Positions 1 to 64,000 of a stretch of 64,000 nt of DNA are shown here, one piece after another (position 1 is the first letter of the stretch; every line of letters starts with the position of its first letter). A program made the translations under genes and the position numbers. Source of the DNA: Alopecurus myosuroides (Eukaryota > Streptophyta > Magnoliopsida > Poales > Poaceae); contig CM054058.1 in the NCBI GenBank assembly GCA_028641055.1, forward strand, positions 243,088,187 through 243,152,186, in the 5' to 3' direction. Below the pieces are notes generated by a model that had not been told where the DNA came from, made no database searches, and saw only the letters and a list, made by a program, of their open reading frames with translations.

Positions 1-228
1 CCCAGTGTAACCAGCACCAAGGTTAAGGAGTGGACCTCTGATCGGCTCGTAACCTCCAGCATCTGGCAGACGACGCCCAACTGGCTGATCGAAACGTGCA
101 AAGCGCTCGTCTCCAACAAAGTCTGTGGTGTAAGTCGCCAGACGAGTCAAAGCAAGGTAAAGCTGCTCTCTGACTGAAGCCAACTCCTGAGATAGTGTGC
201 GGGCAACTGCGTCAGTGTGACTCACAAA

Positions 229-813
229 CTAAGAGGTGATGTGCAGCCTGGAGCTATCATGCTCGTAAACGTCCAAGCTGTCGTAGAGAGTGAAGTGAGC
301 TCCCTCCGAAGTGATGTAACCACGGGGGATGTGGCGATAGATAGAATCGTCAAATCCCCAGTAGTCAGCACGAAGGACGGTGAGACTCACATAATCTGCC
401 TGCGGCACAGCCATATCCACTGTGGAACCCACTGCCTCGTAGCGGTGAACTACGCTCATGCCATCATCTGACAGAATGTAGACGATAGCCTGGTAGTAGG
501 TCTGCTCAAACTCTCGCTGCTGCTCGTAGACCTGGTACTCTGGTGCCCAATGGAACCCCAGAAAAGTGACCATGTCTCTCAGCATCTCCGGATAACCGGC
601 AGTGCTCTCGCAACGAGTCATACGAACCACCTGCGGGTAGAACCTGAGATCCATCTGCAGATGATCGGGGAAACTTTGATTAGACGCCGGTAGAAGAACT
701 GAAGTGGCAAGCAACAACAAGGTTTCAACGGACGAAAAGGATCTTGAGAAGAACAGGATATCGAAGCAACATTCGGGAAACACGAGAACAGAATTCCTAC
801 TCTCACGTTTCAC
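229..813 (-). CDS. Unrecognised protein in the giant-LTR element
   Basis: This 194-codon frame starts about 70 bp inside the internal region, counting from the primer-binding site, where the first gene of an LTR retrotransposon is expected. I do not recognise a Gag, zinc-knuckle or enzyme motif. The protein is rich in tyrosine, histidine and acidic residues, with segments such as MVTFLGFHWAPEYQVYE and EQTYYQAIVYIL that look like a folded domain rather than random translation. The first 40 or so residues are hydrophobic and serine-rich and may not be translated; a start at an internal Met is possible. It could be a diverged Gag or an extra protein of a non-autonomous element. Function unknown. 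Confidence 0.45.
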   Translation of the reverse strand: MKRESRNSVLVFPECCFDILFFSRSFSSVETLLLLATSVLLPASNQSFPDHLQMDLRFYPQVVRMTRCESTAGYPEMLRDMVTFLGFHWAPEYQVYEQQREFEQTYYQAIVYILSDDGMSVVHRYEAVGSTVDMAVPQADYVSLTVLRADYWGFDDSIYRHIPRGYITSEGAHFTLYDSLDVYEHDSSRLHITS

Positions 814-884
814 TTTTCCTATATAGCTACAAAATAGTTTCTAGACTCAACTACGACCAGTAAAAGGGATCCTACAGGCAGACA

Positions 885-897
885 GGCTCTGATACCA
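885..897 (-). other. Primer-binding site, initiator-Met tRNA type
   Basis: On the minus strand this reads TGGTATCAGAGCC, the standard plant retrotransposon site complementary to the 3' end of initiator tRNA-Met. It lies two bases from the LTR end at position 900, which fixes both the LTR boundary and the minus-strand orientation of the element. Confidence 0.9.
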
Positions 898-899
898 TT

Positions 900-3800
900 T
901 GTCGCACCCGGACTTCTAGAGGATACTCGTAGTTCTGTTGAACAGTAGATGATTGGATTACGGGGCCTACCTGCATACGCACCTCTTACGAGTAGGCCAA
1001 CACGTATACGTGTGACAACCAACCCCTACTATTCATCGTCTGCGCAAACCATCCCCAAGAAATCAGGATACTACCATTGACGTACTTCATACCATTCACA
1101 CATGGTACGTCAACGGCATTTTTAACGAGTGATATCACAACTAATCTCTAAGACACAAAGAAATAGAAACAAGTGGCAAATAGCTCTCACTAGAGCAGAG
1201 ATAGCAAATACAATCATGCAGAGGACACATGTCCCAACAAATCATCATTACATCACAGCGGAAGCATCCAAAGTGTCTGAGTACAGACAAGATCCAAATA
1301 GGCCTAAGAGGAAGGAAATGAAAAGGAAACGAAGCCCATCCACGAAGTCTTGGATCCTGCCCGGGTCCGCTATCTACTCGTCAGCAGCCTCGTCATACTC
1401 CACGTAGTAGCCACCATGGGGATCCTCGGAAACATAGTCTGCAGAACACGCAGCCCCAAAGGGGTCAGTACAGCCGAGTACTGGCAAGCAAGACGCACAA
1501 GATACCAAGGTGTACCCGGCAACACCAAGCACAGATGCTTTGGGTTCAACGGAAGAATAGGTGATACAAAAGTGCGGCACCGGGCTGCAGTAACCAACTA
1601 CAGAGACACGCTACAACTTCCGGTTAATAGAAAGGAGATAAGTTAGCGTATCGGAACCAACTACCACTAACCTCAAACAAACCCATCCTGGATCTCGCCC
1701 CTTATCCAAAGAAGCAATCCGAGGATAACTCACACAGTTGGATTAGTGAAGGTTCAAGTTATTGTGTCAATAAGCCTATTACTAGTCAAATAATTATTAG
1801 TTAGGTGTAAGTTGTCTAATCCTTGTTAGCCAGCCCTATCACCAAGTCATCCATAACCGCGGACAACACGGCTTCTCGAGAAGATTTAACCCTGCAGGGG
1901 TGCACCAATTTGGCCGTACACGTAAGAATATCCCGCCAGACGGGGATCAAACCCACCAAGCGAGACACTCAACACAACCCAACTCTTCTTCGCATCAAGC
2001 CCAAAGAACCCCGTGCAATTGAGCGCATGGCTAATCGAGCCCCACGAAGAAAAGGGGACCCTCATAGCACTCTAAGAACGTGTCTCCCTAAATGCCGACT
2101 ACAAAAGTTACCACCCTGGCCTCGGGTTCGCACCTGCATATGCATGCGGCAAATGGAAAACCCGAACTAAATGAGGCGATTTGGACGAGATGCGAATCGA
2201 ATCAAATTGAGGGGGGCGCCCATACACGCTTCCCACATGCGGTTAGCGCGCTCATCATGGATCTAGAGGACAAGAACCTTTTCCTAATTAAGGTCGACAC
2301 TAGCAGGCCTCAAAACCATACCCGGCCTCCTGCCGGTGCCTTATCATCAAATTAGCATTACCTTAAACATTAACAGGTTGTTGTTTAACATCGAGCCCCC
2401 GGAACATAATAAATAAGGTAACAGAAATAACAGACATCAGACTCGAGCATAAACAACCCTAAGCATGCTAGTAAGACACAGGCAACAAGCAATGGGGTTA
2501 TAGGTGTGGAGGATAGGCCATATCAGGGTTACAGGATAACATGTGATAGGATCGGAACACAAGCAACGAATCTTAAGGCTAGCAGAATAGACAACGGAAA
2601 GTATCGATATCCAGTGTGGAAAGGACACAATGGTTCATGTGAGTGAATAATTGCCTGCAAACTCAGTAGCCTGGTACTGGGCTAACTCCTCTGAAGTAGT
2701 GTCGTAAACCTCGTCTGTCTCAACGTCGTCGTCTATTCGAGAAGAAGAAAACAAACAACGCAGAGAGACAAACAATCAATAACATGGCATAATGCACAAA
2801 CATGGGATGATGCATGACAATTTAATTGATGCATCAAAGATAAGCTAGTTGACATGGTAACATAATTAAATGGACCTATATGCAATTTGGATTGCATATG
2901 GAAAGCCCATGAATTAAGGTTGGATTGAATGATCTACAACTAACCATCATGTGAAAGTTGATTAGCATGATGCATGGATGATGAAAACAATAAGAAAACA
3001 ACAACAACTTCAATTTGAAATGTTGTTTACCAAGTTTGGAATTTTATTTTTTAAGTTATGAAATTTGGCTTCTTAAATGAGTTACACAAGCATTTGTTGT
3101 TTTCACCAATTTTAATTGTTCAAAATAGATAACAAAATTCATATTTGGAAAGAACACAAGATTTTAGGTGGAAAACATATTTCATTTGTTGAAAAAGGAA
3201 TTAAAATGAATTAATTATGAATTAAACAAGTTTAAACAAGATTTAAATGAATTTCATTCAAGTATAAAATTATTTGAATTTTTAATTGTTCAATACATTA
3301 ATTAAAATTCATATTTGAAAAGATTATACTTTTCTGGTTTGAAAACATATTTTATATGTTCAAAAAGAATTTAGTTTGACCAAGTTATTACTTTAGCAAT
3401 TTTAATTGATTTAAACAAGGTTTAAATTATTTAACCAAGTTTAATTATTCAAAACAGGAAACAAAGTTTATATTTGGAAAGCTTGTTCAATTTTGCATGG
3501 AAAACATATTTTATATATGCCATTTGAATTAAATTTGAATTAGTTATGAATTTGACCAAATTTGAGATAGTTGTTTGAATTTGAATTTTTGAAAACATTT
3601 GAAATGTTCAAAACAGTAAACAAATGTTTTAAACATGTAGAGAATTAAATTTGGTATGGAAAACATATTTAACATGTTGAATTTGAATTTAAAATAAGGG
3701 ATCTATGAGGGTTTGAAATCCAGGGACTAATCTGTAAAAACTAGGGACTGGATTTTAAAAAGAAAAGGGGCAGAAATTAATTCACCTCGCAGTGGCCTAG

Positions 3801-5182
3801 CCTGAGCCACTGACAGAGGGCCCTGGGCCACGGTGGTGCTTATGTGGCGTGCGTGTGCGCGTGCGTGGCGGCAGGGTCGCTGACAGGGAGGCCCCACCTG
3901 TCAGCGCGCGTTGCAAAATGGGGTTTTATTCCGCGCGGACGGGGACTCGATCCCGCGACCTAGGGTGCGTGCGCGCGGTGCGTTGCCACTGCGCTGCTGA
4001 AAGTTTCTGTAACAGGAGAGGGGGCTTGGGGGTTTTGAGGTTCAGTTTCGTCAGTTAACTGAACTGCAAAAGTTCAGTTAACTGAACCTTGGCGTCGAGG
4101 GGACGATCGCCGGCGGTGCCTGCAGCGCTGCTGCTGCTGCTGTGCGGTCCCGTGTGTGCGTGCAACTCGCGGGTGTAGAGGGGAAGCAGGGGAGGAAGGT
4201 GAGCGCTCACCCCCGATCGTCGTGGAGGCAGTGCTCGGGCAGCTCGTCGGAGGGGAGGCAGACGGTGGCGGCAGGAAGCTCGTCAACGGCGGCGCCCTGC
4301 TGCTTCCAGGCACTTGCTGCGATGTCGAGGAGGAAGCTGGCGTCGCGGGGAGTCGATTCCCGCGATCAACCTGCTCGGAGAAGCATCACGGCGACGGCGA
4401 TCGCCGGCAGTTGCAGCGGTGGTGTGCGGTGGTGGGGAGCAGAGAGAGAGACAGAGGAGGGAGGAGGAAGAAAAACGGCGGCGCGGTGAGGGAGAAGGCA
4501 GGAGGGAAGTTAGGGCAGCGAGGAGGAGCTCGTGGGCGAGATTTTAAGGAGGAGGAGGGCCGCTCCCGGCCGTCCCATCTCTGCCTGTTCGACGTGGACA
4601 TCTCCGATGTCGTGCCGTACAGAGGTAGGGGATGGGGAGAAGGTGGGCTGGGCCTGGGGTTAGGTGTGGTGGGCTCAGCCCACTTGGCTGGCCTGCCCTC
4701 TCCCCTCTTTTTTTTTCTGTTTTCTGTTTCTGTTTTTTTTTTTGCAGAAAAAGAAAAGGGAAGAAAGGAGAGAAAAATAGAAGGGTTTTGTGGGTTGGAA
4801 AACTTTGGGAATAAACTTTATAGATTAATTATTACACAAGCCCATTTGTGCAACTTTTTTTTGTTTTTCAAAATTTTAAATTTTGTTGCTGTTTGTAAAT
4901 TCAGATGAATTTGAGAAATTTTGGTATTAATTGAATTATTGAAAGAAGAAAGTTAATAGTTTGAACTTTAAGTGTAATGGAAACAAATAATTGGTTTGAT
5001 TTGAAAGTTTTATTTGAAAAATTGTAACAGAACAAGTATGAAACAAGGATTTGAATTTTGGTTTGAAATTCAAATGGAAAAACAAATGAAAACAAATGCA
5101 ATGCTTATGATGACATGATGCAAAACATAATTTAACAAAGAGCAAACATTCTAATGGTGTTTTTCATACTTGGGATGTTACA
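900..5182 (-). repeat. 5' LTR (4283 bp) of the giant-LTR retrotransposon
   Basis: Read on the minus strand the LTR starts TGTAACATCCCAAG (5182 downwards) and ends GGTGCGACA at 900, next to the primer-binding site. Its left third contains conserved GC-balanced blocks (about 1630-2350). These are followed by a very AT-rich stretch (about 2760-3750) and a GC-rich part (about 3780-4690). The same order of blocks recurs in a diverged copy at 59817-64000. Short frames in the GC-rich part are low-complexity and not believed to be genes. The LTR sits inside the 3' LTR of the gypsy element, whose sequence resumes at 5183. Confidence 0.85.
4052..4084. repeat. Perfect inverted repeat with MYB-type cores in the giant LTR
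   Basis: Two 13-bp arms, CAGTTAACTGAAC and GTTCAGTTAACTG, flank a 7-base loop. Each arm contains the self-complementary CAGTTAACTG, so the site carries four copies of the CAGTTA/TAACTG core bound by plant MYB proteins. Whether it is a hairpin, a protein site or neither is open. Confidence 0.6.
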
Positions 5183-5234
5183 GCCTAGGACCGGGTATCC
5201 TTACTCGGTAGGTCCAAGGCTCATCCCTTCGTCA
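5183..5234 (-). repeat. 3' LTR remnant of the gypsy element
   Basis: These 52 bp match 22477-22528, the outer end of the 5' LTR, starting GCCTAGGACCGGGTA and ending TTCGTCA. The remainder of this LTR lies beyond the giant-LTR insertion. The insertion joint at 5182/5183 falls between CTGG and GCCTAGG of the intact LTR. Confidence 0.85.
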
Positions 5235-5248
5235 GTAGCCCCCGAGCG
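5235..5248 (-). other. Polypurine tract of the gypsy element
   Basis: On the minus strand this is CGCTCGGGGGCTAC, immediately before the LTR start TGACGAA. This GGGGGCTAC form is common in Tat-type gypsy elements. It fixes the 3' LTR boundary. Confidence 0.8.
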
Positions 5249-6301
5249 TTTGCTCGATTGGGATTTCCCTGTCGAGTAGACGCTCAAAGTTTCATCCTGC
5301 TTTCCTTCGGATGATGTTTTCCGTTTGGAGGGCGTATACCCTGTGTGATGAGTTTTTATGCCCGAGTATCGAACGATGAAAGTGCCTGTGTTTCTGGATA
5401 TTTTCGCAGAAGGATATGGCTCAGCAGCTTGGCCCTCCCGAAAGATCAGGGCCAATTAATTGCATCTAGGAAAAAAAAACAGTTCTGGCCTACACAGATT
5501 CGAGACCTCCGACTCGAACCCGATGAGGTGATCATTGCGACTGGGCCGTAGAGGTCTTACCGAGTCGAATTTAACCTATGGGGTACCCAGCGCGTCCGCT
5601 AGGATTTTTCTTTGTGTTGTTGACACGGAATTTTACCTGAGGACGCAGCTTGAGTGCGATTCCAGGCCCTCAAGAGATATCTTTTGGGTCTTACCTTCAT
5701 ATTCGAAATAATATGGCATCCGGATGTGCCTAGTCAGCCAAACAATCCAGGTCTGTGATGTGTATACATCGTATGATAGAGTGGCAGGAGTTGCACACCC
5801 GCGAGTTAGGTCTAGAGATTTCTCGAGTAAGAAAATCCCTCCTGTTTTTGTACAAAAAGTTTTTTTTTGTCTTTGTAGTTGTTTTTTCCATACGAAAGAG
5901 TTTTCGTGTCTGGAAAAATTGTTTGTGCCCATACGAAAGAAAATTTTGTGTCTGGGTTTTTCTATGCGAAAGTATTTTCGCGTTTTAATCTTACCGATAA
6001 GAATTTCAGGACTGATGATGTTCGCCATGACGTCACAACGCACTCTGTTTGCTCTGAATCCTCCCGATGGGACGTGACGAAGTGAAAACAGGATTTGCTG
6101 GCCCACTTTGTCAGCTTTTTGACCGGAAACGAGATGTCGTTTCCGGTTTTCCCGCGAGCCGCGCGCAGTAAATGTGCACGATCTTCTGTTAGGATCGTGG
6201 CACGAAACAGCGTTCACCGCCCTTTCATTTCGGCTTCATGCGTGGCCGCCGCGATGGGCGCCACGTCGCTCGATGAGCGGCCAGGATTGGGTGACTCCGT
6301 G

Positions 6302-6309
6302 TATATATA
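6302..6309 (+). promoter_or_regulatory. TATA-like box for the antisense gene of the gypsy element
   Basis: TATATATA lies 121 bp before the ATG at 6423 of the gene that runs opposite to gag-pol. Position and composition suit a pol II promoter. No transcript can be seen from sequence, so use of the box is an inference. Confidence 0.5.
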
Positions 6310-6422
6310 CGTCCCTTAGGTAAAAGTTAAAATTTCCCGTCATTCGCTTCCCAGCCTTCGTCTTCCCAGCCTTTGTCTTCCTCGTGCTCACCTCCTTTCT
6401 CCTCAAGCTTGCAAATGCACCC

Positions 6423-9385
6423 ATGGCGGGAGGCAAGAAACGCAGCGCCGCGGTTTCCTCGTCGCAGGCGCCCGAAGATGTTCGTGCAGCACCTGCTCCG
6501 CGCTCCGGCGACTGGCGCTCCGCCAACACCACGCAGAAGAGCATCAAAAAGATGCAAAGGGAGGGACTGCTGCCTCCCGACGCCGAGAAGCGGGTTCGCC
6601 TCGGCAAAAAGGAAGAGGTACCCAATCCCCACGCGAACGAGCGCGTGATCTTCGCGGATCATGTCTCGCGCAGGCTCTCACTCCCCCTCCATCCCTTCTT
6701 CGTGGCATTGTTGTATGTCTATGGCATACAGCTCCACGATCTGCCTCCAAACACGGTGCAGCACATCTCGTGCTTCATCGTGCTCTGCGAGTGCTTTCTT
6801 GGTGTTTGCCCGCACTGGGGCCTTTGGAAGGCCCTGTTCAAGGTGCGGGCCTTCCGCGAGAAATCGCGGGTGGAGACTGAGCTTGGGGAGACGCTGCGCA
6901 CCAGCGGCTTCGGAATCCAGGCGGAGTCGGACACCCTCTACTTCGACATGCAACTCATCGACTCCGCGCAAGGGTGGAGGAAGAAGTGGTTCTATGTTGT
7001 CGATGACAGCGCAGGTGGAGTTAACGAATTCCACCCGTTCGCTGTCTTGAAGCAACGAAAGTCTTGGGCGAACATGCTCTCAGTCGAAGAGAGCCGAATC
7101 GTCGCCCCTCTACTCGCCAAGGTTGCAGCGCTCCTTGACCAAACCGCAGGGGTTGCACTGAACGGCTTGCATCTGGCGAGCATGTTCCTTAAGCGCAGGA
7201 TCCAACCCTTGCAGGAGAGGCCCTCTACCATGTGGGAGTACCAAGGAGCTGAAGACCCAGCCGAGTGAGCCGAGAAGAACTCTCGAATGCAGAGTTTGAG
7301 AAGAAGATCGTGGCCATCACACAGCTGAAAGTGGGCGAGTCCTTTGCTGATTGCCCAATCGCAACATTTGAAGCTTCGAATCCTCCTCCATCCGATGTAA
7401 GTTCAATGCTCCTTCTGCCTTTAGCTTTTCTTTTCTTTGTTCGAGAATTTTTCGACTGAATTCCTCCTTCTTTTCTTCTCGTTTTCCTTTTGTAGTGCCT
7501 GGCGGTAACACCCTGCTACCCGCCAGTTTCTGGTGAAGAGGCTTCGGACCTGTTGGCGAGCAACCTGGATGTCAGTGCTGCCGACGCTGACTCGAGCTCC
7601 GACCATGGCTCTTCGGATGACGTGGAGGAATCGGGTAGCGATCTTCGTCACCGCAAGCGCCGTAGGGCGGGAGACGATGAAACTACTTCCAAGGACAACT
7701 CCTTGGGTGGAGGGTCTGGTAAAGAGCCTCTCCTCGTGACTCCGCTGAGTGTGCGCGTTCCTCTTGCTCCCAAGCCGACAATCCAAACCGCCTGGAATGC
7801 GTATATGCTGGATGACGAAGACGATGAGTAAGTTTCTTTATTTCTTCAACTTTCTAGTCGAAAGTTTTTTGCTTGCTCTTCCTTATGTTGTTTCTTCTTT
7901 TTCATTACAGGCTTGGGTCCATCAGCCCCGGCCAGTTCGCCTTTTCTCTTCCTAAGAGGAAGGATGTTGCTGCGGATGAGATTCCAACTGCTAGGACTAT
8001 CTAGAACTCGCCGAGTCCAGCTCCAACAGCCGCAGCTACAGAGTACATATTGCCTAGCTTTGCAGTTGGAGCCTCGACTTCGAAATAAGTGTCGGGTAGC
8101 TCGTCCGATCCTCTCTGCATCGCTTAGGGCCAGGTAAGTTTTACTCTTTTCCTTGCATTCTGAATTTTTGTTCATTTAGGATTTTTATCGGGTGCACGGC
8201 AGTGCTCCCGATGGGAGTAACCCCGAAGGTGTGGCCAATGGCTTGCGATTGGCTACAGGCTCAAGAACTTAGCTTTTTTCCTTTTATTTATTTTATCGGG
8301 TGCACGCAGTGCTCCTGATAGGAGTAGCCCCCGAGGCTAATCACGATTGTTTACAGTCGTGAATAGGCTCAAACTTCTCTATCTTCTTTGATTTCTCCAT
8401 CTTCTTGTTTTGCAGTCTCTCCTTGACTCCCTCGCGGCTGTTGGCCGCTGCGTAATTTCGGCTGAGACAGATTGCGTGACCCTTCGGGCAGATCGTGATC
8501 GACTCATCTCGGAAGGCCAACTTCTCCAAGGTAACTTGATCTGGTATTTCTATTTATCTTTCCCAGTCGTGCGAATTCCTTTGAATTTGAAATCTATTGC
8601 TGTGCAGCCCAAGCCGAAGTTCTGAAGGCTGAGAAGACCGATTCTATCACTCGGGTGAACAACCTCGAGGCTGAGTTGGAGACTGCTCGAAAGGGACTAG
8701 AATCCTTTCGCAAGCAGTCGGGTGACTTCGAGGGAAAGCTCGCTGATGCTCAGGATGCTCTGAAGAAGTTGGCGGAAGCTGGTGCCAAACAAGACAATGA
8801 TCTTGTTGACTTCCTTCGTCCTTTAGCCCAGAACTTCGTGAGTAAGTTATACTTGTCCTCTGTTGTTTTGTGACTAGCTTGGTTTGTCTTTGGAGTTAAA
8901 GTTGCCTCTTTTGTAGATGTTCTTGGAGTTGCGTTGGAGCTGCCCGGGGTTCCTCGAGTGGATGCGGTGACGGATTCCTTGGCCCGCTTCTGAAGCATGC
9001 GAATGGGATCAGTTCCCTCATCGGCGATGCCGCTCAGGTGCTGAGGCAACTCCATGAGTGTCTTCTAGTGGATGTCGCAGTTCCGCCTACGCTGGGTGGT
9101 CTCCTGAAGGTTTTCCTGGAGGATGATATCCTTTAGGCCCACTCAGTTGCCCAATCAGAGTGCGGGGCGAAGACGGCCATCCAGTTTGCGTTGGCGCACG
9201 GAGTCGAAGGCTTGGACGAAGCATACTCGAATCTTCCCGTCAATCCTTCCACGAGCAGAAAAGTAGCGCTTCGTCCTTTCGGCGATCCGGCTGAAGTCCT
9301 TGCTCGGAAGCGGTCCGCCTTGCTTACTCGTGCCAGTCGCAAGGGGCAACCTGTTGCGAGTGGCAGCACTTCCGCGATTCCATAG
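6423..9385 (+). pseudogene. Antisense gene of the Tat gypsy element: PF04195-type domain plus coiled coil, multi-exon
   Basis: Likely exons are 6423-7396, 7496-7827, 7911-8133, 8416-8530, 8608-8841 and 8917-9385, each bounded by a GT donor (mostly GTAAG) and an AG acceptor. Exon 1 encodes the 'putative gypsy type transposon' (PF04195, Transposase_28) domain with LSLPLHPFFVALL and CECFLGVCPHWGLW. Exon 2 is acidic with an RKRRR cluster that could be a nuclear signal. Exon 5 is a heptad-rich coiled coil. The start is MAGGKKR at 6423, with CCATGG context, rather than the upstream in-frame ATG. Breaks: a frameshift near 7265, in-frame stops in exon 3 (TAG near 8003, TAA near 8088) and another frame change in exon 6. 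Genes of this kind are known in Tat elements as additional antisense ORFs; their role is not established. Confidence 0.7.
8170..8415 (+). repeat. Minisatellite-like repeats with polypurine-tract motif in an intron of the antisense gene
   Basis: Two diverged copies of a unit starting TTATCGGGTGCACG (about 8186 and 8293) carry a near-palindromic CTCC-GAT-GGGAGTA core. The second ends with GTAGCCCCCGAG, the complement of the element's own polypurine tract. Related motifs stand at 9518-9540 and 10542-10550. Confidence 0.6.
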
Positions 9386-9617
9386 GGTAGTTTTAGTTTA
9401 GCTTGTTCTTCTTGATGTAATGAACCTTGGGATGTATTACCGTACTTCTACCTTTAATCAGAATGTTCTTTTGATATCCAAGTTGTGATTTCTTGTGATT
9501 AATTGTCGTGAAGTTCTCCCGATGGGAGTATCCCCCGAGCACATGTCGAATAGGTGGTTTATTTTCTCGAGTGGGGTGACTTTGAAGTTTTTCCTTAACT
9601 TTTGTATCTCCCTCTAG

Positions 9618-10429
9618 GTAATAGTTGCTGTCGTGGAGTCTTCGAGTGGATCTGCTGCACGATTGGATCCGCTTGTTGCCGCTGTTAGCACTTTTGCTTC
9701 TCTTCGTGACCGTGTCGCGGATGGTGAACGCAAATTTAAAGCTTTGCGCGGAGTGGCTGATGTGGCCAAGTCAAAGCAAAAACTTGCAGCTGAACGTGAA
9801 CAGTTTGTGATGGAAGAACTTGCAGCCGTCGCCAATGATATGTTGTGTAAGCACGTGAGCCCCCTAGCGTTTGGTTTGACTGCCCTTCTTTCCTTCGTTG
9901 ACTCTCTGTAGCTTTCTTTGTAATTGTTGAGCCTGATGGTCAACGTAAAGCGCATTGGGTGGATAACCTTATTGCTCGTGAAGCTGGTAACTCCAAACCA
10001 CATGCGAACAACTTTTGGTCAGACCGTAGTCGAGGCTTTGTTCTGGCTACATTGAAGTATCGAGTAGTCCAGGCGAAGATACTCGTGAATTCCTCCCATG
10101 AGGCCTTGATTGCTGTGAACTCCGCTTTCTATCCGTTGGAGAGGGGTCCAGAAGATTTGAGCTATCTCCTCAGAACTTTCGGTCGAGAAGGTGAAATTCG
10201 CGAGTGCGTCCAGAATCAGCTGATTTGCGGGTCCATAGTAGCACTTTCCTTCGCCCGACTGTGGCATCCTGAGGTTAATTTGAACTCTATAACTATACTC
10301 CCCAATGGTCCAGTCGATATGGCCCCTCATTATAGAGTTGTTAGACCTGCAGTAGAGGAGATTATTCGATTGACCTCGGAAGAGGTTGATCGGGTATTAG
10401 CCGAGGAAAATGCTCGTCTCCATATGTAA
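9618..10429 (+). pseudogene. Second antisense ORF region of the gypsy element, unrecognised product
   Basis: An AG acceptor at 9616-9617 opens a frame of about 76 codons up to a GTAAGC donor at 9847. It is followed, after a short putative intron, by a frame running to a stop at 10427-10429. The second part (from about 9935) has a globular look, with FYPLERGPEDLSYLLRTF and a conserved-looking acidic C-terminus (EEVDRVLAEENARLHM). I do not recognise a family. It may be the 3' part of the same antisense transcript as 6423-9385, or a second gene; the stop at 9383-9385 argues for a separate unit unless splicing skips it. It lies just downstream of the pol 3' end, read convergently. Confidence 0.45.
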
Positions 10430-10666
10430 TCGTAGGATGTATGTATCCTGTTGTTTTTTATAGTTGTCCCGAAACTTTGTAAGGTGTCCACCTTGTTTAT
10501 AACTCTGTATATGAAATTTTTCATGTGATGCTAAGTTAGGTGTAGCCCCCGTGTATTTGGGGTGTATACCTGTTATTCAGCGTGTAAAGATAAAGAATGC
10601 GAGTAGCTATGGTTGAAAACCATGTATTTTATTGAAATGACTAAGAATCCATGTGTTTCTTTCGAG

Positions 10667-11067
10667 CTACAAGATGGCTAATATAGCCTTATTTTTGCGA
10701 ATGAAATGATCCCAAGGGTAGAATTTGCGGAGGTGCGCAACATTCCATGGGTTGGAGTAGATGCCACCAGTCGTCGGGTTCTTCAGTCGATAGGCGCCAC
10801 CTGGGATAACTTCGTGTATTATGAAGGGTCCCTCCCATGGTGGTTCGAGCTTGTATCCTTCCTTCTTCTTGATCCGTAGCACCAAATCTCCCACCGTGAA
10901 GGCTCTGTGACATATACGACGACTGTGATAGTTTCACAACGACTGTTCGTATACTGCGGATCTTGCAAGTGCAATATCGCGTATTTCGTCGAGTGCGTCC
11001 ATATCTTCCGCGAGTGCCATGTTAGAGATTTCTTCGCTGTAAGCAATAGCCCGTGGGGCGCTGAATT
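10667..11067 (-). pseudogene. Integrase C-terminal tail of gypsy pol
   Basis: The frame at 10894-10667 encodes GDLVLRIKKKEGYKLEPPWEGPF and AHLRKFYPW, the C-terminal DNA-binding part of gypsy integrases that ends pol. It is in a different frame from the main pol ORF, which stops at 11068, so at least one frameshift separates them; the intervening residues are picked up by the overlapping frame at 11431-10934. A clear stop follows at 10667-10669. There is no chromodomain, which fits the Tat/Athila side of the gypsy superfamily. Confidence 0.75.
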
Positions 11068-13509
11068 TTACATCCTCGGGAAGGACTGCTTCAGCCCCAT
11101 ATACCATGAAAATGGTGTGTATTTTGTGGATCGATTTGTGGTTGTGCGGAGGCTCCATAGCACGGAGGGTAGCTTTTCTTCCCAATGTCCCGCTGCTGGG
11201 TGTAGGCGGTCGAGTAGCCGTTTCTTGATGCCAGCTGAGACCAATCCGTTGGATCGTTCGACCTGGCCGTTGGTTTGCGGATGAGCCACTGAAGCGAATT
11301 TGAAGGTGATTCCCTTTTCTTCGCAGAACTGATGTGTTTCCTTGGCCGTGAAGTTGCTGCCATTGTCGGTGATGATGTTGTGTGGTATGCCAAATCTGCA
11401 TACAATGGAATCGAGGAATTTGACGGCGCATTGTGCGCTAGCCGAGGTGACTGGCATCGCTTTGATCCACTTCGTAAATTTGTCGACTGCGACAAGCAAG
11501 TGTGTGTATCCTCCGGGTGTAGACTTGCGTAATGGTCCTACAATGTCTAGCCCCCATTGTGCAAAGGGCCAGGCGATTGGTATCATATGTAATTCCGTGG
11601 CAGGGGCGTGTGGTTTGGACGTAAATCGTTGGCAAGCGCTGCACATGTCGACCAAGTCCTTTGCGTCTCTAGCTGTTGTAAGCCAGTAGAATCCTGCTCG
11701 AAAAGCTTTGCCCACGATTGCTTTCCAGCTGGCGTGATGTCCACAAATCTCCTTGATGTATGTCTCGCAGCAATTTTTTCCATCCTCGGGTGCTATGCAT
11801 CTTTGCAGTATGCCTGAGATGCTCTGTTTGTATAACTCGCCGTTGAGTACCCGAAAAGATTTGATGCATCGTACTATTTGTCGAGCTTCGCGAGCGTCTG
11901 CTGGGAGCTGTTTGGTGGACAAGTAGTCGAGATATTTCTGCGTCCAGACTGGCTCGACCAGAAAAAATTGTCTTGAAATACCGTGTCTGAGCTTGATGAG
12001 AGCAACTTGTGGGCTGACATCTATCTCCAATGTTGCAGGTGCTCCTGCAGTTTTCTTGACCTTGACTGAACGCTTGGTCATCCTCTCGAAATATATTCCT
12101 GGCGGTATGGGTGTATTTGTGGACCCCATGTTTGCCAGCCTATCTGCCTCTTCGTTGCTGGATCTCGCGATGTGCTTCAGCTCACATCCTTTGAAACTTC
12201 CTTCGAGTAGATTGTACATGTCCCGATACGCAACCATGTTTTCTGCAATAGCGTCGCACTCCTTCATTGTGTGTTGTACGATGAGGTTAAAATCACCATA
12301 GATCATCAAACGGGTGGCTCCACACACGATTGCCATCTTCATGCCATGTTGCAGGGCCTCGTATTCTGCGTCGTTGTTGGATGCTGGATCGTCGGGTGGG
12401 AAGTCCAATCGCAGGACATACTGCAGCTTATCTCCTCTGGGAGATATAAGGATGATCCCAGCTCTAGCTCCTTCATTCCTCTTGGACCCGTCGAAGTACA
12501 TGATCCAGTTACTCGTGTGCGGCCCAGGTGTTTGTAATTCTGTCCACTCGCTCAGGAATTCCATGAGTACCTGTGACTTCACGGAATTGCGCCCTGCGTA
12601 GATGATGTCCCAGGCGCCTAGCTCGATGCTCCATTTTGCTATTCTTCCAGATGCCATAGGATTGTTCATGATGGTACCGAGTGATGCGTCGTTTACTACC
12701 GTTACAGTATGTTCCTGGAAGTAATTCTTGAGCTTTCGAGCCCTGAGAACAACTCCGTATGCGAGCTTCTGGTAGTGAGGGTATCGATGTTTGCACGGCG
12801 AGAGCACCTCGCTGATGTAGTAGATTGGTCTTTGAACTCCATATGCCTTGCCATCCTCAGGTCGTTCGACTATGATGGCCGTATTGATGACTTGATTTGT
12901 TGCGGATAAGTATAGGTAGAGTGGTTCCCTTTCTTGTGGTGTTGCCAGAACGCCCCTGCTCTGTAAGGCTCGTTTCAGGTCCGTGAATGCCTGTCTTGCT
13001 TCGGGTGTCCTCTCAAACTTATCTGTCTTTTTCAATAACTTGTAGAAGGGTAATGCCTGCTCGCCCAATCGTGCAATGAATCTGCTCAAGGCGGCTAATC
13101 GCCCCGCGAGCTGTTGCACCCTGCGAAGATTGGTGGGCTCCTTCATTGTCAAGATTGCTTGTATTTTCTCTGGGTTGGCTTCAATTCCTTTGGCGGACAC
13201 CAGGTACCCGAGAAGTTGTCCTGCTGGGACGCCAAAGACGTATTTTGTCGGGTTGAGCTTGATCCTGTATGCATTTAGAGCATCGAATGTTTCCCTGATA
13301 TCCTCGAGGAGTGTGTCCTCCACTCGAGTCTTGATGACGATGTCGTCAACGTACACTTGTACGTTCTTGTCAATGAGCTTGGCGAGGCATTTTTGCATGC
13401 AGCGCTGATATGTTGCACCTGTGTTTTTTAGCCCGAAAGGCATTGTCGTGTAGCAGTATACACCATGAGGTGTAATGAATGCTGTCTTTTCCTCGTCTTC
13501 CTGTTTCAT
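11068..13509 (-). pseudogene. Gypsy pol: reverse transcriptase, RNase H (two), integrase
   Basis: This 813-codon open stretch starts mid-RT. YVDD, the RT catalytic motif, is near residue 53. An RNase H-like connection follows (about 190-310), then a second RNase H (YFDGSKRNEGARAG near 340, NNDAEYEAL, YGDFNLIV), an integrase zinc-finger region and an integrase core with LDIVGP, ITDNGSNF and QTNGQVERSNG carrying the D, D and E residues. The paired RNase H domains are a mark of Tat elements. The Met at the left of the frame is only the first after a stop; the N-terminal RT lies at 13510 and above and is broken. The frame ends prematurely in the integrase. Confidence 0.85.
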
Positions 13510-14102
13510 CCTGATTTAGTTGTATCCCGAGTAGGCATCTAAGAAGGAGAGGCGTTGGCAGCCTATAGTGGAATCCACGATCTAGTCGATCCGCGGGAGG
13601 GGAAAGTTATCCTTGGGGCAGTGTTTGTTCAGCAACGTGTAGTCAATGCACACGCGAAGGATGTGGGTGTTCTTCTTTGGGACCAGCACTGGGTTTGCTA
13701 ACCAAGTGGATATTTTTATCTACCTGATGAATTTTGCTGCGAGCAGTCTATTTACTTCTTCTCCAAGTGATTTCTGCTTGGGCTCTGAGAACCATCGGGT
13801 GGTATGCTTGATGGGTTTTGCGTCTTTGTAGACTTCGAGTGAGTGCTCGGCAAACTCCCTGGGTATCCCTGGCATATCTGAGGGCTGCCAAGCGAAAATT
13901 TCCCAGTACTCACGGAGGAGTTCGACGAACGCGCTTTCCTATGCTGGCGAGAGGGTGGTGGAAACCATCCCGTTTTCGCAGAATCTGTCGGGTGCACTTG
14001 GTGTTTGCGAGTGTCGCTGTTGGCACTGAATTCTAATTCTGGTGTGTTCTTCTTCGTGAGGGGCATCATAGAGTGATCCGTGGTTTTTTCTATCTCCTCT
14101 AG
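13510..14102 (-). pseudogene. N-terminal reverse transcriptase of gypsy pol, interrupted
   Basis: The minus strand encodes VDSTIGCQRLSFLDAYSGYN just upstream of the open pol frame, matching the RT motif LSFLDAYSGYHQI. Two stops interrupt it, TAG at 13582-13584 and TAA at 13516-13518, both at positions where glutamine is usual. The more N-terminal part (13600-14100) keeps RT-like residues only in scattered frames. Confidence 0.7.
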
Positions 14103-14675
14103 TTATTCTTGCATCCCGAAATATTTGGCGATCTCGTTGAACTCGATGTCGCACTTGTTGGATTTTTGGAAATCACCGTCGATGGTGATTGTGCCATATT
14201 CCCCGGGTAGCTTGAGCTTCAGATATGCATAGTTTGGTACTTCCATGAATCTTGCGAACGTTGTTCGACCAAGAATGGCGTGATATTGCGAAGGCCAGTC
14301 GACTACTTCGAAGTCGAGAAATTCTCTCCTGTAATTGCGTTGATTGCAAAACACCACCTCCAAATTAATTGTTTCGAGTGAGCGGATCGCCTTTCCTGGA
14401 ACGATCCCGTGGAAGGATGTCTCTGATTCAGCGAGCCCTTCTAGGTTCTTGTTCATCCGATGAAGTGTGTCCACGTAAATGATGTTGATGCCACTTCCCC
14501 CGTCCATGAATACGCGAGCCAGTTCGTAATTGCCAATTTGTGCTTGGATTACTAGAGCAGCGTGTCCTGGTCGATAGACTCGCGGAGGGTGGTCTTCCTT
14601 TGAAAAGTTGATTGGTTGGTCCGCCATCTTCAGGTATTCGGGTCTTCCTGGTGGGGTTTGCAGATCCATGCACAA
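14103..14675 (-). pseudogene. Aspartic protease region of gypsy pol
   Basis: The 190-codon frame contains the retroviral-type protease active site in the form FMDGGSGINIIYVDTL and a later ILGRTTFARF segment, as in Tat/Athila elements. The active-site DGGSGIN replaces the more usual DGGSSLN form. An in-frame stop ends it at 14103-14105 before RT, where the polyprotein should read through, so pol is split here as well. It lies between gag on the right and RT on the left. Confidence 0.75.
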
Positions 14676-15065
14676 TTGTCATGTGTTTGTCTTCTAAGCC
14701 CGGCGGGACGCGTAGACCTTTTGTATCATCCCTAACAGTCCGGTGGGGTTCGGGTATGCGTTACCTCCCACGTTAGCGACGGGCGGCGCAGGTAGTGCGG
14801 CTAGCATCGCGTTTTGGTTTCCTGGTGGAGGCAGAGGTTGTGGCGGTTGGAATCCTTGGTGTCCTCCTCCTGGAAGCTACGGGTAGCCTTGACTAACTGC
14901 CGTTCTGTTCTTCTTCGAAAAGGCCTCGTGAATGTCAAGGAACTTTCGGCAATCCTTGAGAAGGTGTGTTGCCTTGGTTTTGCCAGTGCGCTTATCTGTA
15001 AATAGATTTAGCGTGCAGTATCCATCAAGGTCCTCTTCGGGATTTTTGTCCTCCGCCTTTGTCTT

Positions 15066-15827
15066 CTATTCGCGATTTCCACGGCGTCCGCTATCGCGAT
15101 TTCGTGTGAACTCTGCCGCCACTAGTTCTTCTCGGTCGTCGTGATCGTAGTACTTCCTTCTTTTCTTTCGACCGTGGCAGTCGTCTTCGGGTGCGGGCGA
15201 AGATGCCCTCTCGTTGCGCACTGAGTCCTCTCCGTTAGCCCATCTATCGGCTATGATCATTAGCTCTCCAATAGTTTTTGGCGCAACTCGTCCCAATTCT
15301 TCTCTGAAAGGAGTTCGTCGAGCGCCCTTTGCGAAAGCTTCGACTGCTACTTCCTCTGATATGTTCCCTGCGGTGTTCCTGAGCGTGGTCCATCGTTGGA
15401 TATATTCGCGAGTGGACTCGCCACTCTTCTGCTTGCAGGCTCGCAGTTCCTCGATGGTCGCTGGTCTTTCGTACGTTGCTTGGAATTTTTTGCAGAAATC
15501 GAAGTGTAGATCGTCCCATGACCCGTAGCTGGACTTCGGTCTTGCTTCCAGCCAACTACGTGCCGCTCCTACCAAGTGTAGGTTGAGGTACTGCATAGCC
15601 GTGTTCTTGTTCCCACGTTGGCATTTTACTGCCGTGAGGTAATCCGACAGCCATGACGAAGGTTCGAGTGAACCATCGTATTTTGTTACTTCTGTGCTGA
15701 GTTTGAATCTTTTGGGTAGAGGCGCGTTGCGGATGCTGCGAGCGAAGCATAACGCGCCGCAGGTTTCGTCATCAGAAGATCCGGACGAGGAGCGCGCGCG
15801 GTTCCTTGCTGCTCTCGCCTTGTCCAC
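15066..15827 (-). pseudogene. Gag core domain (Retrotrans_gag) of the gypsy element
   Basis: The 253-codon frame carries the PF03732-type Gag core: YDGSLEPSSWLSDYLTAV, then LHLVGAARSWLEARP, then WDDLHFDFCKKFQATYERP, then the STREYIQRWTTLRN stretch. This domain makes the capsid-like shell. A basic C-terminus follows (GRKKRRK), after which a zinc knuckle would be expected, but the stop at 15066-15068 comes first. The region 14690-15065 continues in other frames, so gag has lost its reading frame. Confidence 0.8.
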
Positions 15828-16022
15828 TCTATTTTGCGCGATTTCTGATCGCGCATTATAACCTGGTTGATCACGATCGGTTTCCTTCCTTGGTTCCTTG
15901 CTGCGATTTCGCGAGCGGCTGATATGATGTCGCGAGCCGCGGTCTTTATTCCTCGGACTACCTTCGCAGCTGCTCCGTTTGTCATCACGTCGCCGGGCTT
16001 CTTTTCCTCGACCACGGCGAGG

Positions 16023-17144
16023 CTATTTTTCCCTCCTGGGCGAAGCACTCCTGCGCCTGCGGGATGATTCCTTCTCCTTCTGTGCAGCAGCTTTCCTGCG
16101 ATCATAGGAGGCAAGCCTTGAGGCTGCCATGCCTAATCCCTTCTGAACTTGCTTGTATTGCTCTGCTCGCGGGTCGTTTTCCCCTGGTTGATTTATCTGC
16201 ATGTAGGTTACTGTGGCTAGGACCGCGGTAGCGGGAGTTTGCGGATAGATGTTTCCCTCCTCGTCGACTCGCATGAGGGAAGGTTCGAGTGACTTGCTGA
16301 TTCCGTTCAGGGACTCGTCGTCCATAGTCGCGGTTCTTGAGGCGTATCCCTTCCTCGCGGGACGAGTCCCGACAGAAGGTGTTAAGGACAGCGCGGCCCA
16401 GCGTTGGCTCGACTCGTCCGCCAATCTCTTCCGATTGGCTAGATCTATACGAGCTCCCTTGATCGCAGTAGCCGCTCTCACTAGATGATAGTGGTAGGCG
16501 GTCATATCTTCGTGTGGGGATCTGACTGCAGGTGGTTTGCTCGTGCGGATAGCCTCCTTTGCTCGGACCCAAGCGTCTCGCAAGACGCTGATCTCAGCGC
16601 GTTCCCTTGCGTTGTGTTCAGTTTCTTTGGGTGGTTCTTCTGATCCTGCCATGCAGACTTGAGCCAGATATGGCTTGTGGGTCCTAGGCGTGGCTTGAAA
16701 TGTCTTCCTGATCCGAGAGGGTTCCTCTGTAGAGAGGGTATGGAAGTTGCTGGTGTTGAGGCGGATGGACTCGCCACTTTTCGCCAAGTCGCGATCCGCG
16801 CGGTAGGGTCGTGAATCGACACCTCCTAGGCTGGAGATCGACTCAGATCCCGATTCCTCAGGGAAGTGAAGGATCCCATCTTTGTTGGCGTAGAACTTGA
16901 AGCTCCCGAACGTCAAGGTGACGCTCTTCTCCAGATCGCTGAATATTGGGCGTGATTTCGGCGAGTGAGGGGTGACTACGACAGATCCGATTCGAATCGG
17001 GTTGGTCGGAGTCGAAGTCGAGGGTTTCCAACGTGAGTTGGTTGTCGATGAAGCCGAAGATGCCGGAGATCCAGCGCCCGCCGTTCCCACAGACGGCGCC
17101 AATTGTCGAATCTGTATCTCAACAAGTCCCTCGGGTGAACCCAT
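16023..17144 (-). CDS. N-terminal Gag leader ORF of the gypsy element, reading through the primer-binding site
   Basis: The 373-codon frame precedes the Gag core and is rich in Ser, Arg and Ala, with long helical stretches (RAAAAIKGAR-like, LADESSQRW) and an SSRRRRSASPRREK tail. It matches no enzyme I know; such leaders are common in Tat Gags. Its Met codon lies 40 bp inside the 5' LTR, so the first 14 or so residues are LTR-encoded and the frame crosses the LTR/primer-site joint. A later Met could be the real start. The overlapping frame 16114-15686 carries the path towards the Gag core, implying a frameshift near 16030-16110. Confidence 0.6.
   Translation of the reverse strand: MGSPEGLVEIQIRQLAPSVGTAGAGSPASSASSTTNSRWKPSTSTPTNPIRIGSVVVTPHSPKSRPIFSDLEKSVTLTFGSFKFYANKDGILHFPEESGSESISSLGGVDSRPYRADRDLAKSGESIRLNTSNFHTLSTEEPSRIRKTFQATPRTHKPYLAQVCMAGSEEPPKETEHNARERAEISVLRDAWVRAKEAIRTSKPPAVRSPHEDMTAYHYHLVRAATAIKGARIDLANRKRLADESSQRWAALSLTPSVGTRPARKGYASRTATMDDESLNGISKSLEPSLMRVDEEGNIYPQTPATAVLATVTYMQINQPGENDPRAEQYKQVQKGLGMAASRLASYDRRKAAAQKEKESSRRRRSASPRREK
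17081..17102 (-). other. Primer-binding site of the gypsy element
   Basis: On the minus strand the LTR end GATTCGACA is followed by A and then TTGGCGCCGTCTGTGGGAAC. This TGGCGCCGTCTGTGGG form is the common primer site of Tat-type gypsy elements. I do not assign the tRNA. Confidence 0.8.
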
Positions 17145-17690
17145 AGGGTTTCGATTAGGAGAACTTGTAGTCGCTGGTGACGATCGTCGGCTAGATACGG
17201 GGCACGATTTACCCAGGTTCGGGGCCCTCGTAGAGGTAAAACCCTTAATACTGCCTCTGTCGATCTGTATTCACGAGTAGATCAGTTACAATAGGGGGTT
17301 GCTCAAGTCGAGAGTATGATCTCGAGCTTAAGGCTTGGTGGTGAGATCTTGCTTGTCCCCTCCTGGTGGTTCTCCTGGCCTTATATAGGTGGCCAAGTCT
17401 CAAATCTCACCCGGGGAGGTCTCGAACTCTAATCCTAGGTCGGTTACAAGTTTCCTATCTTAACCCGCAAGGCTTCACGGGTGGGCTTCAACTGGGCCTT
17501 CTAGAATAGTATAAGGCATCTCCTCTTTTTTTTATAAAGGGATTTATTACTCAAAAGGTTGAAGCATTACACCCGGCCTCTTCATCGTAAAATGCACACG
17601 GCCGAAATCCGAAACTGAAAATAAACAGAGCGATAATACTACAAAACATCCGTTGTAGACTGTCGATGCTATGGAGCCGCTATCCGTAGA

Positions 17691-20582
17691 TCAAGCGGCC
17701 ATCCATGTGATAAAAATATCCCTCACCACCTGCTCCAGTCGTGCACATGCCTCCGTAAAAAGGCCCCGTAACTCCCCTCGCTGTAATGTGGACCACGAAC
17801 GGAGAATACCTGTGCTCCTGAATAGAATCTGCATAGGAGAAAAAAAATTATCATTGAAAATCTTGTCATTTCTACATAGCCAGAGCGACCAAATAACGCC
17901 AAGCGCTCCTACCCTAATAATAGTCTTAAAACGTTTATCAACCCCATTTAACCAGTTGCCGAATATGTTCGTAACGGAAGTAGGTTGATAAAGATTCGAA
18001 GCCATTTGGATAGCGGACCATAGAACGCGCAAATGTGCAATCAAAGAATAAGTGTTTAATTGTCTCCTCATGAGAACAAGAAACACACTTAGATCTCCCA
18101 TGTCAATTACGTTTGACAAGATTATCCTTTGTAAGTATGACCCCCTTACGAAGGTACCACGCGAAGATTTTAATCTTCAACGGTACTTTCATACGCCATA
18201 CATTTTTGAAGATATCGACTGGCATGTCCGATTGGATCAAATCCCTATACATGGAATCCACCGAGAACAACCCATTCTTAGTGATCTACCAACGAAACTC
18301 ATCAGCGCCTGGTGTAAGAGTAACCATAGTTAATCCATCAACCAAGTTTTGCCAAGACATAAGTCGAGGCCCGAGTAAATCTCGTCTAAACGTAACATTA
18401 GGAGGTGATGTTTGCATGACCGTAGCCAGCGTACCATCTTTATGTCGCGCTATCGTGTACAAAGCCGGATACTGTTCTTTGAGTGTGGTATTACCTAACC
18501 ACTTGTCCTCACAGAACCGTATCTGCGATCCATCCTTAATCTTAAATACCCCATAGCGAAAAAACTTATTTTTGTTCGCCATAAGTACAGCCCAAAAGTG
18601 TGAATCACCTGGTTTCCACATAACCTGTGATACTGCTTTCGAACCTATGTATTTGCGTTTCAGGAGGGTTTGCCAAACGCCATCTTTGGTTAGTAGTTTG
18701 AACATCCATTTGCCAAGTAGGGCTGAATTATTGACTTGTAGGTCATGAATACCGAGCCCCCTGATCTCGTGGACGACAAACTACATCCCATCTGGCCAAT
18801 CGATATTTCTTCTTCTCGTTGTCACCCTGCCAAAAGAATCTTGATCGGAAATAATCCATTTTTTAAGACTCCTTTAGGTAATTGGAAGAATGATATCATA
18901 TACAGTACCATATTAGTTAGGACTAAATTAATGAGTACCAGTCTTCCACCAAGTGACAACGATTTTCCTTTCCAACTAGCAAGCCTTTTCTGCATACGCT
19001 CTTCGACTTGACCCCATTCTGCATTAGTCAATCTCCTGTAATGTATTGGTGTTCCCAAATACTTAATAGGAAACTGACCTTACTCACAACCGAATAACTC
19101 GGTATACTGGGCAACTGCATCTTGGGCCTCACCAAAGCAAAACAATTCACTTTTATGGAAATTAATTTTTAATCCAGATAGTTGCTCGAACACTGAAAGA
19201 ATTAATTTCAGATTCGTCGCTTTCTCCAAATCGTGTTCCATAAAGAAAATTGTATCATCTGTATATTGAATGATAGACAATCCCCCATCGACAAGATGTG
19301 GAATTACTCCCTCAATTAGGCCATTTTCCTTGGCTCGATCGATCATGATCGCTAACATATCAGCCACAATAGTAAACAATACGGGCGATAACGGATCACC
19401 TTGTCTCAAGCCTTTCTTAGTTTGGAAGTATCGGCCAACATCATCATTGACTTTGATAGCCACGCTATCTCCAACTACAAAGCTGCGAACTAGGGTGCAC
19501 CACTCTTCTGAAAATCCTTTCATTCTCAGAGTCTCCTTGAGAAACTCCCAATTCACTTTATCATAGGCCTTTTCAAAGTCTATTTTAAGAATTTCCCCAT
19601 TAAGATTCTTTGAGTGCAACTCATGTACGGTTTCGTGTAAAGTCACGACCCCATCTAGGATATTCCTACCCTGCATATGTGAAGTATGCGTAAGTTTTAC
19701 CACATGGTCTGCCACTGAATTTAGCCTAATAGTTGCAACTTTTGTAAAGATTTTGAAACTAACGTTAAGAAGGAAGATTGGTCGGTACTGTTGTATCCTT
19801 TCTGCGTTCAAAACTTTAGGTAACAAAACGACTTCCCCAAAATTAAGGCGATACAACTCCAGGTGTCCACTCTGCAAGCAACCAAACATCTCGATGAGAT
19901 CATATTTAATGATCTCCCAGAAATGCTGATAGAACTCCGCCGGACAACCATCTGGACCAGGTGCCTTATTATGTTTCATTTGGAATATCGCCTTCTTTAT
20001 CTCCTCTTCTGAGAAGGGAGCATTAAGATAAGCGTTTTCTTCCATTGAAACTTGGGGAATATCATCTGTGCGGCTCTCATCCATAGTAATATTACCTACT
20101 TCAGGAGCCCCAAACAGATCTTTATAGAACTTTGTGATATAAACCTTGAGATACTCTTGTTCCTCAATGAGACCTTCATCTTGATGGAGACAATGAATCC
20201 GTTTTTTCCTATGTCTTCCATTGGCAACATTATGGAAATACCGAGTATTCGAGTCTCCTTCGAGAATGAATTGAGCTTTCGATCTCTGATACCATTTGAG
20301 TTCCTCTTCTCGCAACATTTGTGCTACTTTCGCATTGGATTGACTTTTAAGTTCAACCTCTTACAAAGATAGCAACCTAGTTTCTGCAAGTCGATCTAAC
20401 TCATCGATAATGGAACAAAGACGCTCTTTCTCCTTCTTTAGCATCCCGGTCGTATGTCTCGCCAAACCACGGAGATATTTACGCAAATTGCGCATTTTAT
20501 TATTCCATCTCCGTATTGGGTTATCCCCTAAGACCGGTTTTTGCCATACTTTCTTAACTAGTTCTTCAAAACTGTCACGCAA
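17691..20582 (-). pseudogene. LINE ORF2: reverse transcriptase and C-terminal zinc-binding-like region
   Basis: The RT frame (20318-19080, 412 codons) has FEKAYDKVNWEFL, the GLRQGDPLSPVLFTIVADML motif and QYTDDTIFF, where plant LINEs usually have YADD. MKHNKAPGPDGCPAEFYQHFW is the usual N-terminal RT signature. Further frames at 19058-18822 (GTPIHYRRLTNAEW), 18705-18286 and 18119-17691 carry the downstream parts, the last with the WLCRNDKIFN-type motif of the RT-associated zinc-binding region. They lie in different frames, so several indels are present. The linker 20582-20361 joins it to the endonuclease. Confidence 0.8.
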
Positions 20583-20719
20583 AAACCAACCTAGTTCAAA
20601 TTTGAACTGTGTCTGGCATTGTGGTTTTGATGTGCCAGTTGAAAGTAGAAGGGGGCATGGTCCGATAGAGACTCAATACGTTCTAGAGCACGTACCGTTA
20701 CCAAAGGGAACTTATCTTC

Positions 20720-21337
20720 TCAATCGGTACTCATTAATATGCAATCTAGCTTTACGTATGTAGGCTCCGGTAGAATATTAGCCCAGGTGAACTGTCGTCC
20801 GGTCATGTAAACCTCTCTCAAATCCAGGCTATCAATGACAACGTTGAACAAGAAAGGCCAATGACCATCAAACCGTCCCCGGCTTTTCTCATGTGGAAAT
20901 CTTAGCAAATTAAAATCACCTCCAATTAAAATTGGATGTGGATTATTATCATCCAAGTTAACCAACTCCCGCAGAAAATTCTCCTTAAACTCTTCCTGTG
21001 CAGCACCATACACAACAACCAAGCTCCATACGAAATTGTCGGCACGGTTATGGAGGTGTAATTTAATATGAAAATCACCATCCGACCTTGCTAACACATC
21101 AAAGGAGTCAGTTTTAATGCCTAGTAAAATGCCACCCGACCTACCACGTGGAGGAATAGAGTGCCAAGTGAAGTCGATACCCCCTGAAAGGCGGTTCAGA
21201 ACGCTCACTGGAAAATATCTCCTCCCTGATTCGGAGATAGCCACAAACTCCAACTTGTGTTCCCTGACGTATTGTGCAATATTCAAATGTTTAGCCAAGT
21301 CTCCAAGACCTCTGCTATTAGTGAATAAGCCATTCAT
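20720..21337 (-). pseudogene. LINE ORF2 endonuclease domain
   Basis: This 205-codon frame is an APE-type endonuclease that nicks target DNA in LINE insertion. Visible residues are AISESGRRYF (catalytic Glu), LIGGDFNLLR (Asp and Asn) and VKLDCILMS (Asp, with Cys in place of the usual Arg). The expected WN(T/C)RGLG start is altered to FTNSRGLG. A stop at 20720-20722 separates it from the downstream RT linker. Confidence 0.8.
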
Positions 21338-21436
21338 CGGGAAACCATTGGGTTTTTAGGCGGTCTCTCAGAATTTCGCGGTGAGTACTTCCTTTTTTGT
21401 TTGGGGGTTTTGGATTTCCGGCCGGAAGCATATAGA

Positions 21437-22443
21437 TCATAAAGATCCTAGCCCGTCCTCATCATCCATCCCCACCTCAGTCACTTCCCCCACAAGATGT
21501 GATAAAAGCTGTCCATCCGAAGAGACATACGCTGAATCATCATCCATATGGGGTATATCCATCCTGCTAGAATCACTTGGCTTGACCGTTAAACGATCAA
21601 ATTCCATGTGCTTCAACGTATTAGTGGATATCGTGACTTCCGTATCATTCTTCCCTAATAAAACACCAACGGCACCTAGTCTAGATGATAACTTGGTATT
21701 TGAAAAAAAAATGATTTCTGATTGGAGCACGTACCCAAAGTCGGAGACGAAAGCATTGCCGCCTTCCGTCGTATGGCCTTGGTCAGTGCATCCTCATCAG
21801 TCAATGTAGCCCGTCCGCTGCGACGAAATGGCGAGCGCTGCGCCTCAGCCCCTTTTTAGGCTGCCCATGATCCACAGAGGGAGGCGCCACGGCGGAGGGC
21901 GGCAATGGCGAAAGATACCCCCCGACCACCATGTCAACAGTCACCGTAACAGGTACCGCATCATCCATGTCGCAACCATGAAGGGGTGACGGAGTCAGCG
22001 GCGCCGTCACTGTCGACTCAGCCCGTGTCGCGACGTCCACGGACTGTCGAGACGGCGTCACCACCGCTACGCCCGTCGACACCGCTCGAGCCGGAAGATA
22101 AAACCACCTAAGGAATGCATAGCACGCACAATTTTCTTGCCCCTAGGAGTGACAGGAGACAAATTAATTGGCATTAATGCATAGTTCTTCAGAAGTTCCA
22201 ACGCCTGTGTACGGACATGGTCGCCACCATCAGCAGCAGGGGACGGATCAATAGCCATGTTTGACGCGCCCCCGCGTCACCTTCCGGAGCAGCAGCAGAA
22301 TCAAGCACATCAGCATCTCGAACACCTCTAGAAGAAGACTCCGAAGGTATCTTCAGGTCCCACATGTAAGGCACAAAATCTAGCTCTGGCTCGAAATCCT
22401 CAGGCTCTGGGCGGAAAGTGAAACCACAACCTTTCAGACGCAA
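21437..22443 (-). pseudogene. LINE ORF1 remnant
   Basis: Frames at 22443-22189, 22258-22067, 22082-21801 and 21730-21437 overlap or abut and look like one proline/serine-rich protein broken by frameshifts, ending before the endonuclease. No complete zinc knuckle is seen. Position upstream of ORF2 is the main reason for the call. The 5' boundary coincides with the target duplication, so the real ORF1 start has been lost. Confidence 0.55.
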
Positions 22444-22528
22444 AATAAGGCATCTTCTCTTGGACTACAGTCCTGGGCCTAGGACCGGGTAAACTTACTC
22501 GACAGGTCCAAGACCCATCCATTCGTCA

Positions 22529-22637
22529 CGTAGGGGGCGAGCGTGGCCGCAGGGTCCGCGCCCGGCTCTTCGAACTGGATCCCCAGCTTCTTGCAGACCA
22601 CCTGCCTCGTGGCCGCCGTGTAACTTAGTGAGCTTCC
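22529..22637 (-). pseudogene. Possible exon fragment of an unidentified host gene
   Basis: Right after the gypsy LTR, the minus strand has an AG acceptor (TATCTAG, near 22638-22644) followed by an open, GC-rich frame with AGSSLSYTAATRQVVCKKL and IQFEEPGADPAATLAPY. The frame runs unbroken into the LTR edge at 22529. It looks like coding sequence cut by the gypsy insertion. I do not recognise the protein, and the other half would lie left of the window. Confidence 0.35.
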
Positions 22638-23089
22638 CGCCTAGATAGTTTTAGCAATTCTATTTGTAGGGGCACTTTTAGCAATTTCAAAATGTAGATG
22701 CTTGTATTTATAAGAAAATCCCTAAATTTTAAGGGACTGAGCTGTGAAAGCATGTCGTGGCTAATTCTGAACATTTGATGGTGATTCTACGGCTGTAGAG
22801 GGGACCGGTTTTTCTATGGTCGCAGGTCGACGGACGACGGACGCGGGACGCCTAGCGTTGGCCCAACGAATAATAGCCGGGGGGGTGCCAAGTCCCAAGC
22901 GTCGTGCAACCGCGACCTGCCGCGTGCTCAGTTGAGGCGCGAAATTTCAACCGCGAGCTAGCAATTATCGGTCGCGCTCACCGGTCACCCCAACACCCTC
23001 ACTTGACTCTGACGCACCACGATCTCCATCGTCGACTTAATCGGCACTCCTCGCCCAGTCTGTCCCTCCACTTCCTCGTCCACACCACG
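22638..23089 (+). promoter_or_regulatory. Upstream region of ectodomain exon copy 1
   Basis: There is no gene here. A W-box core TTGACT stands at 23003-23008, 82 bp before the ATG, which would suit a defence-related receptor, but such a short motif is weak evidence. No convincing TATA box is seen; the only A/T-rich candidate is AATAATAG near 22869. Confidence 0.3.
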
Positions 23090-23831
23090 ATGCCTCCCCT
23101 CTTCCTCCTCCCCGTTCTGCTCCTCTTCGCCACGGCCCACGGCTACCCTCCCACCTGCAGCAACGCCACCTGCGGCGACCTGACCATCGCCTACCCTTTC
23201 TGGCTCAACTCCTCTTCGGGCTCCAGCTGCGGCTACCCCGGCCTCGGCCTCGCCTGCGAGAACAACACCACTCTGCTTCTCCTCGCCCAATCCCACCATC
23301 GATACAGGGTCACGGGCATCCATTACGACACGCACACGGTCTCCCTCGTCGACGACGCCGAATCCTTCAACACGTCCAGCTGCCCGCTCCTCCACTTCAA
23401 CCTCACCTTCGACGCCAGCTCCGTGCTGCAGCTCACCAGCTCCGACTCCAACATCACCTTCTTCTACAACTGCACGCAGAACGCCTCCTGGCCCTCTGCC
23501 GTGGAACTAAGTGGCTGTCCAGACTATAGCAGGAGCTCGTACGTGTTCACCGGCGATGATTACAAGGGCGAAGCGTACGAGTACGGGTGCCAGACGGCGG
23601 TGGTGGCGCCGGTGCTGGATGTCCATAAGAAGGGCATGGCGGACATACCTCTGGAGAAAAGATATGGTGATGTGCTGCTGGGCGGGTTCGAACTGAACTA
23701 CAGCCCGCACTCCGTGCCGTGCGGCATATGCGAGCGTTCCGGCGGATGGTGCGGCTACCGGCACAACCAGACCAATGGATGGATGGGGTTCACCTGCTTC
23801 TGCGATGGCGGCCCGACCACGGATCAGTGCG
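23090..23831 (+). CDS. WAK-like ectodomain first exon, copy 1
   Basis: The exon encodes a secreted ectodomain: signal peptide MPPLFLLPVLLLFATAHG, a GUB_WAK_bind domain (CGDLTIAYPFWL, then SCGYPGLGLAC, about residues 22-110) and a C-terminal WAK_assoc domain (YGDVLLGGFELNY, then CGICERSGGWCGY and CFCDGG). The ATG at 23090 is chosen because a signal peptide follows it directly; an upstream in-frame ATG at 22904 adds sequence with no such feature. It is 742 nt long and ends in phase 1 at a GTACGT donor. No kinase exons follow for 19 kb. It would splice in frame to the exon at 43042, giving 654 residues, or it may be an orphan. Without splicing it stops at 23873-23875. Confidence 0.8.
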
Positions 23832-24617
23832 GTACGTATGCCTTTTTTACTCGCTCGATCGTTATCTCTCCTTGAATTACTTCTACTTTCAGAACACGAG
23901 CTCCTTTGTTTCTTCGCAATGTCGTTAATTGCACTGTTCTTGTTCAGTCTGATGCTCCACCGAGCAACTCACCTGAACATCTGTTGGCAAATGCTAGAAT
24001 GAATTGGATAAACTGACCTGACTAATTCGCGTTGTTTTATCGGCAAACAGAACAACGTTCCGGAAGTAGCAGTTACTGCTCGAGAAAATAAATCTTGTGT
24101 ACCACTCTACTTTCTGACGCACTGGAACTTAAAACTATTGCTGCCTTGCTGGGTACACCTGGTTTCATAGAAACCAGAAGCAGCAGTATCATTTAGTAAC
24201 ACACGACAATCTAATTAAGTCGTTATTTATGAGCTCCCTGGTTAGGTCTTTCTCAGTCGGGCCACTAGAACAGCGAGAAGTAGTTAGTCCACAAGTTGCA
24301 GCGACGGAAGCAGCGTTAACGCCACGTCCGTACAGATAAATGGCTCCCAAGAGTCAAGATTGGGGTTCACGGCTTAACTGTAGCTGGAGATCGACAACGA
24401 TAGCTCAGTGCTGGTTGCTGGTTTCCGTCCGTGTTGAATTGATCGCTCGCCAGTTGCTTCATACGCTTTGTAGTGGCGTAGAAGCTGCAACTCAGACAGC
24501 CGGACTCCACTCCAGTCCAGTGGACTACAAGTTGCGTGGGACGGTGGGTCTCCCGTCCGTCTTGTGATCTTTTCTAGGTTTGGAATTCAGGAAGTTCAGC
24601 AATGCACGGCCGGGGCA
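23832..24617 (+). other. No gene seen; DNA downstream of ectodomain copy 1
   Basis: Only short shadow frames occur. I see no kinase sequence, transmembrane segment or recognisable repeat before the MITE at 24618. Part or all of it may be intron. Confidence 0.5.
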
Positions 24618-24817
24618 GGAAAATAATTATATGGGACCTGGTCTACATATTTAGCCCGTGGACCAACTTCAGCAATTGACACGTGGCTAAAAAGCAGTTT
24701 AGATCTGAAAATAGATAACCAGATTCTGTTTTTTCTCTATTTTCTAGCCACGTGTCAATTGCTAGAGTTGGTCCACGGGTCTAAATTTGTAGACCAGGTC
24801 CCATATAATTATTTTCC
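24618..24817. mobile_element. Mutator-type MITE, 200 bp
   Basis: Ends GGAAAATAATTATATGGGA and its complement begin terminal inverted repeats of about 70 bp with few mismatches. A perfect 9-bp target duplication, GCCGGGGCA, stands at 24609-24617 and 24818-24826. Nine-base duplications are typical of Mutator-like elements. It has no coding capacity. Confidence 0.88.
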
Positions 24818-25329
24818 GCCGGGGCAGGAGTAGATTTGCTTTCGGTCGGTACCTGCCCCCACGCACGCACGGCGACGAGGGTTTCCTCCGTTCATACTGA
24901 ATATCGCGGTCGACGCCACTGGCTGGTGCCGCGTGCCAGTGCGCTAGTACTGAGTACAAATGTACTTTAGGTAACGACCACACATCAACAGACTATAGAC
25001 ATCAGTGTCTCGTACCTACTACAGTAGGACTACCAATTAGGTTGCGAGCAGCTATCATCGACGTAGCGTTTGCAGCTTCCATCCTCCAAAATCATAGAGG
25101 TCTCCCGCCAAATCCGGATTTTCACCCTGGAGGTTGTCCACCGAATCCATTCACCGTTCCACGATTGATTTCGACATTTGTGCATGTATTTCATTGTGGT
25201 CACATATCTTGCATGGATTTCGTGAAAAAATTAACATTTTGTGTTGCCCGTGGAAAAAAGACAATTTTCCGGTCCTACAAACTGATTATTCGCGAGACAA
25301 ACTTTTGTCCTTTTAACTTAGCCCACTAA

Positions 25330-25710
25330 AAATATCTTTTTTCGCAAAAATATATGTGCGAATATAAATGTCCGGATGTATACCCAAGATTTTTGTTTAC
25401 AATTTTTTGACATTTTGCAGTTCATTTAAAATGCATTTTTCATAACCGGTGTAGATGCACCTAGGAGCCAAAACACCGTGGCCGGTATTGCATGACTATA
25501 TTACTTTACACATATTTCCGTGAACTTTACAAATATGCTTCACAATCTTATTTTGCACATGCTTTTCAAAAATCAAAATCGATGTCCATCGACAAGATAG
25601 TTGTGAGTAGGAGATTAACAATCTTTATCAAGCTTTGACCTTCTAAAACTAAAGCAACGAGCAAAATTTCCCAACCAACCATGGTCAGGCTTGAGGTGGA
25701 GAGTCTTCGG
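25330..25710 (+). repeat. Diverged repeat, copy A (partner at 31975-32361)
   Basis: From TATATGTGCGAATATAAATG to TTGAGGTGGAGAGTC this stretch matches 31975-32361 in order and orientation, with many substitutions and small indels. It holds no ORF. It may be part of a DNA transposon, as the partner adjoins a PF04195 fragment, or an old duplication. Confidence 0.65.
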
Positions 25711-26086
25711 CATGTAGCCCCCAAGTCAGCTAAACCTCGCCTTCTTCTCACGGAGCCAAGTTCACGAAGAACTCGCCCGACAAATCATGGTCAATCTTGA
25801 GGTGATGCTCGAACCTTCACAATATTCTTGGGGCAGAGACACAAGACGGAGTCTCTAAAATGATGCCTAGACCGTTAGGATATGAAAAATCTCTAAAAGT
25901 AATAGATGGAGATCTATATGCTTGAAGGTTCTTGCTTGATGCACAATCTAAGCTCAAATCACACTCACAAAGATTTCCTCTGTTAAGATGATACTTAACA
26001 CCAAAGAGGTGGATTTCACAGTAAGTGTACGAGGTAGATGCAATAGCTCATAGTCCAACATGAGCCTAAAGGGATTAGGTTCCTTA
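25711..26086 (+). other. No gene seen; flank of the copia element
   Basis: Non-coding, moderately AT-rich. After removal of the copia element it continues directly into 30987, with the target site CCTTA at 26082-26086. Confidence 0.5.
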
Positions 26087-26537
26087 TGTTACACGCAATA
26101 GCAAAACAACGATGAAGTTAAACAAGATTGAACCAACGGGGACACGAGATTTTAACGTGGAAAACCCTTCCATCAAGGAAGAGAAAAAACCACGGGCGCC
26201 AGCCAGCAATACTGCACTATTTTTCGGGTGAGGTTACAAACGCGTCGGGATTTACAATATATGTGGCTTCTACCGTGCGGCGGTTTACAAGAGGTATATA
26301 AAGACGGTCCTGACCTAACTAGGTCGGTAACGGTGAATCCAACTCGAACTCGGTAACAACTCGTATAAACAACACTCCACCTTGAGACAAATTCCAACTC
26401 GAACTCGGTAACCCGAACGAGATCGGTAACGGTGAATCCAACTCGAACTCGGTAACAACCCGTATAAACTCGTATATAAAGGCGGAGGCCGAACTTTTCT
26501 TTATCTTCATATGAATTTAGATCACCATAAAACAACA
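26087..26537 (-). repeat. 3' LTR of the copia element, with internal insertion
   Basis: It is 100 bp longer than the 5' LTR. The extra part (about 26330-26470) contains duplicated AACTCGAACTCGGTAAC units and a copy (26368-26395) of the LTR-end/polypurine joint that also stands at 26531-26558. TATATAAAG near 26296 may be the TATA region read in reverse. Confidence 0.85.
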
Positions 26538-26558
26538 CTCCACCTTGAGACAAATTCC
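26538..26558 (-). other. Polypurine tract of the copia element
   Basis: On the minus strand, purine-rich GGAATTTGTCTCAAGGTGGAG ends exactly at the LTR start TGTTGTTT. The final AAGGTGGAG is a usual copia polypurine tract. Confidence 0.75.
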
Positions 26559-26674
26559 TTCATGTAGCATAAACTAAACCTTCACCCTATAAACAAATAA
26601 AGAAAACACCTTCGGCGCCAAATAGCCTCTTGGGCTAAACAGTGATACCAACTAAGCTTGAGCAAAGCTCAAAC

Positions 26675-27117
26675 TTAGCAACAGGAACTGGCTTTTGTCA
26701 TCATATCAACAGGATTATCATGAGTACTAATCTTGCATACCTTCAGCTTACCTTGTGCAACAACATTGCGCACATAATGGTACTTGACATCAATGTGCTT
26801 TGTTCTCTCATGAAACATCTGATCCTTAGTAAGGTAAATAGCACTCTTACTGTCACAAAATAGGTTAATGCAAGTATCATCTCCACAAAGCTCAGCAAAC
26901 AGACCTTTCAACCAAACTGACTCTTTGCATGCTTCAGCAATAGGCATATACTCAACCTCAGTAGTAGATTGTGCAACAACACCCTACAAGGTAGCCTTCC
27001 AGCTAACAACACATCCACTAACCCTAAACACATAACCTGTGAGGGATCTTCTCTTATCCAAGTCGGCAGCAAAATCTGAATCCACATAGCCTGCGAGTCC
27101 CTCACCAGTCTTGCCAA
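26675..27117 (-). pseudogene. RNase H end of copia pol
   Basis: Frames at 26947-26675 (EACKESVWLKGLFAEL, LFCDSKSAIYLTKDQMFHERTKHIDVKYHYVR) give the copia RNase H with DSKSA and the HERTKHIDV motif. A frameshifted frame at 27117-26908 carries the upstream part. It is the C-terminal end of pol; the frame ends at 26675, before the polypurine tract. Confidence 0.8.
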
Positions 27118-27120
27118 ACT

Positions 27121-27912
27121 TCAAGCAAACTTTGGATGTGCCGCGAAGGTACCTGAAAATCCACTAACAACTTTCCAATGTTCTTTACCAGGATTAGCCA
27201 TGTATCGACTGACCAAACTCATAGCATAAGATAAATCAGGCCGAGGACACACCATGGCATACATTAAGTAACCAACAGCACTAGCATAGGGAACTCGTGA
27301 CATGTAGTCAATATCTTTGTCAGTAGCAGGACATTGCAATGCTGACAATTTGAAGTGTGAAGAACGATGAAGGACTTTCTTAATGTAATTCTCCTCACTA
27401 AGAAATAGCAATCTAAATTTTCTGTCTCTTGAAATTTCCATACCTAGAATTTTCTTAGCAGGACCAAGATCCTTCATTTAAAACTCACTACTCAATTGTT
27501 TCTTCAATGTAGTGATTTCTTTCATGCTCTTGGCAGCAATTAACATATCATCAACATATAGCAGCAGGTATATAGGCGATTCATTAACAAATTTAATGAA
27601 CACACAGCTATCATATTCAGACCTTTTAAAGTCACGTGACATCATAAAAGAATCAAAGCTTTTATACCCCTGTCGAGGAGACTGTTTCAAACCGTAAAGT
27701 GACTTCTTTAGCTTGCACACGAAATCCTCTTTACCAAGCACTATGAAACCATCAGGTTGGTCCATGTATATCTCCTCCTCAAGTTCTCCATGCAAAAACG
27801 CAGTCTTCACATCTAACTGCTCAAGCTCAAGATCATGCATAGCAACAATACTAAAGAAAGTACGAATAGAACTATGCTTGACAACTGGGGAGAACACATC
27901 ATTATAATCCAC
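27121..27912 (-). pseudogene. Reverse transcriptase of copia pol
   Basis: Two frames split by a stop at 27478-27480 cover the copia RT. The first (27912-27478) has VKTAFLHGELEEEIYMDQPDGF, KSLYGLKQSPRQ and LLYVDDMLIAA with the YVDD catalytic motif. The second (27477-27121) has MKDLGPAKKILGMEISRDR and SAVGYLMYAMVCPRPDLSYA. Frames to the right, up to about 28180, carry the RT start in broken form (VQCTSRCNHLRKMA). The product would copy element RNA into DNA; it is inactive here. Confidence 0.88.
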
Positions 27913-28336
27913 TCATGGAATCTGGCTGAAACCTTTTTCTACTAACCTTGCGTAAAACCTTGGAGGCTCACTAGGAGATAAACCCTCCTTTCTCTTGAAT
28001 ATCCACTTACAGCGGACGGCTTTCTTTTGTTTAGGCAAGCGCACGACATTTCACGTGCCATTTTTCTCAAGTGATTGCATCTACTCGTGCATTGCACCAA
28101 TCCACTTGTCACGATCAACCGAAGCAATAGCTTCATTGTATGTAGCCGGTTCAGCATCATTCTCCACCTGTTCTGCACAACTTAGAGCAAAATAAACAAT
28201 ATCACATTCCTCAATTAAACGAGTACAAGGTCCTTTATTCCTCTTCTCTCTACGCTATGCAATAGAATTTTTTTCTTGCTGCACAATAGGAGATGAGGGT
28301 GGCACAATATCATCCCCATCAATTTCAGTTTCCTCC

Positions 28337-29254
28337 TCATCCAGGTGTTCTAGCTCCACCTGCAAACGAACTCGTGGTTCGTCCTCGTCGGAAGAATCTG
28401 GCAATATCAGTCGACAAATTGTCCTCATACATAACAGATTCATTAAACACAACACTCCTGCTAAAGAAAGTCTTTTTGGTTTCCGGGTTCCACAACTTAT
28501 ATCCTTTTACTCCAGAACCATAACCAAGAAATAAGCACTTAACAGCTCTAGGCTCTAACTTTCCATTATCAACATGAGGATAGGCAGTGCAACCAAAAAC
28601 TTTCAGTTGTGAATAATCAACTGACTCACCAAACCATACCTCAATAAGAGTTTTCTTGTCAAGAGGGATGGATGGTGACCTGTTGATCAAGTAGCAGGCA
28701 ATGTTGGCAGCCCCAGCCCAAAAACGCTTATTCATGTGGGCGTTGGACAACATGCAGCGAGCTTTGGAGATGATCGTCATGTTCATCCGCTCGGCTACAC
28801 CATTCTGCTGAGGTGTGTATGGAATGGTGTGATGCCTGACAATGCCTTCCTGCACACAATAATCATCAAAAACATGCGAACAAAATTCGCCACCATTGTC
28901 AGTACGAAGCACCTTCACTTTTCTCTCAGTTTGTTTTTCAATCATAACTTTCCACTCTTTAAAAGAAGCAAAGGTATCATCCTTAGTTTTCAGGAGATAA
29001 GGCCAAACTCTTCTAGAGTAATCATCAATGATAGTAAGCATATAACGAGCACCACCATAAGAGGGCTTACGTGAAGGCCCCCACAAATCAGCATGTACAT
29101 AATCCAACGTACCTTTAGTGGTATGAACTGAAGAATTGAACTTAACTCTCTTATGCTTACCAAACACGCAGTGTTCACAGAACGGCAACTTACTCATATT
29201 GCAGTTCTTCGGAAGTTCTCTCTTCACCAATTCTGCCATACCATGTTCACTCAT
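28337..29254 (-). pseudogene. Integrase of copia pol
   Basis: The frame shows the end of the GAG_pre-integrase zinc region (FCEHCVFGKHKRVKF), then the integrase core with HADLWGPS, TIIDDYSRRVWPYLL, LRTDNGGEF and TPQQNGVAERMN, holding the D, D and E residues. The C-terminal half has YPHVDNGKLEPRAVKCLFLGYG, the usual copia integrase tail. A proper continuation to RT is broken at about 28180-28340. Confidence 0.88.
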
Positions 29255-29272
29255 GTGTCCAAGTCGCTTATG

Positions 29273-29709
29273 TCAGAGGTTAGTTGTACTTGGATCATCA
29301 TTAGTAATAACAGCAGCAGTACCAGACAAAGTGCTACCTCTAAGGATATATAACTTGGCAGAATTCATATCACCAATCATAACAATGAGAGAACCTTTTG
29401 ATACCTTCAGGCGTTTATCCCCTCCGGCGTACTTGTACCCGTCACAGTTAAGGGTACTCAACGAGATCAAATTTCTTGCCATGGATGGTATGTGTTTCAC
29501 TCCCGTCAATGTACGTGTCATCCCACCATGGGTCTTGATCTGAACAGATCCAACGTCAACAATGTGATATTTGTTGTTGTTCCCCACACGCACAAAATCT
29601 CCAGTCTCCACAGCCTCATAAGAACTGAACCAATTTTTGTTACAGCAAATATGAAACGAACAAGCAGTATCAAGAATCCACTCATCATCACTGGTAACAC
29701 ATGCAGCAA
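29273..29709 (-). pseudogene. Protease and pre-integrase region of the copia element
   Basis: The frame at 29709-29518 resembles the start of the copia protease region (FLILLVRFIFAVTKIG in a shifted frame of the WILDSGCSFH-type motif). The frame at 29611-29273 has DVGSVQIKTHGGMTRTLTGVKHIPSMARNLISLSTLN, the conserved protease C-terminus and link to the pre-integrase domain. A stop near 29270 and frame changes break it. Confidence 0.65.
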
Positions 29710-29833
29710 AAACAGCTAAGCATTCACCATCCGAACTATTATCACCAGCAACAACAGCAGCCTTACCAGTACTATTACCATTACCGTCAGATTTATTTTT
29801 CGGTTGGTATGTGTCGTTCCTTTTCTCCTTGTT

Positions 29834-30595
29834 CTACACCTTCCAGCAATCCTCAATGGTGTGATTGGTTTTCTTACAGTACCTGTAGAACTTGTCTCGT
29901 CCTTTGGACTTGGAACGGTCCCTGCTCTTATCTCTGTTGTTGTTGTTGTAGTTGTTATCTCGCTGCTCAGGCCTACCTTGTACCTGCAATGCATCGCCTT
30001 TGGAGGACGATGCGTTAGACTGCACCATAATTTTCATCTTTTCCCTGGTCTACAGGGCCTCACAAACTTCCGTGAGCGTTAGTTCATCGCGGCTTAATAG
30101 TATGGTATCACGCAGGTTTGTAAAAGAACTAGGCAGCGAGCATAACAACAGAAGAGTTAAATCTTCATCCTCATATTTTACCTCCATCGACACTAGGTCG
30201 GACACGATCTCCTTAAATATCGACAAGTGATTCATCACAGAACCACCATCTTGCATCTTGAGCGAGAACAAATTCATCTTAACGTGCATCTTGCTGGTTA
30301 GATCTTTTGACATGCAGATCGATTCCAGCTTGAGCCACAACGCTGCCGCGGATTTCTCCTGCAGCACTTCTTGCAAGATATCATTAGATAGATGAGGTTG
30401 AATCAACGATAAAGCCTTACGATCTTTGCGCTTCTCCTCAGGAGTCCACTCCCTCGCTTCCTTATTCCCGAAAGCATCCAGCGCCTCATCAAGATCCGAT
30501 GCGTGCGACAGAACCACACGCATCTTTACTTGCCACGGAGAAAACCTTGTCTTGTAGTCCAACAACGGTATATCAAACTTCATCGATGCCATCAC
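29834..30595 (-). pseudogene. Gag of the copia element
   Basis: The frame at 30595-30050 is a UBN2-type copia Gag: MKFDIPLLDYKTRFSPWQVKM, then LSNDILQEVLQEKSAAALWLKLES, then SLPSSFTNLRDTIL and ELTLTEVCEAL. A stop at 30050-30052 separates it from the basic nucleocapsid part (30037-29834), where CKKTNHTIEDC keeps part of a CCHC zinc knuckle. It starts 20 bp inside the primer site, as expected for gag. Confidence 0.82.
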
Positions 30596-30615
30596 GAATC
30601 CCTAATCTGAAACAG

Positions 30616-30630
30616 AGCTCTGATACCACT
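30616..30630 (-). other. Primer-binding site of the copia element
   Basis: On the minus strand AGTGGTATCAGAGCTC follows the LTR end directly; TGGTATCAGAGC is complementary to initiator tRNA-Met. Confidence 0.85.
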
Positions 30631-30981
30631 TGTTACACGCAATAGCAAAACAACGATGAAGTTAAACAAGATCGAACCAACGGGGACACGAGATTTTAAC
30701 GTGGAAAACCCTTCCAACAAGGAAGAGAAAAAACCACGGACGCCAGCCAACAGTACTTCACTATTTTTTGGGTGAGGTTACAAACGCGCCGGGATTTACA
30801 ATATATGTTGCTTCTACCGTGCGGCGGCTTACAAGAGGTATATAAAGGCGGTCCTGACTTAACTAGGTCGGTAACGATGAACCTAACTAGGTCGGCCCTA
30901 AGACTCCGGCGACGGGCCTCGCGTAGCGGAGGCCGAACTTTCCTTTATCTTCCTATGAATTTGGATCACCATAAAACAACA
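30631..30981 (-). repeat. 5' LTR of the copia element
   Basis: It is 351 bp, TG...CA, matching the 3' LTR except for the latter's 100-bp internal gain. A TATATAAAG block is at 30840-30848. Confidence 0.9.
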
Positions 30982-30986
30982 TCTTA

Positions 30987-31974
30987 TGTTGGTAGAAAGC
31001 AGAAAAGAGTCGTTGATCAAAGATTCGCCCTTCTGTTGCGCTTGCAGCAAAACTAGTCATAAGAAGATTCACATCAATGGTCAAATATGTAAGGCCATAA
31101 GGTATGCCACAGATAGATGCTTTGATCAAATTCAGCTATTTTAAAATAAAAATATCACACTTGGAATTTTAATATGCTCCACCAAGACAATCCAATCGAC
31201 AACCATTTCAGGGTGATGTTGACCCGAGACTCAGTAGCGCCGATATTTTTAGACATGATAAACCCTACTCAACATAAGCCAAATCCAGTCACATCGGAAA
31301 AACCTGATAACACATATGCTCAATATATGCGCAAGTCTAGAGCAAAAGACGGTACAATCGAAACAGATTCCTAGCATTATCGCAACAATAGGACTTGATA
31401 AAATAATAATGTCAACAATTTCCATAAGCACTGGATTTAGAACTACTGAGTTACGTGTAAGAATTTTAAAAAAATCGTCTTACATAACCGCCAAGATCTA
31501 CTATGAAGATACGAAGAACGCCCATACTTGCAAAGATCTAGCACTTACAAACGCCGTCAGCAGAGGATCGGTGTTTGTCGTTGACGTTTGCCACCAGATG
31601 CAAGTGTGGAATTCCATGCGGCATGCGATTCTAACGCAAAACAACATGACATGTTGAGGTAGTAGGTCACATGTTTACCACTATATGCAGGTGTGGAATT
31701 CCATGAAGTGTGCCGCAACAATGAAGTAATCCATGTCTGATCCTCAAACAACTCCTTGTGGATACAATGGGTAATTCGTCGCAGTGTTGTAAATACAAGG
31801 CCTCTATGCTATCCACATGTTTAGGGAAAAAAAATTGGGCAACGATTATCTAGTTCGGATTAGACGACTTAGGAGGTAGTGGTGGTGGCTAGAGTTTCAC
31901 AAAAAAAACATTTTCCGTTGTTACAAACTGATTATTCACCAGACAAAGAATTTCTTTTTTACATAGCTCACAAA
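30987..31974 (+). other. No gene seen; contains a short diverged direct repeat
   Basis: The stretch is AT-rich and non-coding. Two related blocks, each with GTGTGGAATTCCATG, stand at 31588-31640 and 31670-31725. They may be subterminal repeats of a DNA transposon, but no ends were found. Confidence 0.45.
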
Positions 31975-32361
31975 AATGTCTTTTTTGCACAAAATTATAT
32001 ATGTGCGAATATAAATGTCCGGACGCATACCTAAATTTTGTGTTTACAACTTTTTGATATTTAGAAATTCATTTAGAATGCATTTTTTATAATGGTGTAG
32101 ATACACTTACGAGACAAAACATTGTTTCCGATATTGCATGGCTATATTAATTTATGCATATTTCCGTGAACTTTACAAATATGTTTCACCACCTTATTTC
32201 GCACATGCTTTTCAAAACTGAGAAATCGATGTCTATTGATAGGAGGGTTGTGAAAAGGGTTGTGAACAGGATATTATCAAACTTTATCCAAATTCGACCA
32301 ACTAAAACTAAAGTAACAAGAATTTTTTCCAACCAATCATGGTGAATTTTGAGGTGGAGAG
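31975..32361 (+). repeat. Diverged repeat, copy B (partner at 25330-25710)
   Basis: This is collinear with copy A and ends at a sharp joint with the PF04195 fragment at 32362. Similarity to copy A stops at the same point, after GAGGTGGAGAGTC. Confidence 0.65.
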
Positions 32362-32853
32362 TCACTGCTGCTCGGTTGAGCCTTCAAATTTAAGAAGCGC
32401 TTGAAAAGTGCCCAGTGTGGTGCTATCCCAAGATAGCACTCGCAGAGCACATCGTCTGTTAACAGGCGATGTGCCGGATCGAGTTCGGAGGTACTGCACG
32501 TCGTACGCCGCCAGAAGGGCGAGAAAGAATGGATGCAGGGGGAAGAAGACTCCCCTGAAGATGTGATTGGTGAAGGCCATCCTCTCGTCATTTTCCGAGG
32601 CGGGACGAGCCTCTGAGCCCGGGCGCCTCCATGAATCGGCTCGGAGGAGCGTCTCGCGCTCAGCAATGGTGAGAAGTTTCGCGGTCCCGGTGGATTTGGT
32701 CCACTTTCCTCCTTTCCTCCTTTGCCATTCGATGCCGCTGGCCTCGGAAGAACTTCTGTACTTACGGGTGGTCAACATGGTGAAAGGCTGGTGGAGATTG
32801 AGAAACACGGCAATGATTTTTTCGCTAGGAATAGGGGAAAGCTGCGGGTGCAA
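32362..32853 (-). pseudogene. Truncated PF04195-type gene fragment
   Basis: The 163-codon frame carries RMAFTNHIFRGVFFPLHPFFLALL, clearly related to the antisense gene at 6423 (ADHVSRRLSLPLHPFFVALL). The continuation CECYLGIAPHWALFKRFL lies in another frame (32666-32337), so a frameshift is present. The fragment ends abruptly at repeat copy B and has no later exons. It starts near 32853, and TATAAATA stands upstream at about 32896-32903 on the same strand, so the promoter region was carried along. It is a piece of a Tat-type element or a DNA transposon that took up this domain. Confidence 0.65.
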
Positions 32854-32958
32854 TGAAGAAGAAGGGGAAAATTAACCTTTTTCCCCTCCACGGTATTTAT
32901 AGCAAGGTAAAATCACTCCCACTTTTGATTCTTTGTGGAGCTAAATTATCACTACATG

Positions 32959-34622
32959 TGTGAACGGACAACGATGTCGCTTAGGGGGGGTGAATAGGCG
33001 ATTAAAACTTTTCCGGTTAAGGATTGCTAAATGCGGAAATAAACTAGAAGTTTAAATTAACAAACACACAACCTAAATATTCCAGGGTCAATTAGGTGCA
33101 CCAACAACTTGTGCTAAGCAAGACAAGTAACAAGGTGATAGCAAGATATGCAACTTCAAGCACGAAGGCTATCATAATGTAAATTGCATAAGTAAAACGC
33201 TCGGGTATAGAAATAACCGAGCCACACAGAGACGATGATGTATTCCCGAGTTCCTCCTTTTTACGGGAGTACGTCTCGTTGGAGGTGTGTGAGCTCGCCA
33301 CAAGAGTCCTACTCAACGCCACAAAGTCCTCACTCTATTCTCCGATGAACCTTGCCACAAATGCCTAATTCACCTTCCACTATTGACAACCTTCGATCGA
33401 GGCACACATCCACAATTTAATTGAAGGCTCCCGATGTCACCACAATCTTGGGGCACACATCCGCAACTTGAGTGGAGGCTCCCAAGAACACCACAAGCCG
33501 TCTAGGGTCCAAGACCCACGAGTAACAAGTCCACAAATTTTCACTTCCACGAATTCTCGTGGAGAGAGCAAACCGATGCAACCAATGCAAATGGCAAGAG
33601 CACAAGTACTCAAATCCTTCAATCTCAAATTCCAACAAAGCAACAAATACTTATGGGGGAATAAGAGAGGAAGAACAATGGAGAAATACCAAGAACACCA
33701 AGAGCTAGATCCACTAGGTTCCCCTCATAAAGAGAAGATGGATTGGTGAAAATGTAGATTTAGATCTCCTCTCACTTTTCCCTCAAAGATATGAAAGAAT
33801 CATGGGAGAGATTGAGAGGGGGAAGCTTCCTCAAGGTCAACAATGGTAGGAGAGAGAGAGAGACAAGAAAAAACGTCCTTAAGAAGTTAGAGAACCATTG
33901 GGGAAGAAGGCCCCTTAAATAGGTGCCCAGAAATCTGCCTGTTGGGGCCATTTTCGTGCATTCCCGGTAGTACCGGACGGCATCCGGTAGTACCGGGCGA
34001 AAATCCTCCCCAAACGAGTACCGAAACTGGAAAACGTGGTAGTACTGGTCCCGTCCGGTACTTTGGGTCGGTACTACCGACCTCCGCCTGGTAGTACTGG
34101 AAGCGGCAGAGCACCAATACAAAAATGTCCATAACTTTTGCGTCCGGACTCTGTTTTCGATGATGTTTGATTCGTTGAGTTCGCAACGACAAGCTCTACA
34201 AGATCATGCAGAGAAACATCATTGAACGACAATGGAAATTAAAACCAAATGTAGAAAGGTTTAACCTCTCTAAAAGAAACAACCGTAAAACCTCCATCAC
34301 CGAAAACGCACATAACTTTTGCGAATGAACTCCGAATGAGGTGAATCCAGTTGGTTTCGAAAGATAACAACAAGGAGTATCCAAACACAAATCAGTAGAT
34401 AATTTACCAAACATGGAAGGTGTGGAAATATTCTCAAAGATGAACCGGATATTTTCACCACCGAAAACGCAACAAGTTTTTCTTACCAAAAAGCATTTTC
34501 GATAAACCTTGGCTTGTCACGAAGATCACGACAAGCACCAAAACCCCGACTCGTAGTGTACTCGTGAATACATAGTGAAATATCATTTATCACACGATTG
34601 TCTCTAGGGCATAATTTCAACA
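32959..34622 (-). repeat. Solo copia-type LTR, about 1.66 kb
   Basis: On the minus strand it starts TGTTGAAATTATGCCCTAGA (34622 downwards), the start typical of Triticeae copia LTRs, and ends CCGTTCACA near 32959. A stretch close to the left end (CGATGTCGCTTAGGGGGGG, then GTGAATAGGCG) matches the LTR ends of the element at 51114. Neither a primer-binding site nor a polypurine tract adjoins it, so it is a solo LTR or a truncated element. I could not find a matching 5-bp target duplication, which leaves the exact ends uncertain. Confidence 0.7.
33913..33922 (-). promoter_or_regulatory. TATA-like box of the solo LTR
   Basis: CCTATTTAAGG on the minus strand holds the same place as the TATA box of the related LTR at 52121-52129. 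Upstream of it (33960-34100) is a set of short palindromes of the CCGGTAGTACCGG type. Confidence 0.5.
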
Positions 34623-34920
34623 CAAAGTGTACAAGATCACTTCAACGTCCCGACTCGTAGTGTGAGGTCCACCGAGGAGGTATGGCGGGGCATACGACTA
34701 CGCAGATCCGGTGTGGCGTCTCCTCCGTGCTCGAAAGTTCAATTACCGTACGTACGATGACACCATACGGTTTTCTTAATTTTAAGCGGCATCTTTGTTT
34801 TTTTTTTTGTTACTAACGGGCATTTCTGAATAAATTAATTCTCTACATTGGAATCCAATGATCAATTGCCAACCGAGGAGAATCAGTTGAACTTGCATGA
34901 CATAGTTTTAAAATAAATAA

Positions 34921-35278
34921 CTAGAAGAATACCCCGCGCGTTGCAGCGGGTATCTTTTAAAAGAAAATTCTATAAACAAAATGGTAAAAAATATTCCATT
35001 ATCAAGATTCAGTTGGTCACATAATTGATATACTAAATTTAATTCGCGTGAAATTATTTTATATTTTGAAAAATAAATATTAGTGACATGGATAATTATA
35101 TGGTTGAAAAAAAGATGGCATGGCTATGTGGCATGAAAATATGTAATATCACAATTATTAGTGGAGATGACATGGCTAATGATTGGCTAAAATGGTGGGT
35201 GATGTGGATAGTTTGCATGTTGAGATAGAAAAATCATAAATGCATCTTAGTGGGATTTTATCTTATAATAAGTATAGA
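34921..35278 (-). mobile_element. Small non-autonomous Helitron
   Basis: On the minus strand it starts TCTATACTTATTATAAG and ends with a hairpin, CCCGCTGCAACGCGCGGGG, eleven bases before the 3' end TTCTAG, followed by T. A TC start, a 3' hairpin and a CTAG end without target duplication define Helitrons. The 5' flank is C-rich GATA repeat rather than the expected A, so that end may be off by some bases. It has no coding capacity. Confidence 0.7.
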
Positions 35279-35296
35279 CAGATAGATAGATAGACG
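35276..35296. repeat. GATA microsatellite
   Basis: A short run of (GATA)n, interrupted by GACA and GACG, sits at the Helitron edge. Confidence 0.7.
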
Positions 35297-35707
35297 GATT
35301 GTTCTACTACTCGAAAAAAAATTAGAGAGCAACTTATTGCACGCGCTTTGAGTTGATAGCGAAGTTGCCTTCTACTACAGAAAGTTGCATTTAAGTATTG
35401 AGTGCTCTTAAAGCATCGGTCACAATTAGGAGTAGGAGTACCATTTGTTTTTCCTTGAGGGGTAGGATTAGGAGTACAGTACCTAGCATGATTTACTGAT
35501 GAGAATTGAAGTCAAGTCAACTAAAACCTTGCATGACGTAGCAGGCAGCCCACGATGGATTGATTGGCCTAGCACAAGGTGCCAAGACGCAAAGACCGAC
35601 TTGCTTGGGTCTTCCGATCAGCTCACCTCGTGCAGGGCGTGTTCCCTACGTCCGGCACACCAACCAACCAACCAATGTTTTCCACCAGACCCAGTCGTGC
35701 CCGCGAC

Positions 35708-35714
35708 TTAAATA
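35708..35714 (+). promoter_or_regulatory. TATA-like box of ectodomain exon copy 2
   Basis: TTAAATA lies 99 bp before the ATG at 35807. Two overlapping W-box cores (AGTCAA, TTGACT on the other strand) stand at 35511-35521. Both motifs are short and need transcript support. Confidence 0.45.
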
Positions 35715-35806
35715 CGGCGGCGCTCGGGCGAAACCAGTGGCGTGTAAAGACTAGTGGAGTAGAGAAGAAAACAGCCACATTCATCTGCCTCCTCTCGCCA
35801 GTCGCC

Positions 35807-36686
35807 ATGGCTCACCTGCCATTTTTGCTCGGCCTCCTCTTGCTCGGAGTTCATGCCTCACATGGCTCTCCTCTTTTGCTCAGTACCTACGACGATTCCA
35901 TGTGCCCGGAGTCGTTCAGCTGTGGCGGCGTTGACTTCAGATATCCGTTCTACCTGTCAGACGCAACTCGAGCAACCTCCGATTACACATCCAACTACTC
36001 TTGCGGCTACACCGATCTGAAGATCTTCTGCCAAGACGTGGGCAAAACCAAGGCCCCGGTCCTTCATCTGGGAGGAGACAGCTACACCATCCTGGACATC
36101 TCCTACGACAATCACACCATCATTCTCGGGGACGCCGACGTGCTCCCCGGAATCAACAGCTGCCCCAGAGTTACCCACAACGTGTTACTCGGACAAGCGT
36201 GGCTGAACTACACCGACTCCTTCAACAGCCTCGCCTTCTTCTTCGACTGCTACTCCGCCCCAGACGATGAGGCGCCTTCTGATTTGGATGAATACAAGAT
36301 ACAGTGCAATCCGGCTGCAGGCAGTGGAGATGGTGTTTCCTTCGTGTTCCTCTCTGACTCTGAGGGATTCAACGTTTCTCAACAGTACCAGCTGGCTGAC
36401 CACTGCTTACAGAATTTCGTGGTGCCGGTACACGAAGATGCTCTGCTGGGAAGAAATCCGCCCGTTCTGCCGGCCCAATACGGTGCCGTGCTTAAGCGGG
36501 GGTTCGAGTTGGAATGGAGCCTGCAGGGCACAGCGCAGGCATGCCAAAATTGCGAGCAATCTGGCGGACGGTGCGCCTACAGCGAGGGCAGAACCTTCCT
36601 CGGTTGCTTGTGCTCCGGTGGGAAGGTGGGTGGTCAGGATTGCCACGGCACGGCCGACACCTCTGCTCATGCAGAGTCCTCGTCAG
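35807..36686 (+). CDS. WAK-like ectodomain first exon, copy 2
   Basis: Signal peptide MAHLPFLLGLLLLGVHASHG, then GUB_WAK_bind (SCGGVDFRYPFYL, SCGYTDLKIFC, about residues 35-110) and WAK_assoc (YGAVLKRGFELEW, CQNCEQSGGRCAYSEGRTFLGCLC). Several N-X-S/T sites fit a glycosylated extracellular protein that may bind cell-wall material. The start at 35807 has Kozak-like GCCATGG; upstream in-frame sequence to 35579 has no signal peptide. The 880-nt exon ends in phase 1 at GTAAGT, and splicing to 43042 would give 700 residues. Reading through the donor continues 56 codons to a stop at 36854-36856. It lies between a Helitron and copy 3. It is either an alternative first exon or a receptor gene that lost its own kinase. 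Confidence 0.85.
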
Positions 36687-36856
36687 GTAAGTTCTTGAGA
36701 TCAGATCCTTCAATTAATTTCCCATTTGAAAGCAAACGGGCGATAGTACCTTTCACTTGCCAGTACCCATTCTCGCCGGACGATAAACCCAGTTTGTGTG
36801 AACTCATGTCCACGTACACCGATGATCATTATAGTACAGTACTACTAGTAATTTGA

Positions 36857-37562
36857 TGGGAGTAGTAGTTCCTTCTAGGTGATTTGCAACTCGTAGCATC
36901 CTGCTCCTCTCCCGTTGTGCGCGCTCGTTTCCGCTGCTGCTTGCCCATTGCAAGCGTGAGCCTGGTTTAGCCCGAGAATCAGCGGCGCTTGCTTGAAAGA
37001 CGAATAGCGCGTGGGTAGACAGAAGGAGATAAATATTAAGGACGGTTCCTGACCGTTTCCACGCCCCTTGATCCTGTTCAGCATCGAGTCACACCTTCTC
37101 GCGAGTGAGGTTCCTCATCGAACCACAGCTTTTCTGCAACGTTTCAATGTCAAACATCATAGAACTGCTGCCTGCTGTGCTGGGCGTGTTCGTTACTATT
37201 GTTCCTAGTCCTAGAAGAGAGTTGACCGAGGACCCAGTTTGGACATCGCTAACACCAAGTGACCGAGTATTAATTAAATGACAAAGCTACAAATTCCAAA
37301 ATAAAAAGCTTCTGGTACTTACTAGAAGAAAATAAATTCGGCAACTAGAAGCCTTTCTTCCACGCGCCTCGGCCGATAAAGAAACCACGCAAAGTCTCCA
37401 CGGAACAGCGACGGGAAGTGCTAGCAGTCTAGCAGCCAACTTGCGTGGCGCACTCAGCGTTCTGCGCGACACCTGACCGGTCAAAGGTTGAGCAAGAGGA
37501 GCCTTCCCAGCACGTCCCTCTCATCCGCCTCCGAGAAAACTCGCAATGCCTTCCCAGCATGA
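36857..37562 (+). other. No gene seen; upstream region of ectodomain copy 3
   Basis: No protein-like frame and no recognisable repeat. A W-box core (GGTCAA, TTGACC on the other strand) is at 37479-37484, 138 bp before the copy 3 ATG. Confidence 0.5.
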
Positions 37563-37568
37563 TATAAA
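37563..37568 (+). promoter_or_regulatory. TATA box of ectodomain exon copy 3
   Basis: TATAAA in the context GATATAAACG, 59 bp before the ATG at 37622. It suggests a promoter private to this exon. Confidence 0.6.
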
Positions 37569-37621
37569 CGAACGCGAGCAGAGGGCAGGCAAACTTCTCC
37601 TGAATTCATTAGCCAACAACC

Positions 37622-38456
37622 ATGCCTCTCTTGCCAAGCCACCACCACGACCTGCTGCTGCTGCTTCTCCTCTTGGCTGCGGTTGCCGCCTCCCATGGCG
37701 ATTCATCCGGTGATACTTATTACAACTCCTCCATGTGCCTGTCTCAAACTTACACCTGCGGAGACGTCAGTATTAGATACCCGTTCTATCTCTCCAGCGA
37801 GAGAAACGAGCTCAAGGGCTACAAGGATTCCTGCTGCGGCTACCCTGGCCTGGGGATCGTCTGCGACGACGGCAAGCCCATCTTGCAACTCGGCGAGGAG
37901 AGCTGCGCAGTTACGGGCATCCAGGGCTCCAGCGCATACGTGTCTCTAGCGGATCCGGATGTCGTCCAAGGCAGCTGCCCAAGAGTCGATCACAACGTGA
38001 CCTTCGGACAGGACTCATGGCTGAACATCTCTGCCGGCACGGTCGATTACCTCTTCTTCTTCCTCGGCTGCAACTTCAGGCTTGGCCTCGTCCAACCACC
38101 TCCCATCGAACCGATGACCTGCCCAGATTTTGCCAAGGATTATCCTGGACGGCCGTCGTTCGTGATTCCTGAAGATATCGTTCCTGCCGGGACCTGGCAG
38201 CAGGAGTGCGACAAAGTCATACGAGTTCCTGTGCTCAAACATGGCTCCGTCCACCCAAATGATACTGCATGGAGACAAACTGGATACGGCGACGTTCTTC
38301 GTAAGGGCTTCCAGGTGTCGTGGGACAAGAGCAACAACATCAAACCCGTCCGGTGTACCCAGTGCGAAGATTCCAAGGGACGGTGCGCCTTCAACCAAAC
38401 TGGAGGATTCCTGGCTTGCTTGTGCACCAACGGCCGAATCAACGATAACATCTGCG
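37622..38456 (+). CDS. WAK-like ectodomain first exon, copy 3
   Basis: Signal peptide with a run of leucines (MPLLPSHHHDLLLLLLLLAA), GUB_WAK_bind (YTCGDVSIRYPFYL, CCGYPGLGIVC) and WAK_assoc (YGDVLRKGFQVSW, CTQCEDSKGRCAFNQTGGFLACLC). The 835-nt exon ends in phase 1 (CTGCG, then GTACGT) and would join the kinase exons in frame to give 685 residues. Reading through the donor stops at 38540-38542. It resembles copy 4 more than copies 1 and 2 in the SLADxDVV and SCPxVxHNVT segments, as expected for tandem duplicates. No kinase follows before copy 4. Confidence 0.87.
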
Positions 38457-38542
38457 GTACGTACAATTCAACTCGTAAGCCCTTTTCAAACTGGCACCCA
38501 ATTTCCAATAGCACGGGAATCAATTTTTGTTGTGAGACATAG

Positions 38543-39029
38543 TATGAACATATCTTGATTCTTGAAGAACTAACCCATACACAAGTGCTCGTCTAGATAG
38601 TCTTAAACTGAACCCAGTTTGAAGCCGTCCTTTTGTTTTACTTTCTGAAATTGTTGGGCAATTTGCATCTCGCAACCTCCGCTTCCTTTGCATGCTAGTT
38701 AGTACTGCCTGACGCTCGATGTGGCTCTGCATCTTTTCTCGTTTCTGCAATCTTCCACCATCTATAGAGGCGCTAGTGCAAACGCTGAACGTTTCTGATC
38801 GCTGTGAACCAAGCCTATCAGATTTCAGTTTCGTCAGGCTTCTTCAGGCGTGGCAACATCTGTAGCTTGAATAGAGTAGTTCAGGTTTACTACTTGTTAA
38901 GTTGCTTTTTTTTTATAAAGACTTCTTAAGTTGCTAAATGAAATCCGTGTACAATTGTTCGCTATAGCGCGATATAGCTTCGGTATAGCGGATTTTAAAT
39001 GTTGTGCTATTTTGTAACATAGCACGCTA
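38543..39029 (+). other. No gene seen; between copy 3 and a Stowaway MITE
   Basis: Non-coding sequence with no recognised repeat. It may be intron or intergenic, depending on whether copy 3 splices to the distant kinase. Confidence 0.5.
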
Positions 39030-39247
39030 CTCCCTCTGTTCATTAAAGTAAGGCTTATATATTTTTTTCAAAAGCCAAAAGGTGTAAATTTTGACCAAGT
39101 TTTCTACAATACCAAATCAATACCGTTAGATACATCATAACATATATTTTCGTAGGTATTGATAGTTATTTCTAAAATCTTAGTCAAAGTTGACATTGTT
39201 TGACTTTTGGAAAAAAACACTATGCTTAGTTTCAGAAACAGAGGGAG
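39030..39247. mobile_element. Stowaway MITE, 218 bp
   Basis: Ends CTCCCTCTGTTC and GAAACAGAGGGAG are inverted repeats flanked by TA duplications at 39028-39029 and 39248-39249, the standard form of Tc1/mariner-derived Stowaway elements in grasses. Confidence 0.9.
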
Positions 39248-40280
39248 TATCTAGAACATTGGTTGGGACACCCACCCGTGTGTCATATCTCTGCTAACTG
39301 ACTAATTTGTGTAGTTTTCTAACAGCTGGCCTCAATAGCCGATGGTTTGTTACAAAACCTCAATAGCTGAGGGAGGCATTTTTGCTCCTGAGTGCATATG
39401 CACCCTTTATTTAAAATGCAATTCAAAAGCATTTTAAAAAATTGTAAAATAACGTTCGCGCATAAATCTTCATATGTTATATGTCCACAAAGGTGTTTCA
39501 CGAAAATAACCCAGTATTTTTTTGATCTGCGTAAAAAGACAAATTTTGGTGATAAAATAATTGTTTTTTCACAATACTTTTTACACGAGCCATAAAAATA
39601 TAGGTTTTCATGAAACGGTATTGTGAACACATAGGTGTATCCACGGAATTTTATTTCACGATTATTCAACATTTCAAAATACTTTTTTTTAAATCACGAA
39701 ACGACATTGTGAGCCAAAGTAGATTTCACTCACTCAATAGCCGGGCTTTTTTTTGTTACTCCCGCCCCAATAGGTGAGCAATCTACTCCTTTCAGTTAGC
39801 GTATTTTTCTCCGAGGGTTTTGAGTCTTTCTTTCACCACACGTTTACTTCAACCTTGTCTCTAGTCATTTTCAATTTTCTTCTCCAAAATCGCTTACAGT
39901 GATTGATACTTTCCTCGAAGGGCGAAGAGAGGAGTGTGCACAACCACGTTCACAGACGTGCAGAATCATTCAGAAAGGCAATTAAATCTTCCAGACAAAA
40001 TTCCAAATTACATCATAAATATGGACCTTTAGTATCTTTGCTTTGACACCAACCGAGAAGAAAGCACTGTCCAGTCGCGACGGGCCCATGGACATGGAGA
40101 CTGGAGAGACAGCAGGACGACTTGCATCGCTGCGGCAAGATGGCGCGTCGCAACTGCCACGGGCGTGCTATCAAATGTCACGTGCCGTACGTCCGTCCCG
40201 GTCCTGCACTGCCCACCCAACCGTCCCAACAGGCCAACCCCCTCACCCAAACCCCGCCAAGCTCTGCTCCACGCACGGCT
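39248..40280 (+). other. No gene seen; AT-rich repeat-like stretch then promoter of copy 4
   Basis: Positions 39320-39760 look like a decayed DNA transposon: AT-rich, with CAATAGCCGATGGTTTG-like and CAATAGCCGGGC-like motifs at its two sides. No ends could be fixed. A G-box CACGTG is at 40179-40184. Confidence 0.4.
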
Positions 40281-40286
40281 TATAAA
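40281..40286 (+). promoter_or_regulatory. TATA box of ectodomain exon copy 4 / kinase gene
   Basis: TATAAA in GCTTATAAACGG, 81 bp before the ATG at 40362. Spacing suits a pol II core promoter with a short leader. Confidence 0.65.
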
Positions 40287-40361
40287 CGGGACGCCGGCAC
40301 CATCCGCACCAGCTGCGCGGAATCCGGCCTCGCTCGACCCCAAACAGAGAAGAAACCAGCC

Positions 40362-43300
40362 ATGTCTCCCGTCTGCCGCCACCGCCACGGACGCATCCTC
40401 GCCCTGCTCGTCGTCCTCTTCGCCGCCGCATCCGATGGCGATCCGGCCGGTGACACCTACAACTGCCAGCCCGAGCCTTCCACCTGCGGCCATCTCAGCG
40501 TCCGGTACCCGTTCCATCTCTACGACGGGACAGATGTCTCGGCCCTGACGGAGTACGGCGAGCCGCCGCGCTCCTACTGCGGCTACCCCGGCCTGACCAT
40601 CCTCTGCGCCAACAACAAGCCCATCCTCCGCCTCGGCCGCGACGACTACGCGGTCTCGGCCATCAACTACACCAACCTCACCGTCTCCCTCGCCGACGCC
40701 GATGTCGTCGCCGGCAACGGCAGCTGCCCGACAGTGCGTCACAACGTCACCGTCCCGAAACCCTTCCATCTCGCCACCTCCACCGACGCCTACCTCTTCT
40801 TCTTCGTCGACTGCGTCTTCGGCCCTGACGGCGATTTCGGTCCCAAGCCATTGCGCAAGCCGCCGAGCCTCAAGCCCATCACCTGCGGAGGCTCTGGAGC
40901 AGACCTTGCCACCGCCATGTCCTTCGTGCTTCCGGAGCGCGAGGTCCCTCCCAAGGACTGGTGGCGGGCGTGCCAGTCGGTGTACAGCACGCCCGTGCTC
41001 AGGGAAGCCATCCCGGCGGATGCCCAGGACGCTGGGTGGAGGCGAGACGGCTACGTGAAGGCTCTCCGCGCCGGGTTCCATGTGAGCTGGGACCTCAGCT
41101 CCGGCCCATGCGGCCGGTGCGAGCATTCCAGCGGCAAGTGCGGCTACAACAGCACCGGCCAGTTCCTGGGCTGCCTCTGCACCAATGGCGCCCTGGCGGG
41201 CAGCGACGGCTGCATCAACATAGCTGAAACCGCCGCGACACTGTCCGGTAAGCCGTTCCGATCGAACTGCTGCAGCACTTCCCGTACCCGTCCGTATTCG
41301 CAACCGACTGCCCGGACACTGTCGGTCGACTCGTGCTTTGCACGCTAACTCAAGTCATAGGCTCAGAGCTCATAATCTGACAGATTGATAGGCCGGGCCA
41401 ACTCGAGAATAACAAGCGTATGTCTTTTTTCAGAAAAAGAATATATATCAGGTGGGTGTGAATGGACCCGAAGCTTGAATCACATCAGCACAATTCGTCC
41501 TCCCTTTCCTTCCTTTACATCTGACAAAGATGTCTCTGATTTTCCTTCCGATCGATGGCCCCATCGTCATTGAGTTTGGGAAGGGCGATAGTGTTTCTGG
41601 AAGCCAGCAGACCAGGGTCTTGGCCACATCGATCACGTCGGCTTCAGTCCGACCACGCGGAGAAGAAAATTAATTGGCACCAGTTGCACTGCACAGCGAC
41701 GCATCGCCATTCCGGGAGACTAATCAGGGATTCAGAAACCATTGTTGATTAGGTCGCTGCTGCTTTTCATGCCCTGTCCACTGTCTTAGCTACTGCAGGC
41801 ACCGTGGCAAGAGCTACCCGTCGAATAGTTAGGTGATCAGCAGCAAAGTTGATGTGCACTTGGGCCCTGTCCAATTTATTTGATGGGTCGACATCTTCTC
41901 ACATTTCTCAACCGAAGAGAGGCATGATCATTCATTCGACTGTTGGTCATAGATGCCCTGCATCGCTGGTGTTCACATTACCAAGACCCACTGGCCAGAT
42001 GCAGCAACCTGACATTATGTTCACCTCCAAAATCTGTGCAATCTTATATTATGACTACAAAAGCACTGCTTTCGAACGTCATCAACGACTAATTTAAACC
42101 ACTTCTTATTCAGCTTTTTACCTGATGGCATGAGTTGATGGCTCAAAGTTTGCTCCATCTTTTTTAGGAATAAACTGATCTCTTATTGTGAAAACATTAA
42201 TTGCAGTTTCTTTGTTAAGTATAAAATCTAAGACTTTCCAGACGGTTAGCCTTTGATTTTGAATTTTTTTCACACGCTCCGACATTATGGCAAGATATTC
42301 TTTCCATTATTTTAACGCTCCAACTTTTGATAGTTTATAGCTCATTAAAAAGGTTTATATTGTGGAACATAGGAAGTAAGATTTTCTAGACCATTAGTCT
42401 TTGATTTTGAATATTTTTTACACACTCTAGCGTCATGGTAAGATATTCTTTCCATTATTGTAACTGTCTTGAGCGTATGGTTTTGCCTGCCTTTATGACT
42501 TCTTCAGCTTTCTTTCTTGATGCTGATGCTCTACCTATCGGTATATGTGATGACTATATGTTAACTGCGACTTGAAGGACTAAACCCATCACAAAATCAA
42601 AACGTGTTGGTTTTTCTACAACTTTATCAAAAGTCCTTAGTGTTTCCATCTTACATGTCATGATGCACCAGTTCTTCAAAATGAAACGCAAACGCCCTGC
42701 GTCTCCTTTGCTGTTGGTACAAGATTTGGATTTTTCAAAATGCAGGTCGTTGTTCATCGACACTCAAAAGATATAAATCCATCCTTTGCATCATGGCAAA
42801 AGTTTCCAGGCTTTTGAGATTGGCATGTCATGTGACAGTTTTATTAGGAAGAAACAGCAGCTTGGCCAAGTTCCCCATGATACTTAGGCAGCAAATGTAA
42901 AATCTTCTCTTAGACTGCTAAGGTTCCAGCAACTAATCTGAATTAATGACAGAAAATAACCAATTACATGTTCGATTATCCAAGCAAATCTTCATAGACT
43001 TTTTTGCTGATTTACTTTTGTGCTTGTCAATTGCTTTGCAGGATCAAAAGGTAAAAAGACAAGAGCAGCTATAGCAGGTACTAGACATGCATATTTCCTG
43101 TGTCACTTGCTAATACTCATGGAGTCACCATTAAAGAAAAAAAAACTCATGCAGTTAATTTCTTGCTTCGGATGCCGCACAAGACGAGTTAGAGCATTTT
43201 TACCAGCAATTAGTATTGTATGTGAATATATGAACTCCTTACACTCCCTGCTTGCACTTATATTTGATTTGCGTTCTTGATTTAGCTGCTAGAGCACACC

Positions 43301-44919
43301 AATAAATTCACCACGTCACTTTATGCACCTCTTCGTTGGTTACACTACTCTGAATATTTATACTAGACTAGAAGAAGTTTGAGAGATTAAAAAAAAATCG
43401 CACACGGATAATCATGATTCGCATGTTGTTCTGCATTTTTGTAGGTTCGGGCTGCAGCAATGTCGGTCGTTAACATGCTTGATCTTCGTTTGCTATTACA
43501 GGTGCGGTGGCCGGCACCGTCGGTGTCTTGCTTCTTGTTGGCGCGATAGCGTTTTTCTTGATTCGAAAGAGAAAGCAGAGGAAGGTTGTGAACTCGTCGT
43601 CAAAGCTCCTCAAGTACAGCGGCTCTAGCGGGACCCCAACGCGTTCCAGGGACCGCGACATGGAGTCCGGCAGCAGCCAGGACATGGGCAACCGGTTCAG
43701 CTACGAGGAGCTCGAGGAGGCTACCGATTCCTTCAATGAAAACAGAGAGCTCGGCGACGGCGGCTTTGGCACCGTGTACAAAGGTACACAAACACAGGAT
43801 GGCATGCTTATCTTAAGCCACTGGCCAGCACGTCTGCACCAAAATCTGAGCTACGTACGATTGATTGAAATTGTGAACTCATGGGTTGCTATCGATGCAT
43901 CCAGGGTATCTGGTGGACGGGCGAGTGGTGGCGGTGAAGCGGCTGTACAACAACAGCTACCGGCGGGTGGAGCAGTTCGTGAACGAGGCGGCCATCCTGG
44001 CGCGGCTGCGCCACCCGAACCTGGTCATGTTCTACGGCTGCACGTCCAAGGAGAGCCGCGAGCTCCTCCTGGTCTACGAGTTCGTCCAGAACGGCACCGT
44101 CGCCGACCACCTGCACGGCCACCGCGCGGCGGAGCGCGCCCTCCCGTGGCCGCTCCGCCTCAACATCGCCATCGAGTCCGCCGCTGCGCTCACCTATCTC
44201 CACGCCATCGAGCCGCCCATCGTGCACCGCGACGTCAAGACCAACAACATCCTCCTCGACACCGACTTCCACGTCAAGGTCGCCGACTTTGGCCTATCCC
44301 GCCTCTTCCCGCTCGATGTCACGCACGTCTCCACCGCTCCCCAAGGCACCCCAGGGTATATATGTTGTCAATCTGCCCAACTATTGGGCAAATTACAAGA
44401 GAGGAAGTAGAGATCTCCTCGCATTTTGGGATGTAACCAACTCCTTGTGTTTCTGTGCATGTCAGGTATGTGGATCCAGAGTACCACCAGTGCTACCAGC
44501 TCACCGACAAGAGCGACGTCTACAGCTTCGGGGTCGTCCTGGTGGAGCTCATCTCGTCAAAGCCTGCCGTCGACATCACCAGGCAGCGGAACGAGATCAA
44601 CCTGGCCGGCATGGCCATCAACAGGATCCAGAAGTGCCAGCTCGAGCAGCTGGTGGACCTCCAGCTCGGCTTCGAGTCCGACCCGGCGACGAGGAAGATG
44701 ATGACCATGGTGGCAGAGCTGGCGTTCCGGTGCCTGCAGCAGAACGGCGAGATGCGCCCGCCGATCAAGGAGGTGCACGATGTGCTCAGGGCCATAAAGG
44801 ACGGATCCGTGGCGGTGAAAGATGGAGGCAAAGACAAGGACCTTGTCGAGCCCCTCTCTCCTGACACGGTGCATGCTCCATGGGACAGCAGGAACACCAC
44901 TCCTAACACTAGCCACTAG
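40362..44919 (+). CDS. WAK/LRK10L-like receptor kinase (ectodomain copy 4 plus kinase)
   Basis: Exons 40362-41247, 43042-43077, 43502-43783, 43905-44355 and 44466-44919 have GT-AG introns and give a 702-residue protein. Exon 1: signal peptide (to about residue 25), GUB_WAK_bind (CGHLSVRYPFHL, YCGYPGLTILC), WAK_assoc (CGRCEHSSGKCGYNSTGQF). Exon 2: a 12-residue basic hinge. Exon 3: a transmembrane helix (about 308-328, VGVLLLVGAIAFFL) and the glycine loop LGDGGFGTVYKG. Exon 4: VAVK Lys near 413, HRD near 509-511, DFG near 529-531. Exon 5: YVDPEY and the C-lobe. All catalytic residues are present, so this is a plasma-membrane RD-type Ser/Thr kinase, probably sensing wall or pathogen cues. A stop at 44917-44919 follows a short polar tail. 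LRK10L1.2-like is the best family label. Confidence 0.88.
41248..43041 (+). other. Intron 1 of the kinase gene, with a diverged tandem duplication
   Basis: The 1.8 kb intron lies between GTAAGC at 41248 and TTTGCAG at 43041. Blocks at about 42229-42320 and 42379-42467 are diverged copies of one another, sharing CCTTTGATTTTGAAT-type and AAGATATTCTTTCCATTATT segments. No gene inside. Confidence 0.7.
43042..44919 (+). CDS. Shared kinase cassette (exons 2-5), possible common 3' part for four first exons
   Basis: Exon 2 (36 nt, 43042-43077) begins in phase 1, so any upstream exon ending in phase 1 with G yields the codon GGA. All four ectodomain exons (ends 23831, 36686, 38456, 41247) end this way. 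The cassette is 1223 nt and gives in-frame totals of 654, 700, 685 and 702 residues. No other kinase sequence occurs between 22529 and 45000. I see no second promoter directly before exon 2. The cassette is annotated separately from the gene model above because its use by copies 1-3 is an inference. Confidence 0.6.
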
Positions 44920-45710
44920 ATTAGATCAGGGTTTGGAGCCGCGTTCTATTCATGTCCTGTCCGTAGTATGCTTACTACCGAGAGTTGTTTTCCGTGTATG
45001 AGCGGTCCGACATTTCTTTTCCCCTACAGGTGATGTAAATATGTGTTTGTTGGCTACCAGAGCAGAGGCAGTGTACATACATAGGAGTGGTGCGGTGAAC
45101 TTGGTTATGTTACATATTATTTACTACATAGGTTTTACCATTTGGGATTCTTGTATTTTGCCTAGTTTGCAGTTCCAGCAGTGAATATTTATATTCCAAG
45201 GATATAACACTTTTGCCTATTTTGCGGTATCGTAGACACAGGAAGTATAGAAGCAGGAAACCAATAGAGAACTCCTTTAGGCCACGTAACATATGAACAC
45301 TATATTGGCATTTCCAAACTAAATATGTTGCTTGTGATTGCACCAAGACTTAAGACTGCACAAAGTGGCAGCAAATGTTCTATCTTTCTGGCTCAGTGAT
45401 TACAGACAATAATGGTACACTTTTACATGATGGAAATCCTACTGCCTGTGACTGGTGTTGCAAAACAGGTTAATTGCACACATGTTAATTAACCGAGAAA
45501 GCTACCATGTTCAGGCGTACCTCTTTGATAAATGACACTTTATTCAGCAGCTTCCTGATTTCCTTCTCGTAGTAAAGCAGCGGTTATCCCTCCACTGCGG
45601 GAATTGCTGGTGTCGCTCGTCGCTATACAATATGACACAGTTTGCTTGATTCTCGTGTCACGGGTATTCAGAAACTACTCACTGAATTGTGCACAAAGTC
45701 ATATCGTAGA
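44920..45710. other. Convergent 3' intergenic region
   Basis: The kinase gene (+) and the ABHD17-like gene (-) end here, tail to tail 791 bp apart. No gene or clear repeat is present. Both 3' untranslated regions must lie in it. Confidence 0.6.
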
Positions 45711-48501
45711 TCACCAAACCAAGCATCTTCTCCTCCTAAACTTGTCGACGTCATCTGAGCTCATTCGTGGCTTTTCAGAAACATCTACTGTTTTCGATTT
45801 CCCAACTCTGCTATCTAAGCTCTTCCGCGAGATCTGTCGGCACTTTGCAGCTTCTTGGGGTTTGTCCGAGGATGCAGGCTCTGCGGCTTTATGAGAAGCC
45901 TCGTCCGTTGCTGTTACCTCTTTCAGGTCAGATTTTGTCGATTTTTTGCCAAGGCCCGACACAAACTTCTTCAAGTGCCTGATGTAGTCAGGATACAGCT
46001 CAAGGTTGCAGTGCCCGCCGCCACTTAGCCACAAAGGTGAATGTTTCACCTTGCAAAGCTCCCATAGCTGTTTTCCATGGGACCAATCAACGACGTCGTC
46101 TGATGTGCCCTGGTACAAGTATTATGCTAAATGTTTAAGATATAACAACTCGAGCACCAAAATTCGAAGGTAGAAACAGTGGTAATAGATGTAAATTCAC
46201 CGCAGTAATTTTGACATCTGATTGCTCATTGTAGCATACTTGGCCTGGTGAGCATTTACAAGTACTAAACAAATCCTATTCCCTCCGTCTAATATTAAGT
46301 GTCGCAAAATTAGACAAAAATATATGTATCTAGACTAAAACATGTCTAGATACATCCAATTTTACCCACTTTTACGATACTTAATATGAGATGGAGGGAG
46401 TATTATCCCACCGCAGATCCAATGTAAGAATTAGGCAATGCGAAAAAGAAATTAAAAAGGTTAGAATAAAAGAACTTACATGAATGACAAGAACTGGACA
46501 ATTTACCAGGCTGATTTTGTCAACATTCTACAAAATAGTGGAAAATATATCAGCCATTTATCAACCACGTTTCCTGCAAGGAGGGGAAGTCAAATTTACC
46601 TTGTAAATGTCAAACCAAAATGTTTTTTTGACTGGATATAGTACTCTCAGTCCAGATAAAATTGGACTGTGCAGAACCACAGCTCGCAAGTTTGGCAACC
46701 GTGAAGCAAGATCAATGGTTGGGCCACTTCCAACAGATTGGCCATACAAAATTATATCCTCATCTGGCACACCATATTTTTCCTTGAGGCAGTTATATGC
46801 TGCTTCAATGTCTGCATATGTATTATACTCAGTGGGCTGTTCAATGAAAGAATAAATTTTCCATTAAGATATGCTTGCATAGAAGATTAGCGTTGGTAAT
46901 TTAAAGAAGCAAGCACAATACCTTCCCTGTAGACCTCCCATAGCCAGCATAATCATACCTGCAACACATAAAGGGGTCTGTTAAGATGGATGCCAGGGGG
47001 AAACACATTGTTATGTAGGGTACTAACTCCGAGCATACAGCGAGCACGGGCGTAAAGGAAAATCTATTTAGGAATTGAAGGAGGTACCAAGTTGATCCAA
47101 TTAATATAATGTGTGAGTGAGTTGTGTGTGTGGGATGGGGGGGTTCCCTTGGGATCTAAAATATGATGCATACCTGTCTGCAAATTTCCAATCATTAGGT
47201 ATATTGGTGATCCACCACAGACCCACTAGTTATGCCTCGAAATGCAACATACCATCTCCTCATCATCGGAAAAGTTTATTCTGTCAGATCCAAGCTACCT
47301 CCACAAGATACATTTTCTTTTTAACACCCAAAATATTGGGTACAGTACCATCGAGCCATTCTTACTGTATACAGGTATAACTAACAAGGGATACCCTGGA
47401 AATATATATATATTAAACTAAAGTTACAAAGTTTCCGCAGTATGGAAGCAATACCTACTAGGGAACTGCTCATGTACTGTGTGCAGTCCATCTAATCCTT
47501 GAAACTAGTTAATCGAGATTTCCAAACTAATGGCCCTTAACATCAAGAGCAAGAATGAAGGAGACCTTGGGGGGTGTCAGGCAGCAATATGATTATATGA
47601 AGATGATTACTTTTCATGTATAGACAAATTCAAAGTGCTATACCAGAAACAAAGAGTTAAGGGGAGACGTGGCAGCTTAGTAACCAGTACATAAAGCTGG
47701 ATTCATCGGCAGATAATACTACAGTAGTAATTATCATTTTTCTTTAACTAAGAACAAAATGCACCCAAATTTGAGTCGAATGGGACCTGCAGCAGTGCAG
47801 TGCAGCTAAATAAGATGAGCATTTTGTGTGTGTGATTCAGAACTCTCTCGCCAATTTATGTGCTACGAGACAACTTCCCCCAATATTATTAGAAAACAGC
47901 CTCTTTTCGCAACATTGCAGCGACTAATCAGGAAATCGGCACACCGAATCTTATAATAAATGCACACCACATAGGAGTATCCAAACGCCCCTTTCCGGAA
48001 CCTCTCCCGGAAGTTTCTACCAAAGGAAACATTCTCACACCTCCTAGGGGAATCCAGCTTAGAAGTAGCTAGTGGTAAAAGAAGATGAAAAAGCAAGCGA
48101 GATGAAGCGTGGGGGGCAGGTGGGGAGCATTACCCGAAGATGTTGACGCGGAGGCGGCGGCTGAGCTCGACGAAGAGACCGTACATCTGGCCGAGGTCGG
48201 CCGCGTTGCCGTGGGAGTAGAGCAGCGTGGCGGAGGCCCGCGCGTGGCGCACGTACACGCCCACGATCTCGTTCCCGCGGCGCGTGCGGAGGCGGACCAC
48301 CTCCGTGCCGTCCTCCTCCTCGGCGACGGAAGCGGAGGAGGAGTCCCCGCCGCCGTCCCGCCTACGGCGGCGCGCGGGAGGGCGGGAGATCTCGGGGATG
48401 AGGAGGCGGCCGGTGGCGGCGTCGGCGACGACGGTGTAGGACGGCGGCGTGGGCGGGAAGAAGGCGAAGCGCGCGGCGATGGTGGACGTGACCCCGCCCA
48501 T
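45711..48501 (-). CDS. ABHD17: ABHD17-like alpha/beta hydrolase, five exons, intact
   Basis: Exons (transcript order) 48501-48134, 46958-46922, 46836-46600, 46527-46480 and 46109-45711 have GT-AG introns and total 1089 nt for 362 residues. The fold is an alpha/beta hydrolase: [13 protein letters not shown] (oxyanion region), GQSVGSG nucleophile elbow with Ser169, GTSDDVVDW with the acid near 234-235, and GGGHCNLE with His263. In animals, ABHD17 proteins remove palmitate from membrane proteins; in plants the role is less clear. The start MGGVTST fits an N-myristoylation signal, suggesting membrane attachment. The last 80 residues are Ser/Lys-rich and end RRRRCLVW. All splice joints keep the frame and no defect is seen. 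Confidence 0.93.
46279..46400. mobile_element. Stowaway MITE, 122 bp, in ABHD17-like intron 4
   Basis: Inverted ends TTCCCTCCGTCTAATATTAAG and its near complement CTTAATATGAGATGGAGGGAG, with TA duplications at 46277-46278 and 46401-46402. It lies in the intron between exons 4 and 5 and leaves the splice sites intact. Confidence 0.9.
46959..48133 (-). other. Intron 1 of the ABHD17-like gene
   Basis: 1175 bp between donor GTAATG at 48133 and acceptor TTGCAG at 46959. No gene or recognised element is seen in it. Confidence 0.75.
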
Positions 48502-48948
48502 GTCGGTGTCTACGTGACGGGGCTGTCAGCAGCGCGGCCGCGTCCGGGGACGTGGCGGCATGCGAGGTCGGAGAGGGTTTGGATCGGAGGGTTTGGTTTG
48601 GTGGTGGTGGCCTGGTGGGAGCAGGCAGAGAGAGAGGGAGGAGAGGGGAGGGAGGGAGGAGGTGGGAGCTCACTACTAGTGCGAACTTTTCGTCGCGAGC
48701 CAGTGTGTTTAATTGGGTGATTTAGCTGTGGTTTAGATTTAGCGAAAGGAACGAAGCGGTTGGACTCGCCCGTACAGGAATGTGGCGGATCGGCTGAGGC
48801 TGCCAGCTGCCATGGCCAATTTTGCGGTCGTGCTAGACTAGCAGCAGCATCTACTCGGATTGTACGATGGCACAGTACTGCAAGCTTTTTGTCCATGTGC
48901 GATATGGGGTTGGAGCCTTCACCATTCTTGCTATTTTATACAGTACTA
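48502..48948 (-). promoter_or_regulatory. Likely 5' leader and promoter region of the ABHD17-like gene
   Basis: GC- and purine-rich sequence with GAGAGGGAGG runs near 48630-48662, often found in grass gene leaders. No clear TATA box was found. The Stowaway at 48949 bounds it. Confidence 0.4.
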
Positions 48949-49070
48949 GTCCCTCCGATCTATATTAATGGTCTCAACATTGTCTAGATACGGATGCATC
49001 TAGTTAAGTGTTTAGACTAGATACATCCGTATCAGATAAAGTTGAGTCCATTAATATGGATCGGAGGTAG
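48949..49070. mobile_element. Stowaway MITE, 122 bp, upstream of the ABHD17-like gene
   Basis: Ends GTCCCTCCGATC and GATCGGAGGTAG with TA at 48947-48948 and 49071-49072. Its length equals that of the intronic copy at 46279, and the inner TCTAGATAC and GATACATCC-type motifs are shared, so it is a related family member. Confidence 0.88.
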
Positions 49071-49072
49071 TA

Positions 49073-50444
49073 CTAATAAGCTAATAAAGAGAAAAAAATG
49101 TTGTAGTAACGGTATGACCGTATGAGAAATTGTGTGCTCAAGTGAAAAAAAAAAGGAACAGACGGACTGGTTAGGCGAACAGAACTAGGGCTCCAGCTAA
49201 TTCGAAAGGGAGAAACATGATGTGGTTGGGACCATGAGGTGTAAAGGGGTGACGACTGCAACGTAGTAGTACATGGCAAGCTGTATGGTTGCTTTTTTTC
49301 TAACTAAAGAACTCCTTGATACATCCCACTTTAGACCGCGCTTCATCAGTGCGGGCCATGTAGACATGTGTACGTACTCGAACTTGGAGTGTTGCCTACA
49401 CTTAATTTAATTATGAGGGATGCTCAAGACCTTTACTACTGAATCGAAAAGAGAGCAACGAAAATTTGCTCGTTGGGTGGCACCATCGGAAAATCTTACT
49501 ATCTGAAACGAGTAGCCACACGACAGCCCCCACGAGAGGGCACGCGCATCGGATGCACGAATCCATATGCTGTGCGCCGAGGCAGGCAGATGCGTCCGCA
49601 ACAGTCTTTTCCTTGGATGGGAATCGCCGGGGAAGGAAGGGAGGGCTCCGTCCGTCGCCTCCGTTGTTCGCTTTTGATCAGATGTACAGGCAGCAAACAG
49701 GAGATTTGGCGTCATATCCTGCCGCCGTGATGGGCAGCGGAGACCAGGTCACGAGGATAACTCGTTTGACCCACGAGTTTGGCCGGGAGGAAGCACCCGT
49801 CAATGCATCTACCGGCCTATCTATCCCCTCTCGCACATGTCCCATGTCATCTAGCACCCCATCCTTCGTGCAGTTGTTTGTGCCCTGATTCTGCTCCCTA
49901 TGATCCCGTGAAAATTAACAAAATTAACCTCTACTGTATAAACTAAACTTTAGCGTAAAATGAAACTATTTGTAAAAAAAATCAAAACTAACCTTTTTGT
50001 GGCGCCTCACCGAGCGTGCCGCATTGCCCGTGGTTGCGGTCATGTACTACAAGCCACGGGGTGTCACACCTCAAGGTGCAGCACCCCAAACTAGGGTGTC
50101 ACACTTCTTAGATTTTATAAGAGTGTGCAACACCCTGAGCATCGACACCATAGTAACATGAGAGCATCTTTGACTTTATCATTGATTTGAATAGTGCCAC
50201 ACTTTAGATTCGGTAATTCATAATTGATTTCAAAATTCTAATGAATTAGCAAGTGTTTGTCCAATAGATTTGAATTGTAGACAAGTTTAAGAGATGTATT
50301 AGAGATAATTTAATGTTAAATTATTTTCTTGATTACCACCCATGTTTGTTGTATATGAGAGTGGTGCGAGAGATGCATATGTTTGAGTGATATCGAAGTG
50401 TTATGTGCTACGTGCGCCAAATATAATGACCATGTATGTTTATG
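49073..50444. other. No gene seen; non-coding DNA
   Basis: A few shadow frames only (for example 49466-49888), without motif, codon bias or splice support. The part 50000-50120 has short GGTGTCACAC direct repeats. Origin unknown. Confidence 0.5.
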
Positions 50445-51113
50445 TGTTGGGCATAATTAGAGCATGAATGTTGACATGTTTGTTTTGATAGCGTAATGAG
50501 ATATCGCGTCAAGCCGATGAAGCCGAGAAAGTAGCTGCCTACCCTCGTGACAACAAGGGTAACAGTTCCCTTAGGGAGAATGTCAAGATTAGTCGTTTGG
50601 ATTTTCCGGATCGCACGTCGACAACAGAAAAACGGCTAGTTTTTTAGTGGACCTGTAAATAGAAGACCTCTTCTTCTCCAAAGGGTTAGCTCGTCCAGAA
50701 TTCATTGCTCCATTGATTGCGCTCACCCACCAAGCTATATCTCACATTTCCTCCACCCAGACTTGTTGGAACTTGAAGGATTGAAGGAGAAGGCCCGGAT
50801 CTACATCTTCACCAACCCGTTCTTCATTTTCCCCCTCATTTACTTGAGGGAACCAAGTCTAGGGTTTCCTTGTGTGAAAAACCTAGACCTCCTAGCTACT
50901 CTTGGTGATTCTTCGTGATTCTTGGAAGCCCCCAATTTGGTTGTGGGTGTGTGCCCCAAACTTGTTGTAAATGACTCGATTCCCGCCTAAAAGGGGATCA
51001 ATAGTGGAAGGTGAACTAGACCTTTGTGGTGAGGTTCATCGGAGAATAGGGTGAGGCCTTTGTTGTGTTGAGTAGGTCTTTGTGGTGAGCTCACACCCCT
51101 CCAATGAGACGTA
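50445..51113 (+). repeat. Truncated copia-type LTR, plus orientation
   Basis: It probably starts TGTTGGGCATAATTAG. Its right part (50985-51113: AATAGTGGAAGGTGAA, GTTCATCGGAGAATAG, GTGAGCTCACACC) is the reverse complement of the corresponding part of the solo LTR at about 33260-33390. It is cut at 51113 by the copia insertion; ACGTA at 51109-51113 is the presumed target site. The start is less certain than the end. Confidence 0.6.
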
Positions 51114-52120
51114 TGAAAGGACACGGATGTCGCCTAGAGGGGGGGTGAATAGGCGTTTAAAAATAATTACGGTTAAGGCTTGAATAAATGCGGAATAAAA
51201 CTAGCGTTTAATTTATCAAGCTAAATCCTAAACAAACTAGGTTCACCTATGTGCACCAACAACTTATGCTAAACAATTCAAGCAACTATGTGATAGCAAG
51301 ATATGTTACTTCAAGCTCGATGGCTATCACAAAGTAAATTGCATAAGTAAGAGATCGGGTATAGAAATAACCGAGAGACGAGGAGACGATGATTTATCCC
51401 GAAGTTCACTTCCCAATGGAAGCTAATCTCCGTTGGAGAGGTGTGGAGTCACAATGACTCCAAGCGCCCAATGGCTCACCTTATTCTCCTCGTGCCTCCA
51501 CCAATGCGGAGTGCCACGATCCACTATGGGACCTTTGAGGGCGGTCACCAATCCCGTACAAGGATGGGGCAATCTCCACAACTCAATTGGAGGCTCCCAA
51601 CAATATCCCGTGAGCCACCAAAACTCCGAGATAGCAACAAGGTCCGGAGCTACCAAAACTCCGAGACAACAACAACCGTCTAGGGCACTCCAAGTACCCA
51701 AGAGGACAAACTCAAAGGCACTCCAAGAACCCAAGAGTAACAAGCTTCTCAACCTTTCACTCGAACGAATCCTCGTAGAGAACTCAAACCGATGCAACCT
51801 ATGCAATGGCAAGAACAGAAGAAGTGCTCAAATCCTTCACTCTCAAATCCCACCAAAGCAACAAATGCTATGGGGGGAGAAGAGAGGAAGAACAATGAAG
51901 AACTCAACAAATGAATCCACAAGATCTAGATCCAAAGACTTTCCCCTCACTGAGAGGAGAGATGGATTGGTGGAATAATAGATCTAGATCTCCTCTCTCT
52001 TTTCCCACTAATTGGAGGCAAGAATCATGGAGGAATAGAGAGAGAGCAAGCTCCAAAATGTCAACAATGGTGGGGGAAAACTTGCAAAAAGGTTGGGGAA
52101 CCAATGGGGAAGAAGGCCCC

Positions 52121-52129
52121 TTTTATAGG
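52121..52129 (-). promoter_or_regulatory. TATA-like box of the LTR
   Basis: CCTATAAAA followed by GGGGCCTTC on the minus strand is the likely core promoter, pointing into the element's R/U5 region at lower coordinates. Confidence 0.6.
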
Positions 52130-52153
52130 CCCCCAAAATCAGCCCGTTGGGGT

Positions 52154-52262
52154 CATTCTGCCCCACCCCGGCCTTCCGGGCCGGCCAGGCCGGCCTCCAG
52201 GCCGGACTGTTCGGGTAGGGGTCCGGCCTACGGGAGCCCACCCCGGCCTGGGGCCGGCCTAC
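52154..52262. repeat. GGCC-rich palindrome block in LTR U3
   Basis: It is made of short self-complementary units such as GGCCGGCC, CCAGGCCGGCCTCC and CCCCGGCCTGGGGCCGG. It lies about 30 bp upstream of the TATA box, and the same units recur in the internal region at 54989-55315. Confidence 0.75.
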
Positions 52263-53214
52263 CAGTTTTCAGAAAATCTCCTTCACTAAAAACGCGATAT
52301 CTTTTGCATCCGGACTCCGTTTTCGATGATCTTGGACTCGTTGAAATCGTAAGAACGAGCACTACAAGATTATGCAAAGAAACATCATAGTCCATAATTG
52401 GATGATAAAACCAAATGATGAAAGTTATTACCTCTCTATAAAGGAACAATCGGTAAAACCTCCAATATCAAAAACGCAATAAGTTTTTCATGCGAAACCC
52501 GTTTTTTGATGAACTTGAGCTTGTATTGAAGAGCATGACAATCTCAAAAACCACACATGGAGAAAACACAAATAAGAACCAAGAAATTTTATGCCAAGTA
52601 TGCAAAGGTTTGAGCTCTCTCCGAGTGATGCGATCAAGTTGCTAATATGAGAGCCCCTCTTGATAGTACGGTTATCTATCCTTTAATCCGGTCTCCCTCC
52701 TAATGCTATGAGACCGGTAAAATAGAAAACCTATCAAGATCATACCTTTGCCTTGAGCATTCCACTTGAGCTAGAATATGACGATCTCGACCTCCTCAAG
52801 ATGGAACACCTTTCTTGATTTCTTTTTGCTTGGTGAAGACACAAAGATGCTCCCCCATATGCAACTATGGGAGAGGCTCTTTTAAGTATATCTTTACTTT
52901 AAAATTATCTCCAAAAGAGTGGCAAGCTTCAAGAATGTGATCTCTTCGATATGCTTCCCTTGAACTTGCACTTCTCGAACTTGATGACGATCACAACTTG
53001 ACGTCATCCACCATGGACTATATGAAATCTTCCTTTTGATGCAAACCCATGGAAAGATGCCTAACCCCACATAGATATACCACACACACATATAATGGGT
53101 TAGAACACAAAGCTATATGAACAATTACTTACGATACCATGATACCACATGGTACATCTTCTTGCTTTGTGAGTTGATCACTATTAACCATCGCTTAGCA
53201 CTTTGCCTTGATCA

Positions 53215-53399
53215 ACCTTTTATCTTTTCTTCTCTCTTCATAATAATGATGTCTTGAAGGTAAAGATGAATGTTCACACAATATTCTTCTTCAAGACATA
53301 CTTGATGAACCTTTTATCTTTTCTTATCTCTTCATAATAATGATGTCTTGAAGGTAAAGATGAATGTTCACATAATATTCTTCTTCAAGACATACTTGC
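53215..53399. repeat. Tandem duplication of about 93 bp in the LTR
   Basis: Two nearly identical units start AACCTTTTATCTTTTCTT and end TTCAAGACATACTTG. Only a few bases differ, so the duplication is young relative to the element family. Confidence 0.85.
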
Positions 53400-53602
53400 A
53401 ATATGCTCAACTCTCTCATGACCAAACTTGGGATATTCACATGAATAGCACCTTGGTCACCACTTGATTATCTTGAATCCAACACATGGACATCAAGTAT
53501 TGCCTATGGAGAAACTCTACAAGTATAGCTCAATGCAACCATTAGTCCATAGTGATTGTCATCAATTACCAAAACCACACATGGGGGAACCATGCTCTTT
53601 CA

Positions 53603-53618
53603 ATCTCCCCCATTTTGG
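53603..53618 (-). other. Polypurine tract of the gag-only copia element
   Basis: CCAAAATGGGGGAGAT on the minus strand directly precedes the LTR start TGAAAGAGCATGG. This is the usual polypurine form of SIRE/Maximus-like copia elements. Confidence 0.88.
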
Positions 53619-56600
53619 TAATTGATGACAAACTATTTTACGAGGGTTTATATAATGAGCATGAAAGGAAAATGTTTAAGAACAAAACCAAAATTTCTTA
53701 AACCCTCGAAACTTTCTCCCCAATTGGCATCCATTTCCAAAATGGGGTCATAGAAATTTTAGATGGCCAATATAGTAAGGGTTCCTCCGTAGGCTATGCA
53801 CTTCTCATAATATGAGTGAAATCAAATACACTTATCCAATGATGAATAATGGGAGGAACTATACCAAGGATCCAAAGATTGCAAATAAGATGGTATATAA
53901 ATCTAATATTCTCCTAAAGAGAAGCAAGCAATCAAGAGATCCAACAAACCAAACGAACAAGGTATATTATGGTTTGAGAAAATGAGTGTTTTTAAAGAAA
54001 ATAGAGGAGCTCCCCAATATTTGTGCATGATTTATAAATATTTCATTTTTAACGCAAAGGGCACAAAAATGGAATCATAACTCCCCCACTGTTGTTCAAA
54101 ACTCAAAGCAAGTGCAAGTGATCATAAAAGAAAATAAGGCATATCACTTGGAGTAAGAGAAGGTTAAGCCATAAGAGAAGTTACCAATAAAAGGATGGAC
54201 ACCGAACCATTAGGATACCAATAAGACATGTAATTCTTATCATGTGTATAAGTTTCTTAAATAGACCACAATCATGATGATGTACATCCATAAAGAAACA
54301 TGTACACACAATATAGTTACAAAGAGAAAGAGCGAGATATCCAATTCGAAGACATAAATATGATAATAAGATCTTTGCTTGAAAGCATTTTTTTTAGAGG
54401 ATATGAATGACCTTCCAACAAAAATACATCAAAGACGTCACAAACATCAATAAGGGAAAAAGAGATAGTTGGGACGTTTTGATAAAAGCAACAAATATCA
54501 CAAGGAGTAAATATGTTTCATGCCATGATACAACCTACAAAAGGTTGAAATGTTAGAGTATATGCATGAGATAGATACTTGTTACCGAGGTAGCATTGGT
54601 GATGTTATACTATATAAGAATTCATCCATCATCATAGCTTGACTCCAATAAGCATGTATTCATAACACCTTCTTTGTGAATGAGGCAAGCATCCAACGCA
54701 TATGAAATGTACCTAAAACATATTTAAGTACAAAAATGGTCCCCAAACTCATTGGGTCCAAAGTAGTTACACAAACTACAATATATAGGATTCAATCCAC
54801 ATGAATATAGGAATATAGAAAAGAAATTGAATATCATGAACATCTTAGCCAATTTAGGATTTATGGATATTATTCTATATATATATTGGATCAAGGAAAA
54901 TAAACATGCCATAACATATACACTAATAATTATGCATGCAATCTAAAGGTAGAAAAAACATTTCATTTTATACCCGGGAGAGAGAAAACGGTCGTTGGGG
55001 GGTTCCCCCACTCTGCAGCGCCCAACCCGGCCTAGGGGGCCGGCCAGGCCGGCCTGGGGCAGCCAGGGCCGGGCACAATCCCACCCCGGCCTGGCACCCA
55101 GCCTGAGGCCGGCGTGGAAGGAGAGGGAGGCCAGCGTGGGGGCGTCCACCCAGCCAGCAGCCCGGCCTGGGGCCGGCGTGGGGGCAGGGCGGGGCCGGCC
55201 ACCCACCCGGGCAGCCCGGCCTGGCACCCGGCCTGGGGCCGGCGTGGGCCGTGGCAAGGCCGGCCAGGCAGCCACTAGCCCGGCCTAGAGCCCGGCCAGG
55301 CAGGCCGGCCACCCCCTTTCTCCTTCTCTCTTTCTCCTTTCTTCTCCGTTTCTTCTTCTTTCTTCCACATCTTTTTCCGTAGACTTTTCTCTCTTATTGC
55401 TGCAACTTGCATGTGGTTTACGGGTAGATAAGGTTGCACTTTATCCATGATATTTTCTGAGTAAACTTAGGGAACACATTAGTCCTACCATATGTTGTGA
55501 TCAAACACTCAAAATAGGATTTAGGAACATGTCAATCAACTCATGATTGATAAGATACCAATTAGAAAATATATCATTGTAAAAATAAAATACCAAAGGA
55601 AATACTTATCACTTGGGGGATACTAAATAAAAATGCATCAAGGAGTAAAATATTGAGATCCCAATAGACATCAAATGAACCATGTCAAATTCCAAGAGAT
55701 GTCAATTGAAGCAAATATCTATGATTGAGATATCAAACTCCAAATAAATAGCAATTAAGGGCATCAAAGCAAAACAAATGAGCATAGAGGATGTCTATGT
55801 AAAATATGATCAAAGACTTATCTCATTCAAAACAATAGAATGCAAAACAAGGAATGAGATAACCAAGCCCTCTACAGTTTTTATGATGGCACAAAGTAAT
55901 AAAAAAATAAAAGTTGTGCCTTCCACAAACTCACAAGATATTGATTAAAACACCAATTTAAAAAGATCTAATATCAATTGATGATAACTAGTGTTCAAAA
56001 AGAATCTATGGTAGCTCCCCCATGATCTATGCATGATTTTTGAATTTTGCACACAAATGGGATCATCACTCTTCGCATGCATACAATAGAAACTTTCATT
56101 AAGTGGCAAGAGATCCAATTGAAAATATAGTGTTCTAAAGGAAGTAATATAGCTCTCCCATGACTTATGCATTATATAGATGTTTGCATTTTAATACAAA
56201 AGCACTATAAGGGGATCCTCGCTTTTCTTACAACCATTACACTAGAATTTTGTTTGATTATAACACACAGATATTCAAGAGTCAAGGAAGACAATGTGAG
56301 TTCATACAAAACAATTTCTCGTCGATAATACAAATGGAAGCAAATATGATCAATAACTTCTACCACAAATATGGTTGTCACTTGTCCAAGGACAAGGATG
56401 GTATGGTGTTAATTTTAGGTGGTATGTTGCAAAAATATTCGTGATCATGTTGAAACACAAAAGTTTATGGAAAAGGATATGAGTTAATTACCATGCTTCA
56501 ACTAGTAAAATTATCATCCAAAGCAATTCTTAATATATATTGAAGCAACCGGTTTCCCAAACAATAAATACTAGTGCACATTTGAGGAACACCGCACGAA

Positions 56601-57359
56601 GAAACTCTCTCAAATTCAACAAACCAAAATATGAGATACAAAAACTCATTTAAGCAAGTATGGAACTTGTTTGAGCTAATCATGCCACGTAGTAACAAGA
56701 TAATTTAGAATATCAATTCTAAGTGGCATTACCTCACATGTTCACATTTTCTAGGATTGTAATATGCACATAGCTTATTACTCCCCCATAATGTGATAGT
56801 CCATTTCTTTTCAACAAGAGGCAAGTGAAATCAAATAAGATATAATTAATGAACATTATGAAATTCAAATTTCTCATGAGAATGAAATACCACATGTAGA
56901 CTATATAATCTTGTCACGTTAATAATAAGTGATATACCTCATGTACACATATTTTAAGATTGTGAGGTGGCAAGCACACCACTCCCCCAAAATGAGATAG
57001 TTCATTAATCTCTCAAAAGAGGCAACTTAAATTAATCATAAATTGCAATAAAGGCTCAACACAAAACAAACAAGTACATGGAGTGCAAACCAACAAACAC
57101 ATACTAGATTACTCAAGATAGGTAATTAGTAAGCACACCATATACAAACACATGCTAGACACAAAACTAACACATGCAAGGGGCAAGCAACTTTTAATGT
57201 ATATAATTTAAATACAAGTTACCGCAAGGAGACACATTGGATAGGAGATAGATATATGATGATACAAATGACTTGGCTTGAGTAAATATAATTGATGAAG
57301 ATCCCTTAATTCTTCATAAGATAGCCAACTCTCCAATGCCCTCCAACAACACCTATTGA
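53619..57359 (-). other. Internal region without recognisable pol
   Basis: Mostly AT-rich DNA full of stops in all frames. I find no YVDD, no DDE integrase motifs and no RNase H signature. At 54989-55315 there is a sharply bounded GC-rich island of GGCCGGCCTGG-type units, similar to the LTR block at 52154. Open frames across that island are by-products of its composition. Confidence 0.65.
54989..55315. repeat. GC-rich GGCC palindrome island in the internal region
   Basis: Repeated units of the type GCCCGGCCTGGGGCCGGC alternate with short spacers, set in DNA that is otherwise about two-thirds A+T. The units match those in the LTR U3 block in kind but not in exact order. Confidence 0.75.
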
Positions 57360-59606
57360 TCACGTTTTAGCTTGTTGGTCCCCAACCAAGTTGGGTCCTA
57401 AGAGGTTAGTCACAATAGGCTTGGCAACCCAAATGGTTCGTTTCTTGACACCACTTTGAGTGCCAACATATTTGGCAAACACATTGCCAACCTTATCCTT
57501 CCGAAGGGAATAAACATCATAAATAATGATAGGGTTGGATAAGGTACCATTAGTGCATGAGGAAGCAAGGTGGCCCTTTTCACGGCATAAGTAGCAACAT
57601 CGGCTTCCTCCTTTCTTCTTAGTTGATTTCTCAACTTGAGGAGTTATAACTTGATTCTTCTTTAATGGGCAAGACCTAACATGGTGCTCTTCAACATTGC
57701 ACTTGAAGCAAACAATCTTGGACGAATTGTTGACTTGTTCTTGGCTCTTGTTCTTGTTGATTATATGATTCTTCTTTATATTGGACTTCTTGTTATTATT
57801 GGAGTTGAATCCAAGTCCACTCTTGTCATTGGGTAATCTTTGTACACTCAACATGTTGTCAAGTGCGGACTTCCCATGACGCTTTTCCAAGTCTTTCTTC
57901 AAAGAAGCGACTTGGACCTTGAGCTCTTTTATTTCCTCTACATGGTTAGTAGCAACACAAGTAATAGAGGAAGTAGATGATTCATTGTTAGAGCAACAAG
58001 GCATGGAAAGCAATTCATCACAAGATGTAGCGATATTATGAGTGAATGAATTAATAGGAGTAGCACGAGGCAAAATAGAATTTTGAGTAGAGTTGTTGCT
58101 AATGTACACATGAGGCTCACAAGATATCACCTTGGTAGTAATAGCCTCATGAGCTAACTTTAGCTTATCATGTGAGACTAAAAGATCCTCATGAGATCCT
58201 AAGAGCTTTTCATGACTTTCTTCCAATTTCCCATAATTGCTAGTTAGCGACTCAGGTTGAGACCTTAGCTCAACATTCTCCTTCAATGTAGATGCTTCAC
58301 GAGAAATAGAGTTAGTAGCACAAGCATCATAATTAATAGAAATAGGAGAAGGAAAATTGGCAAGTCCTTTTGAATATGAAGCTTTAAGTTGAGTATGTTC
58401 GACTTTTAGCTCATCATTTTTAGTTTTAAGACAATTAACCACCTCAAGATTTCTATTATGAGAGTCCTTTAATTTTGATAACTCTAGAGTAAAAGTCTCT
58501 TCAAGAGATTCATTGATAGTTTGTTCTTCTACAAGAGCTTCCTCTAGTTTTGCAATTTCATTGGAATAATCACGCTCACGGCTATAACACGCGTCAATGC
58601 ATGCTTCCAAATCCTTAATGGTGATATTGCGCCTATCAAATGCTCTAATGATTTCTAGGAAATTGGCACAAGCATCTTTATCCTCATAAAGGATATTGTG
58701 AATCATTTTACCTTTCTCCATTAACGAATCATTGTCATTATCATCGTCATCATCATCATCATCATCATCCTCATCACCATCATAATCATCATCATCACTA
58801 GATACATTGGTGTTCAAAGTAGGAGCTACCTTTGAACCTTTATCCATAAGGCAAAAGTGAGATATGGGAGATGATGATGAACCATTAATTGAAGCGCCAC
58901 TTAAATCCACATCTTGTTCCATGGAATGTTGAGTTTCTTCTACATGGTTAGTAACACAAGTACTAGAGGAAATACAACCATTTTTACTATGGAAACAAGA
59001 TGTATCAAGCATATCATTATAAGATTTAGTCAAGGAATTTTTACATGATATGCATGAACTATCAACGCAAGCATGTAAATCATTTTGGGTGCTAGGTGTG
59101 TTTAAGTCCATAGACAAAGTATTGCAATAAGATAGAGATGAAGAATCATCAACAATAAGCATACTATCAAGATTGCAATTTTTGTCACTACTCACCATAT
59201 CATTATGTTGTGCCTTGACACATGTTGGTGAGGTAGAAGAAGTTGAAAACTCATCACGCCCGGAGGTGGAGGGAGTATAATCATCACCACAACTTTTGGA
59301 CACATCATATTTATCTTGAAGCTTGGTCCAAATATCATGAGCTTTCCAAGATGGCCTAATTGACTCAAGAACTACAATACTCAAATATTTGAAAAACACA
59401 TTAGTAGCTTGAGTATTGAGATATAAGTTTTTCTCATCCTCTAAAGAGCAATCAATACCCGTTGGAGTAGAAAAACCCATATCTAGAATTTTCTCTATAT
59501 TCGGACCCATGTCCTTAAAAATATTAAGCATACTATTTTTCCAAGTATTATAATTTGTGCCATCGAATATAAAAGTGTCATTATGCACTAATCCCCTATC
59601 CGACAT
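57360..59606 (-). CDS. Copia-type Gag, 748 residues, intact
   Basis: The ORF starts at 59606, about 40 bp inside the primer site, and runs open to 57360. Its N-terminus (FDGTNYNTWKNSMLNIFKDM, then SIRPSWKAHDIWTKLQDKYD) is the copia Gag capsid region. A long Ser/Asn-rich and coiled-coil middle follows, with an acidic run of about 20 Asp/Asn residues near 272-290. Two CCHC zinc knuckles close the protein: CFKCNVEEHHVRSC near 632 and CYLCREKGHLASSC near 670. It would form particles and bind RNA. No in-frame stop or frameshift is seen, unlike every other retroelement gene in the window, so it may still be made. Its protease and pol are absent. Confidence 0.88.
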   Translation of the reverse strand: MSDRGLVHNDTFIFDGTNYNTWKNSMLNIFKDMGPNIEKILDMGFSTPTGIDCSLEDEKNLYLNTQATNVFFKYLSIVVLESIRPSWKAHDIWTKLQDKYDVSKSCGDDYTPSTSGRDEFSTSSTSPTCVKAQHNDMVSSDKNCNLDSMLIVDDSSSLSYCNTLSMDLNTPSTQNDLHACVDSSCISCKNSLTKSYNDMLDTSCFHSKNGCISSSTCVTNHVEETQHSMEQDVDLSGASINGSSSSPISHFCLMDKGSKVAPTLNTNVSSDDDDYDGDEDDDDDDDDDDNDNDSLMEKGKMIHNILYEDKDACANFLEIIRAFDRRNITIKDLEACIDACYSRERDYSNEIAKLEEALVEEQTINESLEETFTLELSKLKDSHNRNLEVVNCLKTKNDELKVEHTQLKASYSKGLANFPSPISINYDACATNSISREASTLKENVELRSQPESLTSNYGKLEESHEKLLGSHEDLLVSHDKLKLAHEAITTKVISCEPHVYISNNSTQNSILPRATPINSFTHNIATSCDELLSMPCCSNNESSTSSITCVATNHVEEIKELKVQVASLKKDLEKRHGKSALDNMLSVQRLPNDKSGLGFNSNNNKKSNIKKNHIINKNKSQEQVNNSSKIVCFKCNVEEHHVRSCPLKKNQVITPQVEKSTKKKGGSRCCYLCREKGHLASSCTNGTLSNPIIIYDVYSLRKDKVGNVFAKYVGTQSGVKKRTIWVAKPIVTNLLGPNLVGDQQAKT

Positions 59607-59647
59607 CTTTACTCTCTAGGTTGTGAAACCCTATGAAGAGAGACCCG

Positions 59648-59660
59648 GCTCTGATACCAA
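59648..59660 (-). other. Primer-binding site of the gag-only copia element
   Basis: TTGGTATCAGAGC on the minus strand, complementary to initiator tRNA-Met, is adjacent to the LTR start at 59662. Confidence 0.9.
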
Positions 59661-59661
59661 T

Positions 59662-59816
59662 TGAAAGTACACGGATGTCGCCTAGAGGGGGGGTGAATAG
59701 GCGTTTAAAAATAATTACGGTTAAGGCTTGAATAAATGCGGAATAAAACTAGCGTTTAATTTATCAAGCTAAATCCTAAACAAACTAGGTTCACCTATGT
59801 GCACCAACAACTTATG
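59662..59816 (-). repeat. 5' LTR fragment of the gag-only copia element
   Basis: 155 bp match 51114-51268 with very few differences, then the sequence switches at 59817 to the giant-LTR element after the shared ACTTATG. The remainder lies right of the window. Confidence 0.9.
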
Positions 59817-62800
59817 TGTGACGCCCCGAGATCGGGCACTATGCAGATTTCAGCATTCCCGCCAAAATCCACATAATAACCGATTCCAGGTTGCCACTTG
59901 TGATAACATTACAATAGTTCACGAATATTCCACAATTACAACAGAAACAGATAGATACCAGATGACTCAAACTAGCCAGGGTTACAACTGATACATTACA
60001 AAGATCCAAATAACAGCGGAAGAAACAAACGTCCGGCTACGGACAAGATCCAAATTGGACTAAGAGTCCTGAAGATAACCGAAGGCGTCCAATCCCTGCC
60101 CAGGCCAAGCCGGAGGGATTCCCAAGCTAACGCGTCAGACTTCAAACCTGTTGACTGCAAGTTGGAATTTGCAGCCACGAAAGAGATTCGTGGGTCAGTA
60201 CGGTTAAGTACTGGCAAGGGGGATAAAACCCATACTCACAAAATACCGGCGTAGCCAGTCATCACAAGATACAAATACTTTAGGATCAACGGAAAGGAAG
60301 GGGTTATTGCAAAGAAGCGGCAGCGGGCTGCTCTAACCAACTACAGAGTTATACTACAACTTCCGGCTAACAGAAAGGAGATAAGATCAAGTATTAGTAA
60401 CCAACTGAAAGCTAACTTCAAACAAACCCATCCTGGATCTCGCCCCTTATCCGAAGAAGCAATCCGAGGATAACTCACACAGTTGAGTTAATGATGGTTC
60501 AGATTATTGTGTCAATAAGCCTATTACTAGTCAAGTTGTTAATCATTGGGTGAAAAGGGTGTTATTCATTAGGTTTAAGTTGTCCTGAGTACTTGTTAGC
60601 CAGTACTTTCACCAAGTAATCCATAACCGCGGAAAACACGGCTTCTCGAGAAGATTTACCCTGCAGGGGTGCACCATAGTAACCGTACACGCATGAATAT
60701 CCCGCCAGATGGGAAGCGATCCCACCAAGCGGGACACTCAACACAACCAACCCTTCTTCGCATCAAGCCCAAAGCACCGCGTGCTGTGCGTGCGCGGCTA
60801 ATCGAGCCCCCCGAAGAAAAGGAGGACCCTCATAGCACTGGAAGACCACGCCGCCCTAAATGCCGACTACAAAAGTTCCACCCTGGCGCCAAGGGTTCGT
60901 ACCTGCATATGATGCAGCAAATGGAACACCCGAACTAGTACGGCGATTTGGACGAGATGCGAATCGAGTCAGTTGAGGGGGGCGCCCATACTCGCTTCCC
61001 ACATGCGGGTAGTGCGCTCATCATGGATCAGTAGACAAGACCCTTTTCCTATTAGGGTCGACACTAGCAGGCCTCAAAACCACAAAGGGCCTCCTGCCGG
61101 TGCCTTATCATCAAATTTATTATTAAACAATTAACAGTAGCATGATTGATTGATTGATTAAACATCGAGCCCCCAGAACATAATAGAGTAATAACAGAAA
61201 GTAACGGGTAACAGACTCGAGCAAAACAACCCTAAGCAAGATAGTAAGACACGGGCAACAAGCAATGGTTATAGGTATGGAGGTGAGGCAATAACAAGGT
61301 TAAGGGATTCATGTGATGGGTTCGTAACAGAAACAACTACCACTAAGGCTAGCAGAAAAGAACAACGGAAAGAATCGGTAACAAGTGATGAAAGGCAGCC
61401 ATTTGGCAGCAAGTGAGTATACTTGCCTGAGATCCCGCAAGGTAGCAGAACTTGTCGTTGCTCACATCATCTCAACGTCCTATCCGGGAAGAAGCAACGA
61501 ACCTCGAACAAACACCGGATGCAACAATTACTACTACGGCAAAAGGTCCAGCATGATCAAGATATGGATGCATGACAATTTAATTGATGCATAGAAATAA
61601 ACTAGCTGACAAGATAGAAACAGGATTAAATGGACCCACATGCAATTGGATTGCATATGAAAAGCCCATGAATCATGGTTGAATTAATTGTTTTACAACT
61701 AAACATTGTATGAAAGTGGATTAGCATGATGCATGGATGAGGAAAACAACAAAATAACAACAATAGAATCAAATAGAAATAAGGTTTACCAAGTTTAGAA
61801 ATTCATTTATTAAGTTATGGAATTTTGGGTACTTAAAGGTGTTACACAAGCATTTGTTGTTTTCACCAATTTAAATTGTTCAAAATAGATAACAAAGTTT
61901 ATATTTGAAAAGAACACAAGATTTTGGGTGGATTACATGTTTCACTTGTTGAAAAAGGATTTCAAATAAATTATTTATGAATTAAACAAGTTTAAGCAAG
62001 AATTAAATGAATTTAATTCAAACATGAACTTATTTGAATTTTTATTTGTTAAAAAACATTAAGTGAAGTTCATATTTGACAAGGTTATGTTTTTATGGTT
62101 TGAAAACATATTTTATATGTCCCAAAAGAATTTGTTTTGATCAAGTTATAAATTTAGCAATATTAAATGAATTAAATAAGATTTAAATTATTTAACCAAG
62201 TTTAATTATTCAAATCATGAAACAAATTTTATATTTGGAAAGGTGGTTTAATTTTGCATGGAAAACATATTTTATTTGTTGAAATTGGATTTAAAATGAG
62301 CAAGTTATTATTTTGGCAATTTTAAATGCAATAAACAAGAAACAGTTGTTTTCAGCAATTTAAATTATTCAAAACAGCAAACAAAATTTACATTTGGAAA
62401 GTACATGAAAATTTGATTGGAAAACATATTTGGTTTGTGAAATTTGGAATTTTTATGAACAAGTTATGAATTTTGCAAGTTTAAGTGAATTTGACAAGTT
62501 TTCAAATTTTGCACCAATTTAAAATATTCAAAACAGTAAACAAATTTTATATTTGGGTAGAACATTTAATTTGGTATTGAAAACATATTTAAAAAGTCAA
62601 AATTGGAGTTGGGATGAATTTTTTATGCATTTTACAAGTTTTGTTATTATTCTGCCATTTGTATTGCAGCTAGGGACTTAGGAAAAATAAACAGGGACTT
62701 AGAAAGAATTTACAAGGGTCTGTTGGTGAAACTGAGCTGTGTGCAGGGCCTGAAAAAAAGAAGGAGAAAAGGGGGTTTTAATCCGGTGGAGGTGGGATTC

Positions 62801-64000
62801 GACCCCCCCCACCTCCTGGGCGCGCGCAGCGACTGAAACCACTGCGGTGGTGCGATGTCTTGTGCTGGAAAGGGGGCAGCGGTGAAGATAGGTTTCAGTT
62901 GGGCGCTAACTGTAACTGGACACCGAGATTCAGAAAACGGACGACGAGAAGATCGTGCCGAGCACGGATGGCCTCCGCGGCGGCGTGCGGGCCTCGCGGT
63001 GCGGCTCTCGCGGGGCGGCATGTGAGAGGTGGGTGGGCGCACGAGTGGTGGGGGACGGGCGTGTGGGTGCATGGCGCCTATGTGCGCTAGCGGCAGTAGG
63101 GCAGCGAAGCTCGCTCCCATGGCGGACAGGGAGGAGCCCCGACAGCGACGAACAGCAGGCGGAGACGAAACGAGCGATTAAGGCCGGGAATGGAACCGGA
63201 AACTCACCGGGGTGCCGTCGACGGTGTTGGCTGGGCGTGGCGGTGAGGGAGTCGACGACGCGTCGCCGAGGTTGGTGGCGGCCGGGTAGGAGAGCTCGTG
63301 GCCGTGGATGATCCGCTGGTTCCCGTGCGTGACGCAGCTGTTGGCGGTGTTGAGGGAGTCGAGGGCTACACGGTGGGGCGCTCGTACTGGCCCGCGGAGC
63401 TTCCTAGCGCGCCGACATTTTCTGAACCCTACTGCTACTCCCTCGGTTTGCAAGGAAAGAGGTACAGGGAAGGGGAAAAGAGAGGGAGCGGCGGCTGCTG
63501 TGGGAAGAAGAGGGCTAGGGCGATCAGAGGGATCGGTGGCTAGGTTTTTATTGGGAGCGAGAGGTGGTACGGCAGGTAATCGGAGTGGGGTGGGGATGAT
63601 CGAGCGGTGGCGAACAGGTTCGTACAGGTGCTGACGTCGAAGGAAGAAGACAGAGGGAAAAGGTAGTGGGCTGGGAAGTTAGTGGGCTGGATAAGAAAAT
63701 AAGAGGACGGGGTGGGCTGACCTTCTCTCTCAGCTCACCTCTCTCTTCTATTTTTTTTTGCTGTTTGTTTTGCATTATGAACAAGTTTTTGGGAAAAGAT
63801 AAAAGAGGGAGAAGGAATAGAATTTGGAGGGGATTGTTTTATTAAATATTTTTATTACTTTTTCAAAACAGAAAATGAAAGCAATGTTAGCATTACTTTC
63901 ACAAAGTTGAAATTTTAATTGAAATAAAATTGTTAGTTGAATTTTCCAAATAAATTTTGGGGTGTTTAGTTGATAATTAAATTTTATTAGTTTGCAAAAC
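59817..64000 (-). repeat. Second giant LTR, cut by the window end
   Basis: The plus-strand start TGTGACGCCCCGAGATC is the outer end of the LTR. The order of blocks matches 900-5182: conserved blocks about 60260-61130, AT-rich 61540-62690, GC-rich 62720-63700. Neighbour 59816 is the interrupted copia LTR and not a primer site, so this is the 3' LTR of a minus-strand element or a solo LTR. The copies are well diverged, so they come from separate insertions. Target site TTATG (59812-59816). Its frames (62860-63634) are composition effects. Confidence 0.82.

Follow-up and report, generated by a model that had tools for sequence, protein, structure and literature searches.

The DNA analyzed here, referred to below as the window, is a 64-kb stretch of the Alopecurus myosuroides genome in which four ectodomain-coding first exons lie on the plus strand upstream of a single set of hinge, transmembrane, and kinase exons. 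The first exons, C1 through C4, occupy positions 23090-23831 (742 nt, 247 codons plus 1 nt), 35807-36686 (880 nt), 37622-38456 (835 nt), and 40362-41247 (886 nt; the closest of the four to the shared exons). The shared part, also on the plus strand, comprises a 36-nt hinge mini-exon (43042-43077; a multiple of three), an exon for the transmembrane and juxtamembrane segments (43502-43783), and two kinase exons (43905-44355 and 44466-44919), the second of which ends with the stop codon. An AG acceptor precedes each of the four shared exons. Every first exon has a length of 1 modulo 3 and ends with a G followed by a GTA donor (GTACGT for C1 and C3, GTAAGT for C2, and GTAAGC for C4). When joined in silico to the shared exons, C1, C2, C3, and C4 give products of 654, 700, 685, and 702 amino acids, respectively, each with a single terminal stop. 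All coordinates given in a preliminary description of this DNA were thus confirmed, as were the phase-1 ends of all four first exons and the intact reading of the four proteins without an internal stop.

A start codon and a hydrophobic leader are present in each first exon, and both the GUB_WAK_bind and WAK_assoc domains score over the curated Pfam cut-off in all four. The leader and transmembrane stretches were picked out by eye in the four joined translations. A Pfam protein kinase match is present in the C1 product, and the four products share an identical kinase tail. The locus therefore has the features of an LRK10L1-type (wall-associated-kinase-like) receptor, namely a GUB_WAK_bind/WAK_assoc ectodomain and a Ser/Thr kinase domain, and the named closest relatives among the best 120 of 2464 kinase matches (from Lolium, Triticum, Aegilops, Oryza, and Phragmites) are labelled LRK10L-like 1.2. 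The four ectodomains are only 29-43% identical to each other in pairwise comparisons, which indicates that they are old, rather than recent tandem copies that have yet to decay.

The preliminary description held that three first exons lacking an adjacent kinase were unlikely to be dead copies, given their open frames and matching splice phase. The argument from open frames stands, with chance odds on base composition alone of 1.9e-3 for C1, 3.8e-5 for C2, 5.9e-5 for C3, and 3.3e-3 for C4. The matching splice phase carries less weight, since relatives whose kinase is quite different also split the ectodomain from the kinase at about the same position, so this junction is probably family-wide. 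The notion that C1 through C4 are chance open frames was rejected on the basis of domain content and conservation. Similarly, no second kinase was found in the 64-kb window by tblastn with this kinase and seven LRK10L2.1-type proteins as queries, the best stray match having an E value of 0.14 (31340-31161, minus strand). A second kinase lost from among the first exons was thereby rejected, and the earlier statement that no kinase fragment lies between them held for both kinase types.

Certain features upstream of the start codons bear on whether each first exon could be independently transcribed. TATA-like boxes had been described 59-99 bp before the ATG of C2, C3, and C4, and they are found on the plus strand at -99 (TTAAATAC, 35708-35715), -59 (TATAAACG, 37563-37570), and -81 (TATAAACG, 40281-40288), respectively. 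In the 200 bp before the C1 start codon, no TATA-like box was found. Furthermore, the C1 intron is 19.2 kb long and holds a Copia-type retrotransposon (26087-30981, minus strand) with integrase and gag-pre-integrase domains. The repeat pair of this element is 94.2% identical over 258 bp, and on the usual clock rate the insertion is presumably fairly recent. These observations would fit a mixed state, overlapping with the explanation preferred below, in which C2 through C4 are live and C1 has been silenced in this lineage after its intron grew. Such a state has a small but appreciable chance of being correct, and is opposed by the fact that C1 is intact and better conserved than C2 and C3 both in Puccinellia (80% versus 68% and 72%) and in Lolium perenne (82% versus 64% and 61%). 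A partial C4-type ectodomain of Alopecurus shows 88% identity. Separately, positions 24618-24817 form a 200-bp palindrome that is 82% self-complementary and is possibly a hairpin-type MITE.

Comparison with other grasses was based on a search with the C2 ectodomain, which returned 64 proteins, and on the best 120 of 2464 matches to the kinase part, in a database clustered at 90% identity. Together these searches yield receptors from many grasses, whose ectodomains were typed by BLAST. In a tree of 136 rows, and with the window itself excluded, at least 13 of 42 kinase tails carry two or more exon types, at least 7 carry three or more, and at least one (wheat) carries all four; these counts are lower bounds that reflect best-ranked matches and 90% clustering. 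The remaining 29 tails carry a single type among relatives drawn under the same conditions. The tree leaves out 48 rows (fragments, fused models, near-duplicates, and many proteins of the Os05g0550800 type), in addition to rows for which trimming did not yield an ectodomain of 200-345 residues. Among the tail groups, the Oryza group combines O. sativa with O. glaberrima and the Triticum group combines two contigs of different size, with the last 220 residues shared in each case.

Several individual loci display the arrangement directly. Single locus tags combine types C1, C2, and C3 in Puccinellia (ACUV84_032943), C2, C3, and C4 in Aegilops geniculata (ACQJBY_027682), C3 and C4 in Festuca (ACQ4PT_025761), and C2 and C4 in Setaria (SEVIR_5G280000v4), while isoforms X2, X3, and X4 of one Lolium perenne gene are of types C2, C3, and C1. 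NCBI entries named 'isoform X' are predictions that draw on RNA evidence. The C1 type is found on this kinase in Puccinellia, Lolium, Avena, Triticum, Oryza, and Zea. When receptors of different type on this kinase are paired, their ectodomains are 33-50% identical and their last 383-415 residues are the same, with two exceptions: a maize pair has 328 identical end residues, and a Leersia pair differs at the last residues but has the same kinase at 280 of 280 positions. Overall, the comparison with related grasses agrees with the earlier proposal of a first-exon array that shares one kinase, in that each of the four exon types is annotated on the same kinase.

Almost all of these relatives are predicted genes, and a number of fused models illustrate that prediction programs can link neighboring exons. 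Two relatives come from contigs that most likely represent spliced RNA because they have no room for the introns seen in the window. One (P0080, C4 type, 698 amino acids) joins ectodomain to kinase within a 2,383-base contig, and the other (P0056, C2 type, 634 amino acids with an incomplete start) does so within 2,450 bases; the equivalent stretches of the window genome span about 4.6 and 9.1 kb, respectively. By eye, P0003, P0016, P0018, P0138, P0145, P0150, and P0159 each contain two or three ectodomains in tandem. Such multi-ectodomain models likely arose when prediction programs concatenated alternative first exons, and would then point indirectly to more arrays.

In contrast to these kinase-joined forms, 8 of the 64 proteins from the C2 search have ectodomain domains without a kinase domain. 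Also, the reading frames that continue past the donors of C1, C2, and C3 soon reach a stop (at 23875, 36856, and 38542). Some of C1 through C3 might therefore mainly yield secreted proteins made of the ectodomain only, via intron read-through, which could act as decoys or co-receptors. This possibility is considered improbable: the donors look good (that of C2 lies in the context CAG|GTAAGT), and all types occur in kinase-joined form in relatives, within searches that covered proteins of at least 0.55 of full length.

The age of the four types was assessed with a second ectodomain tree of 60 rows, 56 belonging to this array and 4 of the Os05 type, from which all rows carrying the second kinase discussed below and further near-duplicates were left out. 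Bootstrap and SH-aLRT support for the type clades is 100/100 for C1, 100/99 for C2, 95/96 for C3, and 100/94 for C4. Each clade contains rows from Pooideae, Oryzoideae, and PACMAD grasses (subfamilies were assigned from general knowledge), and thus the four types on this kinase predate the split of these lineages. Downstream of the kinase, an over-long O. nivara model (P0036) continues past the kinase and matches the window on the same strand at 45682-45789 and 48743-48817; the region 3' of the kinase is colinear with that of Oryza. Minus-strand frames following the kinase (45711-48525) resemble an alpha/beta hydrolase gene, with one of three tested matching Hydrolase_4 weakly, at a score under the cut-off. 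A 2.2-kb repeat lies close to each end of the window (1462-3690 and 60192-62452), and its copies are 78.6% identical and in the same orientation.

The explanation we favor is that the window contains a single gene for an LRK10L1.2-type receptor kinase, which can begin with any of four alternative first exons. Every one of these would supply a start region of its own, a leader, and an entire ectodomain of the wall-associated-kinase type, and splicing from its phase-1 donor would skip the other first exons to reach the common hinge, transmembrane, and kinase exons. Promoter choice would then set which sensor sits on the single signaling module. We assign a probability of roughly 0.86 to the reading that this is one kinase gene with alternative first exons of which at least three are in use. 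The exon anatomy, the intact frames, the domains, and the presence of every type on this kinase among other grasses are direct observations. We infer that C1 through C4 are used in A. myosuroides, that the choice among them is made by promoters and not by splicing, and that their ectodomains differ in the ligands they bind. The layout has clear counterparts in wheat, rice, and further grasses, so a single signaling enzyme can probably carry any of several different detectors.

There are points that count against an array, including the lack of a TATA-like box before C1, the 19.2-kb intron with its Copia-type element, the 29 of 42 tails with one type, the predicted status of nearly every relative, and the 8 of 64 proteins with an ectodomain but no kinase domain. 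In the strictest alternative, only C4 works together with the kinase, and C1 through C3 are the leftover first exons of lost tandem duplicates. Tandem duplication followed by loss is common in receptor-kinase clusters, C4 adjoins the kinase most closely, and 19 kb containing a retrotransposon sets C1 apart. Nevertheless, this alternative is judged very unlikely given that all four frames and donors are intact in exon types that predate the BOP-PACMAD split, that every type occurs on the same kinase elsewhere, and that no kinase relic lies beside any first exon.

The layout preferred here, with one kinase gene and several first exons, has several known parallels. In vertebrate clustered protocadherins, each of several variable first exons has a promoter of its own and is joined to one constant set of exons, and a single cell makes a random choice among promoters that share elements and are accompanied by insulator sites. 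The likeness to protocadherins that was raised in the preliminary description holds for the layout, whereas the sequence has no bearing on random promoter choice, and the two systems differ in that protocadherins are unrelated proteins with dozens of exons rather than four. A closer parallel is Arabidopsis AtLRK10L1 (AT1G18390) of the same receptor family, which produces the transcripts LRK10L1.1 and LRK10L1.2 from two promoters (Shin et al. 2015, as cited in PMC12479429). The earlier statement that alternative first exons are reported for this gene is borne out by that citation, although two transcripts are described there as compared to four sensor exons in the window. The title of the same article mentions alternative splicing of mini-exons (Shin et al. 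2015, as cited in PMC12479429), and the 36-nt hinge exon at 43042-43077 invites comparison with these Arabidopsis LRK10 mini-exons. The hinge exon can be skipped in frame, with no early stop whether or not it is included, in a test model that had two kinase borders wrong.

Arabidopsis LRK10L3 has two first exons that encode distinct ectodomains on identical transmembrane and kinase parts, with peptides that back both isoforms, and its authors propose a modular-sensor idea (PMC13136898). This layout is like that of the window, but the gene is from a dicot and has two isoforms, and the relevant passages of that article describe no array or cross-species conservation. Among grasses, transcript variants of LrK10 in Aegilops tauschii (LOC109770626) and wheat (TraesCS3D02G261800) share downstream exons and vary in the position of the first exon (PMC13207577). 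LrK10 belongs to the LRK10 family, as does the window gene, but section 2.1 of that article does not analyze ectodomain types, and the exon number and PSTOL1-like kinase reported there suggest that LrK10 probably carries the second kinase described below, unlike the window gene. Among the best-ranked titles of the openly licensed literature searched, no description of a conserved four-exon grass array was found. Within that literature, what is new is thus the conserved array of four sensors, paralleled on two kinases, and not the idea of LRK10L genes with alternative first exons, for which two-exon cases are already in print.

The ectodomains of this array are not confined to one kinase. A second kinase, here called K2, is LRK10L2.1-like, is 29-39% identical to the window kinase (K1), and includes that of maize ZmWAK-RLK1. 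This maize protein is encoded by the causal gene at Htn1, which confers resistance to northern corn leaf blight (PMC10236108). The ectodomain of ZmWAK-RLK1 (Htn1/Ht2/Ht3) falls in the same clade as C2 even though its kinase is only about 32-33% identical to that of the window, and the relevant literature passages on ZmWAK-RLK1 mention no alternative first exons. A search with the K2 tail, limited to the best 120 of 207 matches, gave 61 typed rows (7 of type C1, 35 of C2, 15 of C3, and 4 of C4). At least 6 of 54 K2 tails in the 136-row tree carry two types, and none among the matches listed carries three. C2 and other types thus also occur on K2, often in nearly identical form within a species (P0046/P0047, P0006/P0009, P0106/P0255, and P0082/P0253).

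Inside the exon clades of the 136-row tree, kinase labels are close to random. They change 32 times, compared to a mean of 36.0 for shuffling inside each clade (64 of 1000 shuffles gave 32 or fewer), whereas two arrays that had long been separate would need about four changes. Furthermore, among the 63 rows that have a same-genus row of the same clade on the other kinase (with genera assigned by script from database names), 55 are nearer to such a row than to any row on their own kinase from another genus, and 8 are not. This clustering by genus across kinases suggests that sensors are exchanged between two arrays.

A single array spliced to both K1 and K2 is disfavored by the differences within 15 K1/K2 pairs of the same type, which make separate exons for the two kinases likelier. 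Six of the seven pairs from contigs of equal size are 90.6-100% identical: O. glaberrima C3 (276/279), Triticum C1 (249/252), Lolium perenne C2 (279/285), Phragmites C2 (275/293), Miscanthus C1 (240/265), and Setaria viridis C2 (298/298), the last of which leaves the single-exon reading open in that species. The seventh, Lolium perenne C3, is at 131/194 (67.5%), and hence not all pairs have been homogenized. The other 8 pairs (from other assemblies or species, or with the contig not stated) are 82.4-94.0% identical. We read the tree and pair comparisons together as K1 and K2 arrays that have probably been homogenized via gene conversion or repeated local copying. It is tentatively proposed, at somewhat less than even odds, that grasses hold two parallel four-type arrays, one on LRK10L1.2 and one on LRK10L2.1 (including ZmWAK-RLK1/Htn1), that trade exons by these routes.

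At a paralogous locus of the Os05g0550800 type, first exons of two types likewise share a kinase tail in Sorghum (P0155 and P0156), Setaria, Urochloa, Aegilops, and Triticum. We take Os05g0550800 to be the rice gene LOC_Os05g47770. The latter is reported to be syntenic with maize ZmWAK49 (PMC12479429).

If confirmed, the arrangement at this locus would mean that, in several cereals, a single immune-type kinase works with a number of wall sensors selected at the promoter. A survey that assigns one ectodomain to each receptor kinase would then overlook much of the sensor repertoire, a knockout of the shared exons would eliminate several receptors together, and first exons at such loci should be scored individually in resistance mapping. 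Because sensors on the two kinases cluster by genus, the exchange of detector modules can also be tested. If such exchange takes place, a sensor could be moved onto another kinase, and specificities of resistance could spread from one receptor to another.
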